Assembly: GCA_024277115.1 (NCBI GenBank)
Contig: JAJRVW010000213.1
Span: 1-52,311, forward strand
DNA length: 52,311 nucleotides
Source of the DNA: Calditrichota bacterium
GTDB lineage: Bacteria > Calditrichota > Calditrichia > Calditrichales > J004
Direction: 5' to 3'
Positions 1 to 52,311 of this stretch are shown here, piece after piece (positions within the stretch are counted from its first letter, which is position 1; each line of letters starts with the position of its first letter). The notes under the pieces are model-generated. The model had not been told where the DNA came from. It worked only from the letters and a program-made list of their open reading frames with translations, and did no database searches. The position numbers were made by a program, and so were the translations under genes.

Positions 1-2997
1 ATTAAGAAATTCATTTTTTAAGGTTGTAACCTCCCGGCCGCTTATATCATATATTTTAACAGAAGCATTGCCAGGCCTGTCCAGGTAAAACCGGATTTTT
101 GTTACCGGGTTAAACGGGTTGGGGTAATTTTGAAATAATGTGAATTTTTCAGGTAAACCTCTATTACCATTTTCTTTCAGGGCCAATGGACTTTTAGATT
201 TTTTTACGGCACGTAAGTCATCAAAATAAATATGCCCCACTTCACTGCCACTTGCATCGTAAGTAAGTTGATGGCTATCTAATCTGTAAGCTGATCCATT
301 TAACAAATTATCAGGACTAATCCACGATCCAACCAGATTTGGATTGCTTAGATCCCACTCTACTAAGCGCCAGCCAATCCAGTCGATTGTAGTCCACGTT
401 GAAACTTCATGGTCGGGCCAATCGCCACCATGCTTTTCATCAATGGTAAACCGATATTTATTATTACTTCCATCACCAAAAATATATGTTTGCAGAATAT
501 ATGAGTTATCAAAAGTTATTGTCCGTGGAGCACCACCTGAAAGGTATTCACGAAGTAAATGTGTACCGGACGATAAATCCCACGCATATTTTAAACTACC
601 AGATTTTTTGATATTGGTTGATGGTACATAGTTGTCTTTATAATAAGAAAAACTAGTTTTACTTACATTAATCCCAACCGTTGAGCCGCTACCATTTGGC
701 GCCCACCAATCGCCTGGTTGTGAAAAATTTTCTATCATCATAACTTCCGAATAATGTGATGAATCCGTTGTAAAATCATAGGTAAAATCTGTACCAAGAG
801 CATTACCAATTGTGTCTTTAAGGGCACTACTTATAAAAATTGAATAATCTGTTGACTGAGCCAATTCTTCAACTGGAAATATATTTATCACAGATTTTTC
901 GTCTACCAGGTTTATAAGTATGTTGGCATCAATAGTACCTGTCCCGGAAGTTAAATAAATATTTTCTTCTGTAGCTGTTTCCATGTCAAGTTCTTCATCA
1001 ATAATAATCGTAACAATATTCTGAACATCAAAATCATTTACATCTTCATCATCATTTGGATAAGTGTATATTATTTGAGGCGGTACATTATCAAAAGCAC
1101 GGGTATAAAAATTTATTATATAGTTATCACCTTCTACACCATCAGCATTCCCATCGATACTTCTGCCATTTATATCTTGCACAGAATTGTTCAATGTAAT
1201 GGAGTAAGCAGTGTCAAAGCTTAGGTTTTTTTCCAGTTTCACTACTACACTTTTATTGCTGCTGTTCCAAGAATAAGATGTGATTATAACGGCAGGATCA
1301 AAAACGATATTTCCCGGCAAAGTTGCCGTATCCATGGTTTTGCTAAAGTCGATTGTTATTTCTTTTGTTACAGGTATTGTATCACCATCTGCCAGTCCAA
1401 TAGAGAGAACCACCGGCGCAAGAGAGGGAATAGGGTTGGATAGAGTGACCGGCGAAATGGCCGACTCGTTCCAGAAACGGTTCATTGTTGTGGCATAATA
1501 ACGATACGTTCCGTTAAAATCCTGGGTACCACTAATTTTATCAGTATAACTAAATTGCTGATCATTAAAAAAGACATCTAAGATTTCATCATTGTCCGGA
1601 TTGTAGTCTTCGTCTTCTGATCGGTAAATTGCAAACCAATGATTTTGATCTGCAGGTGTACCGGGTGTTACATCGATTTTATAATTTAGGGAATCCAATT
1701 TTGTAAGGGCAATTACAGGTGAGACTGGTATATCCTGTGAAAATAATTTTGTATCCCGAATTTTTGTTTTATTTGCAAAAAAAGAGCTGCCTGCTGTTTC
1801 CCAGTAGGCTTTGTCATCCCAGCTACCATAACTAAAAAACTGTGTACCATCAACCCAGGGTACGGTACGAATTTTTTCTACTACCGAGGGGTGATTATTC
1901 CAATCGCTGCCAAAATTATACGAGCCCGGCCCAACTGTGTACATCCTCCCAGCCTCAATGCCTGGCCCAATCCAGGTTTCCCAACAATTTGGGCAATCAC
2001 CCTTAAGCATACCATAAAAGCCATCTTTGGTTGTCCAGTGATAGTGCATGCCTGTAAGCTGATCGATATATCCCTTGTTGAACCAAAGCGCCGCATCCTG
2101 ATAAACCACATGGTAGCCATTCCAGCCACTCCAATTGTATTTACCAAGGGCCGCCGGGGAAAGCCTTACCCAGGGTTTAACACTTTGAACCGAGTCATGT
2201 AAGGTTTTTACTAGTTCGGTTACGCTCCACCGCCAATAGTTTTCCCATGAAACAAATTTTTGGCCTGGAATACTATCGGGAATACCGGCGGAAAAGGGAT
2301 GCTCAACGTCATATAAATAACGTCCTGCAGCCGCATTGGTTAGAGCCTCGGCCTCTTCATCGGTAAGCGGCGTATCCAATAAAAGTTCTTTTTTAGATTT
2401 TTTTTCCAGTCCTTGTCCCAACAACATGCTGGAATACTCGTTCCACCTAATATAGTCCAGGTGAAAACCATCAATATCGTAGTTACGTACAATTTCCATG
2501 GCAACGTTGATTGTGTAATCCCGAACAGCTTTTAATCCCGGCGATAGGGCACGGTTAGCTGTCATCGGGTTTCCATTGGGGTCTCTACAAACCCACTCAG
2601 GATGTTCTGCGGCAGGAGTTCCCGGGTCGGTATGTGAAGCGGAAAAAGTATTAAACCAAGCATGCAATTCAATGCCGCGTGCATGGGCCTGCTTGATAGC
2701 GTAACTGAGTATATCGTAATTGGCGGGGTTTTCGTTTGGATAATATGATCCGACTGGCTCGAAAGAAGAATTATAATAAGCCGATCCACCTTGTCTTACC
2801 TGCCAGAGAACGGCATTCATATTGGCTTTTTTAACATTATCTAGAATCTTATCAATCCGTGCTTTGCTGGCCTGCATATCATCAGAGCCGCTGCTATGTT
2901 CCCAAGTAATAACCCAAGCTGCCCTAAATTCTTCATTATTTGCTGCTATGCCGTTAATTGCAAATAAAACAATAATTATAAAAAGTCTTTTGATCAT
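1..2997 (-). CDS. Secreted GHL10-family glycosyl hydrolase-like protein with T9SS C-terminal domain, 3' end beyond window
   Basis: The frame is open from an ATG at 2997, preceded by AGGGA, to the left edge: 999 codons with no stop. A signal peptide (residues 1 to about 20) precedes a GHL10/DUF187-like domain (about 24-400), recognised by FRAAWV at its start, the QVRQGG strand, ELHAWFN and YDIDGFHLDYIRW (about 172-184). The acidic residues of that last motif are the likely active-site region. Fn3-like (about 415-520) and two bacterial Ig-like (Big_5/SbsA type, about 522-745) domains follow, then a beta-rich, possibly carbohydrate-binding region. A T9SS type A domain starts with NYPNPFNP near residue 956 and is cut by the window edge about 40 residues later. 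GHL10 proteins act, or are predicted to act, on glycans; the substrate is unknown. The gene lies 17 bases after the Fn3 protein gene of module 1, suggesting one operon and a surface glycan-processing role. Confidence 0.85.
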   Translation of the reverse strand, partial: MIKRLFIIIVLFAINGIAANNEEFRAAWVITWEHSSGSDDMQASKARIDKILDNVKKANMNAVLWQVRQGGSAYYNSSFEPVGSYYPNENPANYDILSYAIKQAHARGIELHAWFNTFSASHTDPGTPAAEHPEWVCRDPNGNPMTANRALSPGLKAVRDYTINVAMEIVRNYDIDGFHLDYIRWNEYSSMLLGQGLEKKSKKELLLDTPLTDEEAEALTNAAAGRYLYDVEHPFSAGIPDSIPGQKFVSWENYWRWSVTELVKTLHDSVQSVKPWVRLSPAALGKYNWSGWNGYHVVYQDAALWFNKGYIDQLTGMHYHWTTKDGFYGMLKGDCPNCWETWIGPGIEAGRMYTVGPGSYNFGSDWNNHPSVVEKIRTVPWVDGTQFFSYGSWDDKAYWETAGSSFFANKTKIRDTKLFSQDIPVSPVIALTKLDSLNYKIDVTPGTPADQNHWFAIYRSEDEDYNPDNDEILDVFFNDQQFSYTDKISGTQDFNGTYRYYATTMNRFWNESAISPVTLSNPIPSLAPVVLSIGLADGDTIPVTKEITIDFSKTMDTATLPGNIVFDPAVIITSYSWNSSNKSVVVKLEKNLSFDTAYSITLNNSVQDINGRSIDGNADGVEGDNYIINFYTRAFDNVPPQIIYTYPNDDEDVNDFDVQNIVTIIIDEELDMETATEENIYLTSGTGTIDANILINLVDEKSVINIFPVEELAQSTDYSIFISSALKDTIGNALGTDFTYDFTTDSSHYSEVMMIENFSQPGDWWAPNGSGSTVGINVSKTSFSYYKDNYVPSTNIKKSGSLKYAWDLSSGTHLLREYLSGGAPRTITFDNSYILQTYIFGDGSNNKYRFTIDEKHGGDWPDHEVSTWTTIDWIGWRLVEWDLSNPNLVGSWISPDNLLNGSAYRLDSHQLTYDASGSEVGHIYFDDLRAVKKSKSPLALKENGNRGLPEKFTLFQNYPNPFNPVTKIRFYLDRPGNASVKIYDISGREVTTLKNEFLN

Positions 2998-3014
2998 AAT
3001 TTCCCTAGATTTAT

Positions 3015-5153
3015 TTATCTGATTATAATAAATTTTCGAACTACATTCTCACCTTTTTTATATAATAGCTCATTTGTAATCGGATCTTTGTAGTCTTGTG
3101 TAACTTCTATATATGCCAAATAGATACCACTCACAGAAACCTGACGTGATAATGAAACAGATTGCCAGGGTTCATCCCCACTCCCATTTGTATGTTCTAT
3201 AGTTTGTACCAAATCACCTCGCTCCGTAAATATTTTTATTGTACAGAATGCAGGAATGTTATAGAACATAATCTGGTTTTCGCCTGCATCTTTTAAGAAC
3301 TGCACATTTCGAGAACTTATATTATAGGGGTTTGGGACAATCCTTGCGTCTTCAATTTTTCTGCCTGGTGGTCTTTGTAAAACAGCTCCTTTATTGGTTT
3401 TTGTATAGAAACGGCCACTTTCCAAAATACCCTTTGGATTTGCTATTCCCGATGTGTTATTACTGCCATCATTAAACGCAACCAGATAGTAATAATAGTT
3501 GAATCCCCTCTGAGGTGATTTGTCCTCATATTCATACACTATTTCCGGATTTTCCGTTCCCAGGCCACAAGCAAATATTTCTTCATACACAGTATCCGGT
3601 TTTGAGAATGCACGGTAAATTTTATATCCACCAAATCCTGGCCCCTCAGATTCAGATACATTCCATTTTAAACTGATTCTATCGCCTCCGGATGTAATTT
3701 CTATTAATGATGGGGGCAAGGGTGGTTGCGGGATATTGAAATCCAATTCATAATTTCTTTTTGCACGTCCAAAATTTTTCATTATGGAATCTTTGCCTGT
3801 GTAAAACCATGTATCTTTGAAAATATCTTTATCACTCGTCGTGGAACCGTCCGGTAAATCAAAGGGGCCTGAATCGGATGGATTATCAAATGCTTCTTTC
3901 CATCGATAGCCAATTGTTTCACACATTGTACGGCTCAAACCAGAGACAGATTCTACTTCAACAATCGTTATACTCTCTCCCGGCTCCAAATCGAAAGGGC
4001 CATAGCCAATCCAAACATTTGCCCCGCCACCATCATTTTTTCCAATCGTGCTTGGATCTGGATTTGAAAGCATATACGTCTCGTCCATGCGTTCAAGACC
4101 ACCTTTTCTTTCATATGGATTCCCACTTAACATATCATACAACAAATTCATAAACGAACCCGTTGTTAGATCACCCAAATCCGGATATGTATCGCCGGCA
4201 TGCCACCCGATATATGCCGGCTGATTTGGATTATCCGACGAGTCTGCAGGGCTTTTATCCACGTGGATTATAGCCGTCCCGGCATGTTGTGGTGCTGTTA
4301 GGCGTCCACGCCCATTTATGGCTGGGCCACCAATATTATCATGTGCTATAATACCCGATTGTCCGGCCCAACTGAATCCCGCTCTAATCCAGTCAACAAC
4401 AGGGTTGTCTTCTGTTATAATATCATTTTGGTGGTCAACATAATTTTCCCCACGGCGGGTTACCCATGAAAATTTTCCCCAGGACTGGCCACGGCCAAGA
4501 TTAGGCGCACCTTCCCGGCTTGTACTATATCGTGTACTCCGGCTGATACGTAACCCTTTTAATGGGGCGTTTAATTCGATCTCATCATCATAATCTGTGT
4601 TACCCGTGTTGGTATATTTATAAACTTTTATAAAATAATTGTCATGATACTGTTGGCTAAAGGCATAAATTTTGCGTGAAATGGTCAATCCTAAAGACGT
4701 ATTTACAATATTTGTAATAACCCTGTCTGCCAACTGATCGGGAACGATTTCGTCAACATCGCCCTTAAATGGCGCATTAATATTATCTCCATCAACGTAC
4801 ACATCCGGAAGTTCAAACTTGGCCGTTTGCTTATGTTCAATAGGAAAAAGGGAAAGACCTACATAATCTTTTACAAAATATGTTCCAAAATTTTCCCAAA
4901 CCCGGCCATTTACATCCGTAAAGTTTTGTACCGCAACCCACGAACGCTCAATAACCGCGTTATCTGTTAAAAGATAATCAGCTGGCCATTGTAAGCCCTG
5001 ATAATAAGAATTATTCCAAGCTCTCTCGGCGCCATAGGCAGTAAAATGGCTTTGGAGCGAACCGATTCGAATATACTGTTCTTGTGAGCCCGGAACCTGT
5101 GAAAAAGCTATTGAAGAGAATGATATAATAATGGTAAGTAGTATTTTTTTCAT
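3015..5153 (-). CDS. Secreted Fn3-domain protein of TBDR module 1 (type A), unknown function
   Basis: A 712-residue protein with a clear signal peptide (residues 1-18, cleavage after IAFS). The large N-terminal region (about 25-470) matches no family I can name. It is clearly paralogous to the protein at 12893-14968: both have a GAER motif followed by a GLxWPA segment, the string RKIYAFSQQ, and an IGGP motif followed by G-rich sequence. A fibronectin type III domain lies at about 480-580. The C-terminal domain (about 600-712) has VPNPYNISSR, CTIKIFTERGDLV and SGIYLAYIEV, and ends KFIIIR. It resembles T9SS or FlgD-like C-terminal domains without the NYPNPFNP signature. The gene starts 40 bases after the TBDR stop and is followed 17 bases later by the glycosidase-like gene. 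A surface-exposed TBDR partner taking the SusD position is inference. Confidence 0.8.
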   Translation of the reverse strand: MKKILLTIIISFSSIAFSQVPGSQEQYIRIGSLQSHFTAYGAERAWNNSYYQGLQWPADYLLTDNAVIERSWVAVQNFTDVNGRVWENFGTYFVKDYVGLSLFPIEHKQTAKFELPDVYVDGDNINAPFKGDVDEIVPDQLADRVITNIVNTSLGLTISRKIYAFSQQYHDNYFIKVYKYTNTGNTDYDDEIELNAPLKGLRISRSTRYSTSREGAPNLGRGQSWGKFSWVTRRGENYVDHQNDIITEDNPVVDWIRAGFSWAGQSGIIAHDNIGGPAINGRGRLTAPQHAGTAIIHVDKSPADSSDNPNQPAYIGWHAGDTYPDLGDLTTGSFMNLLYDMLSGNPYERKGGLERMDETYMLSNPDPSTIGKNDGGGANVWIGYGPFDLEPGESITIVEVESVSGLSRTMCETIGYRWKEAFDNPSDSGPFDLPDGSTTSDKDIFKDTWFYTGKDSIMKNFGRAKRNYELDFNIPQPPLPPSLIEITSGGDRISLKWNVSESEGPGFGGYKIYRAFSKPDTVYEEIFACGLGTENPEIVYEYEDKSPQRGFNYYYYLVAFNDGSNNTSGIANPKGILESGRFYTKTNKGAVLQRPPGRKIEDARIVPNPYNISSRNVQFLKDAGENQIMFYNIPAFCTIKIFTERGDLVQTIEHTNGSGDEPWQSVSLSRQVSVSGIYLAYIEVTQDYKDPITNELLYKKGENVVRKFIIIR

Positions 5154-5193
5154 TTATTTCTATTCTTTTTTTTATTAGACGAGATTTTTAAAA

Positions 5194-8100
5194 TTAAAAG
5201 TTAATTCGTATTCCAAAAAGAATATCCCTCGGATTTAAAAATGTAAAAGACTTAATATTTGGCATATCTATGTATGATTTATTTTTCTTTCTTTTCTTGT
5301 TTCGCGCCGTAATTGCAGGATCATTATTGGGGTTTTGCTCAAGAGGATCGTAAGCAACACCCACAGACCGGTAATCTCCAAATTTATCATTACCCTTTTC
5401 TTCTCCCGTTTCCCAGGCAAAGTTTAATGATTCTAAATAATTACGAAAATCAAAACTATCTGAGAACCCAGCATTGTTCATAAGTTTGTTGTTAAAGGCA
5501 TTATTGAGAACCATATAAAATTGTAAGTCAACATTTTTAATATTAAAATTTTTAGTGATCCTAATATCTGTGTTTTGATAATCCCTCCATTGAACATCGC
5601 CACCAAGTGTGTATAATACCTTTTGGGACTCTGTAAAATAACTGCCCGACTTCCAGTTCCATAAAAAACTAATATTCCATTTAGAAAATAGTGCGTCTAT
5701 AAAAGGATCTGAACCAAAATTGGCTGGTGAGTGAAATGCGATGTTCGCCCTTGCATACGGTCTTGGACGGGACTTAAAAGACAAAGGTGCTTTTAAAAGA
5801 TAGGCGCGTTGTTCATTTGGATTTTCGTAATTTTCTTTGACACCAAAATAACCGGAAGTCCTTACATCGTAAGTATAGTTTAATAAACCACTAATCCAGG
5901 AGCCAGCCTGTTTTGATAAAGTGAATTCAAAACCGCGAATATCTTCATAGTTATTATTTTCCGAGATGTTGTATTGTACCGCACCATTTAAACTTCTATA
6001 ATAAACCCAATCGGTTTGTTTGGTTATATCTTTGTAGTAGCCGGCAACTTTGATAAGAAACATATCCGAAAGGTTTTGCTCAAAACCCAATTCATACGCG
6101 ATTGTTTTCTCCAGATCAAGACCAGGGTTACCCATACGTGTAACCAGCCCGCTGGATTCTCTTTGAATCCTGAACCGAACGGATGAAACCGGCTCGGACC
6201 TGAAATGACCATAATTAAAATATAATTTTGAATTTGTGGAAATTGGGTGCGATATGCCTAGCCTTGGGCTTATAGCAAAAACAGGTTTTGAATCTTTAAA
6301 AGGGGCTTCCTCTTCAATTAAAGAACCTTTTTCTTCACTATAAAACTTGTCATATTTTGTTAATTCATATTGTTTGGTGTTTGATGCAGAATAATCAAAA
6401 CGTAATCCAAGATTTGCAATAAAACCTTCAAATTCCATTTTGTCCTGCAAATAAGCGCCAATCCTATAGGGCGAAACTTTAAAAAGCTGGGAACGGTTCC
6501 AAAAATTATTGGATGGGTTTACTGACGTAGATTTTATATCATAATTATTATAGGTAATCTGTAGACCTGTTTTAAAAAGATTGTTATTGTTGGCATTCAG
6601 GCTGTAAGAAAGGTTTAAGTTCCATGTGGAGACTCGGCTATCATCCCTGCCATTGTTCATCCAGCCGCCCATACTCATACCAGCAATTCCCGGATCATCA
6701 AATCCCATATATCCAAAAGGGGCTTCATCGGTAAAATATCCCGGTACAGGCTCATATTTTTTTTCAGTATCACGATCTTTTGTTTTATATGTGTTGTACT
6801 TACTGTTTTTGTATTGAAGCAACACTTCATAAAAAGAATTTGAGTTAATGGTTTCATTTAGCTTTATGCCAATTGAACTGCGGTATATTGTACTTGGGCT
6901 AAAATAACCAGGCATATATAAAATACTGCTGCCATTACTGCTATTTAAAAGATTTGCCACCTGTGACGTACTTCTTAATACAAAACCATTGGGTGTTGTT
7001 GTCCAATTATACGGCGAGACAGACCGGGTTTCCCCATAAAGACCACTAATGGTTAATTTGCGTGTATTTGTTAAATCACTTGTTATCTTTATCTGACCTT
7101 GCCGATCGCCATAGTTATCACGCGATAAAGGAAATATAAACATTTCTCTCAGATCCGTATAAGAAAAATAGAAACGTCCATCTCCTAAAGAACTACTAAA
7201 TGGCAACGGCCCTCCAAATCCAAGATCAAATGTATAATCTGCTTTATCAATTTGCCCATCTCTTCTGTGTTGCCATCTGTATAGTTTTTGTGCGCCTTCC
7301 GGGGTCAAATCATTTGTCGGGTCATCATCTGAAAGTGTTTCGTGAGAGACCGAATTCCAGCCCCTAAAATTTTTATATTGTTTCCGGGTATCAATATCCC
7401 AGGCGCCATTATCTGTACCTGTCCAGGCAACTTCCGGGTCTAAATAAGGCCGATTGAAATATGAATTTTTATCATAGATTGAATTACCAAAGTTTTTTTG
7501 TGCCGGTGCACTATATTGCGTATTAACTGACAGATTGTATTCAACCTTACTGCCTTCTTTTGTTATAACATTAACCAAGCCCGATCGTGCCTGGCCATAT
7601 TCTGCATTAAAACCACCGGTTTGAACCTGAACTTCATCGACAGATACCAGACTAAGTGAAGGGTAGGGATTATATCCGCGCTCATCATTTAATGAAAATC
7701 CATCCATAATCAGCGACGTTTCGTTTACACCGCCCCCGCGGATTATTATTCCGTTTGAGGTTAGCTCCACACCTGCCTGGATTGATAATGCCTGGTTTAG
7801 AGTGGTCACCGGTAACGATTCAATTTCTTGTACTTGCATTACCGACTGGCTATTAGAAATATCTTTTATAACGATATCTTTTGGGGCTGTGATTACAATC
7901 GTTTCACTTGTAAGGGATTCCTCTGATAGCACAATATTTATCGTGGTTGTTAAATCAATATTTATTTTTATATTTTTTACCCTTTTTTCAGAATATCCAA
8001 TATATGACGCCACGAGAGTATAAGTACCAGCCTGAATATTTATAATGGAATAAATACCATCTAAATCCGTTGCGGCCCCGATGTTGGTACCTTCCAGATA

Positions 8101-8229
8101 AATATTCACACCTGTAAGAGGTTCATTTGTATTTGAATCTATCACTCTTCCAGCTAATTTACCTGTGGTGGAAGCAAATAAATTTGAAACCAAAAAGCAT
8201 GACACAAAAATTGCAGAAAATATTTTCAT
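5194..8229 (-). CDS. TonB-dependent receptor of module 1 (type A)
   Basis: A 1011-residue outer-membrane receptor. It has a signal peptide (1-19), a CarboxypepD_reg-like beta-sandwich (about 24-105; GRVIDSNTNEPLTGVNI), a hydrophobic TonB-box-like stretch (about 107-120), and a plug domain containing IRGGG near 162, DGFSLND, and a GGFNAEYGQARSG segment. A C-terminal 22-strand-type barrel ends in a terminal Phe, as expected for BAM-inserted barrels. The family imports ligands through energised opening by TonB-ExbBD. It shares DDDPTNDLTPE, SYFNRPYLDP and the near-terminal IDMPN...FLNPR motif with the module 2 receptor, so the two are paralogues. It heads a probable operon with the Fn3 protein and a glycosidase-like protein. 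The ATG at 8229 follows a weak GAAGAG purine stretch. The ligand is unknown; a glycan is suggested by context only. Confidence 0.93.
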   Translation of the reverse strand: MKIFSAIFVSCFLVSNLFASTTGKLAGRVIDSNTNEPLTGVNIYLEGTNIGAATDLDGIYSIINIQAGTYTLVASYIGYSEKRVKNIKINIDLTTTINIVLSEESLTSETIVITAPKDIVIKDISNSQSVMQVQEIESLPVTTLNQALSIQAGVELTSNGIIIRGGGVNETSLIMDGFSLNDERGYNPYPSLSLVSVDEVQVQTGGFNAEYGQARSGLVNVITKEGSKVEYNLSVNTQYSAPAQKNFGNSIYDKNSYFNRPYLDPEVAWTGTDNGAWDIDTRKQYKNFRGWNSVSHETLSDDDPTNDLTPEGAQKLYRWQHRRDGQIDKADYTFDLGFGGPLPFSSSLGDGRFYFSYTDLREMFIFPLSRDNYGDRQGQIKITSDLTNTRKLTISGLYGETRSVSPYNWTTTPNGFVLRSTSQVANLLNSSNGSSILYMPGYFSPSTIYRSSIGIKLNETINSNSFYEVLLQYKNSKYNTYKTKDRDTEKKYEPVPGYFTDEAPFGYMGFDDPGIAGMSMGGWMNNGRDDSRVSTWNLNLSYSLNANNNNLFKTGLQITYNNYDIKSTSVNPSNNFWNRSQLFKVSPYRIGAYLQDKMEFEGFIANLGLRFDYSASNTKQYELTKYDKFYSEEKGSLIEEEAPFKDSKPVFAISPRLGISHPISTNSKLYFNYGHFRSEPVSSVRFRIQRESSGLVTRMGNPGLDLEKTIAYELGFEQNLSDMFLIKVAGYYKDITKQTDWVYYRSLNGAVQYNISENNNYEDIRGFEFTLSKQAGSWISGLLNYTYDVRTSGYFGVKENYENPNEQRAYLLKAPLSFKSRPRPYARANIAFHSPANFGSDPFIDALFSKWNISFLWNWKSGSYFTESQKVLYTLGGDVQWRDYQNTDIRITKNFNIKNVDLQFYMVLNNAFNNKLMNNAGFSDSFDFRNYLESLNFAWETGEEKGNDKFGDYRSVGVAYDPLEQNPNNDPAITARNKKRKKNKSYIDMPNIKSFTFLNPRDILFGIRINF

Positions 8230-8467
8230 ATTTTTCTCTTCTTAAAACTAATAATTTCTTTCTAAGCCAGATAAATAACGACCTTTTTCCTTCGTTTGAA
8301 CATTTCCAAAAAAAATCAGAGATATATTTGATGAAATAAAACTAGAAAAGGTGTATTCTAACAGATATGGCTTAAAAAATAAAATAGGATTATGGGCTGT
8401 TTGCATGAGCAGAGCCGGGTAGTAAAAATTGGTGATTTGATAATTCTTTTAGAGTAATTTTAATAGT

Positions 8468-8499
8468 AAAAAAACCGGCACAATTAGTGCCGGCTTTTT
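8468..8499 (-). terminator. Intrinsic terminator closing module 2
   Basis: A 7-bp perfect stem, CCGGCAC (8475-8481) with GTGCCGG (8487-8493), around a 5-base loop and flanked by A/T runs on both sides. It lies 15 bases past the stop of the gene at 8514-9881. It could work in both directions but naturally ends the minus-strand module 2 transcript and isolates module 1 from it. Confidence 0.85.
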
Positions 8500-8513
8500 G
8501 TTTTAAACAAGTA

Positions 8514-9881
8514 TTACTTAATCAATAACATACGGTTGCTAACTTGCTGGCCATCAACATTTAAACGATAAATGTAAGTACCGGAAGAAAGGTTGCTACC
8601 ATCAAAATTATATTCATAATTACTCGGAGCAAGTTTTTCATCAACTAAAGTAGAAACCAAACGACAAGAAACATCATATACTTTTAATGTAACGTGTTTT
8701 ACAGCATCGATACTAAAAGGAATAGATGTTGCCGGGTTAAAAGGATTTGGATAATTTTGCTTTAATTCAAAACCAACTACAATATTTAAGTTTCCATTAT
8801 CGCGTAAGGCTGTAACAATAAGATCGGATAAAGGAATAATTGCACTACCCTGTCCTTTAGGATTGGCGTTAGTCCACTTAGAAACTTTTCCACCGTCAAA
8901 ATCTGCAGTATACGCTGTTTTACCATCTGCACTAAACGCAATTCCGCGAGGTGCATAGTAAGTACCATCTGCTGCCGGGTTGTCACCTACAACACCACCA
9001 TCATCTTTCATGTTATGGCCGATTGTATCTACAACAGCCCAGTTCTGAGAAGGATCAAGTGCATACCAACCTGTAAAAGCATCTTCAGCAACATCCCAAT
9101 ATGTTCCAACCCACATTAAACCATTGTTGTCCCAATCGAGGGATTGTGCCCACATAGCATTTGAAACAGCACCTGTATCATTAAACACTGTAGCAAAGGT
9201 ATCTACTAAAGCAAATGATTCAGATTCAGCGCCACCACCATCAGTACTTTGATAATGCCTTACACCATAGCCCGATGAATAAATTTTACCAAAATAAACA
9301 TCATTACCATCAGCAGAAACTAAAATACTTCTTTGAAGTCCTGTAACAGTGTCATCAACAAAACTGAATAGTTCCAGATTTTCATCTAAAATATAGCAAG
9401 GCTTATTACCGCCAACGTGCGCCAGGTATGTATAACCATCTGAGGTTGATCCCGCTTCAGTTAAAGAAGCGCCGTTGGAAGGAGCAAATTTGTGCATACC
9501 TTCACGAGTTTGATAATTAATACGATAAAGGACATTCCAGTTACTGAAATAAACATTCCCATCTTTGTCAAGGCTCATACCACGGTTGGAATTAACAATT
9601 GTATCTGTTACACCATTAACTGTAATTGTCCTGATCTTGGCATCAAGTGTGCCGTCTTCATTATAAATTCTAATCGCATTAGTAATTAAAGAATCTGTAC
9701 CTGTAACCACAGTATCTTTAGGGCTATTATAACCACCAACCCATATTTTTCCATCTTTTGTTACGAGTACTGCATGTGGGTTCCCGCCAGACACAAATAC
9801 TTTATCAAAAGTCCAAACCTGTGCATTTATAGAACTTACTGTAAATAAAGTTACAGCTAATGCCAGTAAAAATTTCTTCAT
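8514..9881 (-). CDS. Secreted beta-propeller protein with T9SS type A sorting domain
   Basis: 455 residues with a signal peptide (1-20, SSINAQ). The body (about 21-365) has repeated strand patterns of the NHL/SMP-30 or two-component-propeller type, such as DGKIWVGGYN, DGNVYFSNWN and DNNGLMWVGTYWD. The last 90 residues are a canonical T9SS domain: LKQNYPNPFNP, a VYDVSCRLVSTL strand (Cys where Gly is usual), SSGTYIYRLNVDG and final RMLLIK. T9SS proteins are carried across the outer membrane and their C-terminal domain is usually removed at the surface. The gene is last in module 2, 90 bases after the lipoprotein gene and just before a terminator. The start is fixed by AGAGGAG upstream of the ATG. 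The ligand or enzymatic role is not evident. Confidence 0.85.
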   Translation of the reverse strand: MKKFLLALAVTLFTVSSINAQVWTFDKVFVSGGNPHAVLVTKDGKIWVGGYNSPKDTVVTGTDSLITNAIRIYNEDGTLDAKIRTITVNGVTDTIVNSNRGMSLDKDGNVYFSNWNVLYRINYQTREGMHKFAPSNGASLTEAGSTSDGYTYLAHVGGNKPCYILDENLELFSFVDDTVTGLQRSILVSADGNDVYFGKIYSSGYGVRHYQSTDGGGAESESFALVDTFATVFNDTGAVSNAMWAQSLDWDNNGLMWVGTYWDVAEDAFTGWYALDPSQNWAVVDTIGHNMKDDGGVVGDNPAADGTYYAPRGIAFSADGKTAYTADFDGGKVSKWTNANPKGQGSAIIPLSDLIVTALRDNGNLNIVVGFELKQNYPNPFNPATSIPFSIDAVKHVTLKVYDVSCRLVSTLVDEKLAPSNYEYNFDGSNLSSGTYIYRLNVDGQQVSNRMLLIK

Positions 9882-9971
9882 ACTATAAATCTCCTCTATT
9901 TAATATGATTATATTAATTAAAAACAAAACGGGTTAACTTACTCCTCCTTTCTGAGAAAATAATTTAATTT

Positions 9972-11207
9972 TTAGCGTCCATAATAAATTGCACCTTTTT
10001 TTGTCACTTCTACGCGTACCAAATCCCAGGCGGCGGGATCATCCGGATGTTTACTGACATATAGATAATCACCATTACCCCATGTTAGATTTGTAGACGG
10101 CGAAGTAAGAATTTGTGGATAAAAATATTCATTGGAATTTAACATATAAATAGCGCCATCCTTATTTTGTCCAATATACATTTCACCATCTTCATCAAAC
10201 GTAATTGCTGTAATGTCTGGCCCATCTTCTCCAACAAAAGTACCCCAATCTATCACAAGTTCGTTTGTCCCAAGGTTTCCATCACTATCCAAGATTTGGT
10301 TTTTCCAGATTGCCTGCGTCATTGCCAAACTATCATCACCTGTGTACTTACCCGAAACATAAACATAGCCATCAAACACCCTTAATGATGTTATTTCATA
10401 ACCGGTATAATCTGCAACTGTCTCATCAGTTCCATCAGAAGCCTTTAGCACTTCAATCGTTTCACCTTTTCCACCAGCAAATAAATTTTTATTGGCATCA
10501 AAATCAATGGGGCCAACCTTATTGTTATAAGAAATTAACCGGGCTGTTTTACCACCTTCACCAACGGTGTAAAGACTTTTTGTTCCACGTGTTATATAAA
10601 GTAAGGAATCGGGTCCCATGCGCATGCCTGGGGCAACAATAAAAATTGCATCTGCAAATACAACAGCATCACTTTCCGGATTGCTGATTTTTAATATTTT
10701 CTTTTGAGTTGTTAATACATACACATTATCATTCTCGTCAACGGCCAAACCAGAAATGTCTGTGTTTTGATCAATTGCTAAATAACTACGTGCTGCATTC
10801 TTAGTCTTAAACGGGCCATACAAATCATTTTCTTTATATGTTGCATATAAAAGTGAACCTGTAACATTAAGTTTAACCACAATCGAGTCACCTACAACAT
10901 TTGCAATTCGGACTTTTAATAATGTTGAGTTAGACTCCAGTGTTTCACCTAGTTTTCCATTAAAGTGAACTGTATTTTCAATGGGTTTATCAGAAAAATT
11001 CTCACCTTCGATGTAGATAATCCCAACACCTGCAAATGAAACAGAGTCTTTATCACTTGTTGCCGGATCAGGATATACCTTTGTAATAACCGGACGTGGA
11101 GCACCTGCAAAATTTACGGGTGGCCAAACCTCATTTAGCTGTTTTTCTTCACAACTTATAAATAAAACAGGTATTAGAAATGTTAGAAATAAAATCAGAT
11201 TACGCAT
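9972..11207 (-). CDS. Lipoprotein with TIG/IPT domain and beta-propeller
   Basis: 411 residues. The N-terminus is a lipoprotein signal with FISC as lipobox (Cys near residue 19), followed by EEK, an acidic +2/+3 context that in some Bacteroidota marks surface lipoproteins (inference here). An IPT/TIG immunoglobulin-like domain spans about 35-130 (PRPVITKVYPDPA, IYIEGENFSD). The rest is a propeller with repeated strands such as GLAVDENDNVYVL, DFDANKNLFAGG, and TFDEDGEMYIGQ. The arrangement recalls SusE/SusF-like or IPT/TIG-NHL lipoproteins of glycan-uptake loci, but similarity to any one family is not proved. It lies 51 bases after the PorV-like gene within module 2 and is a candidate surface ligand-binding component. 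The ATG at 11207 has GGAG upstream. Confidence 0.82.
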   Translation of the reverse strand: MRNLILFLTFLIPVLFISCEEKQLNEVWPPVNFAGAPRPVITKVYPDPATSDKDSVSFAGVGIIYIEGENFSDKPIENTVHFNGKLGETLESNSTLLKVRIANVVGDSIVVKLNVTGSLLYATYKENDLYGPFKTKNAARSYLAIDQNTDISGLAVDENDNVYVLTTQKKILKISNPESDAVVFADAIFIVAPGMRMGPDSLLYITRGTKSLYTVGEGGKTARLISYNNKVGPIDFDANKNLFAGGKGETIEVLKASDGTDETVADYTGYEITSLRVFDGYVYVSGKYTGDDSLAMTQAIWKNQILDSDGNLGTNELVIDWGTFVGEDGPDITAITFDEDGEMYIGQNKDGAIYMLNSNEYFYPQILTSPSTNLTWGNGDYLYVSKHPDDPAAWDLVRVEVTKKGAIYYGR

Positions 11208-11258
11208 TTTTAGATTCTCCTCTTTACCATTAGAATCAGCTTATATATTATTAATTAA

Positions 11259-12242
11259 CTAGTACCTGTAAGACAATGAAAATCGCTGAACCGAGTTAAA
11301 AACACCAAAGGGTGTATAAGAATAGTCAATTCCAATTCCTACCCATTGTACACCTGCACCATACGAAAGCCCTTGTTCATCTTGCGCAGAAATATAACCA
11401 AGACGCAAAGCAACTAAGTCTTTAATGCTATATTCAAAACCTGTATTAATATATTCACTGAAAGAGCGTGGGTGAACGGCATCAATGGAAACCAAAAAAG
11501 TATGCTCGTCAGGCGTATCGTCAATAAAGTCAAAAATATCTGCTGAAATACCAATCTTAAATGTTAACGGAAGCTGAAGGCTTTCTTGTTCATATTCAAT
11601 TTCCTGTGAAAAATTTCTTACGGACATTCCCACAGCAAGACTTTCAAAACCTGTTTTAAATACTGTACCAAAATCAAAGGCCAATACACCAGCAAGGTTT
11701 TTCTTTACGCCTTTTCCCGGAATTACACTCTCGCCCAGATGTTGGCTTACCCATTTTATTTGCCCACCAACTGAAAATTTTTCCGTAAGCCTTCGTGCAT
11801 ATCCAAAACCGATAGAAATAGCATTGGCCTCAATTAATCCGGTCTCAACAAAACCGTCACTGTTGCCCCAAACCTGAGTCCCATAAATATCATCGCCATA
11901 ATCAACAGTCGTTATGCTCAGGCCAAAAACACCATACTGACCCTTATCTGGACTGTACGCCATGCTTAGCGCATTATAGTTTATATTTGCAATCCACTCC
12001 ATCGAGGCCAGGGACACATCAAACATTCCCTTAACATCCGCCATACCGGCCGGATTATAGAAAAGGGATGAAGATGAACCAGTGATGGTTGTATACGCCT
12101 CTCCCATCGCTGTGGCCCGCGCATCGGTCTGAACGCTGAGAAATTGAAATCCGGTTTGCGCAAGTTTTGTCTGCCCAAGAACAACCGAACCAGTTAAAAG
12201 CATAATTAAAAATGTAAACAATATCTGTCTCTTTTTCTTCAT
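11259..12242 (-). CDS. PorV/PorQ-family (UPF0164) outer-membrane barrel of module 2
   Basis: About 327 residues. I choose the ATG at 12242 over an in-frame start at 12263 because GGAGG lies 9 bases upstream of it and it begins directly with a signal peptide (MKKKRQ... to VVLGQ). The mature N-terminus has the family signature: QFLSVQTDARATAMGEAY followed by SLFYNPAGMA. The remainder is an amphipathic beta-strand barrel ending SLSYRY. In Porphyromonas, PorV is the outer-membrane shuttle that hands T9SS cargo to the attachment complex; PorQ and other paralogues share the fold. Being encoded between two lipoproteins and next to secreted proteins with C-terminal domains, it could be a dedicated shuttle for this module. 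That role is inference. Which PorV-family subgroup it belongs to cannot be told by eye. Confidence 0.87.
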   Translation of the reverse strand: MKKKRQILFTFLIMLLTGSVVLGQTKLAQTGFQFLSVQTDARATAMGEAYTTITGSSSSLFYNPAGMADVKGMFDVSLASMEWIANINYNALSMAYSPDKGQYGVFGLSITTVDYGDDIYGTQVWGNSDGFVETGLIEANAISIGFGYARRLTEKFSVGGQIKWVSQHLGESVIPGKGVKKNLAGVLAFDFGTVFKTGFESLAVGMSVRNFSQEIEYEQESLQLPLTFKIGISADIFDFIDDTPDEHTFLVSIDAVHPRSFSEYINTGFEYSIKDLVALRLGYISAQDEQGLSYGAGVQWVGIGIDYSYTPFGVFNSVQRFSLSYRY

Positions 12243-12294
12243 ATCTATTTGCCTCCAAAGCAATGCCGTTTTAAAGCTTGCAGAGATAACAATT

Positions 12295-12873
12295 TTATTG
12301 ATTTATAATTAATTTAAAACTGTACTTACCTACTTCTACCTGATCATTTCGTAAAAACTGAAAAATTGTTTTTTGTGGAAGAGCCTTAAAAACATATCTG
12401 GATTTTATATCATAACTTGTAGATGTAACCCCATTTAAGTTTTCATAAATAGCTGCTAAATCCCATGATTTATCGTCCGGCAGCCGGGTATCGCCATTCT
12501 GATCAACAAGCCTTAGTTCCATATAGTCGCCAATGTATACTGTTATGTCAGATTCTGTTCCGGAAAATATAGCATAGCTTGTATCATTTTTTGAGGAAAC
12601 AGAAACGGTATATGCCGTATCAAGGATTGAAAGGGCAATATCATTTGCCAGAAGAGAATCATATAAAGCGACACTGATTGTATCGAGCCCTTTATTCTTC
12701 CAGCTTAGATCATACGTTGTCAACAGTTCTGTAGAAAAATCAATGCTAACACTGTCAGCAATTGCATTTCTCGCACTTAAATCTTTATCCGAAGCCGTAA
12801 AGGTTTCTGTTTGAAACTCCTTGCAGCTTATTAGTGATAAAACCAGAACAACAATTACTATTATACTTCGCAT
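12295..12873 (-). CDS. Small lipoprotein of module 2, unknown function
   Basis: 192 residues with a short lipoprotein signal; LISC is the lipobox (Cys near residue 17), followed by KEFQTE. The mature part is acidic and rich in Ser, Thr and Asp with alternating hydrophobics, suggesting an all-beta immunoglobulin-like fold (for example DSVSIDFSTELLTTYDLSW). No family is recognised. It sits 19 bases after the Fn3 protein gene and 52 bases before the PorV-like gene, so it is almost surely cotranscribed. Modules 1 and 4 have no counterpart in the window. It may be an accessory surface lipoprotein of the receptor complex, which is a guess from position. Confidence 0.78.
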   Translation of the reverse strand: MRSIIVIVVLVLSLISCKEFQTETFTASDKDLSARNAIADSVSIDFSTELLTTYDLSWKNKGLDTISVALYDSLLANDIALSILDTAYTVSVSSKNDTSYAIFSGTESDITVYIGDYMELRLVDQNGDTRLPDDKSWDLAAIYENLNGVTSTSYDIKSRYVFKALPQKTIFQFLRNDQVEVGKYSFKLIINQ

Positions 12874-12892
12874 TTTCCTACCTCTTTTATAT

Positions 12893-14968
12893 CTATCTGA
12901 TTATTATAAATTTTACAAAAGTGGATTCACCTTTTTTAAACCGCAGCTTACCTGTTTCTTCATCGCGGTCATCATCCAAAACTTCTATATAGGCAATATA
13001 AAGCCCGCTCACAACGGTTTGGCGGGATGACGTTACTGACTTCCATTCTTCATCTCCGCTTTTATCCAAATGGTCTATCGTTTCAACCAGGTCACCACGT
13101 TCTGTATAAATTTTTATACGGCAAGTAGGCGGGAGGTTAAAAAACTTTAAACTGTTTGCTCCCCCGGTTATGCCATACTGAATTTCTCTGGCACTAATAT
13201 TAAATGGGTTGGGAACGACACGGATCTCAGATAATGATTTTCCCGGAGGTCTTTTAAGAAATGCAGGCTCATTGGTAAGAGTAAAAAACTTGCTGCTTTC
13301 AAGTGCTACACCCGGATGTGCCACGTTCGTTGAACCATCATCAAATGATGAAATATAATAGTAATATTCAAAACCACGCTGTGGTGAACGGTCTTCATAT
13401 TCGTTTACGATTTCCGGATTGGGTGTTCCCGGTCCGCAAGAAAAAATCAGATCATAAGTTGTGTCTGGCTTTTGAATTGCCCGATAAACTTTGTACCCAA
13501 CAAAGCCTGGAGCGCTTTCTGCATTGTTTGCCCATGTTAATGTAATCCTGTCACCACCCGAGTTTACATCAAATTGACTAGGCGCCGGTGGGGGAGAAGG
13601 CACAACTAAATTATTTTGATAAGTTGCAATCGCCCTTTCAAATGTTTGAAATAACGAATCGCGTCCCGTCATTACCCAGGCATTTTTAAATGCATCTGCA
13701 TTGGCAGCGGTGCCACCATCGGGTAAAATAAACGCTCCACCATTTAACCACTCTGCTCCAATGCTATAGGCAAGCTCTCTACGAAGGCCATTTACACCTT
13801 CTGCCAAAACAATATGAATACTATCACCGGGAGCCATCGTGTATGGGCCAAAACCCTGAGCGTGCGAATAACCGCCTGGCGTGCCACCAAACACATCGGC
13901 AAATCCATCGCCAACAGCGTCGGCATGCCGGATGGGTGCATCCCCTCTCGTCATTGCAGCATATTCATCCGTCATTTTTGATGAATTAAATTGATCGTTA
14001 TCCGAGGTAATAGCATCATCTGAACCCAAATAATAAGTTGTTGTAGGCTGGTTTGGGTCATCATCGGAATTGGTCGGTGAGGTATCAGCATGCAAAACAA
14101 CAGTGCCTACAAACTGTACCGCCCCCAACAAACCTTTACCAGCGGCATTTGGCCCACCAATTAAATTAGCCGCTTCCTGAGAATGTCTTCCTAACCAGGA
14201 AAATTCTGCCCTAAACGGATCAGAAGAATTAGGGTCTTCACCACGCACATCGTTCATTGTACTGTGCCCCCAGGATGTTGATTGTGGGGCAAAGCCAAAA
14301 CCATACGGCCCAATTTCCCGGGTTGGGGCATAACGATATTGAAAATAAAAAACCACATCCGTTAATGTTTGGTTGACCACGGTGCCTTCTCTATCGATAA
14401 TACCCGTATTTTTGAAAACATAATCATAGATAAAATAATTGTCGTGGTTCTGCTGACTAAAAGCATATATCTTACGGGTCAACGTAACACCAATCCCCGT
14501 ATTTACCCGCGCATACAACATCCGGTCAGAAACTAAATTTTCATCTATTTCATCCACAAGATCGTCTGCAATAATGTTCGAAGCCGGAACCCCATCCACT
14601 GTAACATTTGGATGCTCAAATTTGCCGTAATATTTGAACTCTACTGGCATAAACTCACTTTGCTCATTTAAAACACGCGGACCGTTATGTACCACTTTAA
14701 AGGCAAAATTTTTCCCGGCTGCAAGCGGGTCATTATAATTTGTAGTGCCTATCCAAAGGGCTTTGGCAGCCTGCGTATCCTGAAAATTGTATAAAGCCGG
14801 CCAACGTAAACCGTCTTGCTGATCAGAAGTTAAACCGCGCCGCCCAACTTCCCTTTCTGCACCAGTATTAGAATACCAGTTTTGTAAGTTTCCTATGGCG
14901 ATCCACTTTGTTTCTTCTGCAAAGGTAGTTGAAAATAAGAGAACCAATCCTAATAATATGTATTTCAT
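12893..14968 (-). CDS. Secreted Fn3-domain protein of TBDR module 2 (type A), unknown function
   Basis: About 691 residues. Two ATGs compete: at 14974 AGGA would be only 2 bases away, at 14968 it is about 7 bases away, so 14968 is preferred (MKYILLGLVL...). The signal peptide is followed by an unassigned region of about 450 residues that is paralogous to the module 1 protein (NTGAERE, GLRWPALY, RKIYAFSQQNHDNYF, LIGGPNAAGKG, GFGPYTMAPGDSIHIVLAE). An Fn3 domain follows (about 470-565; NSGGDRITLTWANN, FVGYKVYRA). The C-terminal domain has RVVPNPFNISARE, CRIKIYTERGDLVETI and SGLYIAYIEV and ends KFIIIR. There is no NYPNPFNP. The gene starts about 15 bases after the TBDR stop. A TBDR-associated surface protein is the most likely role; the activity is unknown. 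Confidence 0.8.
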   Translation of the reverse strand: MKYILLGLVLLFSTTFAEETKWIAIGNLQNWYSNTGAEREVGRRGLTSDQQDGLRWPALYNFQDTQAAKALWIGTTNYNDPLAAGKNFAFKVVHNGPRVLNEQSEFMPVEFKYYGKFEHPNVTVDGVPASNIIADDLVDEIDENLVSDRMLYARVNTGIGVTLTRKIYAFSQQNHDNYFIYDYVFKNTGIIDREGTVVNQTLTDVVFYFQYRYAPTREIGPYGFGFAPQSTSWGHSTMNDVRGEDPNSSDPFRAEFSWLGRHSQEAANLIGGPNAAGKGLLGAVQFVGTVVLHADTSPTNSDDDPNQPTTTYYLGSDDAITSDNDQFNSSKMTDEYAAMTRGDAPIRHADAVGDGFADVFGGTPGGYSHAQGFGPYTMAPGDSIHIVLAEGVNGLRRELAYSIGAEWLNGGAFILPDGGTAANADAFKNAWVMTGRDSLFQTFERAIATYQNNLVVPSPPPAPSQFDVNSGGDRITLTWANNAESAPGFVGYKVYRAIQKPDTTYDLIFSCGPGTPNPEIVNEYEDRSPQRGFEYYYYISSFDDGSTNVAHPGVALESSKFFTLTNEPAFLKRPPGKSLSEIRVVPNPFNISAREIQYGITGGANSLKFFNLPPTCRIKIYTERGDLVETIDHLDKSGDEEWKSVTSSRQTVVSGLYIAYIEVLDDDRDEETGKLRFKKGESTFVKFIIIR

Positions 14969-14983
14969 TGACATGTCCTGATT

Positions 14984-17900
14984 TTAAAACTTATATGAAA
15001 GATTTACACCAAAAAATATCTGTCTCGGATTTAAAAACGTAAAATATGAATGGTTTGGCATATCTATGTATGCTTTGTCCCTCTTAATTTTTTTTAACCT
15101 GGAAGGGCTTACTTGAGTCCACTCCGAATCCGAAGTATTATATTCTAAATACTCGCCTGTATCGGCTGTATAGTAAACTGCGTCCCGGTTCCAATTCGCA
15201 GCACTTGTTCCGTTGGCTGACCACTCCATTGGTACATAGGCAACACCTTTTTTACGCACATCACCAGGCTCGTCACTACCCGGAATACCCTCATATCCCA
15301 AGGGAGATGTTTTAGAATCAGGTAAGTGGAGAGAATAAATATATCTTTCATAATCGAACTTATCGGAAAAGGATACCGTTGAAAAATTCTTTGTATTTGA
15401 GAGGTTTAAAATATCCGCAAAAAGTTTAACATCAACATAGCCTAAATTAATGGTCTTAGATATTTTTAGATCTACATTTATATAATCTTTCCATTGAAGG
15501 TTGGAAACGATACCATTTTTACCAAATGGGTTCCATGTAAAATAAGAACCAGAAGTCCAGCGACTCAAGAAATTGAAATGCCAATCTGCCAGCAAGTTCT
15601 GATCTAGAAACCTGGGTCCAAAATCCACAGGTGTATGAAAATCAATTGTACTTTTAGCACGCGGCCTGGGGAGTGGTTTAAACTGGGAGGGCGGGTTTCT
15701 TCGATCATAGTCTCTTTGATCGGCCGGATTTAAATAAATTGCTTTTACATCAAAAAAGCCGGCTGTGCTTACGCGATATTCATAGTTAATCATACCGGTA
15801 ACCCAACGTCCAGTTCTTTTTGTAATATCTGCTTCAAAGCCACGAATATCTTCATAACTTTTATTTGTAAGTTGCTGGTAAACTACACTTCCCGATGCCC
15901 CTGTACCAATATACCGTGTCCAGTCTTGCTGGTTTGTAACATCTTTATAATATGCAGCCAGATGGAACAAGTATTCATTGGAGAGGGCATGGTCATAGCC
16001 CAGCTCGTACGAAATTGTTTTTGCCAGACGGATTGTCGGATCACCGATCCTTCTCAACTTTTCAGTGGCGCTACGCTCTTCACGAAACAGACCTTCTGCT
16101 GTGGCAACCTGGCGGTAATGGCCATAGTTAAAATACAGCTTTGCTGTTTCTGAAATCGGGTGTGAAATCGATAAACGTGGGCTTACTGTAAAGCGGGCTG
16201 CCGCCTGTTTACTTCTAAACTTTGCCTGCTCATCCGGATTATAGTTATCTGTAAAGAAAATTGGGTCAAATGGATCCACATCATACCATTTATCATTGGG
16301 ATCATAATAGTCAAAAATTAAACCGGCCGTTGTAATAAAGCCTTCAAACTCCAACTTATCTTGCATATATGCAGATAACTCTATAGGGTTTTGTGTAAAC
16401 TTTGATCTGAAGTTGCCATCTGGCAAAGCTTTGTTTACACTTCCAAAGTTCATGCTATAGTCATTATAAGTAATATCAAAGCCCATTTTAATTTCATTGT
16501 TGCGATTAAACTGGTTCGTATAATCACCCTTTAATGAGTAAGTCGTAATTTCAGTTGAGTCACGCGAGTTTCCAATTGAACCACCCATGCCAAGACCATC
16601 AATACCAAAAACAGGATCATCCTCGTGCCCAAAAGGTGCTTCATCCACAAAATAGCCCGGGAAAATTTCGGTCAACGTTTCTGTGTCACGGTTACGGCCA
16701 GGTCCCGTTACATATTTTGTGTTCAACCGCTTCAATTGTATATCATAAAAAGATTTAGACCCAAGTACATGTGTAAACTTTGCGGACACAGTAGAATTTG
16801 TCCTGCGTGTGCGAGAGAGATAACCCGGTGTCCAAATCCGCCACCTACCTGTATGTCCTGTTCTGTTAAGTAAACTGGCAACACCCGTTGTTGAGGTTAC
16901 AATACTTGTTCCGCCGGAGCGTAAACCGGATGTAGCGAAAGTTTCATTAAATATTCCCTGCACAGTGAATTTCATTTTATTTGATATATCTGATGTTACT
17001 TTTAACATATACGCGTCATCAATACGCCCATCTGTAGCGAGGGACATTAAATACTGGTTCCGTTCTTTTCTATATGATGCATAAAAACGTAAATTCCCCA
17101 GTTTTTTACTGAGAAATGGTACCGGCCCTCCAAATCCAAAATCGACATTATAGTCGTTCTCCTTGATTTGGCCTTGACGTCTGTGCTGCCACTGAAAAAT
17201 ACGTTGAGCTGCTTCCGGTGTTAAATCATTTGTTGGGTCGTCATCTGCAAGTGTGCGTTCGGCAATAACGTTCCAGCCGTCAAACCTGATATATTGTTGT
17301 TGCTCATAAAAACTCCACGGACCGTTTTCTGTACCAACAAAAGCAACGTCCGGGTCTAAGTAAGGGCGGTTAAAATAAGAATTGACATCATAAGGTGAAC
17401 CACTAAAGTTCTTTTGTTGCACAGGGCTTGTTCGCATAAATAATGTAGCCTCGTAACGATCGGGCTGCCCCTCTTTCGTAACAACATTTACGATACCCGA
17501 GCGAACATTATGATATTGCGCATCCGCGCCGCCGGCTTGAACCGATACTTCCGTAACTGCACTCATCGGAATGTTTGAAATTGGTGAGTTGTTCCGGCCG
17601 TCCCTTAGTAAAATACCATCCACCATAAAAGCAACCTGGTCGGAACCACTACCCCGGATACCAAGCGTAGAGGTCACACCGGCTTGTAAACCGATAACAT
17701 CCGTAACGCTGGAAACAGGTAAGGCATCGATAACTTCCGCAGTAATTATGGCTTTACTTCCCGCAACATCTTTCTGAATAATAGGGCGCTCGGCAATTAC
17801 AACGACTGCGTATGTTTCTAACACATCACTGTCAAGGTTAATGTTAATCTCTGTAGTGAGGTCAATATTAATTTCAACATTCGTAATAATATGGTCTTTA

Positions 17901-18139
17901 TAGCCAACATAAGATGCTATTAATTTATATTTTCCGGGAGGGATATTTAAGATTGCATAATAGCCGTCAATATCGGTCGCTGCGCCCAAAGGAGCATTTT
18001 CTATATAGACATTGACACCAGGTAAAACCTCTCCGGTCTGAGAATCTTTTATAACACCGGCAATTTTCCCTGTTGTACCAGCGTAAAGTTGGATGGAGGT
18101 AAATAGAACGAGCAGTACAAAGATGAATAATTTTTTCAT
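14984..18139 (-). CDS. TonB-dependent receptor of module 2 (type A)
   Basis: 1051 residues. It has a signal peptide (1-20), a CarboxypepD_reg-like domain (about 23-108; KDSQTGEVLPGVNVYIENAP), a TonB-box-like VVVIAERPIIQKD stretch, a plug with IRGSGSDQVAFMVDG and GGADAQYHNVRSG, and a large barrel ending in Phe. It shares DDDPTNDLTPE, WQHRR, SYFNRPYLDP and a near-terminal IDMPN...FLNPRQIFFG with the module 1 receptor. An extra segment of about 40 residues rich in Asn, Thr and Tyr precedes that end motif. It heads a six-gene minus-strand operon with gaps of 15, 19, 52, 51 and 90 bases. The ATG at 18139 has GGAG upstream. TonB-driven uptake is the family role; the ligand is unknown. Confidence 0.94.
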   Translation of the reverse strand: MKKLFIFVLLVLFTSIQLYAGTTGKIAGVIKDSQTGEVLPGVNVYIENAPLGAATDIDGYYAILNIPPGKYKLIASYVGYKDHIITNVEINIDLTTEININLDSDVLETYAVVVIAERPIIQKDVAGSKAIITAEVIDALPVSSVTDVIGLQAGVTSTLGIRGSGSDQVAFMVDGILLRDGRNNSPISNIPMSAVTEVSVQAGGADAQYHNVRSGIVNVVTKEGQPDRYEATLFMRTSPVQQKNFSGSPYDVNSYFNRPYLDPDVAFVGTENGPWSFYEQQQYIRFDGWNVIAERTLADDDPTNDLTPEAAQRIFQWQHRRQGQIKENDYNVDFGFGGPVPFLSKKLGNLRFYASYRKERNQYLMSLATDGRIDDAYMLKVTSDISNKMKFTVQGIFNETFATSGLRSGGTSIVTSTTGVASLLNRTGHTGRWRIWTPGYLSRTRRTNSTVSAKFTHVLGSKSFYDIQLKRLNTKYVTGPGRNRDTETLTEIFPGYFVDEAPFGHEDDPVFGIDGLGMGGSIGNSRDSTEITTYSLKGDYTNQFNRNNEIKMGFDITYNDYSMNFGSVNKALPDGNFRSKFTQNPIELSAYMQDKLEFEGFITTAGLIFDYYDPNDKWYDVDPFDPIFFTDNYNPDEQAKFRSKQAAARFTVSPRLSISHPISETAKLYFNYGHYRQVATAEGLFREERSATEKLRRIGDPTIRLAKTISYELGYDHALSNEYLFHLAAYYKDVTNQQDWTRYIGTGASGSVVYQQLTNKSYEDIRGFEADITKRTGRWVTGMINYEYRVSTAGFFDVKAIYLNPADQRDYDRRNPPSQFKPLPRPRAKSTIDFHTPVDFGPRFLDQNLLADWHFNFLSRWTSGSYFTWNPFGKNGIVSNLQWKDYINVDLKISKTINLGYVDVKLFADILNLSNTKNFSTVSFSDKFDYERYIYSLHLPDSKTSPLGYEGIPGSDEPGDVRKKGVAYVPMEWSANGTSAANWNRDAVYYTADTGEYLEYNTSDSEWTQVSPSRLKKIKRDKAYIDMPNHSYFTFLNPRQIFFGVNLSYKF

Positions 18140-18212
18140 TTAAAAATACTCCAACTTATAAATAACTGTCTTTTTGAATTTTTGGTTAGTGCAGCAGGTG
18201 AACAAACTTGGG

Positions 18213-18243
18213 TAAATATAATACATTCAAACGAGTTAACAAA
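18213..18243 (-). promoter_or_regulatory. Candidate Bacteroidota-type promoter of module 2
   Basis: On the minus strand TTTG (18243-18240) is followed after exactly 19 bases by TATATTTA (18220-18213). The known Bacteroidota consensus is TTTG-N19-TAnnTTTG, so only the final base differs. It lies about 75 bases upstream of the module 2 receptor start. Short AT-rich motifs arise by chance, and this lineage may not use that consensus. Confidence 0.35.
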
Positions 18244-18371
18244 TTTTTTTGAACCGTTTTTAATTTTTTAAGTATTTATTGTGCCATCATTTCTTTTGGA
18301 TTGTCACTTAATATACCAATACAAATAAGGATAAAACAAATTTTATAGCAGGGTACTTTACATTGATCGAA

Positions 18372-19703
18372 TTATTTTTTGACTTTTGATAGATTTATTT
18401 TCCAAGGGCTTTGCCTGGGGACGATTGTTTGCCCGGGAAAGTGTGTTTTTAAAACCATCATATCCGATTTTTTAAAAGTCAATGTATCTAATGTTTCCTG
18501 GTATATTTTTATTGGAACCACATTTTGTAAACTATCTAATGTCTTTTTTAATGTTTTTACTGTTTGTAGTTCTACACCGTTAAATTGTGCTCTATAAAAA
18601 TCTTTCCACATATCTGATTGCCGCTTAACATATAAATTTTTATCTAAACCGTTCTCTAATCCTTTATAATAAAGTAGTTCATCGTCCAAAATCCGCTTGG
18701 TTGCTCTAATCATGCTGTAACGAAAAGCATCGTTCGAAGAATAATTTAAGGGATAAGGTGCTGTGGCAAGCCGTTTTAACAAATCAGTTACAAACCAGTT
18801 TTGTTTATTGGCAAAACGGACGATTTGTTTTTTTGCCAGTTTATTTATTTCGTCACCATTTGTCAACACCATCAACTCTTTATTTGAAACGGTTAAGCCC
18901 GGTTTTCCCATTACCTGTTTTTCTAAGTATTGGGTAAACTCTTTAAACACACCTTTATTAAGTACATAGTTTTGCTTCTTAAATGATTTCTTAACATAAT
19001 CGTTAAAGTGTTTTTGTTTTGAATATTTTAAATACTGTTTTTTTATGGATTTAATGTTTTCCAAAAAAAACTCCTTGTTTAGTACACCTTTTTTCCATTC
19101 TTTAAGTGGTTTATAAACAAAAAATTTTCTTCCGATTTTTATTGGCCCTGTAATGTTTAACAAGTTGGTATTAAAAACATTATTCTCTAAGATTGCAATA
19201 TTTCCCGTAAAGCTAATTGTGTCTTTCCGAATTATTTTTTCTACCTGAGGATTATTTTCTTGCCAGGCAGATTTAAAACTTTTTGCCATCAGGGAATCAT
19301 TAAATACTGCAAAGTCAATCTCTCGCACTTTATTTGTTTTTTTGTAAAACCCCCACAAAAGAGAATCATTTACAACAATATCTTTAAAAACAACTTCTTC
19401 CCACAAATTTTCAATTACAGCTTCACGATGTTTTTGTTCGGACATTAATGAAACTATTTCAGGTTGATCAATTTTTTGCAGACGGCTTAAAAGTGCCTCG
19501 GCAATTATTGAGCTCAGTATTTTTTCTTTATATTTCTGCGCAGAAAGTTTATCGATAACAGGATTAAAGTTGAGGCGGTCTTTAAATTCAGAAATAGAGA
19601 TCTCGCGATCTCCCACTATGGCAACCAAGTTTTCTTGTTGATTTGGTTGCCTACAGCATAGAAGGGTAAAAATGAGAAAGTAGAAAAAATATTTTATATT
19701 CAT
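18372..19703 (-). CDS. SurA/PpiC-N-like lipoprotein chaperone without a visible parvulin domain
   Basis: 443 residues. The N-terminus (MNIKYFFYFLIFTLLCCRQ) is a hydrophobic signal with adjacent cysteines, probably lipidated though the lipobox is not ideal. The segment VAIVGDREISISEFKDRL (about 27-44) is the typical opening of SurA/PpiD/PrsA chaperones, which bind unfolded outer-membrane proteins in the periplasm. I do not see the parvulin rotamase signature, so it may be chaperone-only. The rest is Lys-rich and helical. The gene starts one base after the stop of the small barrel gene, so the two are translationally close. It follows the decayed module 3 genes, suggesting that it once served their barrel products. 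The start codon has no strong Shine-Dalgarno sequence; coupling to the upstream gene is likely. Confidence 0.65.
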   Translation of the reverse strand: MNIKYFFYFLIFTLLCCRQPNQQENLVAIVGDREISISEFKDRLNFNPVIDKLSAQKYKEKILSSIIAEALLSRLQKIDQPEIVSLMSEQKHREAVIENLWEEVVFKDIVVNDSLLWGFYKKTNKVREIDFAVFNDSLMAKSFKSAWQENNPQVEKIIRKDTISFTGNIAILENNVFNTNLLNITGPIKIGRKFFVYKPLKEWKKGVLNKEFFLENIKSIKKQYLKYSKQKHFNDYVKKSFKKQNYVLNKGVFKEFTQYLEKQVMGKPGLTVSNKELMVLTNGDEINKLAKKQIVRFANKQNWFVTDLLKRLATAPYPLNYSSNDAFRYSMIRATKRILDDELLYYKGLENGLDKNLYVKRQSDMWKDFYRAQFNGVELQTVKTLKKTLDSLQNVVPIKIYQETLDTLTFKKSDMMVLKTHFPGQTIVPRQSPWKINLSKVKK

Positions 19704-20384
19704 TTACTTTTTTAAATCGAAAATAATCCCAACTTCCAGAGCAATTAAGCTTGTCTCCTGGGTAACAAAAGTATCTGAAAAATCCAAAGGGAGGTTAAAG
19801 TTGTTTTCGTCTTTTGTAAAAGCATATTTATAAGTTGCCTGGCCAAACAGGCTAAAACCGTCCCAAAAAGAAAATTCCGAACCAACACCAACGGAATAGA
19901 AAGGAACTGTTTCGGTAGTAAACCTAGGCCCACTTGTTCCCATAATTATTTCATCCGTACTCATGTTTAGCAGGCCAACACCCACAGAAATATAAGGATT
20001 GACATGCTCGTTTTTTACCGGAATTATTTTAGTACCAATAGAGGTCTCTATAATATAACGGTTGCCACCTGTCACAATAAATTCATTGGGTTCTATATCC
20101 GGAGGGAGCAGGTTTTTAATAAACTTATCCCGCCAGCTTTCCTGTTTAAATATAAACGTATTAAAAGTAGCATCCCATTGAATAATGACCATATCATTAA
20201 TTTTAAATTCCAACCCGCCACCCAGTTGTAAACCCGGGTTCCAATATTCTTCAAAGTGGGTCGCTGTTAACGGAATTGATGTGCCTGTATTGATTTGTAG
20301 CTTTATATCTTCAAAAATCTGAGCCTGGATAAATAAAGGAAAAACCATAATTACAGATAGTGAAACAAAACATTTCTTCAACAT
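19704..20384 (-). CDS. Small outer-membrane beta-barrel protein
   Basis: 226 residues with a signal peptide (1-21, LFIQAQ). The mature sequence alternates hydrophobic and polar residues in hairpins typical of an 8-stranded OmpA/OmpW/OprF-like barrel: LQLGGGLEFKINDMVIIQWDAT, YISVGVGLLNMS-like, and VPFYSVGVGSEFSFWDGFSLFGQATY-like strands. It ends VGIIFDLKK, which lacks the usual terminal aromatic residue. The gene begins 10 bases after the last stop of the broken porV-like gene and abuts the SurA-like gene. It looks intact, so it may now be expressed from a distal promoter or from read-through of the damaged operon. Its specific function is not recognisable; structural or porin-like roles are possible. 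Confidence 0.72.
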   Translation of the reverse strand: MLKKCFVSLSVIMVFPLFIQAQIFEDIKLQINTGTSIPLTATHFEEYWNPGLQLGGGLEFKINDMVIIQWDATFNTFIFKQESWRDKFIKNLLPPDIEPNEFIVTGGNRYIIETSIGTKIIPVKNEHVNPYISVGVGLLNMSTDEIIMGTSGPRFTTETVPFYSVGVGSEFSFWDGFSLFGQATYKYAFTKDENNFNLPLDFSDTFVTQETSLIALEVGIIFDLKK

Positions 20385-20394
20385 AATTCAATTC

Positions 20395-21432
20395 CTAAAA
20401 TTTTAGCATTATTGTAAATCTCTGCGAGTTGTCCAAACGCCCAAAATCGGCATACGCATAGTCGACCTGGATTTTCATTGTACCCTCAAGCCTTAAATTA
20501 AAGCCGATACCACCGGTTAAACCTTCTTCAGTCTGATCTTGAAATAATGATTTATAACCACCACGAAAAAACACCATTTCGTTCCAGCCATACTCAAACC
20601 CGGTATTTACCGCTTCAAAATTATCATTGGGAGTTACTGCATCAAGGGCAAGGGTTAAACGATTTTGTTATCCAAAGTGCAAAGATTTTGAAATCCCAAC
20701 CTGAAAATATAATGGCAATGGGTATTTTAACATTTCATATTGTGCATTAACAACATTAACATTACCGGTATTTCGGCTATCCGGATCTGTTGAAAATTTT
20801 ATATCCCGGCCGTTCAGTTGCATTTTTGCACCAAAATTTCGGATACTTGTTCCCAAAACCACGCCCCAAAAAGGCGTTGTAAACAATGTACCCACATCAA
20901 GGGCAAATGTTGAAGCATCTGAATGCCATATTCTTTGATAAATAAACTTGCCTGTAAAACCAATCGAAAAGTTGTCGGTCAGGTTGCGTGAGTATGATAA
21001 CCCAATCAGTAAGTCCTGAACATCAAAAAGTTAGCCCGTCCCATCAGGAGACTCGGCAGTTGTTACAGCCATATCGCCCGAAGAAAAAGACGAAATCATT
21101 AATCCAACCGCGCCATCATCGGCCAGGTTTAAAGTAATGGCCCCAAAATCATATTGTGTTCCTGCAATCCACTCAGTATGTGTAAACATAGCCTGATACC
21201 CGCTAACCTGTGCAAGACCGGCAGGGTTTAAGTAGATTGCACTTGCATCGTTGGCCACAGCAACAAATGAGCCGCCCATGCCAATAGACCGGGCACTTAC
21301 ATCAATTTTTAAAAACTGGGCCACCGTTGTTCCGACTTTTGAAATGGATGAGGAAGAGAGCCTTTGGGCATAAAGCGGAGCCTAAATAATTAATAAAAAT
21401 ATTAGAACAGTTCCTGTTAATTTTAATTTCAT
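20395..21432 (-). pseudogene. PorV-family gene of module 3 with three in-frame stop codons
   Basis: One reading frame of 346 codons runs from an ATG at 21432 (GGAG upstream) to TAG at 20395-20397, the full length of the intact module 4 homologue (338 residues). It contains TAG at 21382-21384 inside the signal peptide, TAA at 21031-21033 and TAA at 20668-20670. No frameshift exists: all pieces are in the same frame and the sequence between stops reads well as a PorV barrel (AQFLKIDVSARSIGMGG, ASAIYLNPAGLA, and an AYADFGRLDNSQRF end nearly identical to module 4). The aligned module 4 protein has Glu at the second stop (EGTGEF). All three could come from single-base changes of CAG, CAA or GAA codons. 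No functional product is expected unless stops are suppressed. Confidence 0.85.
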
Positions 21433-21474
21433 TTGTAAAACTCCAAAAATATTGTAAACAATCTACTTTTAGGA

Positions 21475-24400
21475 TTATTTAATTATTGCAAACTTGCCGA
21501 TTTTTTTACCAATGCCAGGTGCATCGATATGGAAAAAATAAAGCCCGTAAGCTACTTCCATATTATCTTTTGTTAATAAATTCCAAAATTCTTTACCATC
21601 ATCCAGAGTTGAGTCATGCTCTATTTTTTTCACCAGTTCACCGGCCGTTGTATAAATCCGGATGGTACATTTTGCTGGTAAGTGATTAAAGTACAACCGC
21701 CTGTATCCGCGTTCTGCCCTGTCAATCGTATTTGTTGGCTCAAGCACATTGGTTGCCACATAAGGGTTCGGAACAACACTAATCCGGTCGAGGTCATTTT
21801 TTGCCGTTTCGACATTTACAACAGCTTCCTTGGTTTTAAAAGAGAAGCGGTCGCCGTTTGCAAAAGGTTTATCCGTCCCTAAATAGAAAACATCATTGGG
21901 GCCGGGTAATGCAACATTAGCTGAAGTATCACTTGTGGAAAACTGCACCTGCCAAACAATGTTTTTAGCTGAGGAACCACCTCTTAATATAAAAATAGCT
22001 TCTCCAAAATCCCACGTTCCATTACGGGTAGCCGAGGCTTCAGTTACGGCCACAACCATAAATTCATTGTGTACAACATCCAAAACTTTAAAATTTAATC
22101 CTACCTGTGTAATAGAAGTGTCAACAATGTCATCAGAAAACTGGAACTCATAATCAAATGGATCGAAAGCATATTGTTCAGTGCGGATTACCCGATATTC
22201 TAAATCGCTGCGGCTGGATGTGGACCAACCTGTCAATTTATTATTTAATTGAAAACCTGATTATTTTACTACCAGCCGAAGCCCATCAAAAATTGGGTTG
22301 CTCAATTCCGAATCAATTTTTGTACTTCGGTAAACAGGATAATTTATATAGCGGACGAGATAGTCCTGATCATCCTGCATCCCTGCCTCGAGATGAACAG
22401 CTGGATCATACACTTTTATGGAACCGCCAACCGAGTCGACCTCAAAATCCAACCCTTCAATAAATTGCCTACCACCATCTTGTGTAGAAACAGTTATGTT
22501 CCTCAAATAGGGATATTTAAGTGGCACAGAATTTTCATAAAAGGAAGTGAACGTTTGTGATTTTTCTTTTGTATCTAAAACAGAAAATTCGGTCACACCG
22601 GCAGTATCAGAAAATTCGATAAAAAAGGTGTTGTCCGCTTCCACTTTTCGTTCATCAATAATATCTATAGAAAAGTTGCCGGTAGAGAAACCTTCCTCGC
22701 GCACTATACCACTGTTGTTTTTTGAGTCCACTACAAATGGCTTTTCATAACCGGAAACCCGGGATCGGGGAATTACCTGTCCCGTATTTACATCAAAAGC
22801 AAATTCATTTGTAACCGGGTTAAAGGATACAATTTTTGAACACTCAGAAGGGGCAATGCGTAAAGAATCACTTCCCCTGTCGTAGGAGACAACAGCATAA
22901 AAATAAGTTTGGCCATTTATTACGTTGTTGGAATCCACATAAACATGGCGTATCCCAACATCATCACCTAAATAATATGAAACGCCGCGGTCTGTATATG
23001 GTGTTTTTGCAGGCCCGGTAATTCCATTTATAAGATCAAACTTGGCGTTGGCCCCTCTTTCTGTTTTTAAGGGTTCAAATAAAAAAGAATTGCCGTTGGC
23101 ATCAGTAATTGTTTGCTGGTCAAGAAATTTAGGGTCCGTACTACGGTAGATTACATAACCTTCAAAATCCTGCTCTTTCGAGATTGGGTCAACCGATCCT
23201 TCAGCGATATCATCCCAATATAAAGTTACTTTTTTATCACCCGGCACCATGGTAACATTTGGTTTTGCCGGTGGTTTTGCAAACTGATAGCCTGAGTTGT
23301 AAATCCTTTGTACTGCGTTGGCATTTAAAATGAGGTCATTTCTGTCCGCAGCGACTATCAACGCAATTGAAAACCGCTTAATCGCTTCGCTGATCTCGTT
23401 GCTGCTGGCATTGAAGATCGACTTTAAAGTAAATTTTCCGGAACCATATAAAAAGACATAATCACCCTGGATTTCGGTCGTATCGAAAATCCCCGGTTGA
23501 AGATATTCGGTCCACATTTTTTCATCATCATTAATTCTCAGGCTTGAAAATAGCGGCTGGGCAAAGCTTGTGAGCCCCAACATGTCCGACTCATCAATAT
23601 CAGTAAATTCAAAATTGGGTTCACCAGGCTTGGTTATATCGAAAGGATCGCCCGCGGTTGGCTCGCCATCTTTTTCACCAAAATCACCTGTGTTTGCAAT
23701 GCCATCCACACCAACATCATCGGTTCCAGGGTTCCAGTCACCATCATTGTCAATCCCATCGGTCCAGCTTTCATCGATAAGACCATCATTATCGTTATCA
23801 ATGCCATCCGTTGAAACACCGGGACTTTCAAGAAATTTGTAACCAAGATAACCGGGAATTATGTTAGCGTCGTTTAAGCTAAAACCGTCGTCGTCCCAGG
23901 CAAAAGTCATTTCCAGTTCGGTATCAAAGTTGGCCCAATCGTCACGCCAGTCATCGGGCCCGCCAATATGCGGATCGCCCCACATACCAAATATAACTTT
24001 TTCCAGATCAAAATTTCCTTTGTTACGGATTTTATAGATCAGAAAGAGGGCGTCTTCAGCTTCGGCATTCGACCATTGATAATAACGTGATTCAACTTCA
24101 AGGCCAAGCCCGCGGCGAAGTGAATCACCAATATAAGGGAAATAGCTAAATTCCAGGTTGTCACGGTCGTCCATTACAAAAAAGGTTTCTTTATCGGCAT
24201 TTGTAGCGCCAAGGCCAAGCGCGCCCGGCCAAACATACCGCCGCAAATTTTCATCAAACCAGTCATCCGGCCAGCTATCGGGCTTGCCATCGCCATCGCG
24301 GTCAACATCATCACTGGTGGGCATATATTTAGACTCTAACGTCAGATATTGGTTTTGGCCATCATCGCTCTGTACCAGCGGCTGCCATCCCCAACGTGTA

Positions 24401-24879
24401 AGAAAATCCGCAGAAACTTCACCGCCGTTCGATTTTAAACCGTCCGAAATAACATGTGCCACATAAAGCGTATCACCATTTTTATCCAAAACGGGACGAC
24501 CAAATTGATCGCGTTTTATCAATGCATCTTCGTGGCTTCCTTTAGGGACGACTACCTCTGAGGCTACAAATGGCCCGAACTCGTACCCATAACCAAGCCC
24601 TTCCCAAACAATATCGGTAATTCGGTTTCCCGGACTGGAAATAGAGCCAAAGTTCCAAATTTCTGTGGTGATTTTATTACCATTCATAATGGCGCTTTGC
24701 CTTAGCGCGCCACCACTTGCGGTAGCAAATTGTGCCGATTCCCAAGCTAAATAATCATTTATCTGGCCCTGGCTCCAAGTTTTTTGCATACCTTTTACGT
24801 ACAAACTATCAAGCTTTGTTTGCGAAAAGGCGGTAAATGGAAGAAGCAGAATAATTAATCCACAAGTTATTTTCCACAT
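21475..24879 (-). pseudogene. Fn3-domain secreted protein gene of module 3 (type B), interrupted by one in-frame TAA
   Basis: A single frame of 1135 codons from the ATG at 24879 to the stop at 21475, with TAA at 22261-22263 after residue 872. The upstream part keeps a signal peptide (LPFTAFSQ), the type B N-terminal region (MNGNKITTEIWNFGSI, VMDDRDN, RRGLGLEVE, GDPHIGGP), an Asp/Asn/Gly-rich calcium-binding-like insert (about 355-413) and an Fn3 domain (about 580-690). The part beyond the stop carries the C-terminal domain: VVPNPYVATN, CTIRIYTTAGELV, KKIGKFAIIK. The intact paralogue is at 31400-34222, where the same place is uninterrupted. Truncation removes the whole putative export and anchoring domain, so even if translated the product should not reach its usual place. 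A sequencing error remains possible but is less likely, given the damage to both neighbours. Confidence 0.82.
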
Positions 24880-25029
24880 AGTTATTAAAACTCCACATTT
24901 TATAAATTGACCTGATAAACAGGGTTGTTCAAAATTTTGTTAATAATTATTGATAGCCTAAATCCTATTTAGCTAAACTAATTTCTCCGTAAAGGGAAAT
25001 ACTTTTCAATTCGAATAGTTTCAAGACAA

Positions 25030-27740
25030 CTAAAAATCTACACTTACACCAAAACGAATTTCACGCGGGGCGCGATAGTATTGCGGGCGTACATTATACT
25101 CATCATAAGTATGCACACCTTCTTCGCCATAATGTTTTACAAAAGACTCCGGCTCGTCAACACTTCGGTTTGCATAAGTATAAGAGGCCCGGCCTGTATC
25201 GTTAAAAACAAATCGCTCATTTAAATTATCAAATAAGTTATAGACTTTTACAAATGCCTGGTAACTATAACCCACTAAGTTGAAATTATAACTCGCTCTT
25301 AAATCAATACCTTTTTGTGTTGGTTTTCTATCTGAGTTTGGTCGTGTGTCGTAATTAGAACCAAAAAGTTGGGGTGTATAAGGATAACCTGCAGAAATCT
25401 TTCCAATCATACTTACCGTAAGCATGTCGACAGGAAACCAGGTAACGGATACAGATAAGTTGTGGGTTTGGTCCCAGTCCAGCGGAATTATTTCTTTGAT
25501 ATTTTCTTGTTTGGATAGCGAGTTATAGAAAAAGGCTGAGGGATCGTTATCGTTGCCTTCGGCTACCTGAAAAGTGTAATCAATTTTTGCTGCAACAGGC
25601 TCACCGGCCATCGCCCTTTTTTCAAGAGTTATCGTTACACCTTTTACATTTCCATAATCTTGGTTTCTTCGGACACGGTAGTTTTGTCTGTCTCCATCGA
25701 GACGATCGAACGTAACCGTTTGCCATGCCAGCAAATCCCTGATATCTTTATAAAAGCCTGTGATATCAATGGCAATCGAGCTTGTGAACTGCTGCTGCAG
25801 CCCGATTTCATAGCTGATTGTTTTTTCCGGATTAAGGTTGGCATTACCAAAAAGAGGTGTTCCACTTGCGGGCAATAAGAAGTTTGGGTTTAAATAAAGG
25901 TTCCTCAAAGAAGGCATCTGGAAAAAATGCCCGTAAGAAAGATGGATAATCCCCTGGGAAGTTATGGGAAATGAAATACCCAGACGTGGTGCCACCATAT
26001 GTTTTGCATCAGCAAGTTTTCTTTCTCCATCGGGCTGTAGTTCATCTATTGCATACGGCGCATCGCTATTAAAATAATCATAACGTAAACCAAGGTTAAT
26101 GATCATGTCGTCATATTCAAGTTTATCCTGGAGATATGCTGAAAGTTGCCGTGGGTAACGGATATATTTGCCACCATATACTTTTGTTGGTGTTCGGAAA
26201 ACGTTGCGGTCATAACCAACCGTAAAATTTTCGCGCTCCAAAACATGCAAACGTGCTTCCAAACCGGCTTTCACTAAATTCCTTTTATTTACCTGGCTGG
26301 TAAGGTCAAATTTACCAAGGAAGGTTTTTGAGTCTTCAAAAACCTGGCCCATTTGTTCTTCCCCAAAATTAAATGTTGCGCCACCGGGATCACCCTGGAT
26401 TAAATTTGTAGGCTCATAGTCTTCTAAGTTTTTATGCACATATTGATCATAATTTCGTGTATTTAAAGCTAACTTTAAATCATAAAAAGTACTGTTATTT
26501 AAGGTATGTGTTAGTTGTAAAGAACTGTTTGTACTTGTTGTAAAATAATTATAAGTACCGTCCGGATTGTACTTATAAGCATGTACATAACTCTTCCGTT
26601 CGGAGCTGTTAAATAAACTTTGCACTCTAAGTGTAATACCCGGAGCTAATTGAAATTTCACTTTCCAAGGAGGTTTACACTTTCACTTGGGTTCATCGGG
26701 ACAATTTTGCCATCACCATTGTTTTCAATGTACCAATCATCCGTGAATGTGGTTATAGTAACAATCTTATCTTCATCTTTTTCTTCCCGTACATGTCTTT
26801 TAGGTTCAAAGTTTGCTGAGTCTGAGGGAAGGTGCTCCCGTATTCCATATAAATAACCTTCCGAGTTATTAAACCGCGCGGAGAGAAAAAAGGTGTTATT
26901 TCCACCAATAAAAGATAGTGGCCCGGAAAGTGAGCCTTCCATAACTGAATTTGAAACAGGGTTATAATCATCAATATTTGTATATATTTTTTTATTGCCA
27001 CTTACATAGTCACCGGCATAAAAACTAAAATATGATTTAAAGTCGCGGCTGCCGTCTTTGGTGGTAAAATTTACAACGCCGCTCATGGCATTACCATATT
27101 CCGCATTAAAGGCGCCGCTCACAACCGTCATTTCTTGGATGGCATTAGTTGACACACTTGTTGCCAGGCCGTTTGTACTAAAAGGATTGGCAACGGACAC
27201 ACCATCAACCAAATATGATATTTCTGTCGACCTCCCTCCACGAATGTGCAACGCGCCATCTGCGCCTTGGGAAACCCCTGCCTGTGTTAACATAATTCCT
27301 GCATACGTTTCAACAGGTAGGGTTTTTATTTCTTCTGTGGTAGTAACTTTTTTTGAGGAAGTTAAATCTTTTTGAACCAGTGGCCGATCGGCAATAACAA
27401 CAATTTTTTGATCAAGTTCAACAATTTGTTCGCTTAATTTAAAATCTAAAACAGTAGATTGATCCGATTGGATCTGTACATTTTTGATTAATACCGTGCT
27501 GTAACCAATATAACTACACTCTACAGAGTATTGGCCTGGCGGAATATTTAAAATAAAATACTCTCCACTTTCATCTGAAGATGCACCCAAGTACTGATCA
27601 ACCAATACGATATTAACACCAATAAGCGGCTCACCAGAATTACTATCTACAATCTGGCCTAATATTTTCCCGGTATTACCCGCAAGAAGGTAAGTGGCTT
27701 GTAGAAAAACTAAAAATAGAATAACAAGACAACGTTTCAT
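25030..27740 (-). pseudogene. TonB-dependent receptor gene of module 3 (type B), frameshifted
   Basis: The start is ATG 27740 (GGAG 9 bases upstream; an in-frame ATG at 27761 lacks this). The first frame gives a signal peptide, CarboxypepD_reg domain, VVVIADRPLVQKD, a plug with IRGGRSTEISYLVDG and the first barrel strands. It then meets TGA at 26658-26660. The barrel continues in another frame from about 26661 (KFQLAPGITLRV) to 25030, ending FGVSVDF. Adding one A to the AAA run at 26662-26664 restores a continuous protein of about 903 residues, similar in length and motifs (EWDQTH-like, VYNLFDNLNERF, DTGRASY) to the 949-residue module 4 receptor. A one-base loss in a short A run is the simplest explanation. 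Both halves otherwise look conserved, so the inactivation seems recent or is a sequence error. Confidence 0.84.
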
Positions 27741-27939
27741 GTTTGTCGACTCCAAATGCAAATTGATGTTAGTTTGAGATGTGAACTAATTATCCTAATA
27801 TATTAAAAAACTTTTTAATTTAAAACACAAATGTAATTTTCAAAAAAGACTTGCTTTTAAGGAATATCAGTGTGTAGTTTGGTCAATTAGTTCACTTTCT
27901 TAATTAACTCATTATTTATTTAATACGGAGGTTTCTTTT

Positions 27940-29862
27940 ATGAGAAAACTTACGCTTTTATTTGTTAGCCTTTTTCTTGGCTTAGCAGTTATGCTTCAGG
28001 CACAAACTGTAAGCTATAAAACAGGTTATCAATTTCCTACAATTGACCAGGATTCTGTACTTAACGGCCTGAGTAGTATCCGGGGCATGGATCTAAGCCA
28101 AAACCCGTTTGGCGATGGTGTTGCCGGACTTGCTGTTACAAACTACTATGAGAATGGCTTTATTCACGTTTTTAAAAATACTGGTGATGATGCAATGGAG
28201 CTTGTATGGACAAGTCCTGCATTCGATAGCCTTGGCGGAAGTAGCCGTCCACGTTACGTTAAATGGGGCGATTTAGATAATGATGGTATTATTGAATTAA
28301 TCGCACCTTTTAATCAAAACGGGATTGTTATTTTTGAGTGGGACGGTGTTGCCGGTAGCTGGAACTTTGGTGATGCACCAGCAAAAATTATTGCCAGCCC
28401 TCTCTACCCCACACAAGATTCTTTAACAAGTTATCACTCAGTAGAGTTTTTAGATATTGCCGATGTTGATAATGATGGCGAAAACGAGTTGATGTTTGCC
28501 AATAATTCTACAGGCAGTAATTTTGACCGTTATTATGTTTTTAGCATTTACGGTACTTACTCAACAGGTGATGAAGGTTTTTCTGTTGTAAACCGCGAGG
28601 CAATGTATTACAAAAACTCTGGTGAATATGCAAATTATGGCGGCGGGACACCTTATGCCGTAGTTGCTGCCGACTTGGATGGCAATGGCGTTAAAGACAT
28701 GGTTTTCCATAACTGGAATTATGCGCATCATACGCCTGTTCGTTCAACAGCCCCGAATACATATGCTTTAGCAGATACGACCGGCGGCAACAACTATGTT
28801 TATGGCAATTACCCTGACGATTGTGTTTCTTTAGGCGGTGGCCGTGCCATAGATATCGATGGCGATGGCAAAGAAGAAGTATATTTCCCAATGTATAGCG
28901 TAAATGGACTTATTTTAATGGTTCATTATGATGATGGCGACTTAACACATGTAGACAGTACCAATGCGTATATGCTTGATGTTGTACCGGAAAATGATGA
29001 TCGTTTCGATTTCTTTGGCCTTGCAGGTGTTGGGGATTGGGATCAAAACGGTAAACCAAACCTTTATTTTGCTGCGCGCCATGGTAACTATATCATGACA
29101 TCAGAATTTCAGGGTGGCGAGAAAACAGATCCTGCAAACTGGACCCATCAAACACTTTATGATGGTTTGGACCTTGATTCTCAGATTTATAGCTCAATAA
29201 CAACAACCGACTCTGCTGGTGTTATTGTTTCTGACACTGTTTTACAAGCTGACAGTGAGGGCACAATAGCTATGAAAATTTTTGCAAACTACACCGATTT
29301 TGATGGCGATGGTTTCGAAGATATTCTTATGCCAACACAAGCATGGGGCGATAGCATTGAACTCCATAATTATACTTGGATAAAAGATACCGCCTGGACA
29401 GTAATCGATACCATGTATGCGAATACAGATTCTATGCAAATTGATACTTTAGAGTTTGCCCGTTCCATCTATGACACTGTTGATACCAAAATTGTAGAGC
29501 CTAACAGAATTTCTCTTCGTATGTTAGAGTCTTCTTATCAGGTTGGCCTGCAAAACAAAAAACTTACTGTCATTACTCCAAATGATTATAAGTTAAAGCA
29601 AAATTATCCAAACCCATTTAACCCAAGCACTAACATTGAGTTCTTCTTACCAATCAAGAAAAAGATCAGCTTAACGATTTATAATAGTGTTGGACAAAAG
29701 GTTAAATCGCTTATCAACAACGAAACCCTTTTACAGGGTAACTATACCAAGCAATGGAATGGCACAAATGATGCCGGTGTTAAAGTTGCAACAGGTATGT
29801 ATATTTATGAATTGAAATACGGTAACTTTACCAAATCAAGACGTATGACTTTGATCAAGTAA
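27940..29862 (+). CDS. Secreted FG-GAP/VCBS-repeat protein with T9SS type A domain
   Basis: 640 residues with a signal peptide (1-22, VMLQAQ). At least five Asp-rich calcium-binding FG-GAP/VCBS-type loops are visible: DLDNDGIIEL, DVDNDGENEL, DLDGNGVKDM, DIDGDGKEEV and DFDGDGFEDI. This is typical of integrin-alpha-like propellers. The C-terminal T9SS domain (about 550-640) has LKQNYPNPFNPSTN, a TIYNSVGQKVKSL strand, TGMYIYELK and final RMTLIK. Translation is strongly supported by CGGAGG 8 bases before the ATG. It is the only plus-strand gene of the island and is transcribed divergently from the decayed module 3 receptor; a terminator follows 42 bases after the stop. It is likely a surface-displayed or released calcium-binding protein. 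Adhesion is a common role for the fold, but the partner is unknown. Confidence 0.87.
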   Translation: MRKLTLLFVSLFLGLAVMLQAQTVSYKTGYQFPTIDQDSVLNGLSSIRGMDLSQNPFGDGVAGLAVTNYYENGFIHVFKNTGDDAMELVWTSPAFDSLGGSSRPRYVKWGDLDNDGIIELIAPFNQNGIVIFEWDGVAGSWNFGDAPAKIIASPLYPTQDSLTSYHSVEFLDIADVDNDGENELMFANNSTGSNFDRYYVFSIYGTYSTGDEGFSVVNREAMYYKNSGEYANYGGGTPYAVVAADLDGNGVKDMVFHNWNYAHHTPVRSTAPNTYALADTTGGNNYVYGNYPDDCVSLGGGRAIDIDGDGKEEVYFPMYSVNGLILMVHYDDGDLTHVDSTNAYMLDVVPENDDRFDFFGLAGVGDWDQNGKPNLYFAARHGNYIMTSEFQGGEKTDPANWTHQTLYDGLDLDSQIYSSITTTDSAGVIVSDTVLQADSEGTIAMKIFANYTDFDGDGFEDILMPTQAWGDSIELHNYTWIKDTAWTVIDTMYANTDSMQIDTLEFARSIYDTVDTKIVEPNRISLRMLESSYQVGLQNKKLTVITPNDYKLKQNYPNPFNPSTNIEFFLPIKKKISLTIYNSVGQKVKSLINNETLLQGNYTKQWNGTNDAGVKVATGMYIYELKYGNFTKSRRMTLIK

Positions 29863-29903
29863 AGTTGGTAACTCCTTTTAATTTCTTAATTAAAAGTTAA
29901 ACT

Positions 29904-29942
29904 AAAAAAGGCGTCCCTTTTATTGAGGAGACGCCTTTTTTT
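29904..29942 (+). terminator. Intrinsic terminator of the VCBS-repeat gene
   Basis: An 11-base stem, AAAAAGGCGTC (29905-29915) with GACGCCTTTTT (29930-29940), a 14-base loop and a T run of seven. It lies 42 bases after the stop codon and is properly oriented for the plus-strand gene. Confidence 0.92.
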
Positions 29943-30251
29943 ATTCATAGAGACAAATTAACAAACTGAATTTAATTTTAATTGATATAAATAAGAGAAT
30001 ATTTTCTTAGCTTTTCAAAACGAAACCCTATTTGTCAAAGAAGGGTTTATTAAAACGCTTGAAACGATTTGTTGGGATGTATTTTCTTTTTTACCACCGT
30101 CCAAAGGACTCACGGGTACGGGTATGACGGAATAGTTGTTATTCGGCTTCAACAGATTCTTATTATTAATCGCCCAACCACCTGGAGAGCATATATATAT
30201 TAAAATCTGCAACACAACAGCCTAAGTTGCTGGATTTTCTGTCTCTTAGAT

Positions 30252-30280
30252 AAAACCCCAAAATACTGGACGGGGTTTTT
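30252..30280 (-). terminator. Intrinsic terminator of module 4
   Basis: AAAACCCC (30252-30259) pairs with GGGGTTTT (30272-30279) around a 12-base loop. Read on the minus strand, the GC stem is followed by a T run. It lies about 90 bases past the stop of the PorV-like gene. It could also block plus-strand transcription. Confidence 0.75.
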
Positions 30281-30369
30281 CAAATAGAAATTAAAAAAAC
30301 ATTTTAACTATGAAATTTGGTTAATTGTTGTGTAAACAAACACTACCAATATTTACACAGAGGCAGCCC

Positions 30370-31386
30370 TTAAAAAACTAATTTTATTGAAAAGCGCTGG
30401 ACATTGTTGAATCGGCCAAAATTCACATAGGCATAATCAAGGACAAGCGCCATACTTTTATCCAGTGAATAATTAAGGCCGCCACCAGCAGAAAAACCAA
30501 CCTCGGAATCAACAATACCAATCCCCTTGTAGCCTGATCTTAAAAAAACCATTTCCCTGAACCCATATTCAAAACCCACATTTAGATATTCATTATAATC
30601 ATTTGGCGTAACGCCATCAAGCGTGACAGTTACCCTGTGAAAATCTGTTTTGATTGGATCATAGGCGAAACCGACTCTGAAAGAGATCGGAATATCATAT
30701 TTTTCGGTATTCAACCGGGCAATTACATTTTCATTATTACCATCAAGGTTTGGGTCAATATCATTAAAAGTTAGCAAATCTTTGCCAACCAACTGCATTT
30801 TACCGCCATAATTTGCAATGGCCATGCCAAGCCTTAAATCCTCGATAACAGTATCGTATGTAATGCCAATATCTATGGCCATCGCAGAAGCCGATTCGTG
30901 CCATATTGTTTCTTGTATAAACTTAAAACCTATTCCGAAGGCAAATTTTTCTGTCATGTTTTTCGCGTAACTTAAGCCCAGCGCAAAACTAGAGACGGTA
31001 AAAAACTCCCCGGTACCCTCCGGTTTGTATTCCGTCCTAACTTCCATATCATCCATATTTAGCCCCTGATAATACAGCCCAAATGTGCCAATACCGGCAA
31101 ACGGCATAACTACAGCTGCAAAATCGTAGGTAAGGCCAGCAATCCAATCTGTCCGCACAAACATCACTTCGTTTGACTGAACCTTTGCTAGCCCGGCCGG
31201 GTTCCAGAATAGGGCTGATGCATCATTGGCTTCGGCAACGTAACTTTCACCCATTGCCGATGCACGTGCACCCACGCCGATCTTTAAAAACTGGGCGGCA
31301 TTTGTACCTTTTTTTGTTATATCCCCGGCATTGCTAAGGCCGATGGCGATAAGGAGAAGTATCAACGTTTTCATTATCTTTTTCAT
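30370..31386 (-). CDS. PorV/PorQ-family (UPF0164) outer-membrane barrel of module 4
   Basis: 338 residues from the ATG at 31386, chosen over an in-frame upstream ATG (31455) because that one overlaps the preceding gene. The ATG at 31386 has GAGGGA 8 bases upstream and opens a signal peptide (TLILLLIAIGLSNAG). The mature start AAQFLKIGVGARASAMGESY and ASALFWNPAGLA are the family signature. The rest is a beta barrel with the end DYAYVNFGRFNNVQRFSIKLVF-like, finishing in Phe. It is the intact homologue of the three-stop gene at 20395-21432. It starts 13 bases after the Fn3 protein gene. PorV carries T9SS cargo to the cell-surface attachment machinery; here a role as partner or shuttle of the preceding Fn3 protein is inferred from the repeated gene order. 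Confidence 0.9.
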   Translation of the reverse strand: MKKIMKTLILLLIAIGLSNAGDITKKGTNAAQFLKIGVGARASAMGESYVAEANDASALFWNPAGLAKVQSNEVMFVRTDWIAGLTYDFAAVVMPFAGIGTFGLYYQGLNMDDMEVRTEYKPEGTGEFFTVSSFALGLSYAKNMTEKFAFGIGFKFIQETIWHESASAMAIDIGITYDTVIEDLRLGMAIANYGGKMQLVGKDLLTFNDIDPNLDGNNENVIARLNTEKYDIPISFRVGFAYDPIKTDFHRVTVTLDGVTPNDYNEYLNVGFEYGFREMVFLRSGYKGIGIVDSEVGFSAGGGLNYSLDKSMALVLDYAYVNFGRFNNVQRFSIKLVF

Positions 31387-31399
31387 GACATCATTCCCT

Positions 31400-34222
31400 C
31401 TATTTAATAATTGCAAATTTACCGATTTTCTTTCCATATTGGCCGGCATCAACATGATAAATATATATCCCGTAAGAGATATCTAAGCCCTCATCTGTAA
31501 GCAGGTCCCAAGGTTCCATTCCATTTTCTAATGGCCCATTATGTTCAATGGTCCTAAGCAATTCACCATTTATGGTATAAATTCGTATTGTACATTTTGG
31601 TGGAATATTCATAAAAAGGACACGCCGCTCACCTCTGCCAACACTAAAAACTGAAGCGGGCGGGGTCTCATAGCTTGATGAAACCACATAAGGATTTGGT
31701 ACCACCGCTATATCAGCCATAAAATCTATTTTGGTGCTTACATCCGCTACAGCTGTTTGAAGGGTTTCTATCTCATATTTATCGATTAGCTCAAAGGGTT
31801 TAGCAATTGTAATTTTGATTACGTCCCCGGCAGATGGGCCAATTATAGCGCCCGAATTAGGATCCGAAAACTTAACTTCCCAGGTTCCTGTCGGAATGTT
31901 GTTCTTATGGATAATTGCTACAATGCGATCCTCTGCATCAATGGTGTCTTTATTGCTACTAAACAATATAATATCGAGCTTTTCATTGTCGTTTACATTC
32001 CATATTTCAAATTTTACGGGTATCGCGACTATAACCGCGGATACTCCAATTGAAGTATCCACAAAGGTATCGAAAAACCGTATTTCTATATCTCTTGGTA
32101 AACGGAAACCATTTTGTGGAAATAAGCTAATTGTAGTCTGAAGGGTACTCTTGCTTTCTTCAGTCCATCCGCTCAGAGAATCGATTATTGTAACAACCGG
32201 TTCATTAGTGATAGAAGTAATCAGCCCATCAAAAATAAAAGGAAAGCCACTTAGCTCATCTTGCTGTCTTACAACTGTATCACCTGTTTCGGTATTAAAA
32301 ATATTTGCAACTATTTTTCCTGTTGAGGAATCTTCAAAAGAAATTTCATACAGATCGCCTGTAACAAGGGTTGGGTCCAAAACTTTCACATCAATCGATG
32401 CGGTTGAAAGCCCTGCGGTATGATTGACCAGGCTTTGGGCGGTTTCATATCCGGGAACCCTTGGAGACGGCATAACCGCTACCAGGTTTTGGCCATCAAA
32501 ACGACCCGATTCTACCGGATGGATTCCTTTGGATGCATAGCCGGAATCATAAGCCGTTACCGAATAATAATAGGTGACGCCATTAATTACATTCTTGTCG
32601 GTAAAAGAATGAACAAGGCCTGTGTTTTTTCCTAAATCAAACCTGTAGCCATCTTTGTCAAACGGGAATAATCCTTCAACATTATTCTCGTTATCAAACT
32701 GTGCAATTGGCTTAAATGCAACATCCAATCCAAAGGAATTTGTAATAACAGGCCCCCATGTCTGGCCTTTATCCGTACTTTTATAAATTTTATAGCCTTC
32801 AAAATCTTTTACCTGGAAAAAGTCATCAAAGGAGTCTTCCGATTTTGTGTCCCAGTAAAGCGTCACTTCACGGTCACCCGCAATGGCCGATACTTTTGGC
32901 GGATCAGGCGCTTTTGTAAATTTATAGTTTCTATTATAAATATCCTGGGCCACCTCCGCATTGGCCTCTAAATCTTGTAAACCTTTTCCCATTAAAACCG
33001 CTATTGAAAACTGCTGTGTCTCACCTGGGTCAAGCGAAAAGTAGCCTGTTCCAAACAAAAAAACATTGTCTGCTTCCTGGGCAATATTTGCTTCATCAAA
33101 CAACCCGGGCTGTAATTTCTCCCACATGATATCATCTGTAGCGGGCGCACCTTCTGTTGACGCGTACCTGGGCGCTGTCATACTTGTCAGGCCAAGTTCA
33201 TTTCCTTGATCATCAAGCGGGCTTTCGAGAAATTTAAACCCAAGCCAACCCAGCTCACTCCACGGGATACTGTAATCATTACCCGATCCTTCTTTGTCCC
33301 AGGAATACACCATATTTGCTTCACGGTTAAACCCGGCATAATCATCTGCAAAATCACCGGGGCCACCAATATGCGGATCACCAAACATGGCGGCAACAAC
33401 TTTTTCCAACCGTTTATCGCTTACATTTTTTATTTCAATTATATAAAAAATTACATCTTCGGCAGGCGCTGCAGAAAATTGCAATAGCCGACAGGTTAAC
33501 TCTATACCTAAGCCTCTTCGGGAAGAATCATTTATAAAGGGATAGTAGTCAAACTCATCGTTGTCACGATCGTCCATTACCCAAAAAGCTTCCAAGTCGC
33601 CCGAAATTTGCCCCAGCGTATCTACGCCCGGCCACAAAAAGCGGTCGTTATCCCCTTCTGCATCCGGGTTATAAAACGGATTAGAAACATCTTGGGTTTT
33701 AGGCCAGGTATCCGGTTTGTTACTCATGGCCGGCGTTGGCGGTTTTGCGCTTGTATTTAAATATTGTGGGAGTGGCTGCCATCCCCAAACCTTGCCGCCC
33801 GGTGCACTGTCGCCACCGTCGATTAAAGCTTCAGAAAATATTCTGACCGTATCGCCAAAGGCATCAACAACTTCTGCACCAATCATTGGGCCAAATTCGT
33901 AAGCATATCCATGTGTGCTTTCGCGTGGCCACTCGATTGAGGGCTCTGTATTGGGTCTGCCGATCGAGCCATAATTATAGAAAACCGTCCGTATTTTATT
34001 TCCATCCATCACACCTTCGCGCCTATCGGCTGCGCCGGTACCTTTTAAAAGTTGTAACTTGTGTTGTCTTTCTGCCCATTGCTTCCATTCTTGCTGAGAC
34101 CAATACTTCATGGGCTTGTCAGATATCTTGGCCTGTGCCCCAACAATTGCCGGTAAACAAAGGAACAATCCAATAATAAGCGCCAGAAAAAGGGGCATAT
34201 AATAGTTCTTTGTGGTTTTCAT
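31400..34222 (-). CDS. Secreted Fn3-domain protein of TBDR module 4 (type B), unknown function
   Basis: About 940 residues. The ATG at 34222 is preferred over 34246 because GGAGG lies just upstream, although spacing is short (4 bases). A long signal peptide ends near AIVGAQA. The N-terminal half is the type B region, with MDGNKIRTVFYNYGSIG, FWVMDDRDNDEFDYYPF, RRGLGIEL and GDPHIGGP, shared with module 3. An Fn3-like domain follows (about 440-560; KVSAIAGDREVTLYWDT, FEGYKIYKS). Two further beta-rich stretches lead to a C-terminal domain with VVPNPYVVSS, CTIRIYTINGELLRTIEH and YGIYIYHVD, ending KKIGKFAIIK. Compared with module 3 it lacks the acidic calcium-binding-like insert. The gene lies 26 bases after the TBDR stop. 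It is presumably surface-exposed; the function is not known. Confidence 0.83.
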   Translation of the reverse strand: MKTTKNYYMPLFLALIIGLFLCLPAIVGAQAKISDKPMKYWSQQEWKQWAERQHKLQLLKGTGAADRREGVMDGNKIRTVFYNYGSIGRPNTEPSIEWPRESTHGYAYEFGPMIGAEVVDAFGDTVRIFSEALIDGGDSAPGGKVWGWQPLPQYLNTSAKPPTPAMSNKPDTWPKTQDVSNPFYNPDAEGDNDRFLWPGVDTLGQISGDLEAFWVMDDRDNDEFDYYPFINDSSRRGLGIELTCRLLQFSAAPAEDVIFYIIEIKNVSDKRLEKVVAAMFGDPHIGGPGDFADDYAGFNREANMVYSWDKEGSGNDYSIPWSELGWLGFKFLESPLDDQGNELGLTSMTAPRYASTEGAPATDDIMWEKLQPGLFDEANIAQEADNVFLFGTGYFSLDPGETQQFSIAVLMGKGLQDLEANAEVAQDIYNRNYKFTKAPDPPKVSAIAGDREVTLYWDTKSEDSFDDFFQVKDFEGYKIYKSTDKGQTWGPVITNSFGLDVAFKPIAQFDNENNVEGLFPFDKDGYRFDLGKNTGLVHSFTDKNVINGVTYYYSVTAYDSGYASKGIHPVESGRFDGQNLVAVMPSPRVPGYETAQSLVNHTAGLSTASIDVKVLDPTLVTGDLYEISFEDSSTGKIVANIFNTETGDTVVRQQDELSGFPFIFDGLITSITNEPVVTIIDSLSGWTEESKSTLQTTISLFPQNGFRLPRDIEIRFFDTFVDTSIGVSAVIVAIPVKFEIWNVNDNEKLDIILFSSNKDTIDAEDRIVAIIHKNNIPTGTWEVKFSDPNSGAIIGPSAGDVIKITIAKPFELIDKYEIETLQTAVADVSTKIDFMADIAVVPNPYVVSSSYETPPASVFSVGRGERRVLFMNIPPKCTIRIYTINGELLRTIEHNGPLENGMEPWDLLTDEGLDISYGIYIYHVDAGQYGKKIGKFAIIK

Positions 34223-34248
34223 GAATCCTCCAATAAACAATTTCATAC

Positions 34249-37098
34249 CTAAAAGGTTAGCTCAAATCCTACAAAAACTTCCCGTGGTTTGGAAAACCAA
34301 TCGGGCCTTCTTTGCCAATTTGCATCAAACTCGCCACCAAACAGCCCCAAACCATAGGTTGCGCGGCCTGTATTATCCCACACAAAATTTTCATTTAACC
34401 GATCAAACAAATTATAGACTTTTGCATAAACGGAAAATGTGTAATCCGTTTCCCCAACTTCAATCTTAAATGATTTTTTCATGTTCAAATCAACTTTGAT
34501 AATTGGGATTTTATTGGCGCTGTTTTCTTCGGCAATTTTAACAATATCGTTGGCGTCTTGCGGTGTATAAGGATAGCCGGATTCGAAACGGCCAATCATG
34601 CTAATAAGCCAATCACCCGGTTTTGAAACCAACGCGTTAATTCTCAATGCGTGTGTCTGATCCCATTCCAATGGTACAATCTTCTTTAAATTTTCTTCTT
34701 GCAGCCTGTAGTTCCGCCTTGTTTTAGATGGATTGGATTCATTTCCTTCGGCGACCTGATAGGTATAATCTACCGTTGCCGAGAAGAGTGAAGAAAATTG
34801 TTTTACCAGGCTGAAGTTTACGCCCCTAACCCGGCCATAAGCACGGTTTACAAAAACAGCGTAGGCATCTGTGTTTGGAAGTAAAACAATATCCTGGCCC
34901 AAAATATTACGCATGTCCCGTTGATAAATTTTTAGGTAGGCCGCTATATCGCTCGAAAGCTGTTGTTCAATACCAACTTCATAACTTATCGTTTTTTGTG
35001 GTTTTAATGCCGAGTTGCCCATATCTGTTTGTATTAAACCGGGCTTAACTTTATTGTTAAAATCTTGATATAAAAAATTATAAGGGGGCAATTGGAAAAA
35101 ATGGCCATAAGAGAAGAAGAGCTTCCCTTCTGAAGAAATAGGAAAAGCAAAAGCAATCCTTGGACTCAGCTGAATTGTAGGGTCTACCGTTTTATACCAA
35201 TATTCTTGCCTGTCCGTTAAAGTTACAATTGATTCGCCCGGGTCTTGTATGCCATTGCTTTCTGACCCATCTGCGTCATTGGTATTAGGAACGCCATCTG
35301 TCCCAAAGTCGCGCCAAATATTTTTATTTTTTAATGGCCGATTAATATCCGGGTCAGTGGGGTCGGATAAAACCCTGCCGTCCGGATCAAAATAATCTAC
35401 ACGCAAACCTACATTAATCACCATGTCCTGTAGTTCAACTTTATCCTGTAAATAGAATGCGATTTCTGTTGGTTTTCTCGTCCACTTATCATTTGTGAAA
35501 CCGGCAAGTTCAATAATATCACCGGGCGTCCCATTGCCATTATCATCTCTGGCCTCGGTCCAGTAGCCATTTAAGCTAATATCTGTAAAGCTTTCACCAA
35601 TATCATAAATACCGTTTCCATTAGCATCTATAAAGGGCTCATCTTTACGGTCCACATCCATATAATAAGAATGGTTGGCTAGCTTTAGGGATTTATACTC
35701 CAACCCTGTTTTAATTTCGTGGTTTTTAAAAAGCAGGGAAGTTAAATCAAATTTTAAAGTCGATTGATTTTGGTCGCTGAGTTGCCTGAAATTATCTGTA
35801 CCACCCGGGTAAAAATATTGGCCGGTACTATATCCATCCCAAACATATTTATCTGAAAACGGATCGCTGTCTAGGTAACGTTTAAAACTTTTATCCAGGT
35901 AACCATAAACAACCGAATAAAATGCCTTGGAACTGATATTATGTGACATTTTACCAATTAACTGGATGGCTGAATTAAACCGTGTTGGTAATCCGCTCGG
36001 CACTTCACTCCGTCTATGATCATATTCCTGATATTCTCTATTATCATAAATAGTTGTAAAATTAAAATTTATTGTACTATTAAATGTATAATGTAATTTT
36101 GTCTGAAAATTGTATTTTTTATTTGAATTTAGCGCGATTCTTTTTCCATCCCCTGTTTGCGTTATCACGCCGTTTCTTTCTAAATCCTTTGTACCATGTA
36201 TTCTTTTACCATATAAATAGCCGGCATCATTAAAATAACGGGCCGAAACATTGAAATTAAGTTTGTTGTCTATGATGGGCCCGGAAAACTGGCCTTCCAG
36301 TTCGTAAGTATTTAACGGGTCAATTTTTTCAATTTCGGATAAAAAGTATTGGCTATTCTTTTTACTCGTAATAATATCACCCATTTGGCTAGAGAAGCTA
36401 CCGCTGTATTTAGAACCGCCTTGTTTGGTGACAATATTTACAATACCAGACATCGCCTGGCCATACTCGGCAGCAAAGGAACCTGTAATTAAGGATAACT
36501 CCTCAATAGCATTTGTTGAAACATCTAAAGAAATACCGCCATTAATAGCATCGGTTACTGGAATGCCATCAACAATATAGCCCACTTCCGAAGACCTGCC
36601 GCCCCTAAAGTGGAGCGCGCCATTTGGGCCAACATTTACGCCTGCTTTTGTCTGTGCAATATCTTCAAAAGTTTCTACCGGGGCAACAGCTAATTCTTCT
36701 GCACCGATAACTGCGGCTGTTGCTGTTGCATCTTTTTGAACCAATGGCCGGGTAGCAATTACAACAACTGTTTCTCCTTCAAAAGCCTCAACTTTCATCT
36801 CAAAATCAATTTTAGTTGTTAAATCTACTTTTACAGTTACATTTTTAACTTCCTTTGTAGAATAACCAATATAAATTGCTTGCAAAGTATAGACCCCAGG
36901 AGGCACTCCTAATATAATAAACTCACCGTCTAAATCAGTGGCGGCACCCAGCTCGTAGCCTTTAATAACTACATTTGCAGAAATTAATGGTTCGCCTGTA
37001 TCGCTGTCGAATATTCTTCCTACAATTTTTCCTGTTGTGCCGGCAAATGTCTGCCCCAATAGAAAAATAAGTAGGAAAAGTATGTACCTTTTACTCAT
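34249..37098 (-). CDS. TonB-dependent receptor of module 4 (type B)
   Basis: 949 residues. It has a signal peptide (1-19), CarboxypepD_reg-like domain (about 20-105; FDSDTGEPLISANVVIKG), TonB-box-like ETVVVIATRPLVQKD, a plug with FRGGRSSEVGYIVDGIPV and GSFAAEYGQAMSGIVN, and a barrel ending FELTF. Two long loops (about 486-525 and 595-620) carry Asp/Asn/Gly-rich repeats such as DANGNGIYDIGE, DDNGNGTPGD and SNGIQDPGES, which look like calcium-binding EF-hand or dockerin-like loops. They are absent from the module 3 receptor. GGGAGG lies upstream of the ATG. It heads a three-gene operon ended by a terminator at 30252-30280. TonB-powered import is the family role; the loops suggest a calcium-dependent contact, as inference. 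Confidence 0.94.
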   Translation of the reverse strand: MSKRYILFLLIFLLGQTFAGTTGKIVGRIFDSDTGEPLISANVVIKGYELGAATDLDGEFIILGVPPGVYTLQAIYIGYSTKEVKNVTVKVDLTTKIDFEMKVEAFEGETVVVIATRPLVQKDATATAAVIGAEELAVAPVETFEDIAQTKAGVNVGPNGALHFRGGRSSEVGYIVDGIPVTDAINGGISLDVSTNAIEELSLITGSFAAEYGQAMSGIVNIVTKQGGSKYSGSFSSQMGDIITSKKNSQYFLSEIEKIDPLNTYELEGQFSGPIIDNKLNFNVSARYFNDAGYLYGKRIHGTKDLERNGVITQTGDGKRIALNSNKKYNFQTKLHYTFNSTINFNFTTIYDNREYQEYDHRRSEVPSGLPTRFNSAIQLIGKMSHNISSKAFYSVVYGYLDKSFKRYLDSDPFSDKYVWDGYSTGQYFYPGGTDNFRQLSDQNQSTLKFDLTSLLFKNHEIKTGLEYKSLKLANHSYYMDVDRKDEPFIDANGNGIYDIGESFTDISLNGYWTEARDDNGNGTPGDIIELAGFTNDKWTRKPTEIAFYLQDKVELQDMVINVGLRVDYFDPDGRVLSDPTDPDINRPLKNKNIWRDFGTDGVPNTNDADGSESNGIQDPGESIVTLTDRQEYWYKTVDPTIQLSPRIAFAFPISSEGKLFFSYGHFFQLPPYNFLYQDFNNKVKPGLIQTDMGNSALKPQKTISYEVGIEQQLSSDIAAYLKIYQRDMRNILGQDIVLLPNTDAYAVFVNRAYGRVRGVNFSLVKQFSSLFSATVDYTYQVAEGNESNPSKTRRNYRLQEENLKKIVPLEWDQTHALRINALVSKPGDWLISMIGRFESGYPYTPQDANDIVKIAEENSANKIPIIKVDLNMKKSFKIEVGETDYTFSVYAKVYNLFDRLNENFVWDNTGRATYGLGLFGGEFDANWQRRPDWFSKPREVFVGFELTF

Positions 37099-37210
37099 TG
37101 ATTTTACCTCCCAAAGTTTTTGAGGTTGTTCAGAGTTAAATAAATAGTGTTGATAGTTTTTACGAAGGTTATAAAAAAATATTAAAGTGGCACATTTTTT
37201 ACCACTAAAA

Positions 37211-37238
37211 AAAAAGGGAGAATTATATCTCCCTTTTC
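37211..37238 (-). terminator. Intrinsic terminator after the VCBS-repeat gene
   Basis: AAAAGGGAGA (37212-37221) pairs with TCTCCCTTTT (37228-37237) around a 6-base loop. On the minus strand it is followed by a run of at least eight T. It lies about 20 bases past the stop at 37256. Confidence 0.9.
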
Positions 37239-37255
37239 CAAATCAATAGCCTAAA

Positions 37256-38947
37256 CTATTTTATCAATGTCATGCGTTTATGTAATTGATGTCCGGCAAC
37301 AGATAAACGATAAATGTAAATACCACTTACGACTTTATTACCGGCATTATTTGTTCCATCCCATACGCTAAAGTTTAGTCCCGCATCACGGGTTCCATCA
37401 ACCAACGTTTTAACTTCTTTACCTAGCGTATTGTAAATCTTTAATGATACATCTTCCCGACTTGGCAACTGATAAGAAATAGTTGTTGACGGGTTAAACG
37501 GATTTGGATAGTTTTGCTTTAAGGAGTAAGATTTAAGCACTTGACGGCCTGGATCAATCTCAATACTTGTAACACCATCACCCTCAACCATAACAATCCA
37601 GTTTGTTAGAGAGTCACCGGCTTCGTAGGCGATTAAAAATTCGGGCTTACCATTTCCGTTCATGTCTGTTGAAGCATTACCACCATGCTGAATGGCAAAG
37701 TTATCACCTGGGAAAGAAACAGAATATGCGCGGGGCTCACCAACTGTATCCTGATACACTTTTTCATAAGTATAACTGTTAGAATCTGTAATGGCTCCAG
37801 CTCCTTTGTATTCAACTCTCCAGACACTTCCTGTAAAGTTTCCACCGACAAAAATGTCCGTATTTCCATCACCATCATAATCACCTGCAGTTAAACCACG
37901 GATACCACCTGGCTCAACAACTTTAATGATTGCTTCATTGGTTGAATCACTATTTGCAACGTCTGTAACACCATACCACAATGCCAAAGAACCATTTGTT
38001 TTACCAAACACTAATTCATTCTTACCGTCGCTATCAACATCAGCTTCTGCTGTTCCCTGGATTGTCCATGGGCCAACGGTAGGACTTGCAAGAGTACCTA
38101 TTTGGTAAGCATCGGGGCCGGTAGCTTCGAAAGTGTGGTGGTTATCTGTAGAAAAATAAGCTTCGAGCTTGCCGTCATTATCAATATCTGTAATATCTAC
38201 GGCATAAACAGAGCCAACATCACTTGTTGTATCGAGCATTTCTGTTTTAAATAACGTAAATGGACCTGCAAAACCGCCATCAACAGAAAAGATCATCATA
38301 GCATCGTTGGTTGAGGCAGTACTGAATTTTCTAAATGATACAGCCACTTCCATGACACCATCACCATCAATATCACCAGCAGCCATCCCGGAAGGACGTG
38401 TGTTCGAACCCGGGGCTGTGTTTGCTGTCCATGTAACTGTTGGCTCAGCAGGTCCGCCCTCTGTACCAAACTCGAAAACATAAATCACGGTTGGGCTAAT
38501 ATCTTCAGCCGGCCAGTTTGTTCCGCTTGGCATGCCAAGAACTATCTCTTGATTAGAATCACCATCTAAATCTGCAATAGCCATTGTAGGGAAACTTGCC
38601 CCACCTGTTTTAAGCGATGTGTCCGCCCACGACCACATTAAGGTGAAATCACCAACAGAGGCATCCCATTCATACACATATAACGAATGTCCATCTGTAT
38701 ACTCAGGACCCGGGCCGTTGGGATTAGAATGATCTGCTATAAAAATAAACTCTAAATTGCCGTCTTTATCAAGATCAAAGCCGGCATGGACTTCGTCCGC
38801 TACAATTGATGCGTAAGGCGCAGTCTCAAATGTATTTCTCTCAAAAATTTGCGTGTATCCATCGGCAATAAAATCTTGCGCAAATGACGGCAATGCCAAT
38901 AGCAGCAAAACGGACAACGCAGTTAATGTGATAGCAATTCTCTTCAT
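37256..38947 (-). CDS. Secreted FG-GAP/VCBS-repeat protein with T9SS type A domain
   Basis: 563 residues with a signal peptide (1-23, LPSFAQ). Repeated calcium-binding FG-GAP/VCBS loops include DLDKDGNLEF, DLDGDSNQEIVLG, DIDGDGVMEVAVS, DIDNDGKLEAYFS, DVDSDGKNELVFG and DYDGDGNTDIFVG, giving a likely seven-bladed propeller. The C-terminus (about 475-563) is a standard T9SS domain: LKQNYPNPFNPSTT, LKIYNTLGKEVKTL, SGIYIYRLSV and final RMTLIK. AAGGAG lies 7 bases before the ATG. It is a single-gene unit with its own terminator and possible promoter. It is related to the plus-strand protein at 27940-29862, so the pair encloses module 4. Surface display is expected from the sorting domain; the target is unknown. 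Confidence 0.88.
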   Translation of the reverse strand: MKRIAITLTALSVLLLLALPSFAQDFIADGYTQIFERNTFETAPYASIVADEVHAGFDLDKDGNLEFIFIADHSNPNGPGPEYTDGHSLYVYEWDASVGDFTLMWSWADTSLKTGGASFPTMAIADLDGDSNQEIVLGMPSGTNWPAEDISPTVIYVFEFGTEGGPAEPTVTWTANTAPGSNTRPSGMAAGDIDGDGVMEVAVSFRKFSTASTNDAMMIFSVDGGFAGPFTLFKTEMLDTTSDVGSVYAVDITDIDNDGKLEAYFSTDNHHTFEATGPDAYQIGTLASPTVGPWTIQGTAEADVDSDGKNELVFGKTNGSLALWYGVTDVANSDSTNEAIIKVVEPGGIRGLTAGDYDGDGNTDIFVGGNFTGSVWRVEYKGAGAITDSNSYTYEKVYQDTVGEPRAYSVSFPGDNFAIQHGGNASTDMNGNGKPEFLIAYEAGDSLTNWIVMVEGDGVTSIEIDPGRQVLKSYSLKQNYPNPFNPSTTISYQLPSREDVSLKIYNTLGKEVKTLVDGTRDAGLNFSVWDGTNNAGNKVVSGIYIYRLSVAGHQLHKRMTLIK

Positions 38948-39077
38948 GTGTTTCTCCTTAGAATATAAATGATTAGTTATTTAGTATGTTTGTTTAAAAG
39001 ATAAACCAACGGCTTCCTTGGAAATTTATATTATATTTTTAAGAATAGTAGGGGGTGAAATAGCACATCCGAATTGA

Positions 39078-39130
39078 AGAATAAACTTAATTTTTCTAAA
39101 AGTCAAGATTATTTGTGTTTTAGAACACAA
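39078..39130 (-). promoter_or_regulatory. Candidate sigma70-like promoter with upstream palindrome
   Basis: On the minus strand TTGACT (39106-39101) is followed after 17 bases by TATTCT (39083-39078). Just upstream lies a perfect palindrome, TTGTGTT-N4-AACACAA (39113-39130), which contains TGTG-N8-CACA, the half-site spacing of CRP-family operators. It would control the VCBS-repeat gene starting at 38947, 130 bases downstream. The palindrome could instead be a weak end signal for lpxH. Confidence 0.35.
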
Positions 39131-39199
39131 CAGGTGGGCTGCGGTCTTAGGTGGGCAAGGAGGAGAATAAACAACTTATGCTAATAACCGGATTTCTTT

Positions 39200-39931
39200 T
39201 TATGCGTCTTGATACTTCTTTAACTTTAAATTTTTACCATCAAAAATAGCATAGGAAAAATGGCCAAGCCAGTCACCAAGGTTAATATATTTCTTCTCAC
39301 CTATCTGATGCACAAGTGGGTTATGCCGGTGGCCCATCATCACGTAATCAAAACCTTCCGAAAATTTCTTTTCGGCAAATTCAAAATAGTCACTCTCATC
39401 ACGCTGATGATTTAGCTGGTTGGTATATTGCCTACTGGAGCCTGATACAAAACGTGCAAAAGGAATTCCAAAATCCGGGTGGAGCAAGCGAAATAATTTT
39501 TGGTTAAGACGACTGCGCATTATTTTTTTTAGGAACCGATAGCCTCCATCTTTTTTTCCCAGCCCATCGCCATGCCATAAATAAAAATTCTTACCACCAA
39601 GTTCAAAAGTATAGGCATCGTGATACGTTTTAATATTTAGGTTTTTAGTAAAGAATTTGCCCAGAGAAAAATCATGGTTTCCGGCAAGATAATAGAGCTT
39701 TACGCCTTTGTCGGCCAATATTTTAAGCCGGTATAAAAACTCAAAATTATTTTTCGGGATGACATAATTATATTCAAACCAAAAATCGAAAACATCTCCC
39801 ACCAAATAAATATGCGTGGCATCGTCTTTAATTTTATCAAGAAAATTAAATAAAATTTGTTGTCTATCTTCTTCTTGGGTAGAATTATGGGTATCCAAAT
39901 GAATATCGGATAAAAAATAGGCTTTTATCAT
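39200..39931 (-). CDS. lpxH: UDP-2,3-diacylglucosamine pyrophosphatase
   Basis: 243 residues, the usual LpxH length. The calcineurin-like metallophosphoesterase motifs occur in order: SDIHLD (near 8-13), GDVFDFWFEY (near 45-54), GNHD (near 80), an HGDG motif and GHRHNP (near 197). These supply the Asp, His and Asn ligands of the two-metal centre. The enzyme hydrolyses UDP-2,3-diacylglucosamine to lipid X and UMP on the cytoplasmic side of the inner membrane during lipid A synthesis, which implies a lipopolysaccharide-bearing outer membrane. It is transcribed divergently from the DJ-1 gene with 110 bases between. No other lpx genes are in the window. A related generic phosphoesterase is possible, but the DFWFEY element favours LpxH. 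Confidence 0.87.
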   Translation of the reverse strand: MIKAYFLSDIHLDTHNSTQEEDRQQILFNFLDKIKDDATHIYLVGDVFDFWFEYNYVIPKNNFEFLYRLKILADKGVKLYYLAGNHDFSLGKFFTKNLNIKTYHDAYTFELGGKNFYLWHGDGLGKKDGGYRFLKKIMRSRLNQKLFRLLHPDFGIPFARFVSGSSRQYTNQLNHQRDESDYFEFAEKKFSEGFDYVMMGHRHNPLVHQIGEKKYINLGDWLGHFSYAIFDGKNLKLKKYQDA

Positions 39932-40041
39932 AAACGATCTGTTTTAATTTTAAAAATGGAAAGTACGTTTTGCAATAACCAAAATCAACGACCGAGTTCC
40001 CATTCTTTATCTAATAAATTAAATCGTACCCAGGAGATTAA

Positions 40042-40590
40042 ATGAAAAGTGTCGCTGTAATTTTAGCGCCCGGTTTTGAGGAAATTGAAGCTGTAACAAT
40101 TATTGATCTGTTAAGACGTGCAGAGATTAAGGTAACTACAGCCTCCATATCCGAGATAAATGTGACCGGTTCACATGCCATCACAATAAAAGCAGACGAT
40201 TTATTGGAAAATATTAAATCAGAAAACTTTGATATGGTAATTCTGCCCGGCGGTTTGCCCGGCACGACACATTTAAAAAACTCAAAAAATGTTCACGATT
40301 TATTAAAAAAACAACATAAGGAAGGCAAGCTTATCGGGGCAATTTGTGCCGCGCCAACTGTTTTGGAAAAGGCAGTCTTACTCGAATCAAAAAAAGTAAC
40401 AAGCCACCCTTCTGAGGAAAATGTTTTTTGTCACTCTGATTATAAGGTGGATCGTGTCGTAAAAGATGAAAATATTTTAACAAGCAGGGCCGTAGGAACG
40501 GCAATAGAATTTTCACTGGAAATTATTACCCTGCTTTGTGAGAAAAACACAGCTGAAGATATCGCGTCTAAAATACTCTTTAATAAATAA
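40042..40590 (+). CDS. DJ-1/PfpI-family protein (YajL/DJ-1 type)
   Basis: 182 residues. It opens with VAVILAPGFEEIEAVT, where the Glu in the GFEE segment corresponds to the conserved acidic partner of the active cysteine. ILPGG follows at about 67-71, and the nucleophile elbow GAICAAP places the reactive cysteine at residue 102. A conserved tSRAVGTAIEFSL-like segment lies near the end. Family members are described as cysteine-based stress proteins or glyoxalase/deglycase enzymes in the cytoplasm; the exact activity is debated. The ATG is supported by CAGGAG. It is a single plus-strand gene converging on the DUF1611 gene with only 6 bases between stops. Confidence 0.92.
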   Translation: MKSVAVILAPGFEEIEAVTIIDLLRRAEIKVTTASISEINVTGSHAITIKADDLLENIKSENFDMVILPGGLPGTTHLKNSKNVHDLLKKQHKEGKLIGAICAAPTVLEKAVLLESKKVTSHPSEENVFCHSDYKVDRVVKDENILTSRAVGTAIEFSLEIITLLCEKNTAEDIASKILFNK

Positions 40591-40596
40591 AATTTC

Positions 40597-41616
40597 TTAG
40601 CGTTTTTCAACCCTTTTAACCGCCTCAAAAAAAGAATCCATCTCTGTTCTTAATGGGTCAATTACCGGTACCCTAAGCCTTTCACTTACATTCTTTATTA
40701 ATTCCATTGCATTGTTTTCGGAAAGCAGGGCCGTATTTAATGAAACACCAACAACCGGTGCACCATTAATTTGATCTAATAAATGCTGATAATTTGAAAC
40801 AGCATCTACAATAGATCGCGTATCATTTACTGATTCAACTTTCTGGCATAATATAACTGCATCCGGTTTTGTGCCATGTAAAATCCCAATGGCCACACTT
40901 GCCCGCACCGGGTCTGTAATCGATCCTTGTCCTTCAACAAATAAATACTCAAATTTTTGATCGCGTTCCACCAAGTCGGCTTCAATATAACCAGAGATCA
41001 AATCACCGATCAACGATTCTGTGATAAAACCTTTTCCCTTAATTAACCTGGAAGAAAGGCCTGTCGGGATCCAGTCGGCAGAAATTCCCTTTTTATGGAC
41101 CATTGCCAATAGTTCCAGTGTGGTAGCAAGCTCACCGCTGTTTTCCCTGCTCCCTGTAATTAATATTTTTTTAGCCTGAATGTTTTTTGTGAGGTTCCTG
41201 AATTTAACAGGCTTTTCACCACTCTCGCGTAAATCAACAATTTTGGCCTTATATTTTTTTGCCAACAAGTCAAACTCTGCAAGGGCGCTTAATGGCTGGT
41301 GTAGGCCGTTCAAAATATGGATACGCATTTGCAGGGCTTTAATGATCATCGGGTACCATTCCATCGGGAAAGTACCGACAAATGAGGAGGCGCCTATTAA
41401 AAGATAGTTTGGCTTTAAGGTCAGGAACTCATCAAGGGTTGAAGCAATTGGGATGTCTCCGCCAAAACCTAAAACCTCTTCAACAGTCCGCCCGGCGTTA
41501 CTACTATCAATTATACCGATAATTTCATTATTTAAATAACGGACAAGTTCGCATTCAATTTTTGAATCAACAGGCTTTAGTGTTTTATCCGTATGGATTA
41601 TTATTCTTCTTTTCAT
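40597..41616 (-). CDS. DUF1611-family protein with degenerate P-loop
   Basis: 339 residues. An N-terminal Rossmann-like part (about 1-125; IGIIDSSNAGRTVEEVLGF, LIGASSFVG) precedes a P-loop-type C-terminal domain. This matches the two-domain DUF1611 family, whose characterised member DgcN is a D-glutamate N-acetyltransferase. Family proteins usually have a GTDxxVGKMTT-type Walker A. Here it is GSRENSGELATT (about 153-164), with Glu for the Lys and Ala for the first Thr, so nucleotide or CoA binding may be altered. Other family segments are kept: EGQGSITDPV and LHGTKPDAVILC. The partner epimerase/racemase gene is not in the window. It is downstream of the ComEA-like gene on the same strand (107-base gap). 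Family membership is fairly sure; the activity is not. Confidence 0.78.
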   Translation of the reverse strand: MKRRIIIHTDKTLKPVDSKIECELVRYLNNEIIGIIDSSNAGRTVEEVLGFGGDIPIASTLDEFLTLKPNYLLIGASSFVGTFPMEWYPMIIKALQMRIHILNGLHQPLSALAEFDLLAKKYKAKIVDLRESGEKPVKFRNLTKNIQAKKILITGSRENSGELATTLELLAMVHKKGISADWIPTGLSSRLIKGKGFITESLIGDLISGYIEADLVERDQKFEYLFVEGQGSITDPVRASVAIGILHGTKPDAVILCQKVESVNDTRSIVDAVSNYQHLLDQINGAPVVGVSLNTALLSENNAMELIKNVSERLRVPVIDPLRTEMDSFFEAVKRVEKR

Positions 41617-41723
41617 GGTCTTTTAAATGAATTATACAATTAATAAATATATAGAAAACTTAAACTTAGAACAACCTAATCCAACGGAATAAATAAAATT
41701 TAATCACAATGGCCCTAAATAAA

Positions 41724-42173
41724 TTAATCACTTAGAGTGATAAACGGTTTTAATTTCTCCAGAGTTTTGGGCCCTATTCTTTTTACATTTTTTATTTCAT
41801 CAAAAGTTTTAAACGGACCGTTTTCAGTGCGGTATTTAATAATATTTTTAGCTGTTGCCGGCCCAATACGCGGAAGCAATTCCAACTCTTTCTGCGTTGC
41901 CGTATTTATATTGATCAAACTTGTTAGGGCACTTTTTTTACTTTTCTTTTTATTGCCATCTTTTTGCGGAACCGGTTTAACTTTTGGCGCTTTTTGCTCT
42001 TTTACCCGTACTGTATCAGATGATAATTTTTGAAAAACGCTGTCTTGAACCGAATAATCATATAATGCATCGTGTACAAAATATGGCTGGCTCCATTGTA
42101 TAATAAAAGCGGCCAGAAGAAGTATGCTAAGCATGAGCAAAACCCTTTTTTCTGATGGTGATAATCGGGACAT
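41724..42173 (-). CDS. ComEA-like helix-hairpin-helix protein
   Basis: 149 residues. A single membrane anchor lies at about 12-28 (LLMLSILLLAAFIIQW), followed by a charged Lys/Pro-rich linker and a C-terminal tandem helix-hairpin-helix domain (about 87-147). The domain contains ININTATQKELELLPRIGP and a second hairpin RIGPKTLEKL. ComEA proteins bind double-stranded DNA outside the inner membrane during natural transformation; many FCB genomes carry similar single-gene versions whose competence role is untested. No other competence gene lies nearby. It follows dnaJ by 96 bases on the same strand. Confidence 0.87.
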   Translation of the reverse strand: MSRLSPSEKRVLLMLSILLLAAFIIQWSQPYFVHDALYDYSVQDSVFQKLSSDTVRVKEQKAPKVKPVPQKDGNKKKSKKSALTSLININTATQKELELLPRIGPATAKNIIKYRTENGPFKTFDEIKNVKRIGPKTLEKLKPFITLSD

Positions 42174-42269
42174 AAATTGTTTCTCAAAAATAGAATGGGC
42201 CCGTTTTAAGAACCGCCTCCATTGCAGCTAATAAATGTGTTGCACAACTATCAAATAGATAAAAAAATT

Positions 42270-43454
42270 TTAAATGTTTAAAGCATCCTTAAAACGTTCA
42301 AAAACATTTTTAAAGGAGTTACTTCCCGGCTTGAGGTTTTCACTGCTTTGCAAGTTGGCCAATGTTTTCTTTTCATCGGCGGATAGCTTTGTAGGGACAA
42401 CAACCTGCACCTGAACAAGCTGGTCACCAATCCCGGCGCCATTTAAATGCGGAATACCTTTGCTGCGCATCCTCAATATTTTGCCCGATTGTGTTCCCGG
42501 TGAAATTGTTAGTTTTGCCTTTCCGGTTAATGTTGGGATTTCAACATTTGCCCCCAAAGCGGCATCGGGGAAACTTACCGGCAAAACGAGGATTACATCA
42601 TCTCCGCGACGTTCAAAAATAGAGTGCGGTTTTTCTTCGATATGCACAATTAAGTCACCGGCAGGCCCGCCACGTTTGCCGGCATGGCCTTCACCGTTTA
42701 ACGGAATATAGTTCCCAGTTTTAACACCGGCAGGAATATTTACTTCAATGGTTTTGGTCCCGTTAACACGGCCATCGCCACCACAGGTTGCGCATGGATT
42801 TTCAATAATTTGTCCCTCGCCCGAGCAACGCTGGCAGGCAGAAATATTTACAAATTGCCCAAACAGGGATTGCGAAACATTGCGCACTGCACCGCTGCCT
42901 TTACAAACAGGGCAAACAACGGTCTTACTGTATTTAGCCGATCCGGAACCTGAACATGTAGCGCAATTAATTTTTTTATTAACCTTGATTTTCTTCTTTG
43001 TTCCTGTGGCAATTTCTTCTAAATCCAGCTTTAAACGGATCTGCAGATCAGCGCCTTTCCGGCGTGAACTTCTACGTCTTCCACCGGAAGAGCTTCCACC
43101 ACCCCCACCAAATATATCACCAAAGCCGCCGAAGCCTTGCTCCATAAATTGCCGGAGCGCATCGGATAAATCAACACCGCAGCCAAAGCCAAACGGATCG
43201 CCACCACCAAAACCACCGCCGCCACCCATATTTTCCGCAGCATGGCCAAAACGATCATATTTAGCGCGTTTCTGGTCATTGCTTAAAATAGCGTAAGCCT
43301 CGGCTATTTCTTTAAATTTTTCTTCCGCTTCTTTATTGTCCGGGTTTTTGTCCGGGTGGTATTTCATGGCCAGCTTGCGATACGCTTTCTTTATATCTGC
43401 CGCATCTGCGCCTTTGGATACACCCAGCACCTCATAATAATCTCTTTTTGCCAT
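42270..43454 (-). CDS. dnaJ: Chaperone protein DnaJ
   Basis: 394 residues, normal for full-length DnaJ. The J domain (about 1-70) has the HPD motif at residues 33-35 ([10 protein letters not shown]). A Gly/Phe-rich stretch follows, then four zinc-binding CxxCxGxG repeats at about 162-232: [24 protein letters not shown] and CATCGGDG. The C-terminal substrate-binding domains end with a short tail. DnaJ delivers unfolded clients to DnaK and stimulates its ATPase. The gene lies 85 bases downstream of grpE, so they likely share a transcript; dnaK is not in the window. No residue of the core motifs is missing. Confidence 0.97.
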
Positions 43455-43539
43455 ATTTTTTACCGATCTGTTTTTAATTTTTATATACCGTACCGCACAC
43501 TTTTATCTATTGCCCAAAATACCAGGCTTCTGCGATACT

Positions 43540-44109
43540 TTATTTTGATACCAGCACTTGTGTGTGGCGCAGGACTTTGTCGTTTAACTTATAGCCCTTC
43601 TGGTGTTCATCCACAACTATCCCGCTGTCATATTTATCCGAATCCACCTGCATCAATGCATCGTGTTCATCGGGGTTAAATTCTTTGCCAATCGCTTCAA
43701 TCTCAGTTAACCCGCGTTTATTTAATACCTTCATCAGGTTTTTATATACAAGCTGCACGCCATCAAGAAGCGCAGATTTTACGTTTTCTGAAACCGCATG
43801 ATTTATCGAGCGTCTCAGGTCATCAACTACAGGAAGCAATTCTTCGATCAATTCTTTACTGCCCGATTGAATGTTTTCGATAAACTCCTTTTCTGTGCGC
43901 CTTTTGTAATTATCAAACTCGGCCATCTTTCGTAAAAGCTGGTCCCTTAATGCTTCCTGCTCCGTTAAAGACGCAGCCAGTTTTTCATTTAATTCTTTAA
44001 TTTGTTTTGATTCCTTCGCGTTTTTTTTTGAAGCCGTTTTGCCGGCTTTTGTTTTTTTAGTTTTTTGCTCTTCTACAGCATTTTCTACATTATTTTTATT
44101 ATCTGACAC
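43540..44109 (-). CDS. grpE: Nucleotide exchange factor GrpE
   Basis: 189 residues. A Lys-rich, disordered N-terminus is followed by a long coiled-coil helix (about 35-85; KELNEKLAASLTEQEALRDQL, with DNYKRRTEKE) and the conserved beta domain (about 130-189), with GKEFNPDEHDALMQV and GYKLNDKVLRHTQVLVSK. GrpE dimers release ADP from DnaK. The start is GTG at 44109, chosen because GGAG is 8 bases upstream. It is the first gene of a probable grpE-dnaJ operon, with a palindrome just upstream. No hrcA gene lies upstream. Confidence 0.95.
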   Translation of the reverse strand: MSDNKNNVENAVEEQKTKKTKAGKTASKKNAKESKQIKELNEKLAASLTEQEALRDQLLRKMAEFDNYKRRTEKEFIENIQSGSKELIEELLPVVDDLRRSINHAVSENVKSALLDGVQLVYKNLMKVLNKRGLTEIEAIGKEFNPDEHDALMQVDSDKYDSGIVVDEHQKGYKLNDKVLRHTQVLVSK

Positions 44110-44487
44110 TTTTAAATCTCCATTGTTTTTTCTGTTTTCCTAAATCATTTAGATTCAATTTGAATCGTTTTGTTACTAAAATGATTGTAGCTGGGAAATT
44201 TATCAATTATTGATACGGGTTTCAAGCTATTCTAAATAATATCTCACATCTGCCCAAAATAAAAAAACGGTTAATAGTCAAGATTCCCCTAAACCACAAT
44301 TTTACGAACTATTATTCTTTTTTATACCTTAAAGGTTCCGTGAGAAAAGTCTTTTATTTATAAATTTTATCAATTTTGGAGGGGCATATAAATATGCTAA
44401 TTATCTAACCCTAACCTCAATAATTTCAACAACAAACGCCTTGCTTAAATTTCCAGGACAATATCTGAATGCTGTGTTTAGGGTAAA
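44110..44487. other. 378-base intergenic region upstream of grpE
   Basis: AT-rich, with no credible gene in either direction. It must hold the grpE-dnaJ promoter and the end of the ftsX transcript. Apart from the nested palindromes at 44143-44186 I see no CIRCE element, no clear terminator hairpin and no convincing consensus promoter. Confidence 0.6.
44143..44186 (-). promoter_or_regulatory. Nested palindromes upstream of grpE, candidate operator
   Basis: A perfect inverted repeat, GATTCAA-T-TTGAATC (44152-44166), lies inside a wider one, AATCATTT (44143-44150) with AAATGATT (44179-44186). The site is 34 to 77 bases before the grpE start. It does not match the HrcA CIRCE sequence (TTAGCACTC-N9-GAGTGCTAA). 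An unknown heat-shock regulator site or a 5' leader hairpin are both possible. Confidence 0.35.
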
Positions 44488-45345
44488 TTAAACATGGCCA
44501 AAATGTTTTTGTACACTTATCCTGCTGGAGAAATAACCAATCAGCATGCCCATACTTAAAATTATAATATAAACATCCATTTTAATGAGCAGAAAGGGAT
44601 AGAGATATTTTATGATTAGTTTTGATGCTACATAAACCAGGCCGGAAGCAATTGCCGCGCCCACTGCCCCCTGCAACAAACCTTCTATTACAAATGGCCG
44701 CTTTATTAACGATTTTTTCGCACCCACCAATTTCATTATTTCGATTATATCACGACGGGCATAAATGGTTAACCGTATCGTGTTGTAAAGTAGAATAAAA
44801 GTAATGGTGATCAATAAAACGATGATTACTATGCCCACCAAATACACAACCGACATATAATTATCTATTATCGAAATAAGCTCTTTATGATAAACAACTT
44901 CTTCAACACCAGGAATTTTGCCTAATTCTTTACTTACAACTGCGGCTTTTGGGGCATTTCTAAATTCCGGCTTTAATGTGATTGTTAAAGACGCCGGCAA
45001 GGGGTTGCTTTGCAGGATTTCATAAATATTTTTACCAAATTCTTTTTCGAAACGATCAGCGGCATCTTTCTTTGAAATATAGACAGCATTTTCAATACCT
45101 GATATTTTCAAGGTTTTTTTCTTTATCTGACCGGCTTCGCTCTCGGATAGGGTGCGGTCAATATAAACTTCCAACTCCAGCTTAGAACGCATTTCGCCAA
45201 TCCAGGAATCTACATTGATACTAAGTATTAAAAACAAGGCAATTAAAAAGTGGGAAAATACGATAGAGGTGATCGTTATAAATGTGGATAGCCTGGCACG
45301 GGTAAACCCCTTTAGCCCCTCACGGATTGTAAACCAAAAATTCAT
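44488..45345 (-). CDS. ftsX: Cell-division ABC transporter permease FtsX
   Basis: 285 residues with the FtsX plan: a first membrane helix at about 20-45 (TFITITSIVFSHFLIALFLIL-like), a periplasmic domain (about 47-160) with the ECD features ELEVYIDR and EFGKNIYEILQSNPLPASL, and three more helices (about 168-192, 220-242, 250-272). FtsX forms the FtsEX complex that activates septal peptidoglycan hydrolases. The start is 2 bases after the ftsE stop, indicating tight coupling. The permease contains no intact ATPase motif, as expected for FtsX. Confidence 0.94.
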   Translation of the reverse strand: MNFWFTIREGLKGFTRARLSTFITITSIVFSHFLIALFLILSINVDSWIGEMRSKLELEVYIDRTLSESEAGQIKKKTLKISGIENAVYISKKDAADRFEKEFGKNIYEILQSNPLPASLTITLKPEFRNAPKAAVVSKELGKIPGVEEVVYHKELISIIDNYMSVVYLVGIVIIVLLITITFILLYNTIRLTIYARRDIIEIMKLVGAKKSLIKRPFVIEGLLQGAVGAAIASGLVYVASKLIIKYLYPFLLIKMDVYIIILSMGMLIGYFSSRISVQKHFGHV

Positions 45346-45347
45346 CT

Positions 45348-45995
45348 TTAGTCCACCTGTCCATTATCTACGGTAATTATCCTGTGCGGATATTTATTTA
45401 AAATTTCCTGTGAATGCGTTGCCATTAAAACTGCCGTACCCTGGCGGTTAATTTTTTCCAGAATTTCCATAATCTCAAAAGTGTTGTCCGCGTCCAGATT
45501 TCCCGTTGGCTCATCGGCTAAAATTATAAACGGATTATTTACGATGGCACGGGCAATGGCAACCCTTTGCTGCTCTCCTCCGGAAAGCTCTCTTGGATAA
45601 AAATTTCTTTTCTGGCCAAGGTTTACTTCCGCTAAAACACGCATCACTTTTCGTTTTATCTCTTTGTTTTTAGCGCCCGTAACGCGTAAAGAAAAAGCAA
45701 CATTATCAAACACATTGCGGTCGGACAGCAGTTTAAAATCCTGAAAAACCACACCCAGCTTGCGGCGCAAAAGGGGGATTTCCTTTTCTTTGATTTTTGC
45801 CGAACTGAAATTTTCCACAATCACCATCCCTTGTTCGGGAAAAATATCCATATAAATATGCCGCAAAACGGTGGATTTCCCTGCGCCGCTCGACCCGGTC
45901 AAAAAAACAAATTCCCCTTTTAAAATCCGGAAGGTGATGTTTTTTAGAATTATATTTTTATCAATCTTGGTTTGCACATTATAAAATTCGATCAT
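45348..45995 (-). CDS. ftsE: Cell-division ATP-binding protein FtsE
   Basis: 215 residues, an ABC ATPase. Walker A is GSSGAGKST (about 34-42), the signature is LSGGEQQR, Walker B is IILADEPTGNLD and the H-loop is ATHSQE. Its best family match is FtsE because it is followed directly by ftsX. It supplies ATP-driven control of FtsX at the division site. The ATG overlaps the methyltransferase stop by four bases (ATGA), so translation is coupled. Confidence 0.95.
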   Translation of the reverse strand: MIEFYNVQTKIDKNIILKNITFRILKGEFVFLTGSSGAGKSTVLRHIYMDIFPEQGMVIVENFSSAKIKEKEIPLLRRKLGVVFQDFKLLSDRNVFDNVAFSLRVTGAKNKEIKRKVMRVLAEVNLGQKRNFYPRELSGGEQQRVAIARAIVNNPFIILADEPTGNLDADNTFEIMEILEKINRQGTAVLMATHSQEILNKYPHRIITVDNGQVD

Positions 45996-46738
45996 GCCTT
46001 TTCTTTCTTACAAACAAAATGTATGCGTTCGCTTTTGGGGTTGGGTAAAGAAAGAGAAAAATTACTAAACTCCGCCGTTAAATGCATCTTACTTTTTTGG
46101 ACGAACTTTTTCCACTCTTCGGCGGTCCTTACTTTTTGGATGTGTTCTTCCATGCCCGGCCGGCCATTAAATAAAAATTTGAAGGTGTTGTATTGCAGTT
46201 TTTCTTTTTTGGAATAGCGGCTTTCCCGTTCATAGGCCAGGCCATCCCAATTTTCACTTTCGTAATAGCCATCAAAACATTCTTGCAACCCTGCTTCGGT
46301 AACAAAATCAAAAATAAAAATTCCGCCCGGTTTAAGAATCCGTCCTATTTCAAAAAATAATTTTTCTACATCACGCGTGTCCAATAAATAATTGATCGAA
46401 TCATACAGCATCAGCACAACATCGAGCGAGGCATTTTTTATGGCGACGTGACGGGCATCGTTTACCAACAGGCATGGATGGTTAATACTTTTTTTTAGGT
46501 TTATCGCCGCTGCCTTAACCATCTCACCTGAATAATCTGCACCGATAAAAAAAATATTTTCACCCTGTAACCTGTCGATATGTTTTCCGGTCCCACAGGA
46601 GAGATCAAGAACATTTTTGATATTTAATTCTGTAAACTGATAAAGTTGTTTTATATATTCTGACCACATTTTATAGTTTACGTGGGCCATCACTTTATCA
46701 TAAATCTTTGCAAGGTGGCTGTAAGGTGCTGCGTACAA
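45992..46738 (-). CDS. Class I SAM-dependent methyltransferase
   Basis: 248 residues, a Rossmann-fold methyltransferase. Motif I is VLDLSCGTGKH (about 44-54), motif II-like IGADYSGEMVKAA follows, then DVVLMLYDSINYL (motif IV region) and GRILKPGGIFIFDF. Substrates of this broad family cannot be predicted from the motifs. The start appears to be TTG at 46738 with AGGA about 10 bases upstream; no earlier ATG fits and the protein begins YAAPYSHLAKIYD, typical for this subgroup. It overlaps ftsE by four bases. A function in cell division is only suggested by the shared transcript. Confidence 0.9.
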   Translation of the reverse strand: MYAAPYSHLAKIYDKVMAHVNYKMWSEYIKQLYQFTELNIKNVLDLSCGTGKHIDRLQGENIFFIGADYSGEMVKAAAINLKKSINHPCLLVNDARHVAIKNASLDVVLMLYDSINYLLDTRDVEKLFFEIGRILKPGGIFIFDFVTEAGLQECFDGYYESENWDGLAYERESRYSKKEKLQYNTFKFLFNGRPGMEEHIQKVRTAEEWKKFVQKSKMHLTAEFSNFSLSLPNPKSERIHFVCKKEKA

Positions 46739-46899
46739 TTTTTATCTGTCCTGTAAATGAACCACTTAAGTTTTAGGCCGTTAGTTTAGCTCAATATTTT
46801 TTAATGATCAAACTTTGAAATAAATTGATTTCTATGCAGGGGATTGCTAAGCTCTTTCCAGATTATTGTTAAAACCAAACAAAGGAAAATAATTTATAG

Positions 46900-48936
46900 A
46901 TGATCAGTTTTTTAAACGGACTCATTTTACCCGCTCTCATCGCCGCCGGTATTCCACTTATCCTGCATTTATTAAGCCGTAAAAAAGCCCGTAAAATTCC
47001 ATTTAGCTCAATTAAATTTTTAAAGGTACTTGAAAATCAACGAATTAAGCGTGTTAAGCTTTATCAATTTTTACTTATTCTGGTCCGCACACTTTTTATC
47101 ATCTTTTTAGTGTTAACCTTTGCCCGGCCAACCATCAATTCCCTTACCGGGGATTTAGCGGGCAAAACACAAACTACCGCTGTTTTTATTTTGGACGATT
47201 CATACAGTATGCAGACGTTTGCATCATCGCAAACCTATATGGAACTTGCCAGCCAATTTTTAGAAAATTTGCTGCCCCTCTTTAAACCGGACGATAAACT
47301 TTTTCTGCTTTCCGGCAGCGCAGATGAACCAATCCTTTTAAATACAAAAAAGAAAGAAAGCTTAGTTAAACAGCTTAAGGCGGGCAATAACACAATTAAA
47401 CTGGAAAATCTATTATCCCGGGCGGATTCACTTTTTCGCAATAAGCCAAACCTGAACAACGAACTTTATTTGCTGAGCGATTTTAAGATTCAGGACAATC
47501 ATGTTTATCCCCGTTTTCATTTTGAGGGAATCAATAATTTTAAAGCATACAAAACCGTACTTGGCAAAAATGTGGCTTTTAATAATGTGAGTATCGATTC
47601 CGTCCGTATCAACAATCAGCTTATCGAAATTGGCAAGGCCGTTAATATTTCAGTCTTTATCACAAATCATAACAGGGATGAAGCCACAGAGACAAATCTA
47701 AATTTATTTAAAGAAGATACACGCGTTGCCATGGATTTTCTTTCTTTAGATGCCGGGGAAACAAAAAAAGTAGGGATTCAATATATTCCACAAACGGCGG
47801 GTACACACTATTTAAAACTACAGACCGATGAGGACGATCTCTCCCTTGATAATGATTATTATTTTTCACTTTATCTCAAAGAAAAAATCAAAGCGCTGTT
47901 TGTCTCGGCAAAACCATCACCCGAAATGGATATTGCCACAAAGATTTTAGCACAAAACAGCCTTCTGCAAATTGATAAAAAAAATCAGGATGAATGGCTG
48001 GGAACAAACCTGAATGTTTACGACCTGCTTATCTTGCAAGACCCTAAAGAGAGCTCGCCACAACAAATTCATAAACTGCAAACCTTTCTGGAGAGCGGGC
48101 ATTCCGTCATAATAATCCCCGGTAAACTAATGGAGCTTGAAGGGTATAATTCAATTTTTAAAGCGCTGGGCAGCAATACCCATTTTACACAATTAAATGA
48201 ATCCGGCAAAAACGGTTTTTTTTCACTTGAAAACGAAAAGAGCTCCAATGCCGTTTTTGATGCTTTGTTTCAGGACAAGTCGAGTTCCTTTTCCGCGCCA
48301 AAACTTTTTAAATATTATACACAAAAGGGCTTTGATGAATCGCTTGTGGCCTTATCCAATAAAAATGTTTTCTTAAGCAGGTCAAAATCACTTTATGTTT
48401 TTAGCGCATCCTTTTCCACGGAGTGGTCTGACTTTTCAGGCAATGGATTGTTTTTACCCTTACTATACCGCACTTTTTATATGTCCGCACAGGGCAAGAC
48501 CCTGGCTTCAGAAAAGATATTTTGCGGCAATGAAATTATTTTTCAATCCGAAAAGGGCAGTGTTGACAGCAGATATTTAATACAAAATCCAAACAAAGAA
48601 AGCTTTAGCGTAATCCCGGAGCCTGTAAAAAATAAGTTTTACTTTAAGGGTGGAAAAGCCGACGCACCGGGTTTTTATCTTCTTTTAGAAAATAAAAAAA
48701 TTGTTAATTCCATCGCCGTAAACCATGCTGCAAATGAATTAAAACAGCCTTATGTAAACGATGCCTCTTTCGCGTTTGGCATTGAAACACTTATAGCGGA
48801 TGATTTTAAAAATCAAATAATCAAAGCGCGTAGCGGATTTGAGCTTTGGCAGGTTTTTCTTATTTTAGCGCTACTTATGCTATTAACCGAAATGGTCTTA
48901 ATAAAAAAAATTGAAGGCCTTCCACTTTTTAGATAA
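46900..48936 (+). CDS. BatA-like membrane protein with VWA domain
   Basis: 678 residues. The first 75 residues are the BatA N-terminal module: LILPALIAAGIPLILHLLSR, a short basic link, and a second membrane helix ending LTFARPTI. A von Willebrand factor A-type domain follows with MIDAS motif DDSYS at residues 99-103. The middle has beta-rich Ig-like segments (for example a DRVGT-like AGETKKVGIQYIPQTAG). A last membrane helix (about 645-666, VFLILALLMLLTEMVLI) lies near the C-terminus. Such Bat-like proteins are found in FCB bacteria and linked to aerotolerance or envelope stress in Bacteroides; the molecular role is poorly known. It is divergent from the methyltransferase (161-base gap). AAAGGAAAA upstream is a fair ribosome site. 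Confidence 0.9.
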   Translation: MISFLNGLILPALIAAGIPLILHLLSRKKARKIPFSSIKFLKVLENQRIKRVKLYQFLLILVRTLFIIFLVLTFARPTINSLTGDLAGKTQTTAVFILDDSYSMQTFASSQTYMELASQFLENLLPLFKPDDKLFLLSGSADEPILLNTKKKESLVKQLKAGNNTIKLENLLSRADSLFRNKPNLNNELYLLSDFKIQDNHVYPRFHFEGINNFKAYKTVLGKNVAFNNVSIDSVRINNQLIEIGKAVNISVFITNHNRDEATETNLNLFKEDTRVAMDFLSLDAGETKKVGIQYIPQTAGTHYLKLQTDEDDLSLDNDYYFSLYLKEKIKALFVSAKPSPEMDIATKILAQNSLLQIDKKNQDEWLGTNLNVYDLLILQDPKESSPQQIHKLQTFLESGHSVIIIPGKLMELEGYNSIFKALGSNTHFTQLNESGKNGFFSLENEKSSNAVFDALFQDKSSSFSAPKLFKYYTQKGFDESLVALSNKNVFLSRSKSLYVFSASFSTEWSDFSGNGLFLPLLYRTFYMSAQGKTLASEKIFCGNEIIFQSEKGSVDSRYLIQNPNKESFSVIPEPVKNKFYFKGGKADAPGFYLLLENKKIVNSIAVNHAANELKQPYVNDASFAFGIETLIADDFKNQIIKARSGFELWQVFLILALLMLLTEMVLIKKIEGLPLFR

Positions 48937-48963
48937 ACAAATATGGTCTATGTAAAATACCGT

Positions 48964-49015
48964 GGGGAAGAATCCTATGGTTGGTGGGATGCTTCCCCGC
49001 CTAAAAGCAGCGGGG
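48964..49015 (+). other. Two overlapping, mutually exclusive hairpins in the BatA-hflX gap
   Basis: GGGGAAG (48964-48970) can pair with CTTCCCC (48992-48998), while CCCCGC (48995-49000) can pair with GCGGGG (49010-49015). The shared CCCC means only one stem can form at a time. The gap (48937-49163) also has a 65-codon frame (48943-49140), but with no ribosome site or known likeness. The structure could be a leader switch, a small RNA or a repeat relic; a function is not shown. Confidence 0.35.
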
Positions 49016-49163
49016 CAGGCAGCGCCTCCAGCATGACAGTTGGTGTGGCCCATAAGTTTAGGAAGCGTTACTTAAAAGCTGAAAGCGTGTATAAGAACGA
49101 TCATGATCAACAGGCGAATTTAATTAACCACACTAAATAACATAGAAATTTTAAATTAAAAAT

Positions 49164-50450
49164 ATGATAGAAATTAAAAAAAATTACATCGACACACAGG
49201 CCGAGCACGCCATAATAATCGGTATTCGCAGGGCCGGTACCGAGCGCTTTGAAATTGACGAACATTTAAATGAACTCAAAGAACTTGCACGCACTGCCGG
49301 CGCCATCGTAAAGGCCCAGGTGGTCCAGGAACGCATCGCGCCCAATGCCGCTTATTTTATCGGTAAAGGTAAATTAGAGCAGGTTGTTGAACTGATCGAA
49401 GAACATTCTGCCAACCTGGTTATTTTTGATGACGAACTGACCCCGGCACAGATGAAAAATATTTCCAAAATATTGGAAGATGTAAAGGTAATCGACCGGA
49501 CCGCGTTAATTTTAGATATCTTTGCAGACCACGCACAAAGCGCCGAAGCAAAGACACAGGTTGAGCTGGCGCAGCTTAATTATCTGCTGCCACGGTTAAC
49601 ACGCGCCTGGCAACACCTTTCCCGCCAGGTGGGCGGCATTGGTACAAAAGGGCCGGGCGAAACCCAGCTGGAAACGGACCGGCGTTTGGTACGCACCCGA
49701 ATTTCAAAACTGCATGCCCGCTTAAAAGTAATCGAAAAGCAAAACAAAACCCGCCGCCAAAAAAGGGACGGTATGTTCCGGCTGGCCCTGGTCGGTTATA
49801 CAAATGCGGGTAAATCTACTTTAATGAATGCCCTCTCGGGCGCCGATGTCCTGATCGAAAACAAATTGTTTGCAACGCTGGACACAACGGTACGCCGCGC
49901 GGAGATTAGTCCGTCCCTTTCCGTTTTATTAAGCGACACGGTCGGGTTTATCCGTAAGCTTCCACATCAATTGGTGGCCTCTTTCCGCAGCACTTTGGCC
50001 GAATCGAGTGAGGCGGACCTGCTTTTGCACATTGTCGATGTTTCCCATCCACACTTTGCCGAGCACATCGATGTTGTAAATACTTTGCTTACAGAAATGG
50101 AGAGCAATGTGGAGGACCGGCTTCTGGTTTTTAATAAAATTGATTGCCTCGACAGCCCGAACCTGATTGACCATATCCGGCTTAGATTTGAGGACGCTGT
50201 TTTTATTTCTGCCGGCAGGCATATCGGGTTAAATAATTTAAAAAATGTAATCGTTAATAAATTTGAAACGGAGTTTTGTACGCGCGATATTAAACTAAAT
50301 ATCCAGGATAATCCCGGGGAGCACCTTTTTCACGCCTTCGCTACGATTATGGATAAACGCTATGATGAGGAATCTGTTTATTTAAAAATAAAATATCACC
50401 GGGAAAACGAATATCGCATTGAGCAGATTTTAAAACAAAACGCTACCTAA
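49164..50450 (+). CDS. hflX: GTPase HflX
   Basis: 428 residues. The N-terminal HflX domain (about 20-190) contains a GKGKLEQV element and the glycine-rich RQVGGIGTKGPGETQLETDRR (nearly invariant in HflX). The G domain (about 205-380) has G1 GYTNAGKST, G3 DTVGFIRKLPHQLV, and G4 NKID. HflX binds 50S/70S ribosomes and rescues or splits stalled ones. The ATG follows a poor, AT-rich leader. It is downstream of a structured gap after the BatA-like gene and 113 bases before the secreted propeller gene, on the same strand. Full length and all motifs are intact. Confidence 0.97.
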   Translation: MIEIKKNYIDTQAEHAIIIGIRRAGTERFEIDEHLNELKELARTAGAIVKAQVVQERIAPNAAYFIGKGKLEQVVELIEEHSANLVIFDDELTPAQMKNISKILEDVKVIDRTALILDIFADHAQSAEAKTQVELAQLNYLLPRLTRAWQHLSRQVGGIGTKGPGETQLETDRRLVRTRISKLHARLKVIEKQNKTRRQKRDGMFRLALVGYTNAGKSTLMNALSGADVLIENKLFATLDTTVRRAEISPSLSVLLSDTVGFIRKLPHQLVASFRSTLAESSEADLLLHIVDVSHPHFAEHIDVVNTLLTEMESNVEDRLLVFNKIDCLDSPNLIDHIRLRFEDAVFISAGRHIGLNNLKNVIVNKFETEFCTRDIKLNIQDNPGEHLFHAFATIMDKRYDEESVYLKIKYHRENEYRIEQILKQNAT

Positions 50451-50563
50451 TAAATACATTTTATTTTTTCTACTTTCCGGTATCTTTCTTACGTCTGGTT
50501 TACCTTTGGTTTTGGGAACGACACACAAATATTCTTAGAAATAATTTGAAGGCTTCATCTCTT

Positions 50564-52105
50564 ATGAAATCATTTATTTTTGTTTTCCTGCTTCTTGCCC
50601 AGGTTGCTTTTTCTCAGGTTATCCATAAAATTTACTTTGACCGCTTTTCCCATTACGATGTAGATGACTGGACCACCTATGCTTTTTCCAATGCCATTAC
50701 TTCCATCGATATTGGCGAAGAAAATATTTATTTTGGAACGACCCATGGCGGCATTTTGCGCTATAATTTTTTTAGTGATGAATGGCTTTCCCCGCAAACA
50801 ACCAGCAACGGCCTTTACAGTAATAAAATCAACTACGTTGTTTATGATGATCTTTCGGACCAGCTCTATGCCGTAACACAAAAAGGGGTACAGGTTTTTA
50901 ACAAAGGTTTTCAGTATTGGAAAGCGGCCATAAGGGACCTTCCTGCGCGGCAAAACCCGGAATATACAAACCAAAACCGCAACGCCACACGTTTACCGGA
51001 GTTTTCCCGGCCGGATGTAAGCAGTTGGCCAAGCTTGATTCCCAAAGGCCATTTTGAACTGATGCTCGATGGTTTAATTTACGATCCGGACAACGACGAA
51101 TACAATATCACCGACCGCGTTGTTGACCGCTGGTATAAACTATGGTTTGGCACCAATGGCACGGGTATTGGCAAGGCCGATCTGGATATGCAGGAATTAC
51201 AATTTATCAAACAATCGCTTTCTGCCATATATCCGCGGGATGTTTTTATTAAGGGCAAGGCAGCCTGGATTGGCGGAACTTCTTTTCGCCAAAAAGAGCG
51301 GGGCATTGTGCGCTGGGATTTTGAAGAAGGTACCTGGAATTATTTTCGATCCGGTATTGGCTACAAAATTTTCTCCGATGAAATTTCGGTTGTAGAAGGG
51401 ATAGATAGCCTGGTGTTTTTTGGGACGGAACAAGGGCTGCTTCAGTTTAACACAAAAAGGGGGACATGGCTAAGTTTGCAAAAAGCTTTCCCCTTAAAAA
51501 ATGATGTTATTTTTGATTTGTTTACGCTCAACAATATTCTGTACATCGCTTCCGATAACGGGGCATACAAATACGATCCTGTTTCGCAGGTTATGCAAAG
51601 TATCAGCAAAAAATTTCTGCAACATATAAATATTACTAAAATCGCCGGAACAAAAAAAAGTGTTTGCCTGGCCAGCGACCGTGGTATTTTTGAGTATAAT
51701 GCTTCCACGGACAAAACCTCTCTATTAAGCTCCCGCGCGGCCATAGCCGATAATTTTATTGATGCGGTCGGGGTTAATCACGACACGCTGTGGTATGCCG
51801 GCCAAAACGGGATCGGCTTTTATGATATTAAAAATGATAAGTGGCAATCTTTTCCCGCTACAAATTTCCAACTCAATACAAAAATAAATGATATCGCCTT
51901 TACCGATTGGAGCGTTTGGTTTGCCACCAACATCGGCGTGCTTAAATATGATATTGACCGCGATTACTGGTACCTGTACACGACAAAAGACGGCCTGGCC
52001 GATAACCGGGTTTATAACATTGATGTAAACGGCGATGATTTATGGCTTTCCACTTTTGGCGGGATTACCATTTTTAAGTGGTACCGCGAAGGACGGTTTG
52101 AGTAG
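50564..52105 (+). CDS. Secreted beta-propeller (two-component-regulator-propeller type) protein
   Basis: About 513 residues from the ATG at 50564, preferred over an upstream in-frame TTG at 50546 because GAAGG lies before the ATG and a signal peptide starts there (SFIFVFLLLAQVAFSQ). The body has repeated blades with the regulator-propeller pattern: NIYFGTTHGGILRYN, YAVTQKGVQVFN, FFGTEQGLLQFN, LYIASDNGAYKYD, CLASDRGIFEYN, WYAGQNGIGFYD, WFATNIGVLKYD, LWLSTFGGITIFKW. The propeller type is also seen in the T9SS component PorZ, but here no C-terminal sorting domain follows and the protein ends at 52105. The signal peptide points to export. Function is unknown. Confidence 0.82.
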   Translation: MKSFIFVFLLLAQVAFSQVIHKIYFDRFSHYDVDDWTTYAFSNAITSIDIGEENIYFGTTHGGILRYNFFSDEWLSPQTTSNGLYSNKINYVVYDDLSDQLYAVTQKGVQVFNKGFQYWKAAIRDLPARQNPEYTNQNRNATRLPEFSRPDVSSWPSLIPKGHFELMLDGLIYDPDNDEYNITDRVVDRWYKLWFGTNGTGIGKADLDMQELQFIKQSLSAIYPRDVFIKGKAAWIGGTSFRQKERGIVRWDFEEGTWNYFRSGIGYKIFSDEISVVEGIDSLVFFGTEQGLLQFNTKRGTWLSLQKAFPLKNDVIFDLFTLNNILYIASDNGAYKYDPVSQVMQSISKKFLQHINITKIAGTKKSVCLASDRGIFEYNASTDKTSLLSSRAAIADNFIDAVGVNHDTLWYAGQNGIGFYDIKNDKWQSFPATNFQLNTKINDIAFTDWSVWFATNIGVLKYDIDRDYWYLYTTKDGLADNRVYNIDVNGDDLWLSTFGGITIFKWYREGRFE

Positions 52106-52311
52106 GTTTGGCGGATTAGTTTTTTCGTGTTATATTGCGTAGAAAACGACACCCACCAACAATGTATATTCGCGATAAACGCAATGCGTGTATCGGGATG
52201 TTGTGGCGCAATTTCCACAAAATGAGATAGAAAGAGAATGATTTGAAAGGAAGAAACGAAAAAGCTTAAGCACTAAGCCGGACAAAAGGAAAACTGTCCA
52301 AGCTGAAGATC

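Follow-up and report, generated by a model that had tools for sequence, protein, structure and literature searches.

When genes for a TonB-dependent receptor (TBDR), a large secreted protein and a PorV-like barrel repeatedly lie side by side, do they form a single unit, and what might such a unit do? The question is raised by a 52,311-nucleotide stretch of contig JAJRVW010000213.1 from a Calditrichota bacterium, the whole of which we refer to as the window. We denote the large secreted Fn3/C-terminal-domain protein encoded after the TBDR as "FN", and the TBDR, FN and PorV-family genes together as the trio.

TBDR modules of the window

We found four modules in the window, each headed by a TBDR gene and all on the minus strand, as is every feature located below. 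A preliminary description of this DNA had proposed four TBDR/Fn3-protein modules with gaps of 15-150 bases between the two genes, and a PorV-like gene in modules 2, 3 and 4. All four modules are present, but module 3 is broken by a frame split and stop codons. The gaps between TBDR and FN in fact span 2-150 bases, and the PorV-like gene is intact in modules 2 and 4, while the module 3 copy is a pseudogene.

In module 1, the TBDR gene (5194-8229; PF13715, PF00593, PF07715) is separated by 40 bases from an FN gene of subfamily A (3015-5153), whose product shares 41% identity with the FN of module 2. A PorV-family gene is absent from this module among the genes of the window. The next gene is glycosidase-like, of the GHL10 type, and carries a type IX secretion (T9SS) tail; it is truncated at the contig end and encodes a GHL10/Big_5 protein with a type-A tail (1-2997; PF02638, 105 bits; PF13205; PF18962, partial). 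Module 2 comprises a TBDR (14984-18139; PF13715, PF07715), a gap of 9 bases, an FN of subfamily A (12893-14974; 693 aa, with an Fn3 region at about 13226-13591 and a C-terminal domain at 12896-13225) and a PorV-family barrel (11259-12263) that scores 203 bits on the NF033709 PorV_fam model, where the cut-off is 90. The interval between the latter two holds a small lipoprotein gene (12295-12873) with matches at the same position in five other loci (L040-L044); it recurs there in some subfamily A relatives. Beyond the barrel lie a TIG-domain lipoprotein (9972-11207; PF01833, 28.5 bits), relatives of which sit downstream of PorV in several loci, and a T9SS type-A cargo protein (8514-9881; TIGR04183, 34.4 bits; PF18962).

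Module 4 encodes a TBDR with CarbopepD_reg_2, Plug and barrel domains (34249-37098; PF13715, 70 bits; PF07715, 42 bits; PF00593, 65 bits), followed after 2 bases by a 948-residue FN of subfamily B (31400-34246). From alignments, an AlphaFold2 model and Foldseek, we divide this FN into a leader (about 34139-34246), an N-terminal supersandwich-like region (about 32915-34024), an Fn3 region (about 32513-32914), a middle region (about 31712-32512) and a C-terminal domain (31403-31711). The PorV-family barrel of the module (30370-31455, with a probable start at about 31386) scores 213 bits on NF033709, and an FG-GAP T9SS type-A cargo protein is encoded upstream of the TBDR (37256-38947; TIGR04183, 36.5 bits).

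Module 3 carries the same three genes in decayed form. The TBDR (25030-27761) has a frame split at 26658-26661, the subfamily B FN (21475-24879) has an in-frame TAA at 22261-22263, and the PorV-family gene (20395-21381) has a TAG upstream near its start and two in-frame TAA codons. In G001, a genome of the same genus, the order of modules 1, 2 and 3 is preserved and module 3 is intact, with identities of 79% for the TBDR, 78% for the 1129-residue FN and 83% for the PorV-family protein. Because these syntenic genes are intact at 78-83% identity, we regard module 3 as a recent pseudogene cluster. The frame split, the stops and the intact copy in the sister species rule it out as a working module, and alternative decoding of its stops was set aside given the frame split and the involvement of both TAA and TAG.

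The window TBDRs carry an N-terminal CarboxypepD_reg-like domain (PF13715/PF13620) and a full Plug, and they score 73.6, 60.6 and, in module 4, 91.9 bits on the SusC/RagA model TIGR04056, against a cut-off of 368.25. A strict TonB-box-like motif was found in 38 of the 93 TBDRs from complete trios. The preliminary description had also noted that no SusD gene accompanies these receptors. None was seen in the window, but the genome does have a single PF07980 (SusD) match on another contig (C48), beside a different TBDR. PF07980 matches were present in 20 of 40 genomes of the class, at most three per genome. SusD thus occurs but is uncommon, and these TBDRs are usually paired with FN instead.

Conservation and linkage of the trio

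The order TBDR, FN, PorV family is a real and widespread three-gene unit that occurs far beyond the window. It recurs in Calditrichota, Ignavibacteriota, Marinimicrobia, KSB1, WOR-3/Stahlbacteria, Gemmatimonadota and Rhodothermota. A scan of the genomes of 84,980 species yielded at least 535 confirmed FN relatives, and the best 80 of these came from Calditrichota, Ignavibacteriota, Kryptonia, Marinimicrobia (Fidelibacterota), KSB1, WOR-3/Stahlbacteria, Gemmatimonadota, Rhodothermales and others, with the proviso that names of metagenome bins may be wrong. Profile searches on those best 80 of at least 535 loci, restricted to loci flanked by 300 bases or more, placed a TBDR directly upstream of FN in 69 of 72 loci and a PorV-family gene adjoining FN in 72 of 74; the loci are non-independent samples. 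Loss of the adjacency in other genomes had been named beforehand as the result that would speak against the idea, and the adjacency proved to be conserved in many phyla.

Similar figures were obtained within the class. Subfamily B loci had a TBDR upstream in 9 of 11 cases and an adjacent PorV-family gene in 28 of 29, and subfamily A loci in 24 of 28 and 28 of 29, respectively. Among 60 genomes searched, most of those in the class gave about 10-24 matches to FN-B, where one gene may match repeatedly, and FN-A was likewise widespread. We parsed 93 complete trios, in which gaps were mostly 5-100 bases and PorV stood ahead of FN in a few.

The linkage is much tighter than expected by chance. In a single-contig genome of the same order (G006), 16 of 24 PorV-family genes lay no more than 9.5 kb downstream of a TBDR gene on the same strand, against 0.7 expected; by the same criterion, a second genome (G029) gave 7 of 18, against 0.5. 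The first of these counts, together with retention across phyla, rules out chance adjacency. Across the ten subfamily B trios of G006, the three genes also diverge together (FN-PorV, r=0.89, p=0.0002; TBDR-FN, r=0.75, p=0.004; TBDR-PorV, r=0.72, p=0.005). This co-divergence excludes free reshuffling and does not by itself prove contact, since genes inherited together as a linked unit would diverge in step as well. Partial correlations on the same trios did not cleanly separate divergence of the FN tail with PorV from divergence of the FN N-terminus with the TBDR.

The trio has, as far as the open-access literature goes, not been described: we found no account of it there, with subscription journals and preprints outside the scope of the search.

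The FN protein and its PorV-family partner

FN proteins fall into subfamilies A (modules 1 and 2) and B (modules 3 and 4), which have the Fn3 and C-terminal domains in common. Neither Pfam nor NCBIfam gave an assignment above cut-off, and Pfam offers no support for FN as a relative of SusD. Against sequences of solved structures, FN-B had no match and FN-A only weak ones, to Fn3-containing chains. A match of FN to a characterised family, which had also been named beforehand as a result that would speak against the idea, was not found in Pfam, NCBIfam or solved-structure sequences. A hydrophobic Sec-type leader was present in 91 of 93 trio FNs, and a lipobox in none (0/51 subfamily B, 0/23 subfamily A, 0/93 trio FNs); FN proteins are therefore not lipoproteins.

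We next consider the FN tail. In the aligned sets, the last residue is lysine in 50 of 51 subfamily B proteins and arginine in 23 of 23 of subfamily A. The standard C-terminal domain (CTD) models TIGR04183 and PF18962 had no match to FN tails at E up to 1, and the type-B model CHU_C reached only one FN-A, at 14.4 bits against a cut-off of 27. Profile alignment related the FN tails to type-A CTDs (hhalign probability 95-97%, p 2e-8 to 3e-11), and an HMM built from FN CTDs picks up type-A cargo proteins. On these alignments, the FN C-terminal domain is a predicted, divergent T9SS export domain. Two FN-A relatives are natural swaps in which an ordinary type-A CTD replaces the FN tail. In G001, the type-A tail is very similar to the one on the neighboring GHL10 protein, and no PorV gene turned up immediately downstream; in the other genome (G040), the gene is located at a contig end with the downstream gene out of view. 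Of the sequence evidence, these two swaps argue most strongly that the FN tail would act as an export signal.

The AlphaFold2 model of FN-B had a mean pLDDT of 82.7, and Foldseek matched it mainly to phosphorylases and hydrolases of families GH94, GH116, GH161 and GH149 (E down to 1.3e-6, probability 1.00). The matches are moderate, with a TM score of about 0.2 for the full-length query and rmsd mostly 7-9 A. They suggest that the FN-B N-terminus may be a GH94-type supersandwich domain that lacks the catalytic barrel, a reading made at the level of the fold, with the aligned residues out of view. The FN-A model, built from two admissible sequences, had a pLDDT of 33.9 and was uninformative.

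On the canonical PorV model NF033710, with a cut-off of 250, the barrels of modules 2 and 4 scored 81.2 and 62.7 bits, and trio PorVs generally score 60-100. The housekeeping PorV of the window's genome (G000) scores 247.9, just below that cut-off, and a PorQ is also present. In a tree of 71 sequences, the trio PorVs fell outside the canonical PorV branch. Other components of the T9SS accompany the trio: PorU is present in G000 and G006, and the SprA model had matches in 40 of 40 class genomes (38 above cut-off). Of 14 trio-bearing genomes that loci of other groups led to, 13 also matched this model, the exception being a WOR-3 genome of 1.2 Mb that may be incomplete.

How a PorV paralogue might serve FN can be judged from known systems. 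PorV docks on SprA, its loops hold the cargo CTD, and a conserved CTD lysine touches PorV (PMC10994853). A single PorV is common to all type-A cargo, while type-B cargo takes cognate PorP/SprF barrels (PMC12618676), which can also anchor that cargo (PMC9143113). The trio resembles canonical PorV and type-A cargo in barrel family, in having a related C-terminal domain and in the conserved terminal lysine or arginine; it differs from the one-gene-for-all-type-A-cargo arrangement (PMC12618676) in that most modules encode a paralogue of their own, which groups apart from canonical PorV in the tree. It resembles type-B pairs such as SprB-SprF and Fjoh_3952-3951 in that an exported protein is followed by the gene for its own 14-strand FadL-fold carrier, in many copies. 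In contrast to those pairs, the trio carrier belongs to the PorV family and not to PorP/SprF, the FN tail is related to type A and not called as type B (CHU_C), and a TBDR nearly always precedes the cargo.

Probable glycan uptake and competing explanations

The genes around the trio bear on its function. Among 62 genes sampled directly downstream, 24 had T9SS tails, 11 CBM20, 6 GH16, 5 malectin and 3 GH94 domains, and among 53 sampled upstream, 35 had T9SS tails and 16 had CBM9. Individual examples have GH16 with malectin, GH94 or GH9 immediately after the trio. This carbohydrate-use neighborhood was seen in several phyla and is weak in the window, where GHL10 represents it. More than 4.5 kb away, T9SS tails occurred in 4 of 58 genes. 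These distant genes are a valid control for the enrichment of T9SS tails only: with sugar genes such as GH130 abundant among them too, they give no neutral background for sugar enzymes. The sugar-rich far flanks mean that the carbohydrate context is regional and not limited to immediate neighbors.

We consider it somewhat probable that the trio is a SusCD-like glycan uptake system in which the T9SS exports the surface partner and a private PorV paralogue handles it. FN would cross the outer membrane through SprA. The co-encoded PorV paralogue, and not the housekeeping PorV, would then collect the FN C-terminal domain and deliver or anchor FN beside its TBDR. The supersandwich-like N-terminal domain of FN would act as the ligand-binding surface partner, as SusD does for SusC, and the TBDR would import an oligo- or polysaccharide ligand using TonB. 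CBM and GH proteins exported by the T9SS from the same loci may feed the TBDR-FN pair. The shuttle step is drawn by analogy with PorV-SprA docking and the cognate type-B shuttles. By the same kind of reasoning, we infer that the PorV paralogue serves as a private shuttle, that it may anchor FN, that the substrate is likely a glycan, and that FN probably binds the TBDR. The suggestion that a receptor, an exported partner and its own PorV-like shuttle make up a distinct system stands as regards the conserved unit and an FN without a characterised family, while the private shuttle and the binding of FN to the TBDR are parts that we propose.

The trio resembles SusCD/RagAB, which import glycans and peptides in Bacteroidota, in several respects: a TBDR with an N-terminal CarbopepD_reg_2 domain precedes a large surface partner, genomes hold many paralogues, and the loci include CBMs, GHs and phosphorylases. 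However, the trio partner is neither SusD nor a lipoprotein and bears a T9SS-type C-terminal domain, the unit includes a PorV-family barrel, and the TBDRs reach about 60-92 bits on the SusC model, where the cut-off is 368. BtuB-BtuG-type pairs, as named in the reference list of PMC12578637, are like the trio in joining a TBDR to an extracellular capping partner. In such pairs, that partner is a surface lipoprotein, and a shuttle barrel is not known to be encoded with it.

Several observations count against glycan uptake. The FN-B fold match is moderate, FN tails are missed by standard CTD models, and the module 1 FN lacks a PorV. In addition, the sugar context is regional, the window neighbors are weakly glycan-related, and fewer than half of the TBDRs have the TonB-box-like motif.

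A stronger version, in which the PorV barrel is the permanent third subunit of a three-part transporter that replaces SusD lipoproteins in basal FCB phyla, each PorV reading only its own cargo tail, is possible but on the whole doubtful.

Alternatively, FN could serve as an adhesin or layer protein on the cell surface that PorV holds in the way SprF holds SprB, with the TBDR aiding assembly or sharing regulation. Genes for many T9SS surface proteins lie close by, FN is a large protein of several domains, and SprF- and PorP-like barrels do anchor cargo of type B (PMC9143113). We nevertheless think display or adhesion unlikely: nearly all units include a TBDR, which co-diverges with FN, the window TBDRs keep their full Plug and N-terminal domain, and the neighbors are CBMs, glycosidases and phosphorylases, not motility genes. 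The neighboring genes and the fold match favor uptake, mostly of glycans, over display.

A role for the TBDR in export is less probable still, and we give it a low probability. To our knowledge, the Oar/PopC system of Myxococcus has no T9SS, PorV or T9SS-type C-terminal domain. Its likeness to the trio lies in a TBDT with an N-terminal CarboxypepD_reg domain, which is needed for secretion of PopC (PMC6434023), and the window TBDRs bear PF13715/PF13620; by this reading, the TBDR would help FN across the outer membrane and PorV would be the receiver. Against it, SprA is present in trio genomes, FN has a T9SS-type tail that is exchanged for an ordinary type-A CTD in relatives, and a CarboxypepD_reg-type N-terminal domain occurs in SusC too.

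We regard it as about equally improbable that the PorV-family barrel is a FadL-like channel passing hydrophobic ligands, with the trio taking up hydrophobic compounds. PorV does have the FadL fold, and the module 4 protein weakly matches Toluene_X, but the NF033709 matches are specific and far over cut-off, the partner has a T9SS-type tail and the neighbors are carbohydrate genes. Finally, although T9SS cargo, TBDR and PorV-family genes are all plentiful in these genomes, the idea that ordinary cargo genes came to lie beside the other two by happenstance is hardly credible given the G006 counts, the adjacency across phyla and the co-divergence of the trio genes.

If glycan uptake by the trio is borne out, a SusCD-like system could be built with a secreted protein in place of a surface lipoprotein, the T9SS would be tied directly to nutrient import, and the rule of one PorV for all type-A cargo would fail outside Bacteroidota. 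Many orphan PorV/PorQ-family genes in these phyla would gain a role. The occurrence of FN-type and type-A tails on otherwise similar proteins opens cargo-shuttle specificity to a direct test, and the trio would offer a clue to the diet of uncultured Calditrichota, Ignavibacteriota, Marinimicrobia and KSB1.

Module 3 and its neighbouring genes

Module 3 of the window (20395-27761), which comprises genes for a TonB-dependent receptor (TBDR), a large Fn3-containing secreted protein (FN) and a PorV-family barrel, has recently decayed here into a set of pseudogenes, whereas an intact counterpart is found in the same-genus genome G001 (L180:9576-16853). The module 3 PorV gene is followed by genes encoding a small outer-membrane barrel and a lipoprotein (window 18372-20384); after the intact PorV gene, G001 has ORFs of 238 and 441 aa (L180:7527-9562), which are similar in size to the window pair. 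Between modules 3 and 4, the plus strand carries a gene for an FG-GAP T9SS cargo (window 27940-29862), and G001 encodes a similar 640-aa protein (L180:17053-18972). SurA-like PPIase genes often adjoin trios at other loci.

FN genes with altered tails or frames

An ordinary T9SS type-A CTD replaces the FN tail in two relatives of subfamily FN-A (L179:2043-4058 and L198:5793-10394), the second of which also has a long insertion and totals 1534 aa. Another FN-B gene of the window genome (L169:2938-6507, contig C87 of G000) is split over two frames, reflecting either decay or an assembly error.

Other TBDR loci and a locus label

The sole SusD-family gene of the window genome lies downstream of its own, different TBDR (G000:C48:3346-7166, L175). 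Locus L136 is titled Caldisericaceae, which is probably a wrong bin name, because its SprA coordinates are identical to those in G012, a genome of the window's class. In three genomes, TBDR and PorV genes are followed by a gene for a protein of ~370-380 aa, with no FN (L172:1741-6768, L156:1068-6086 and L186:2202-7202); this is a second arrangement, in addition to the FN-bearing trio.
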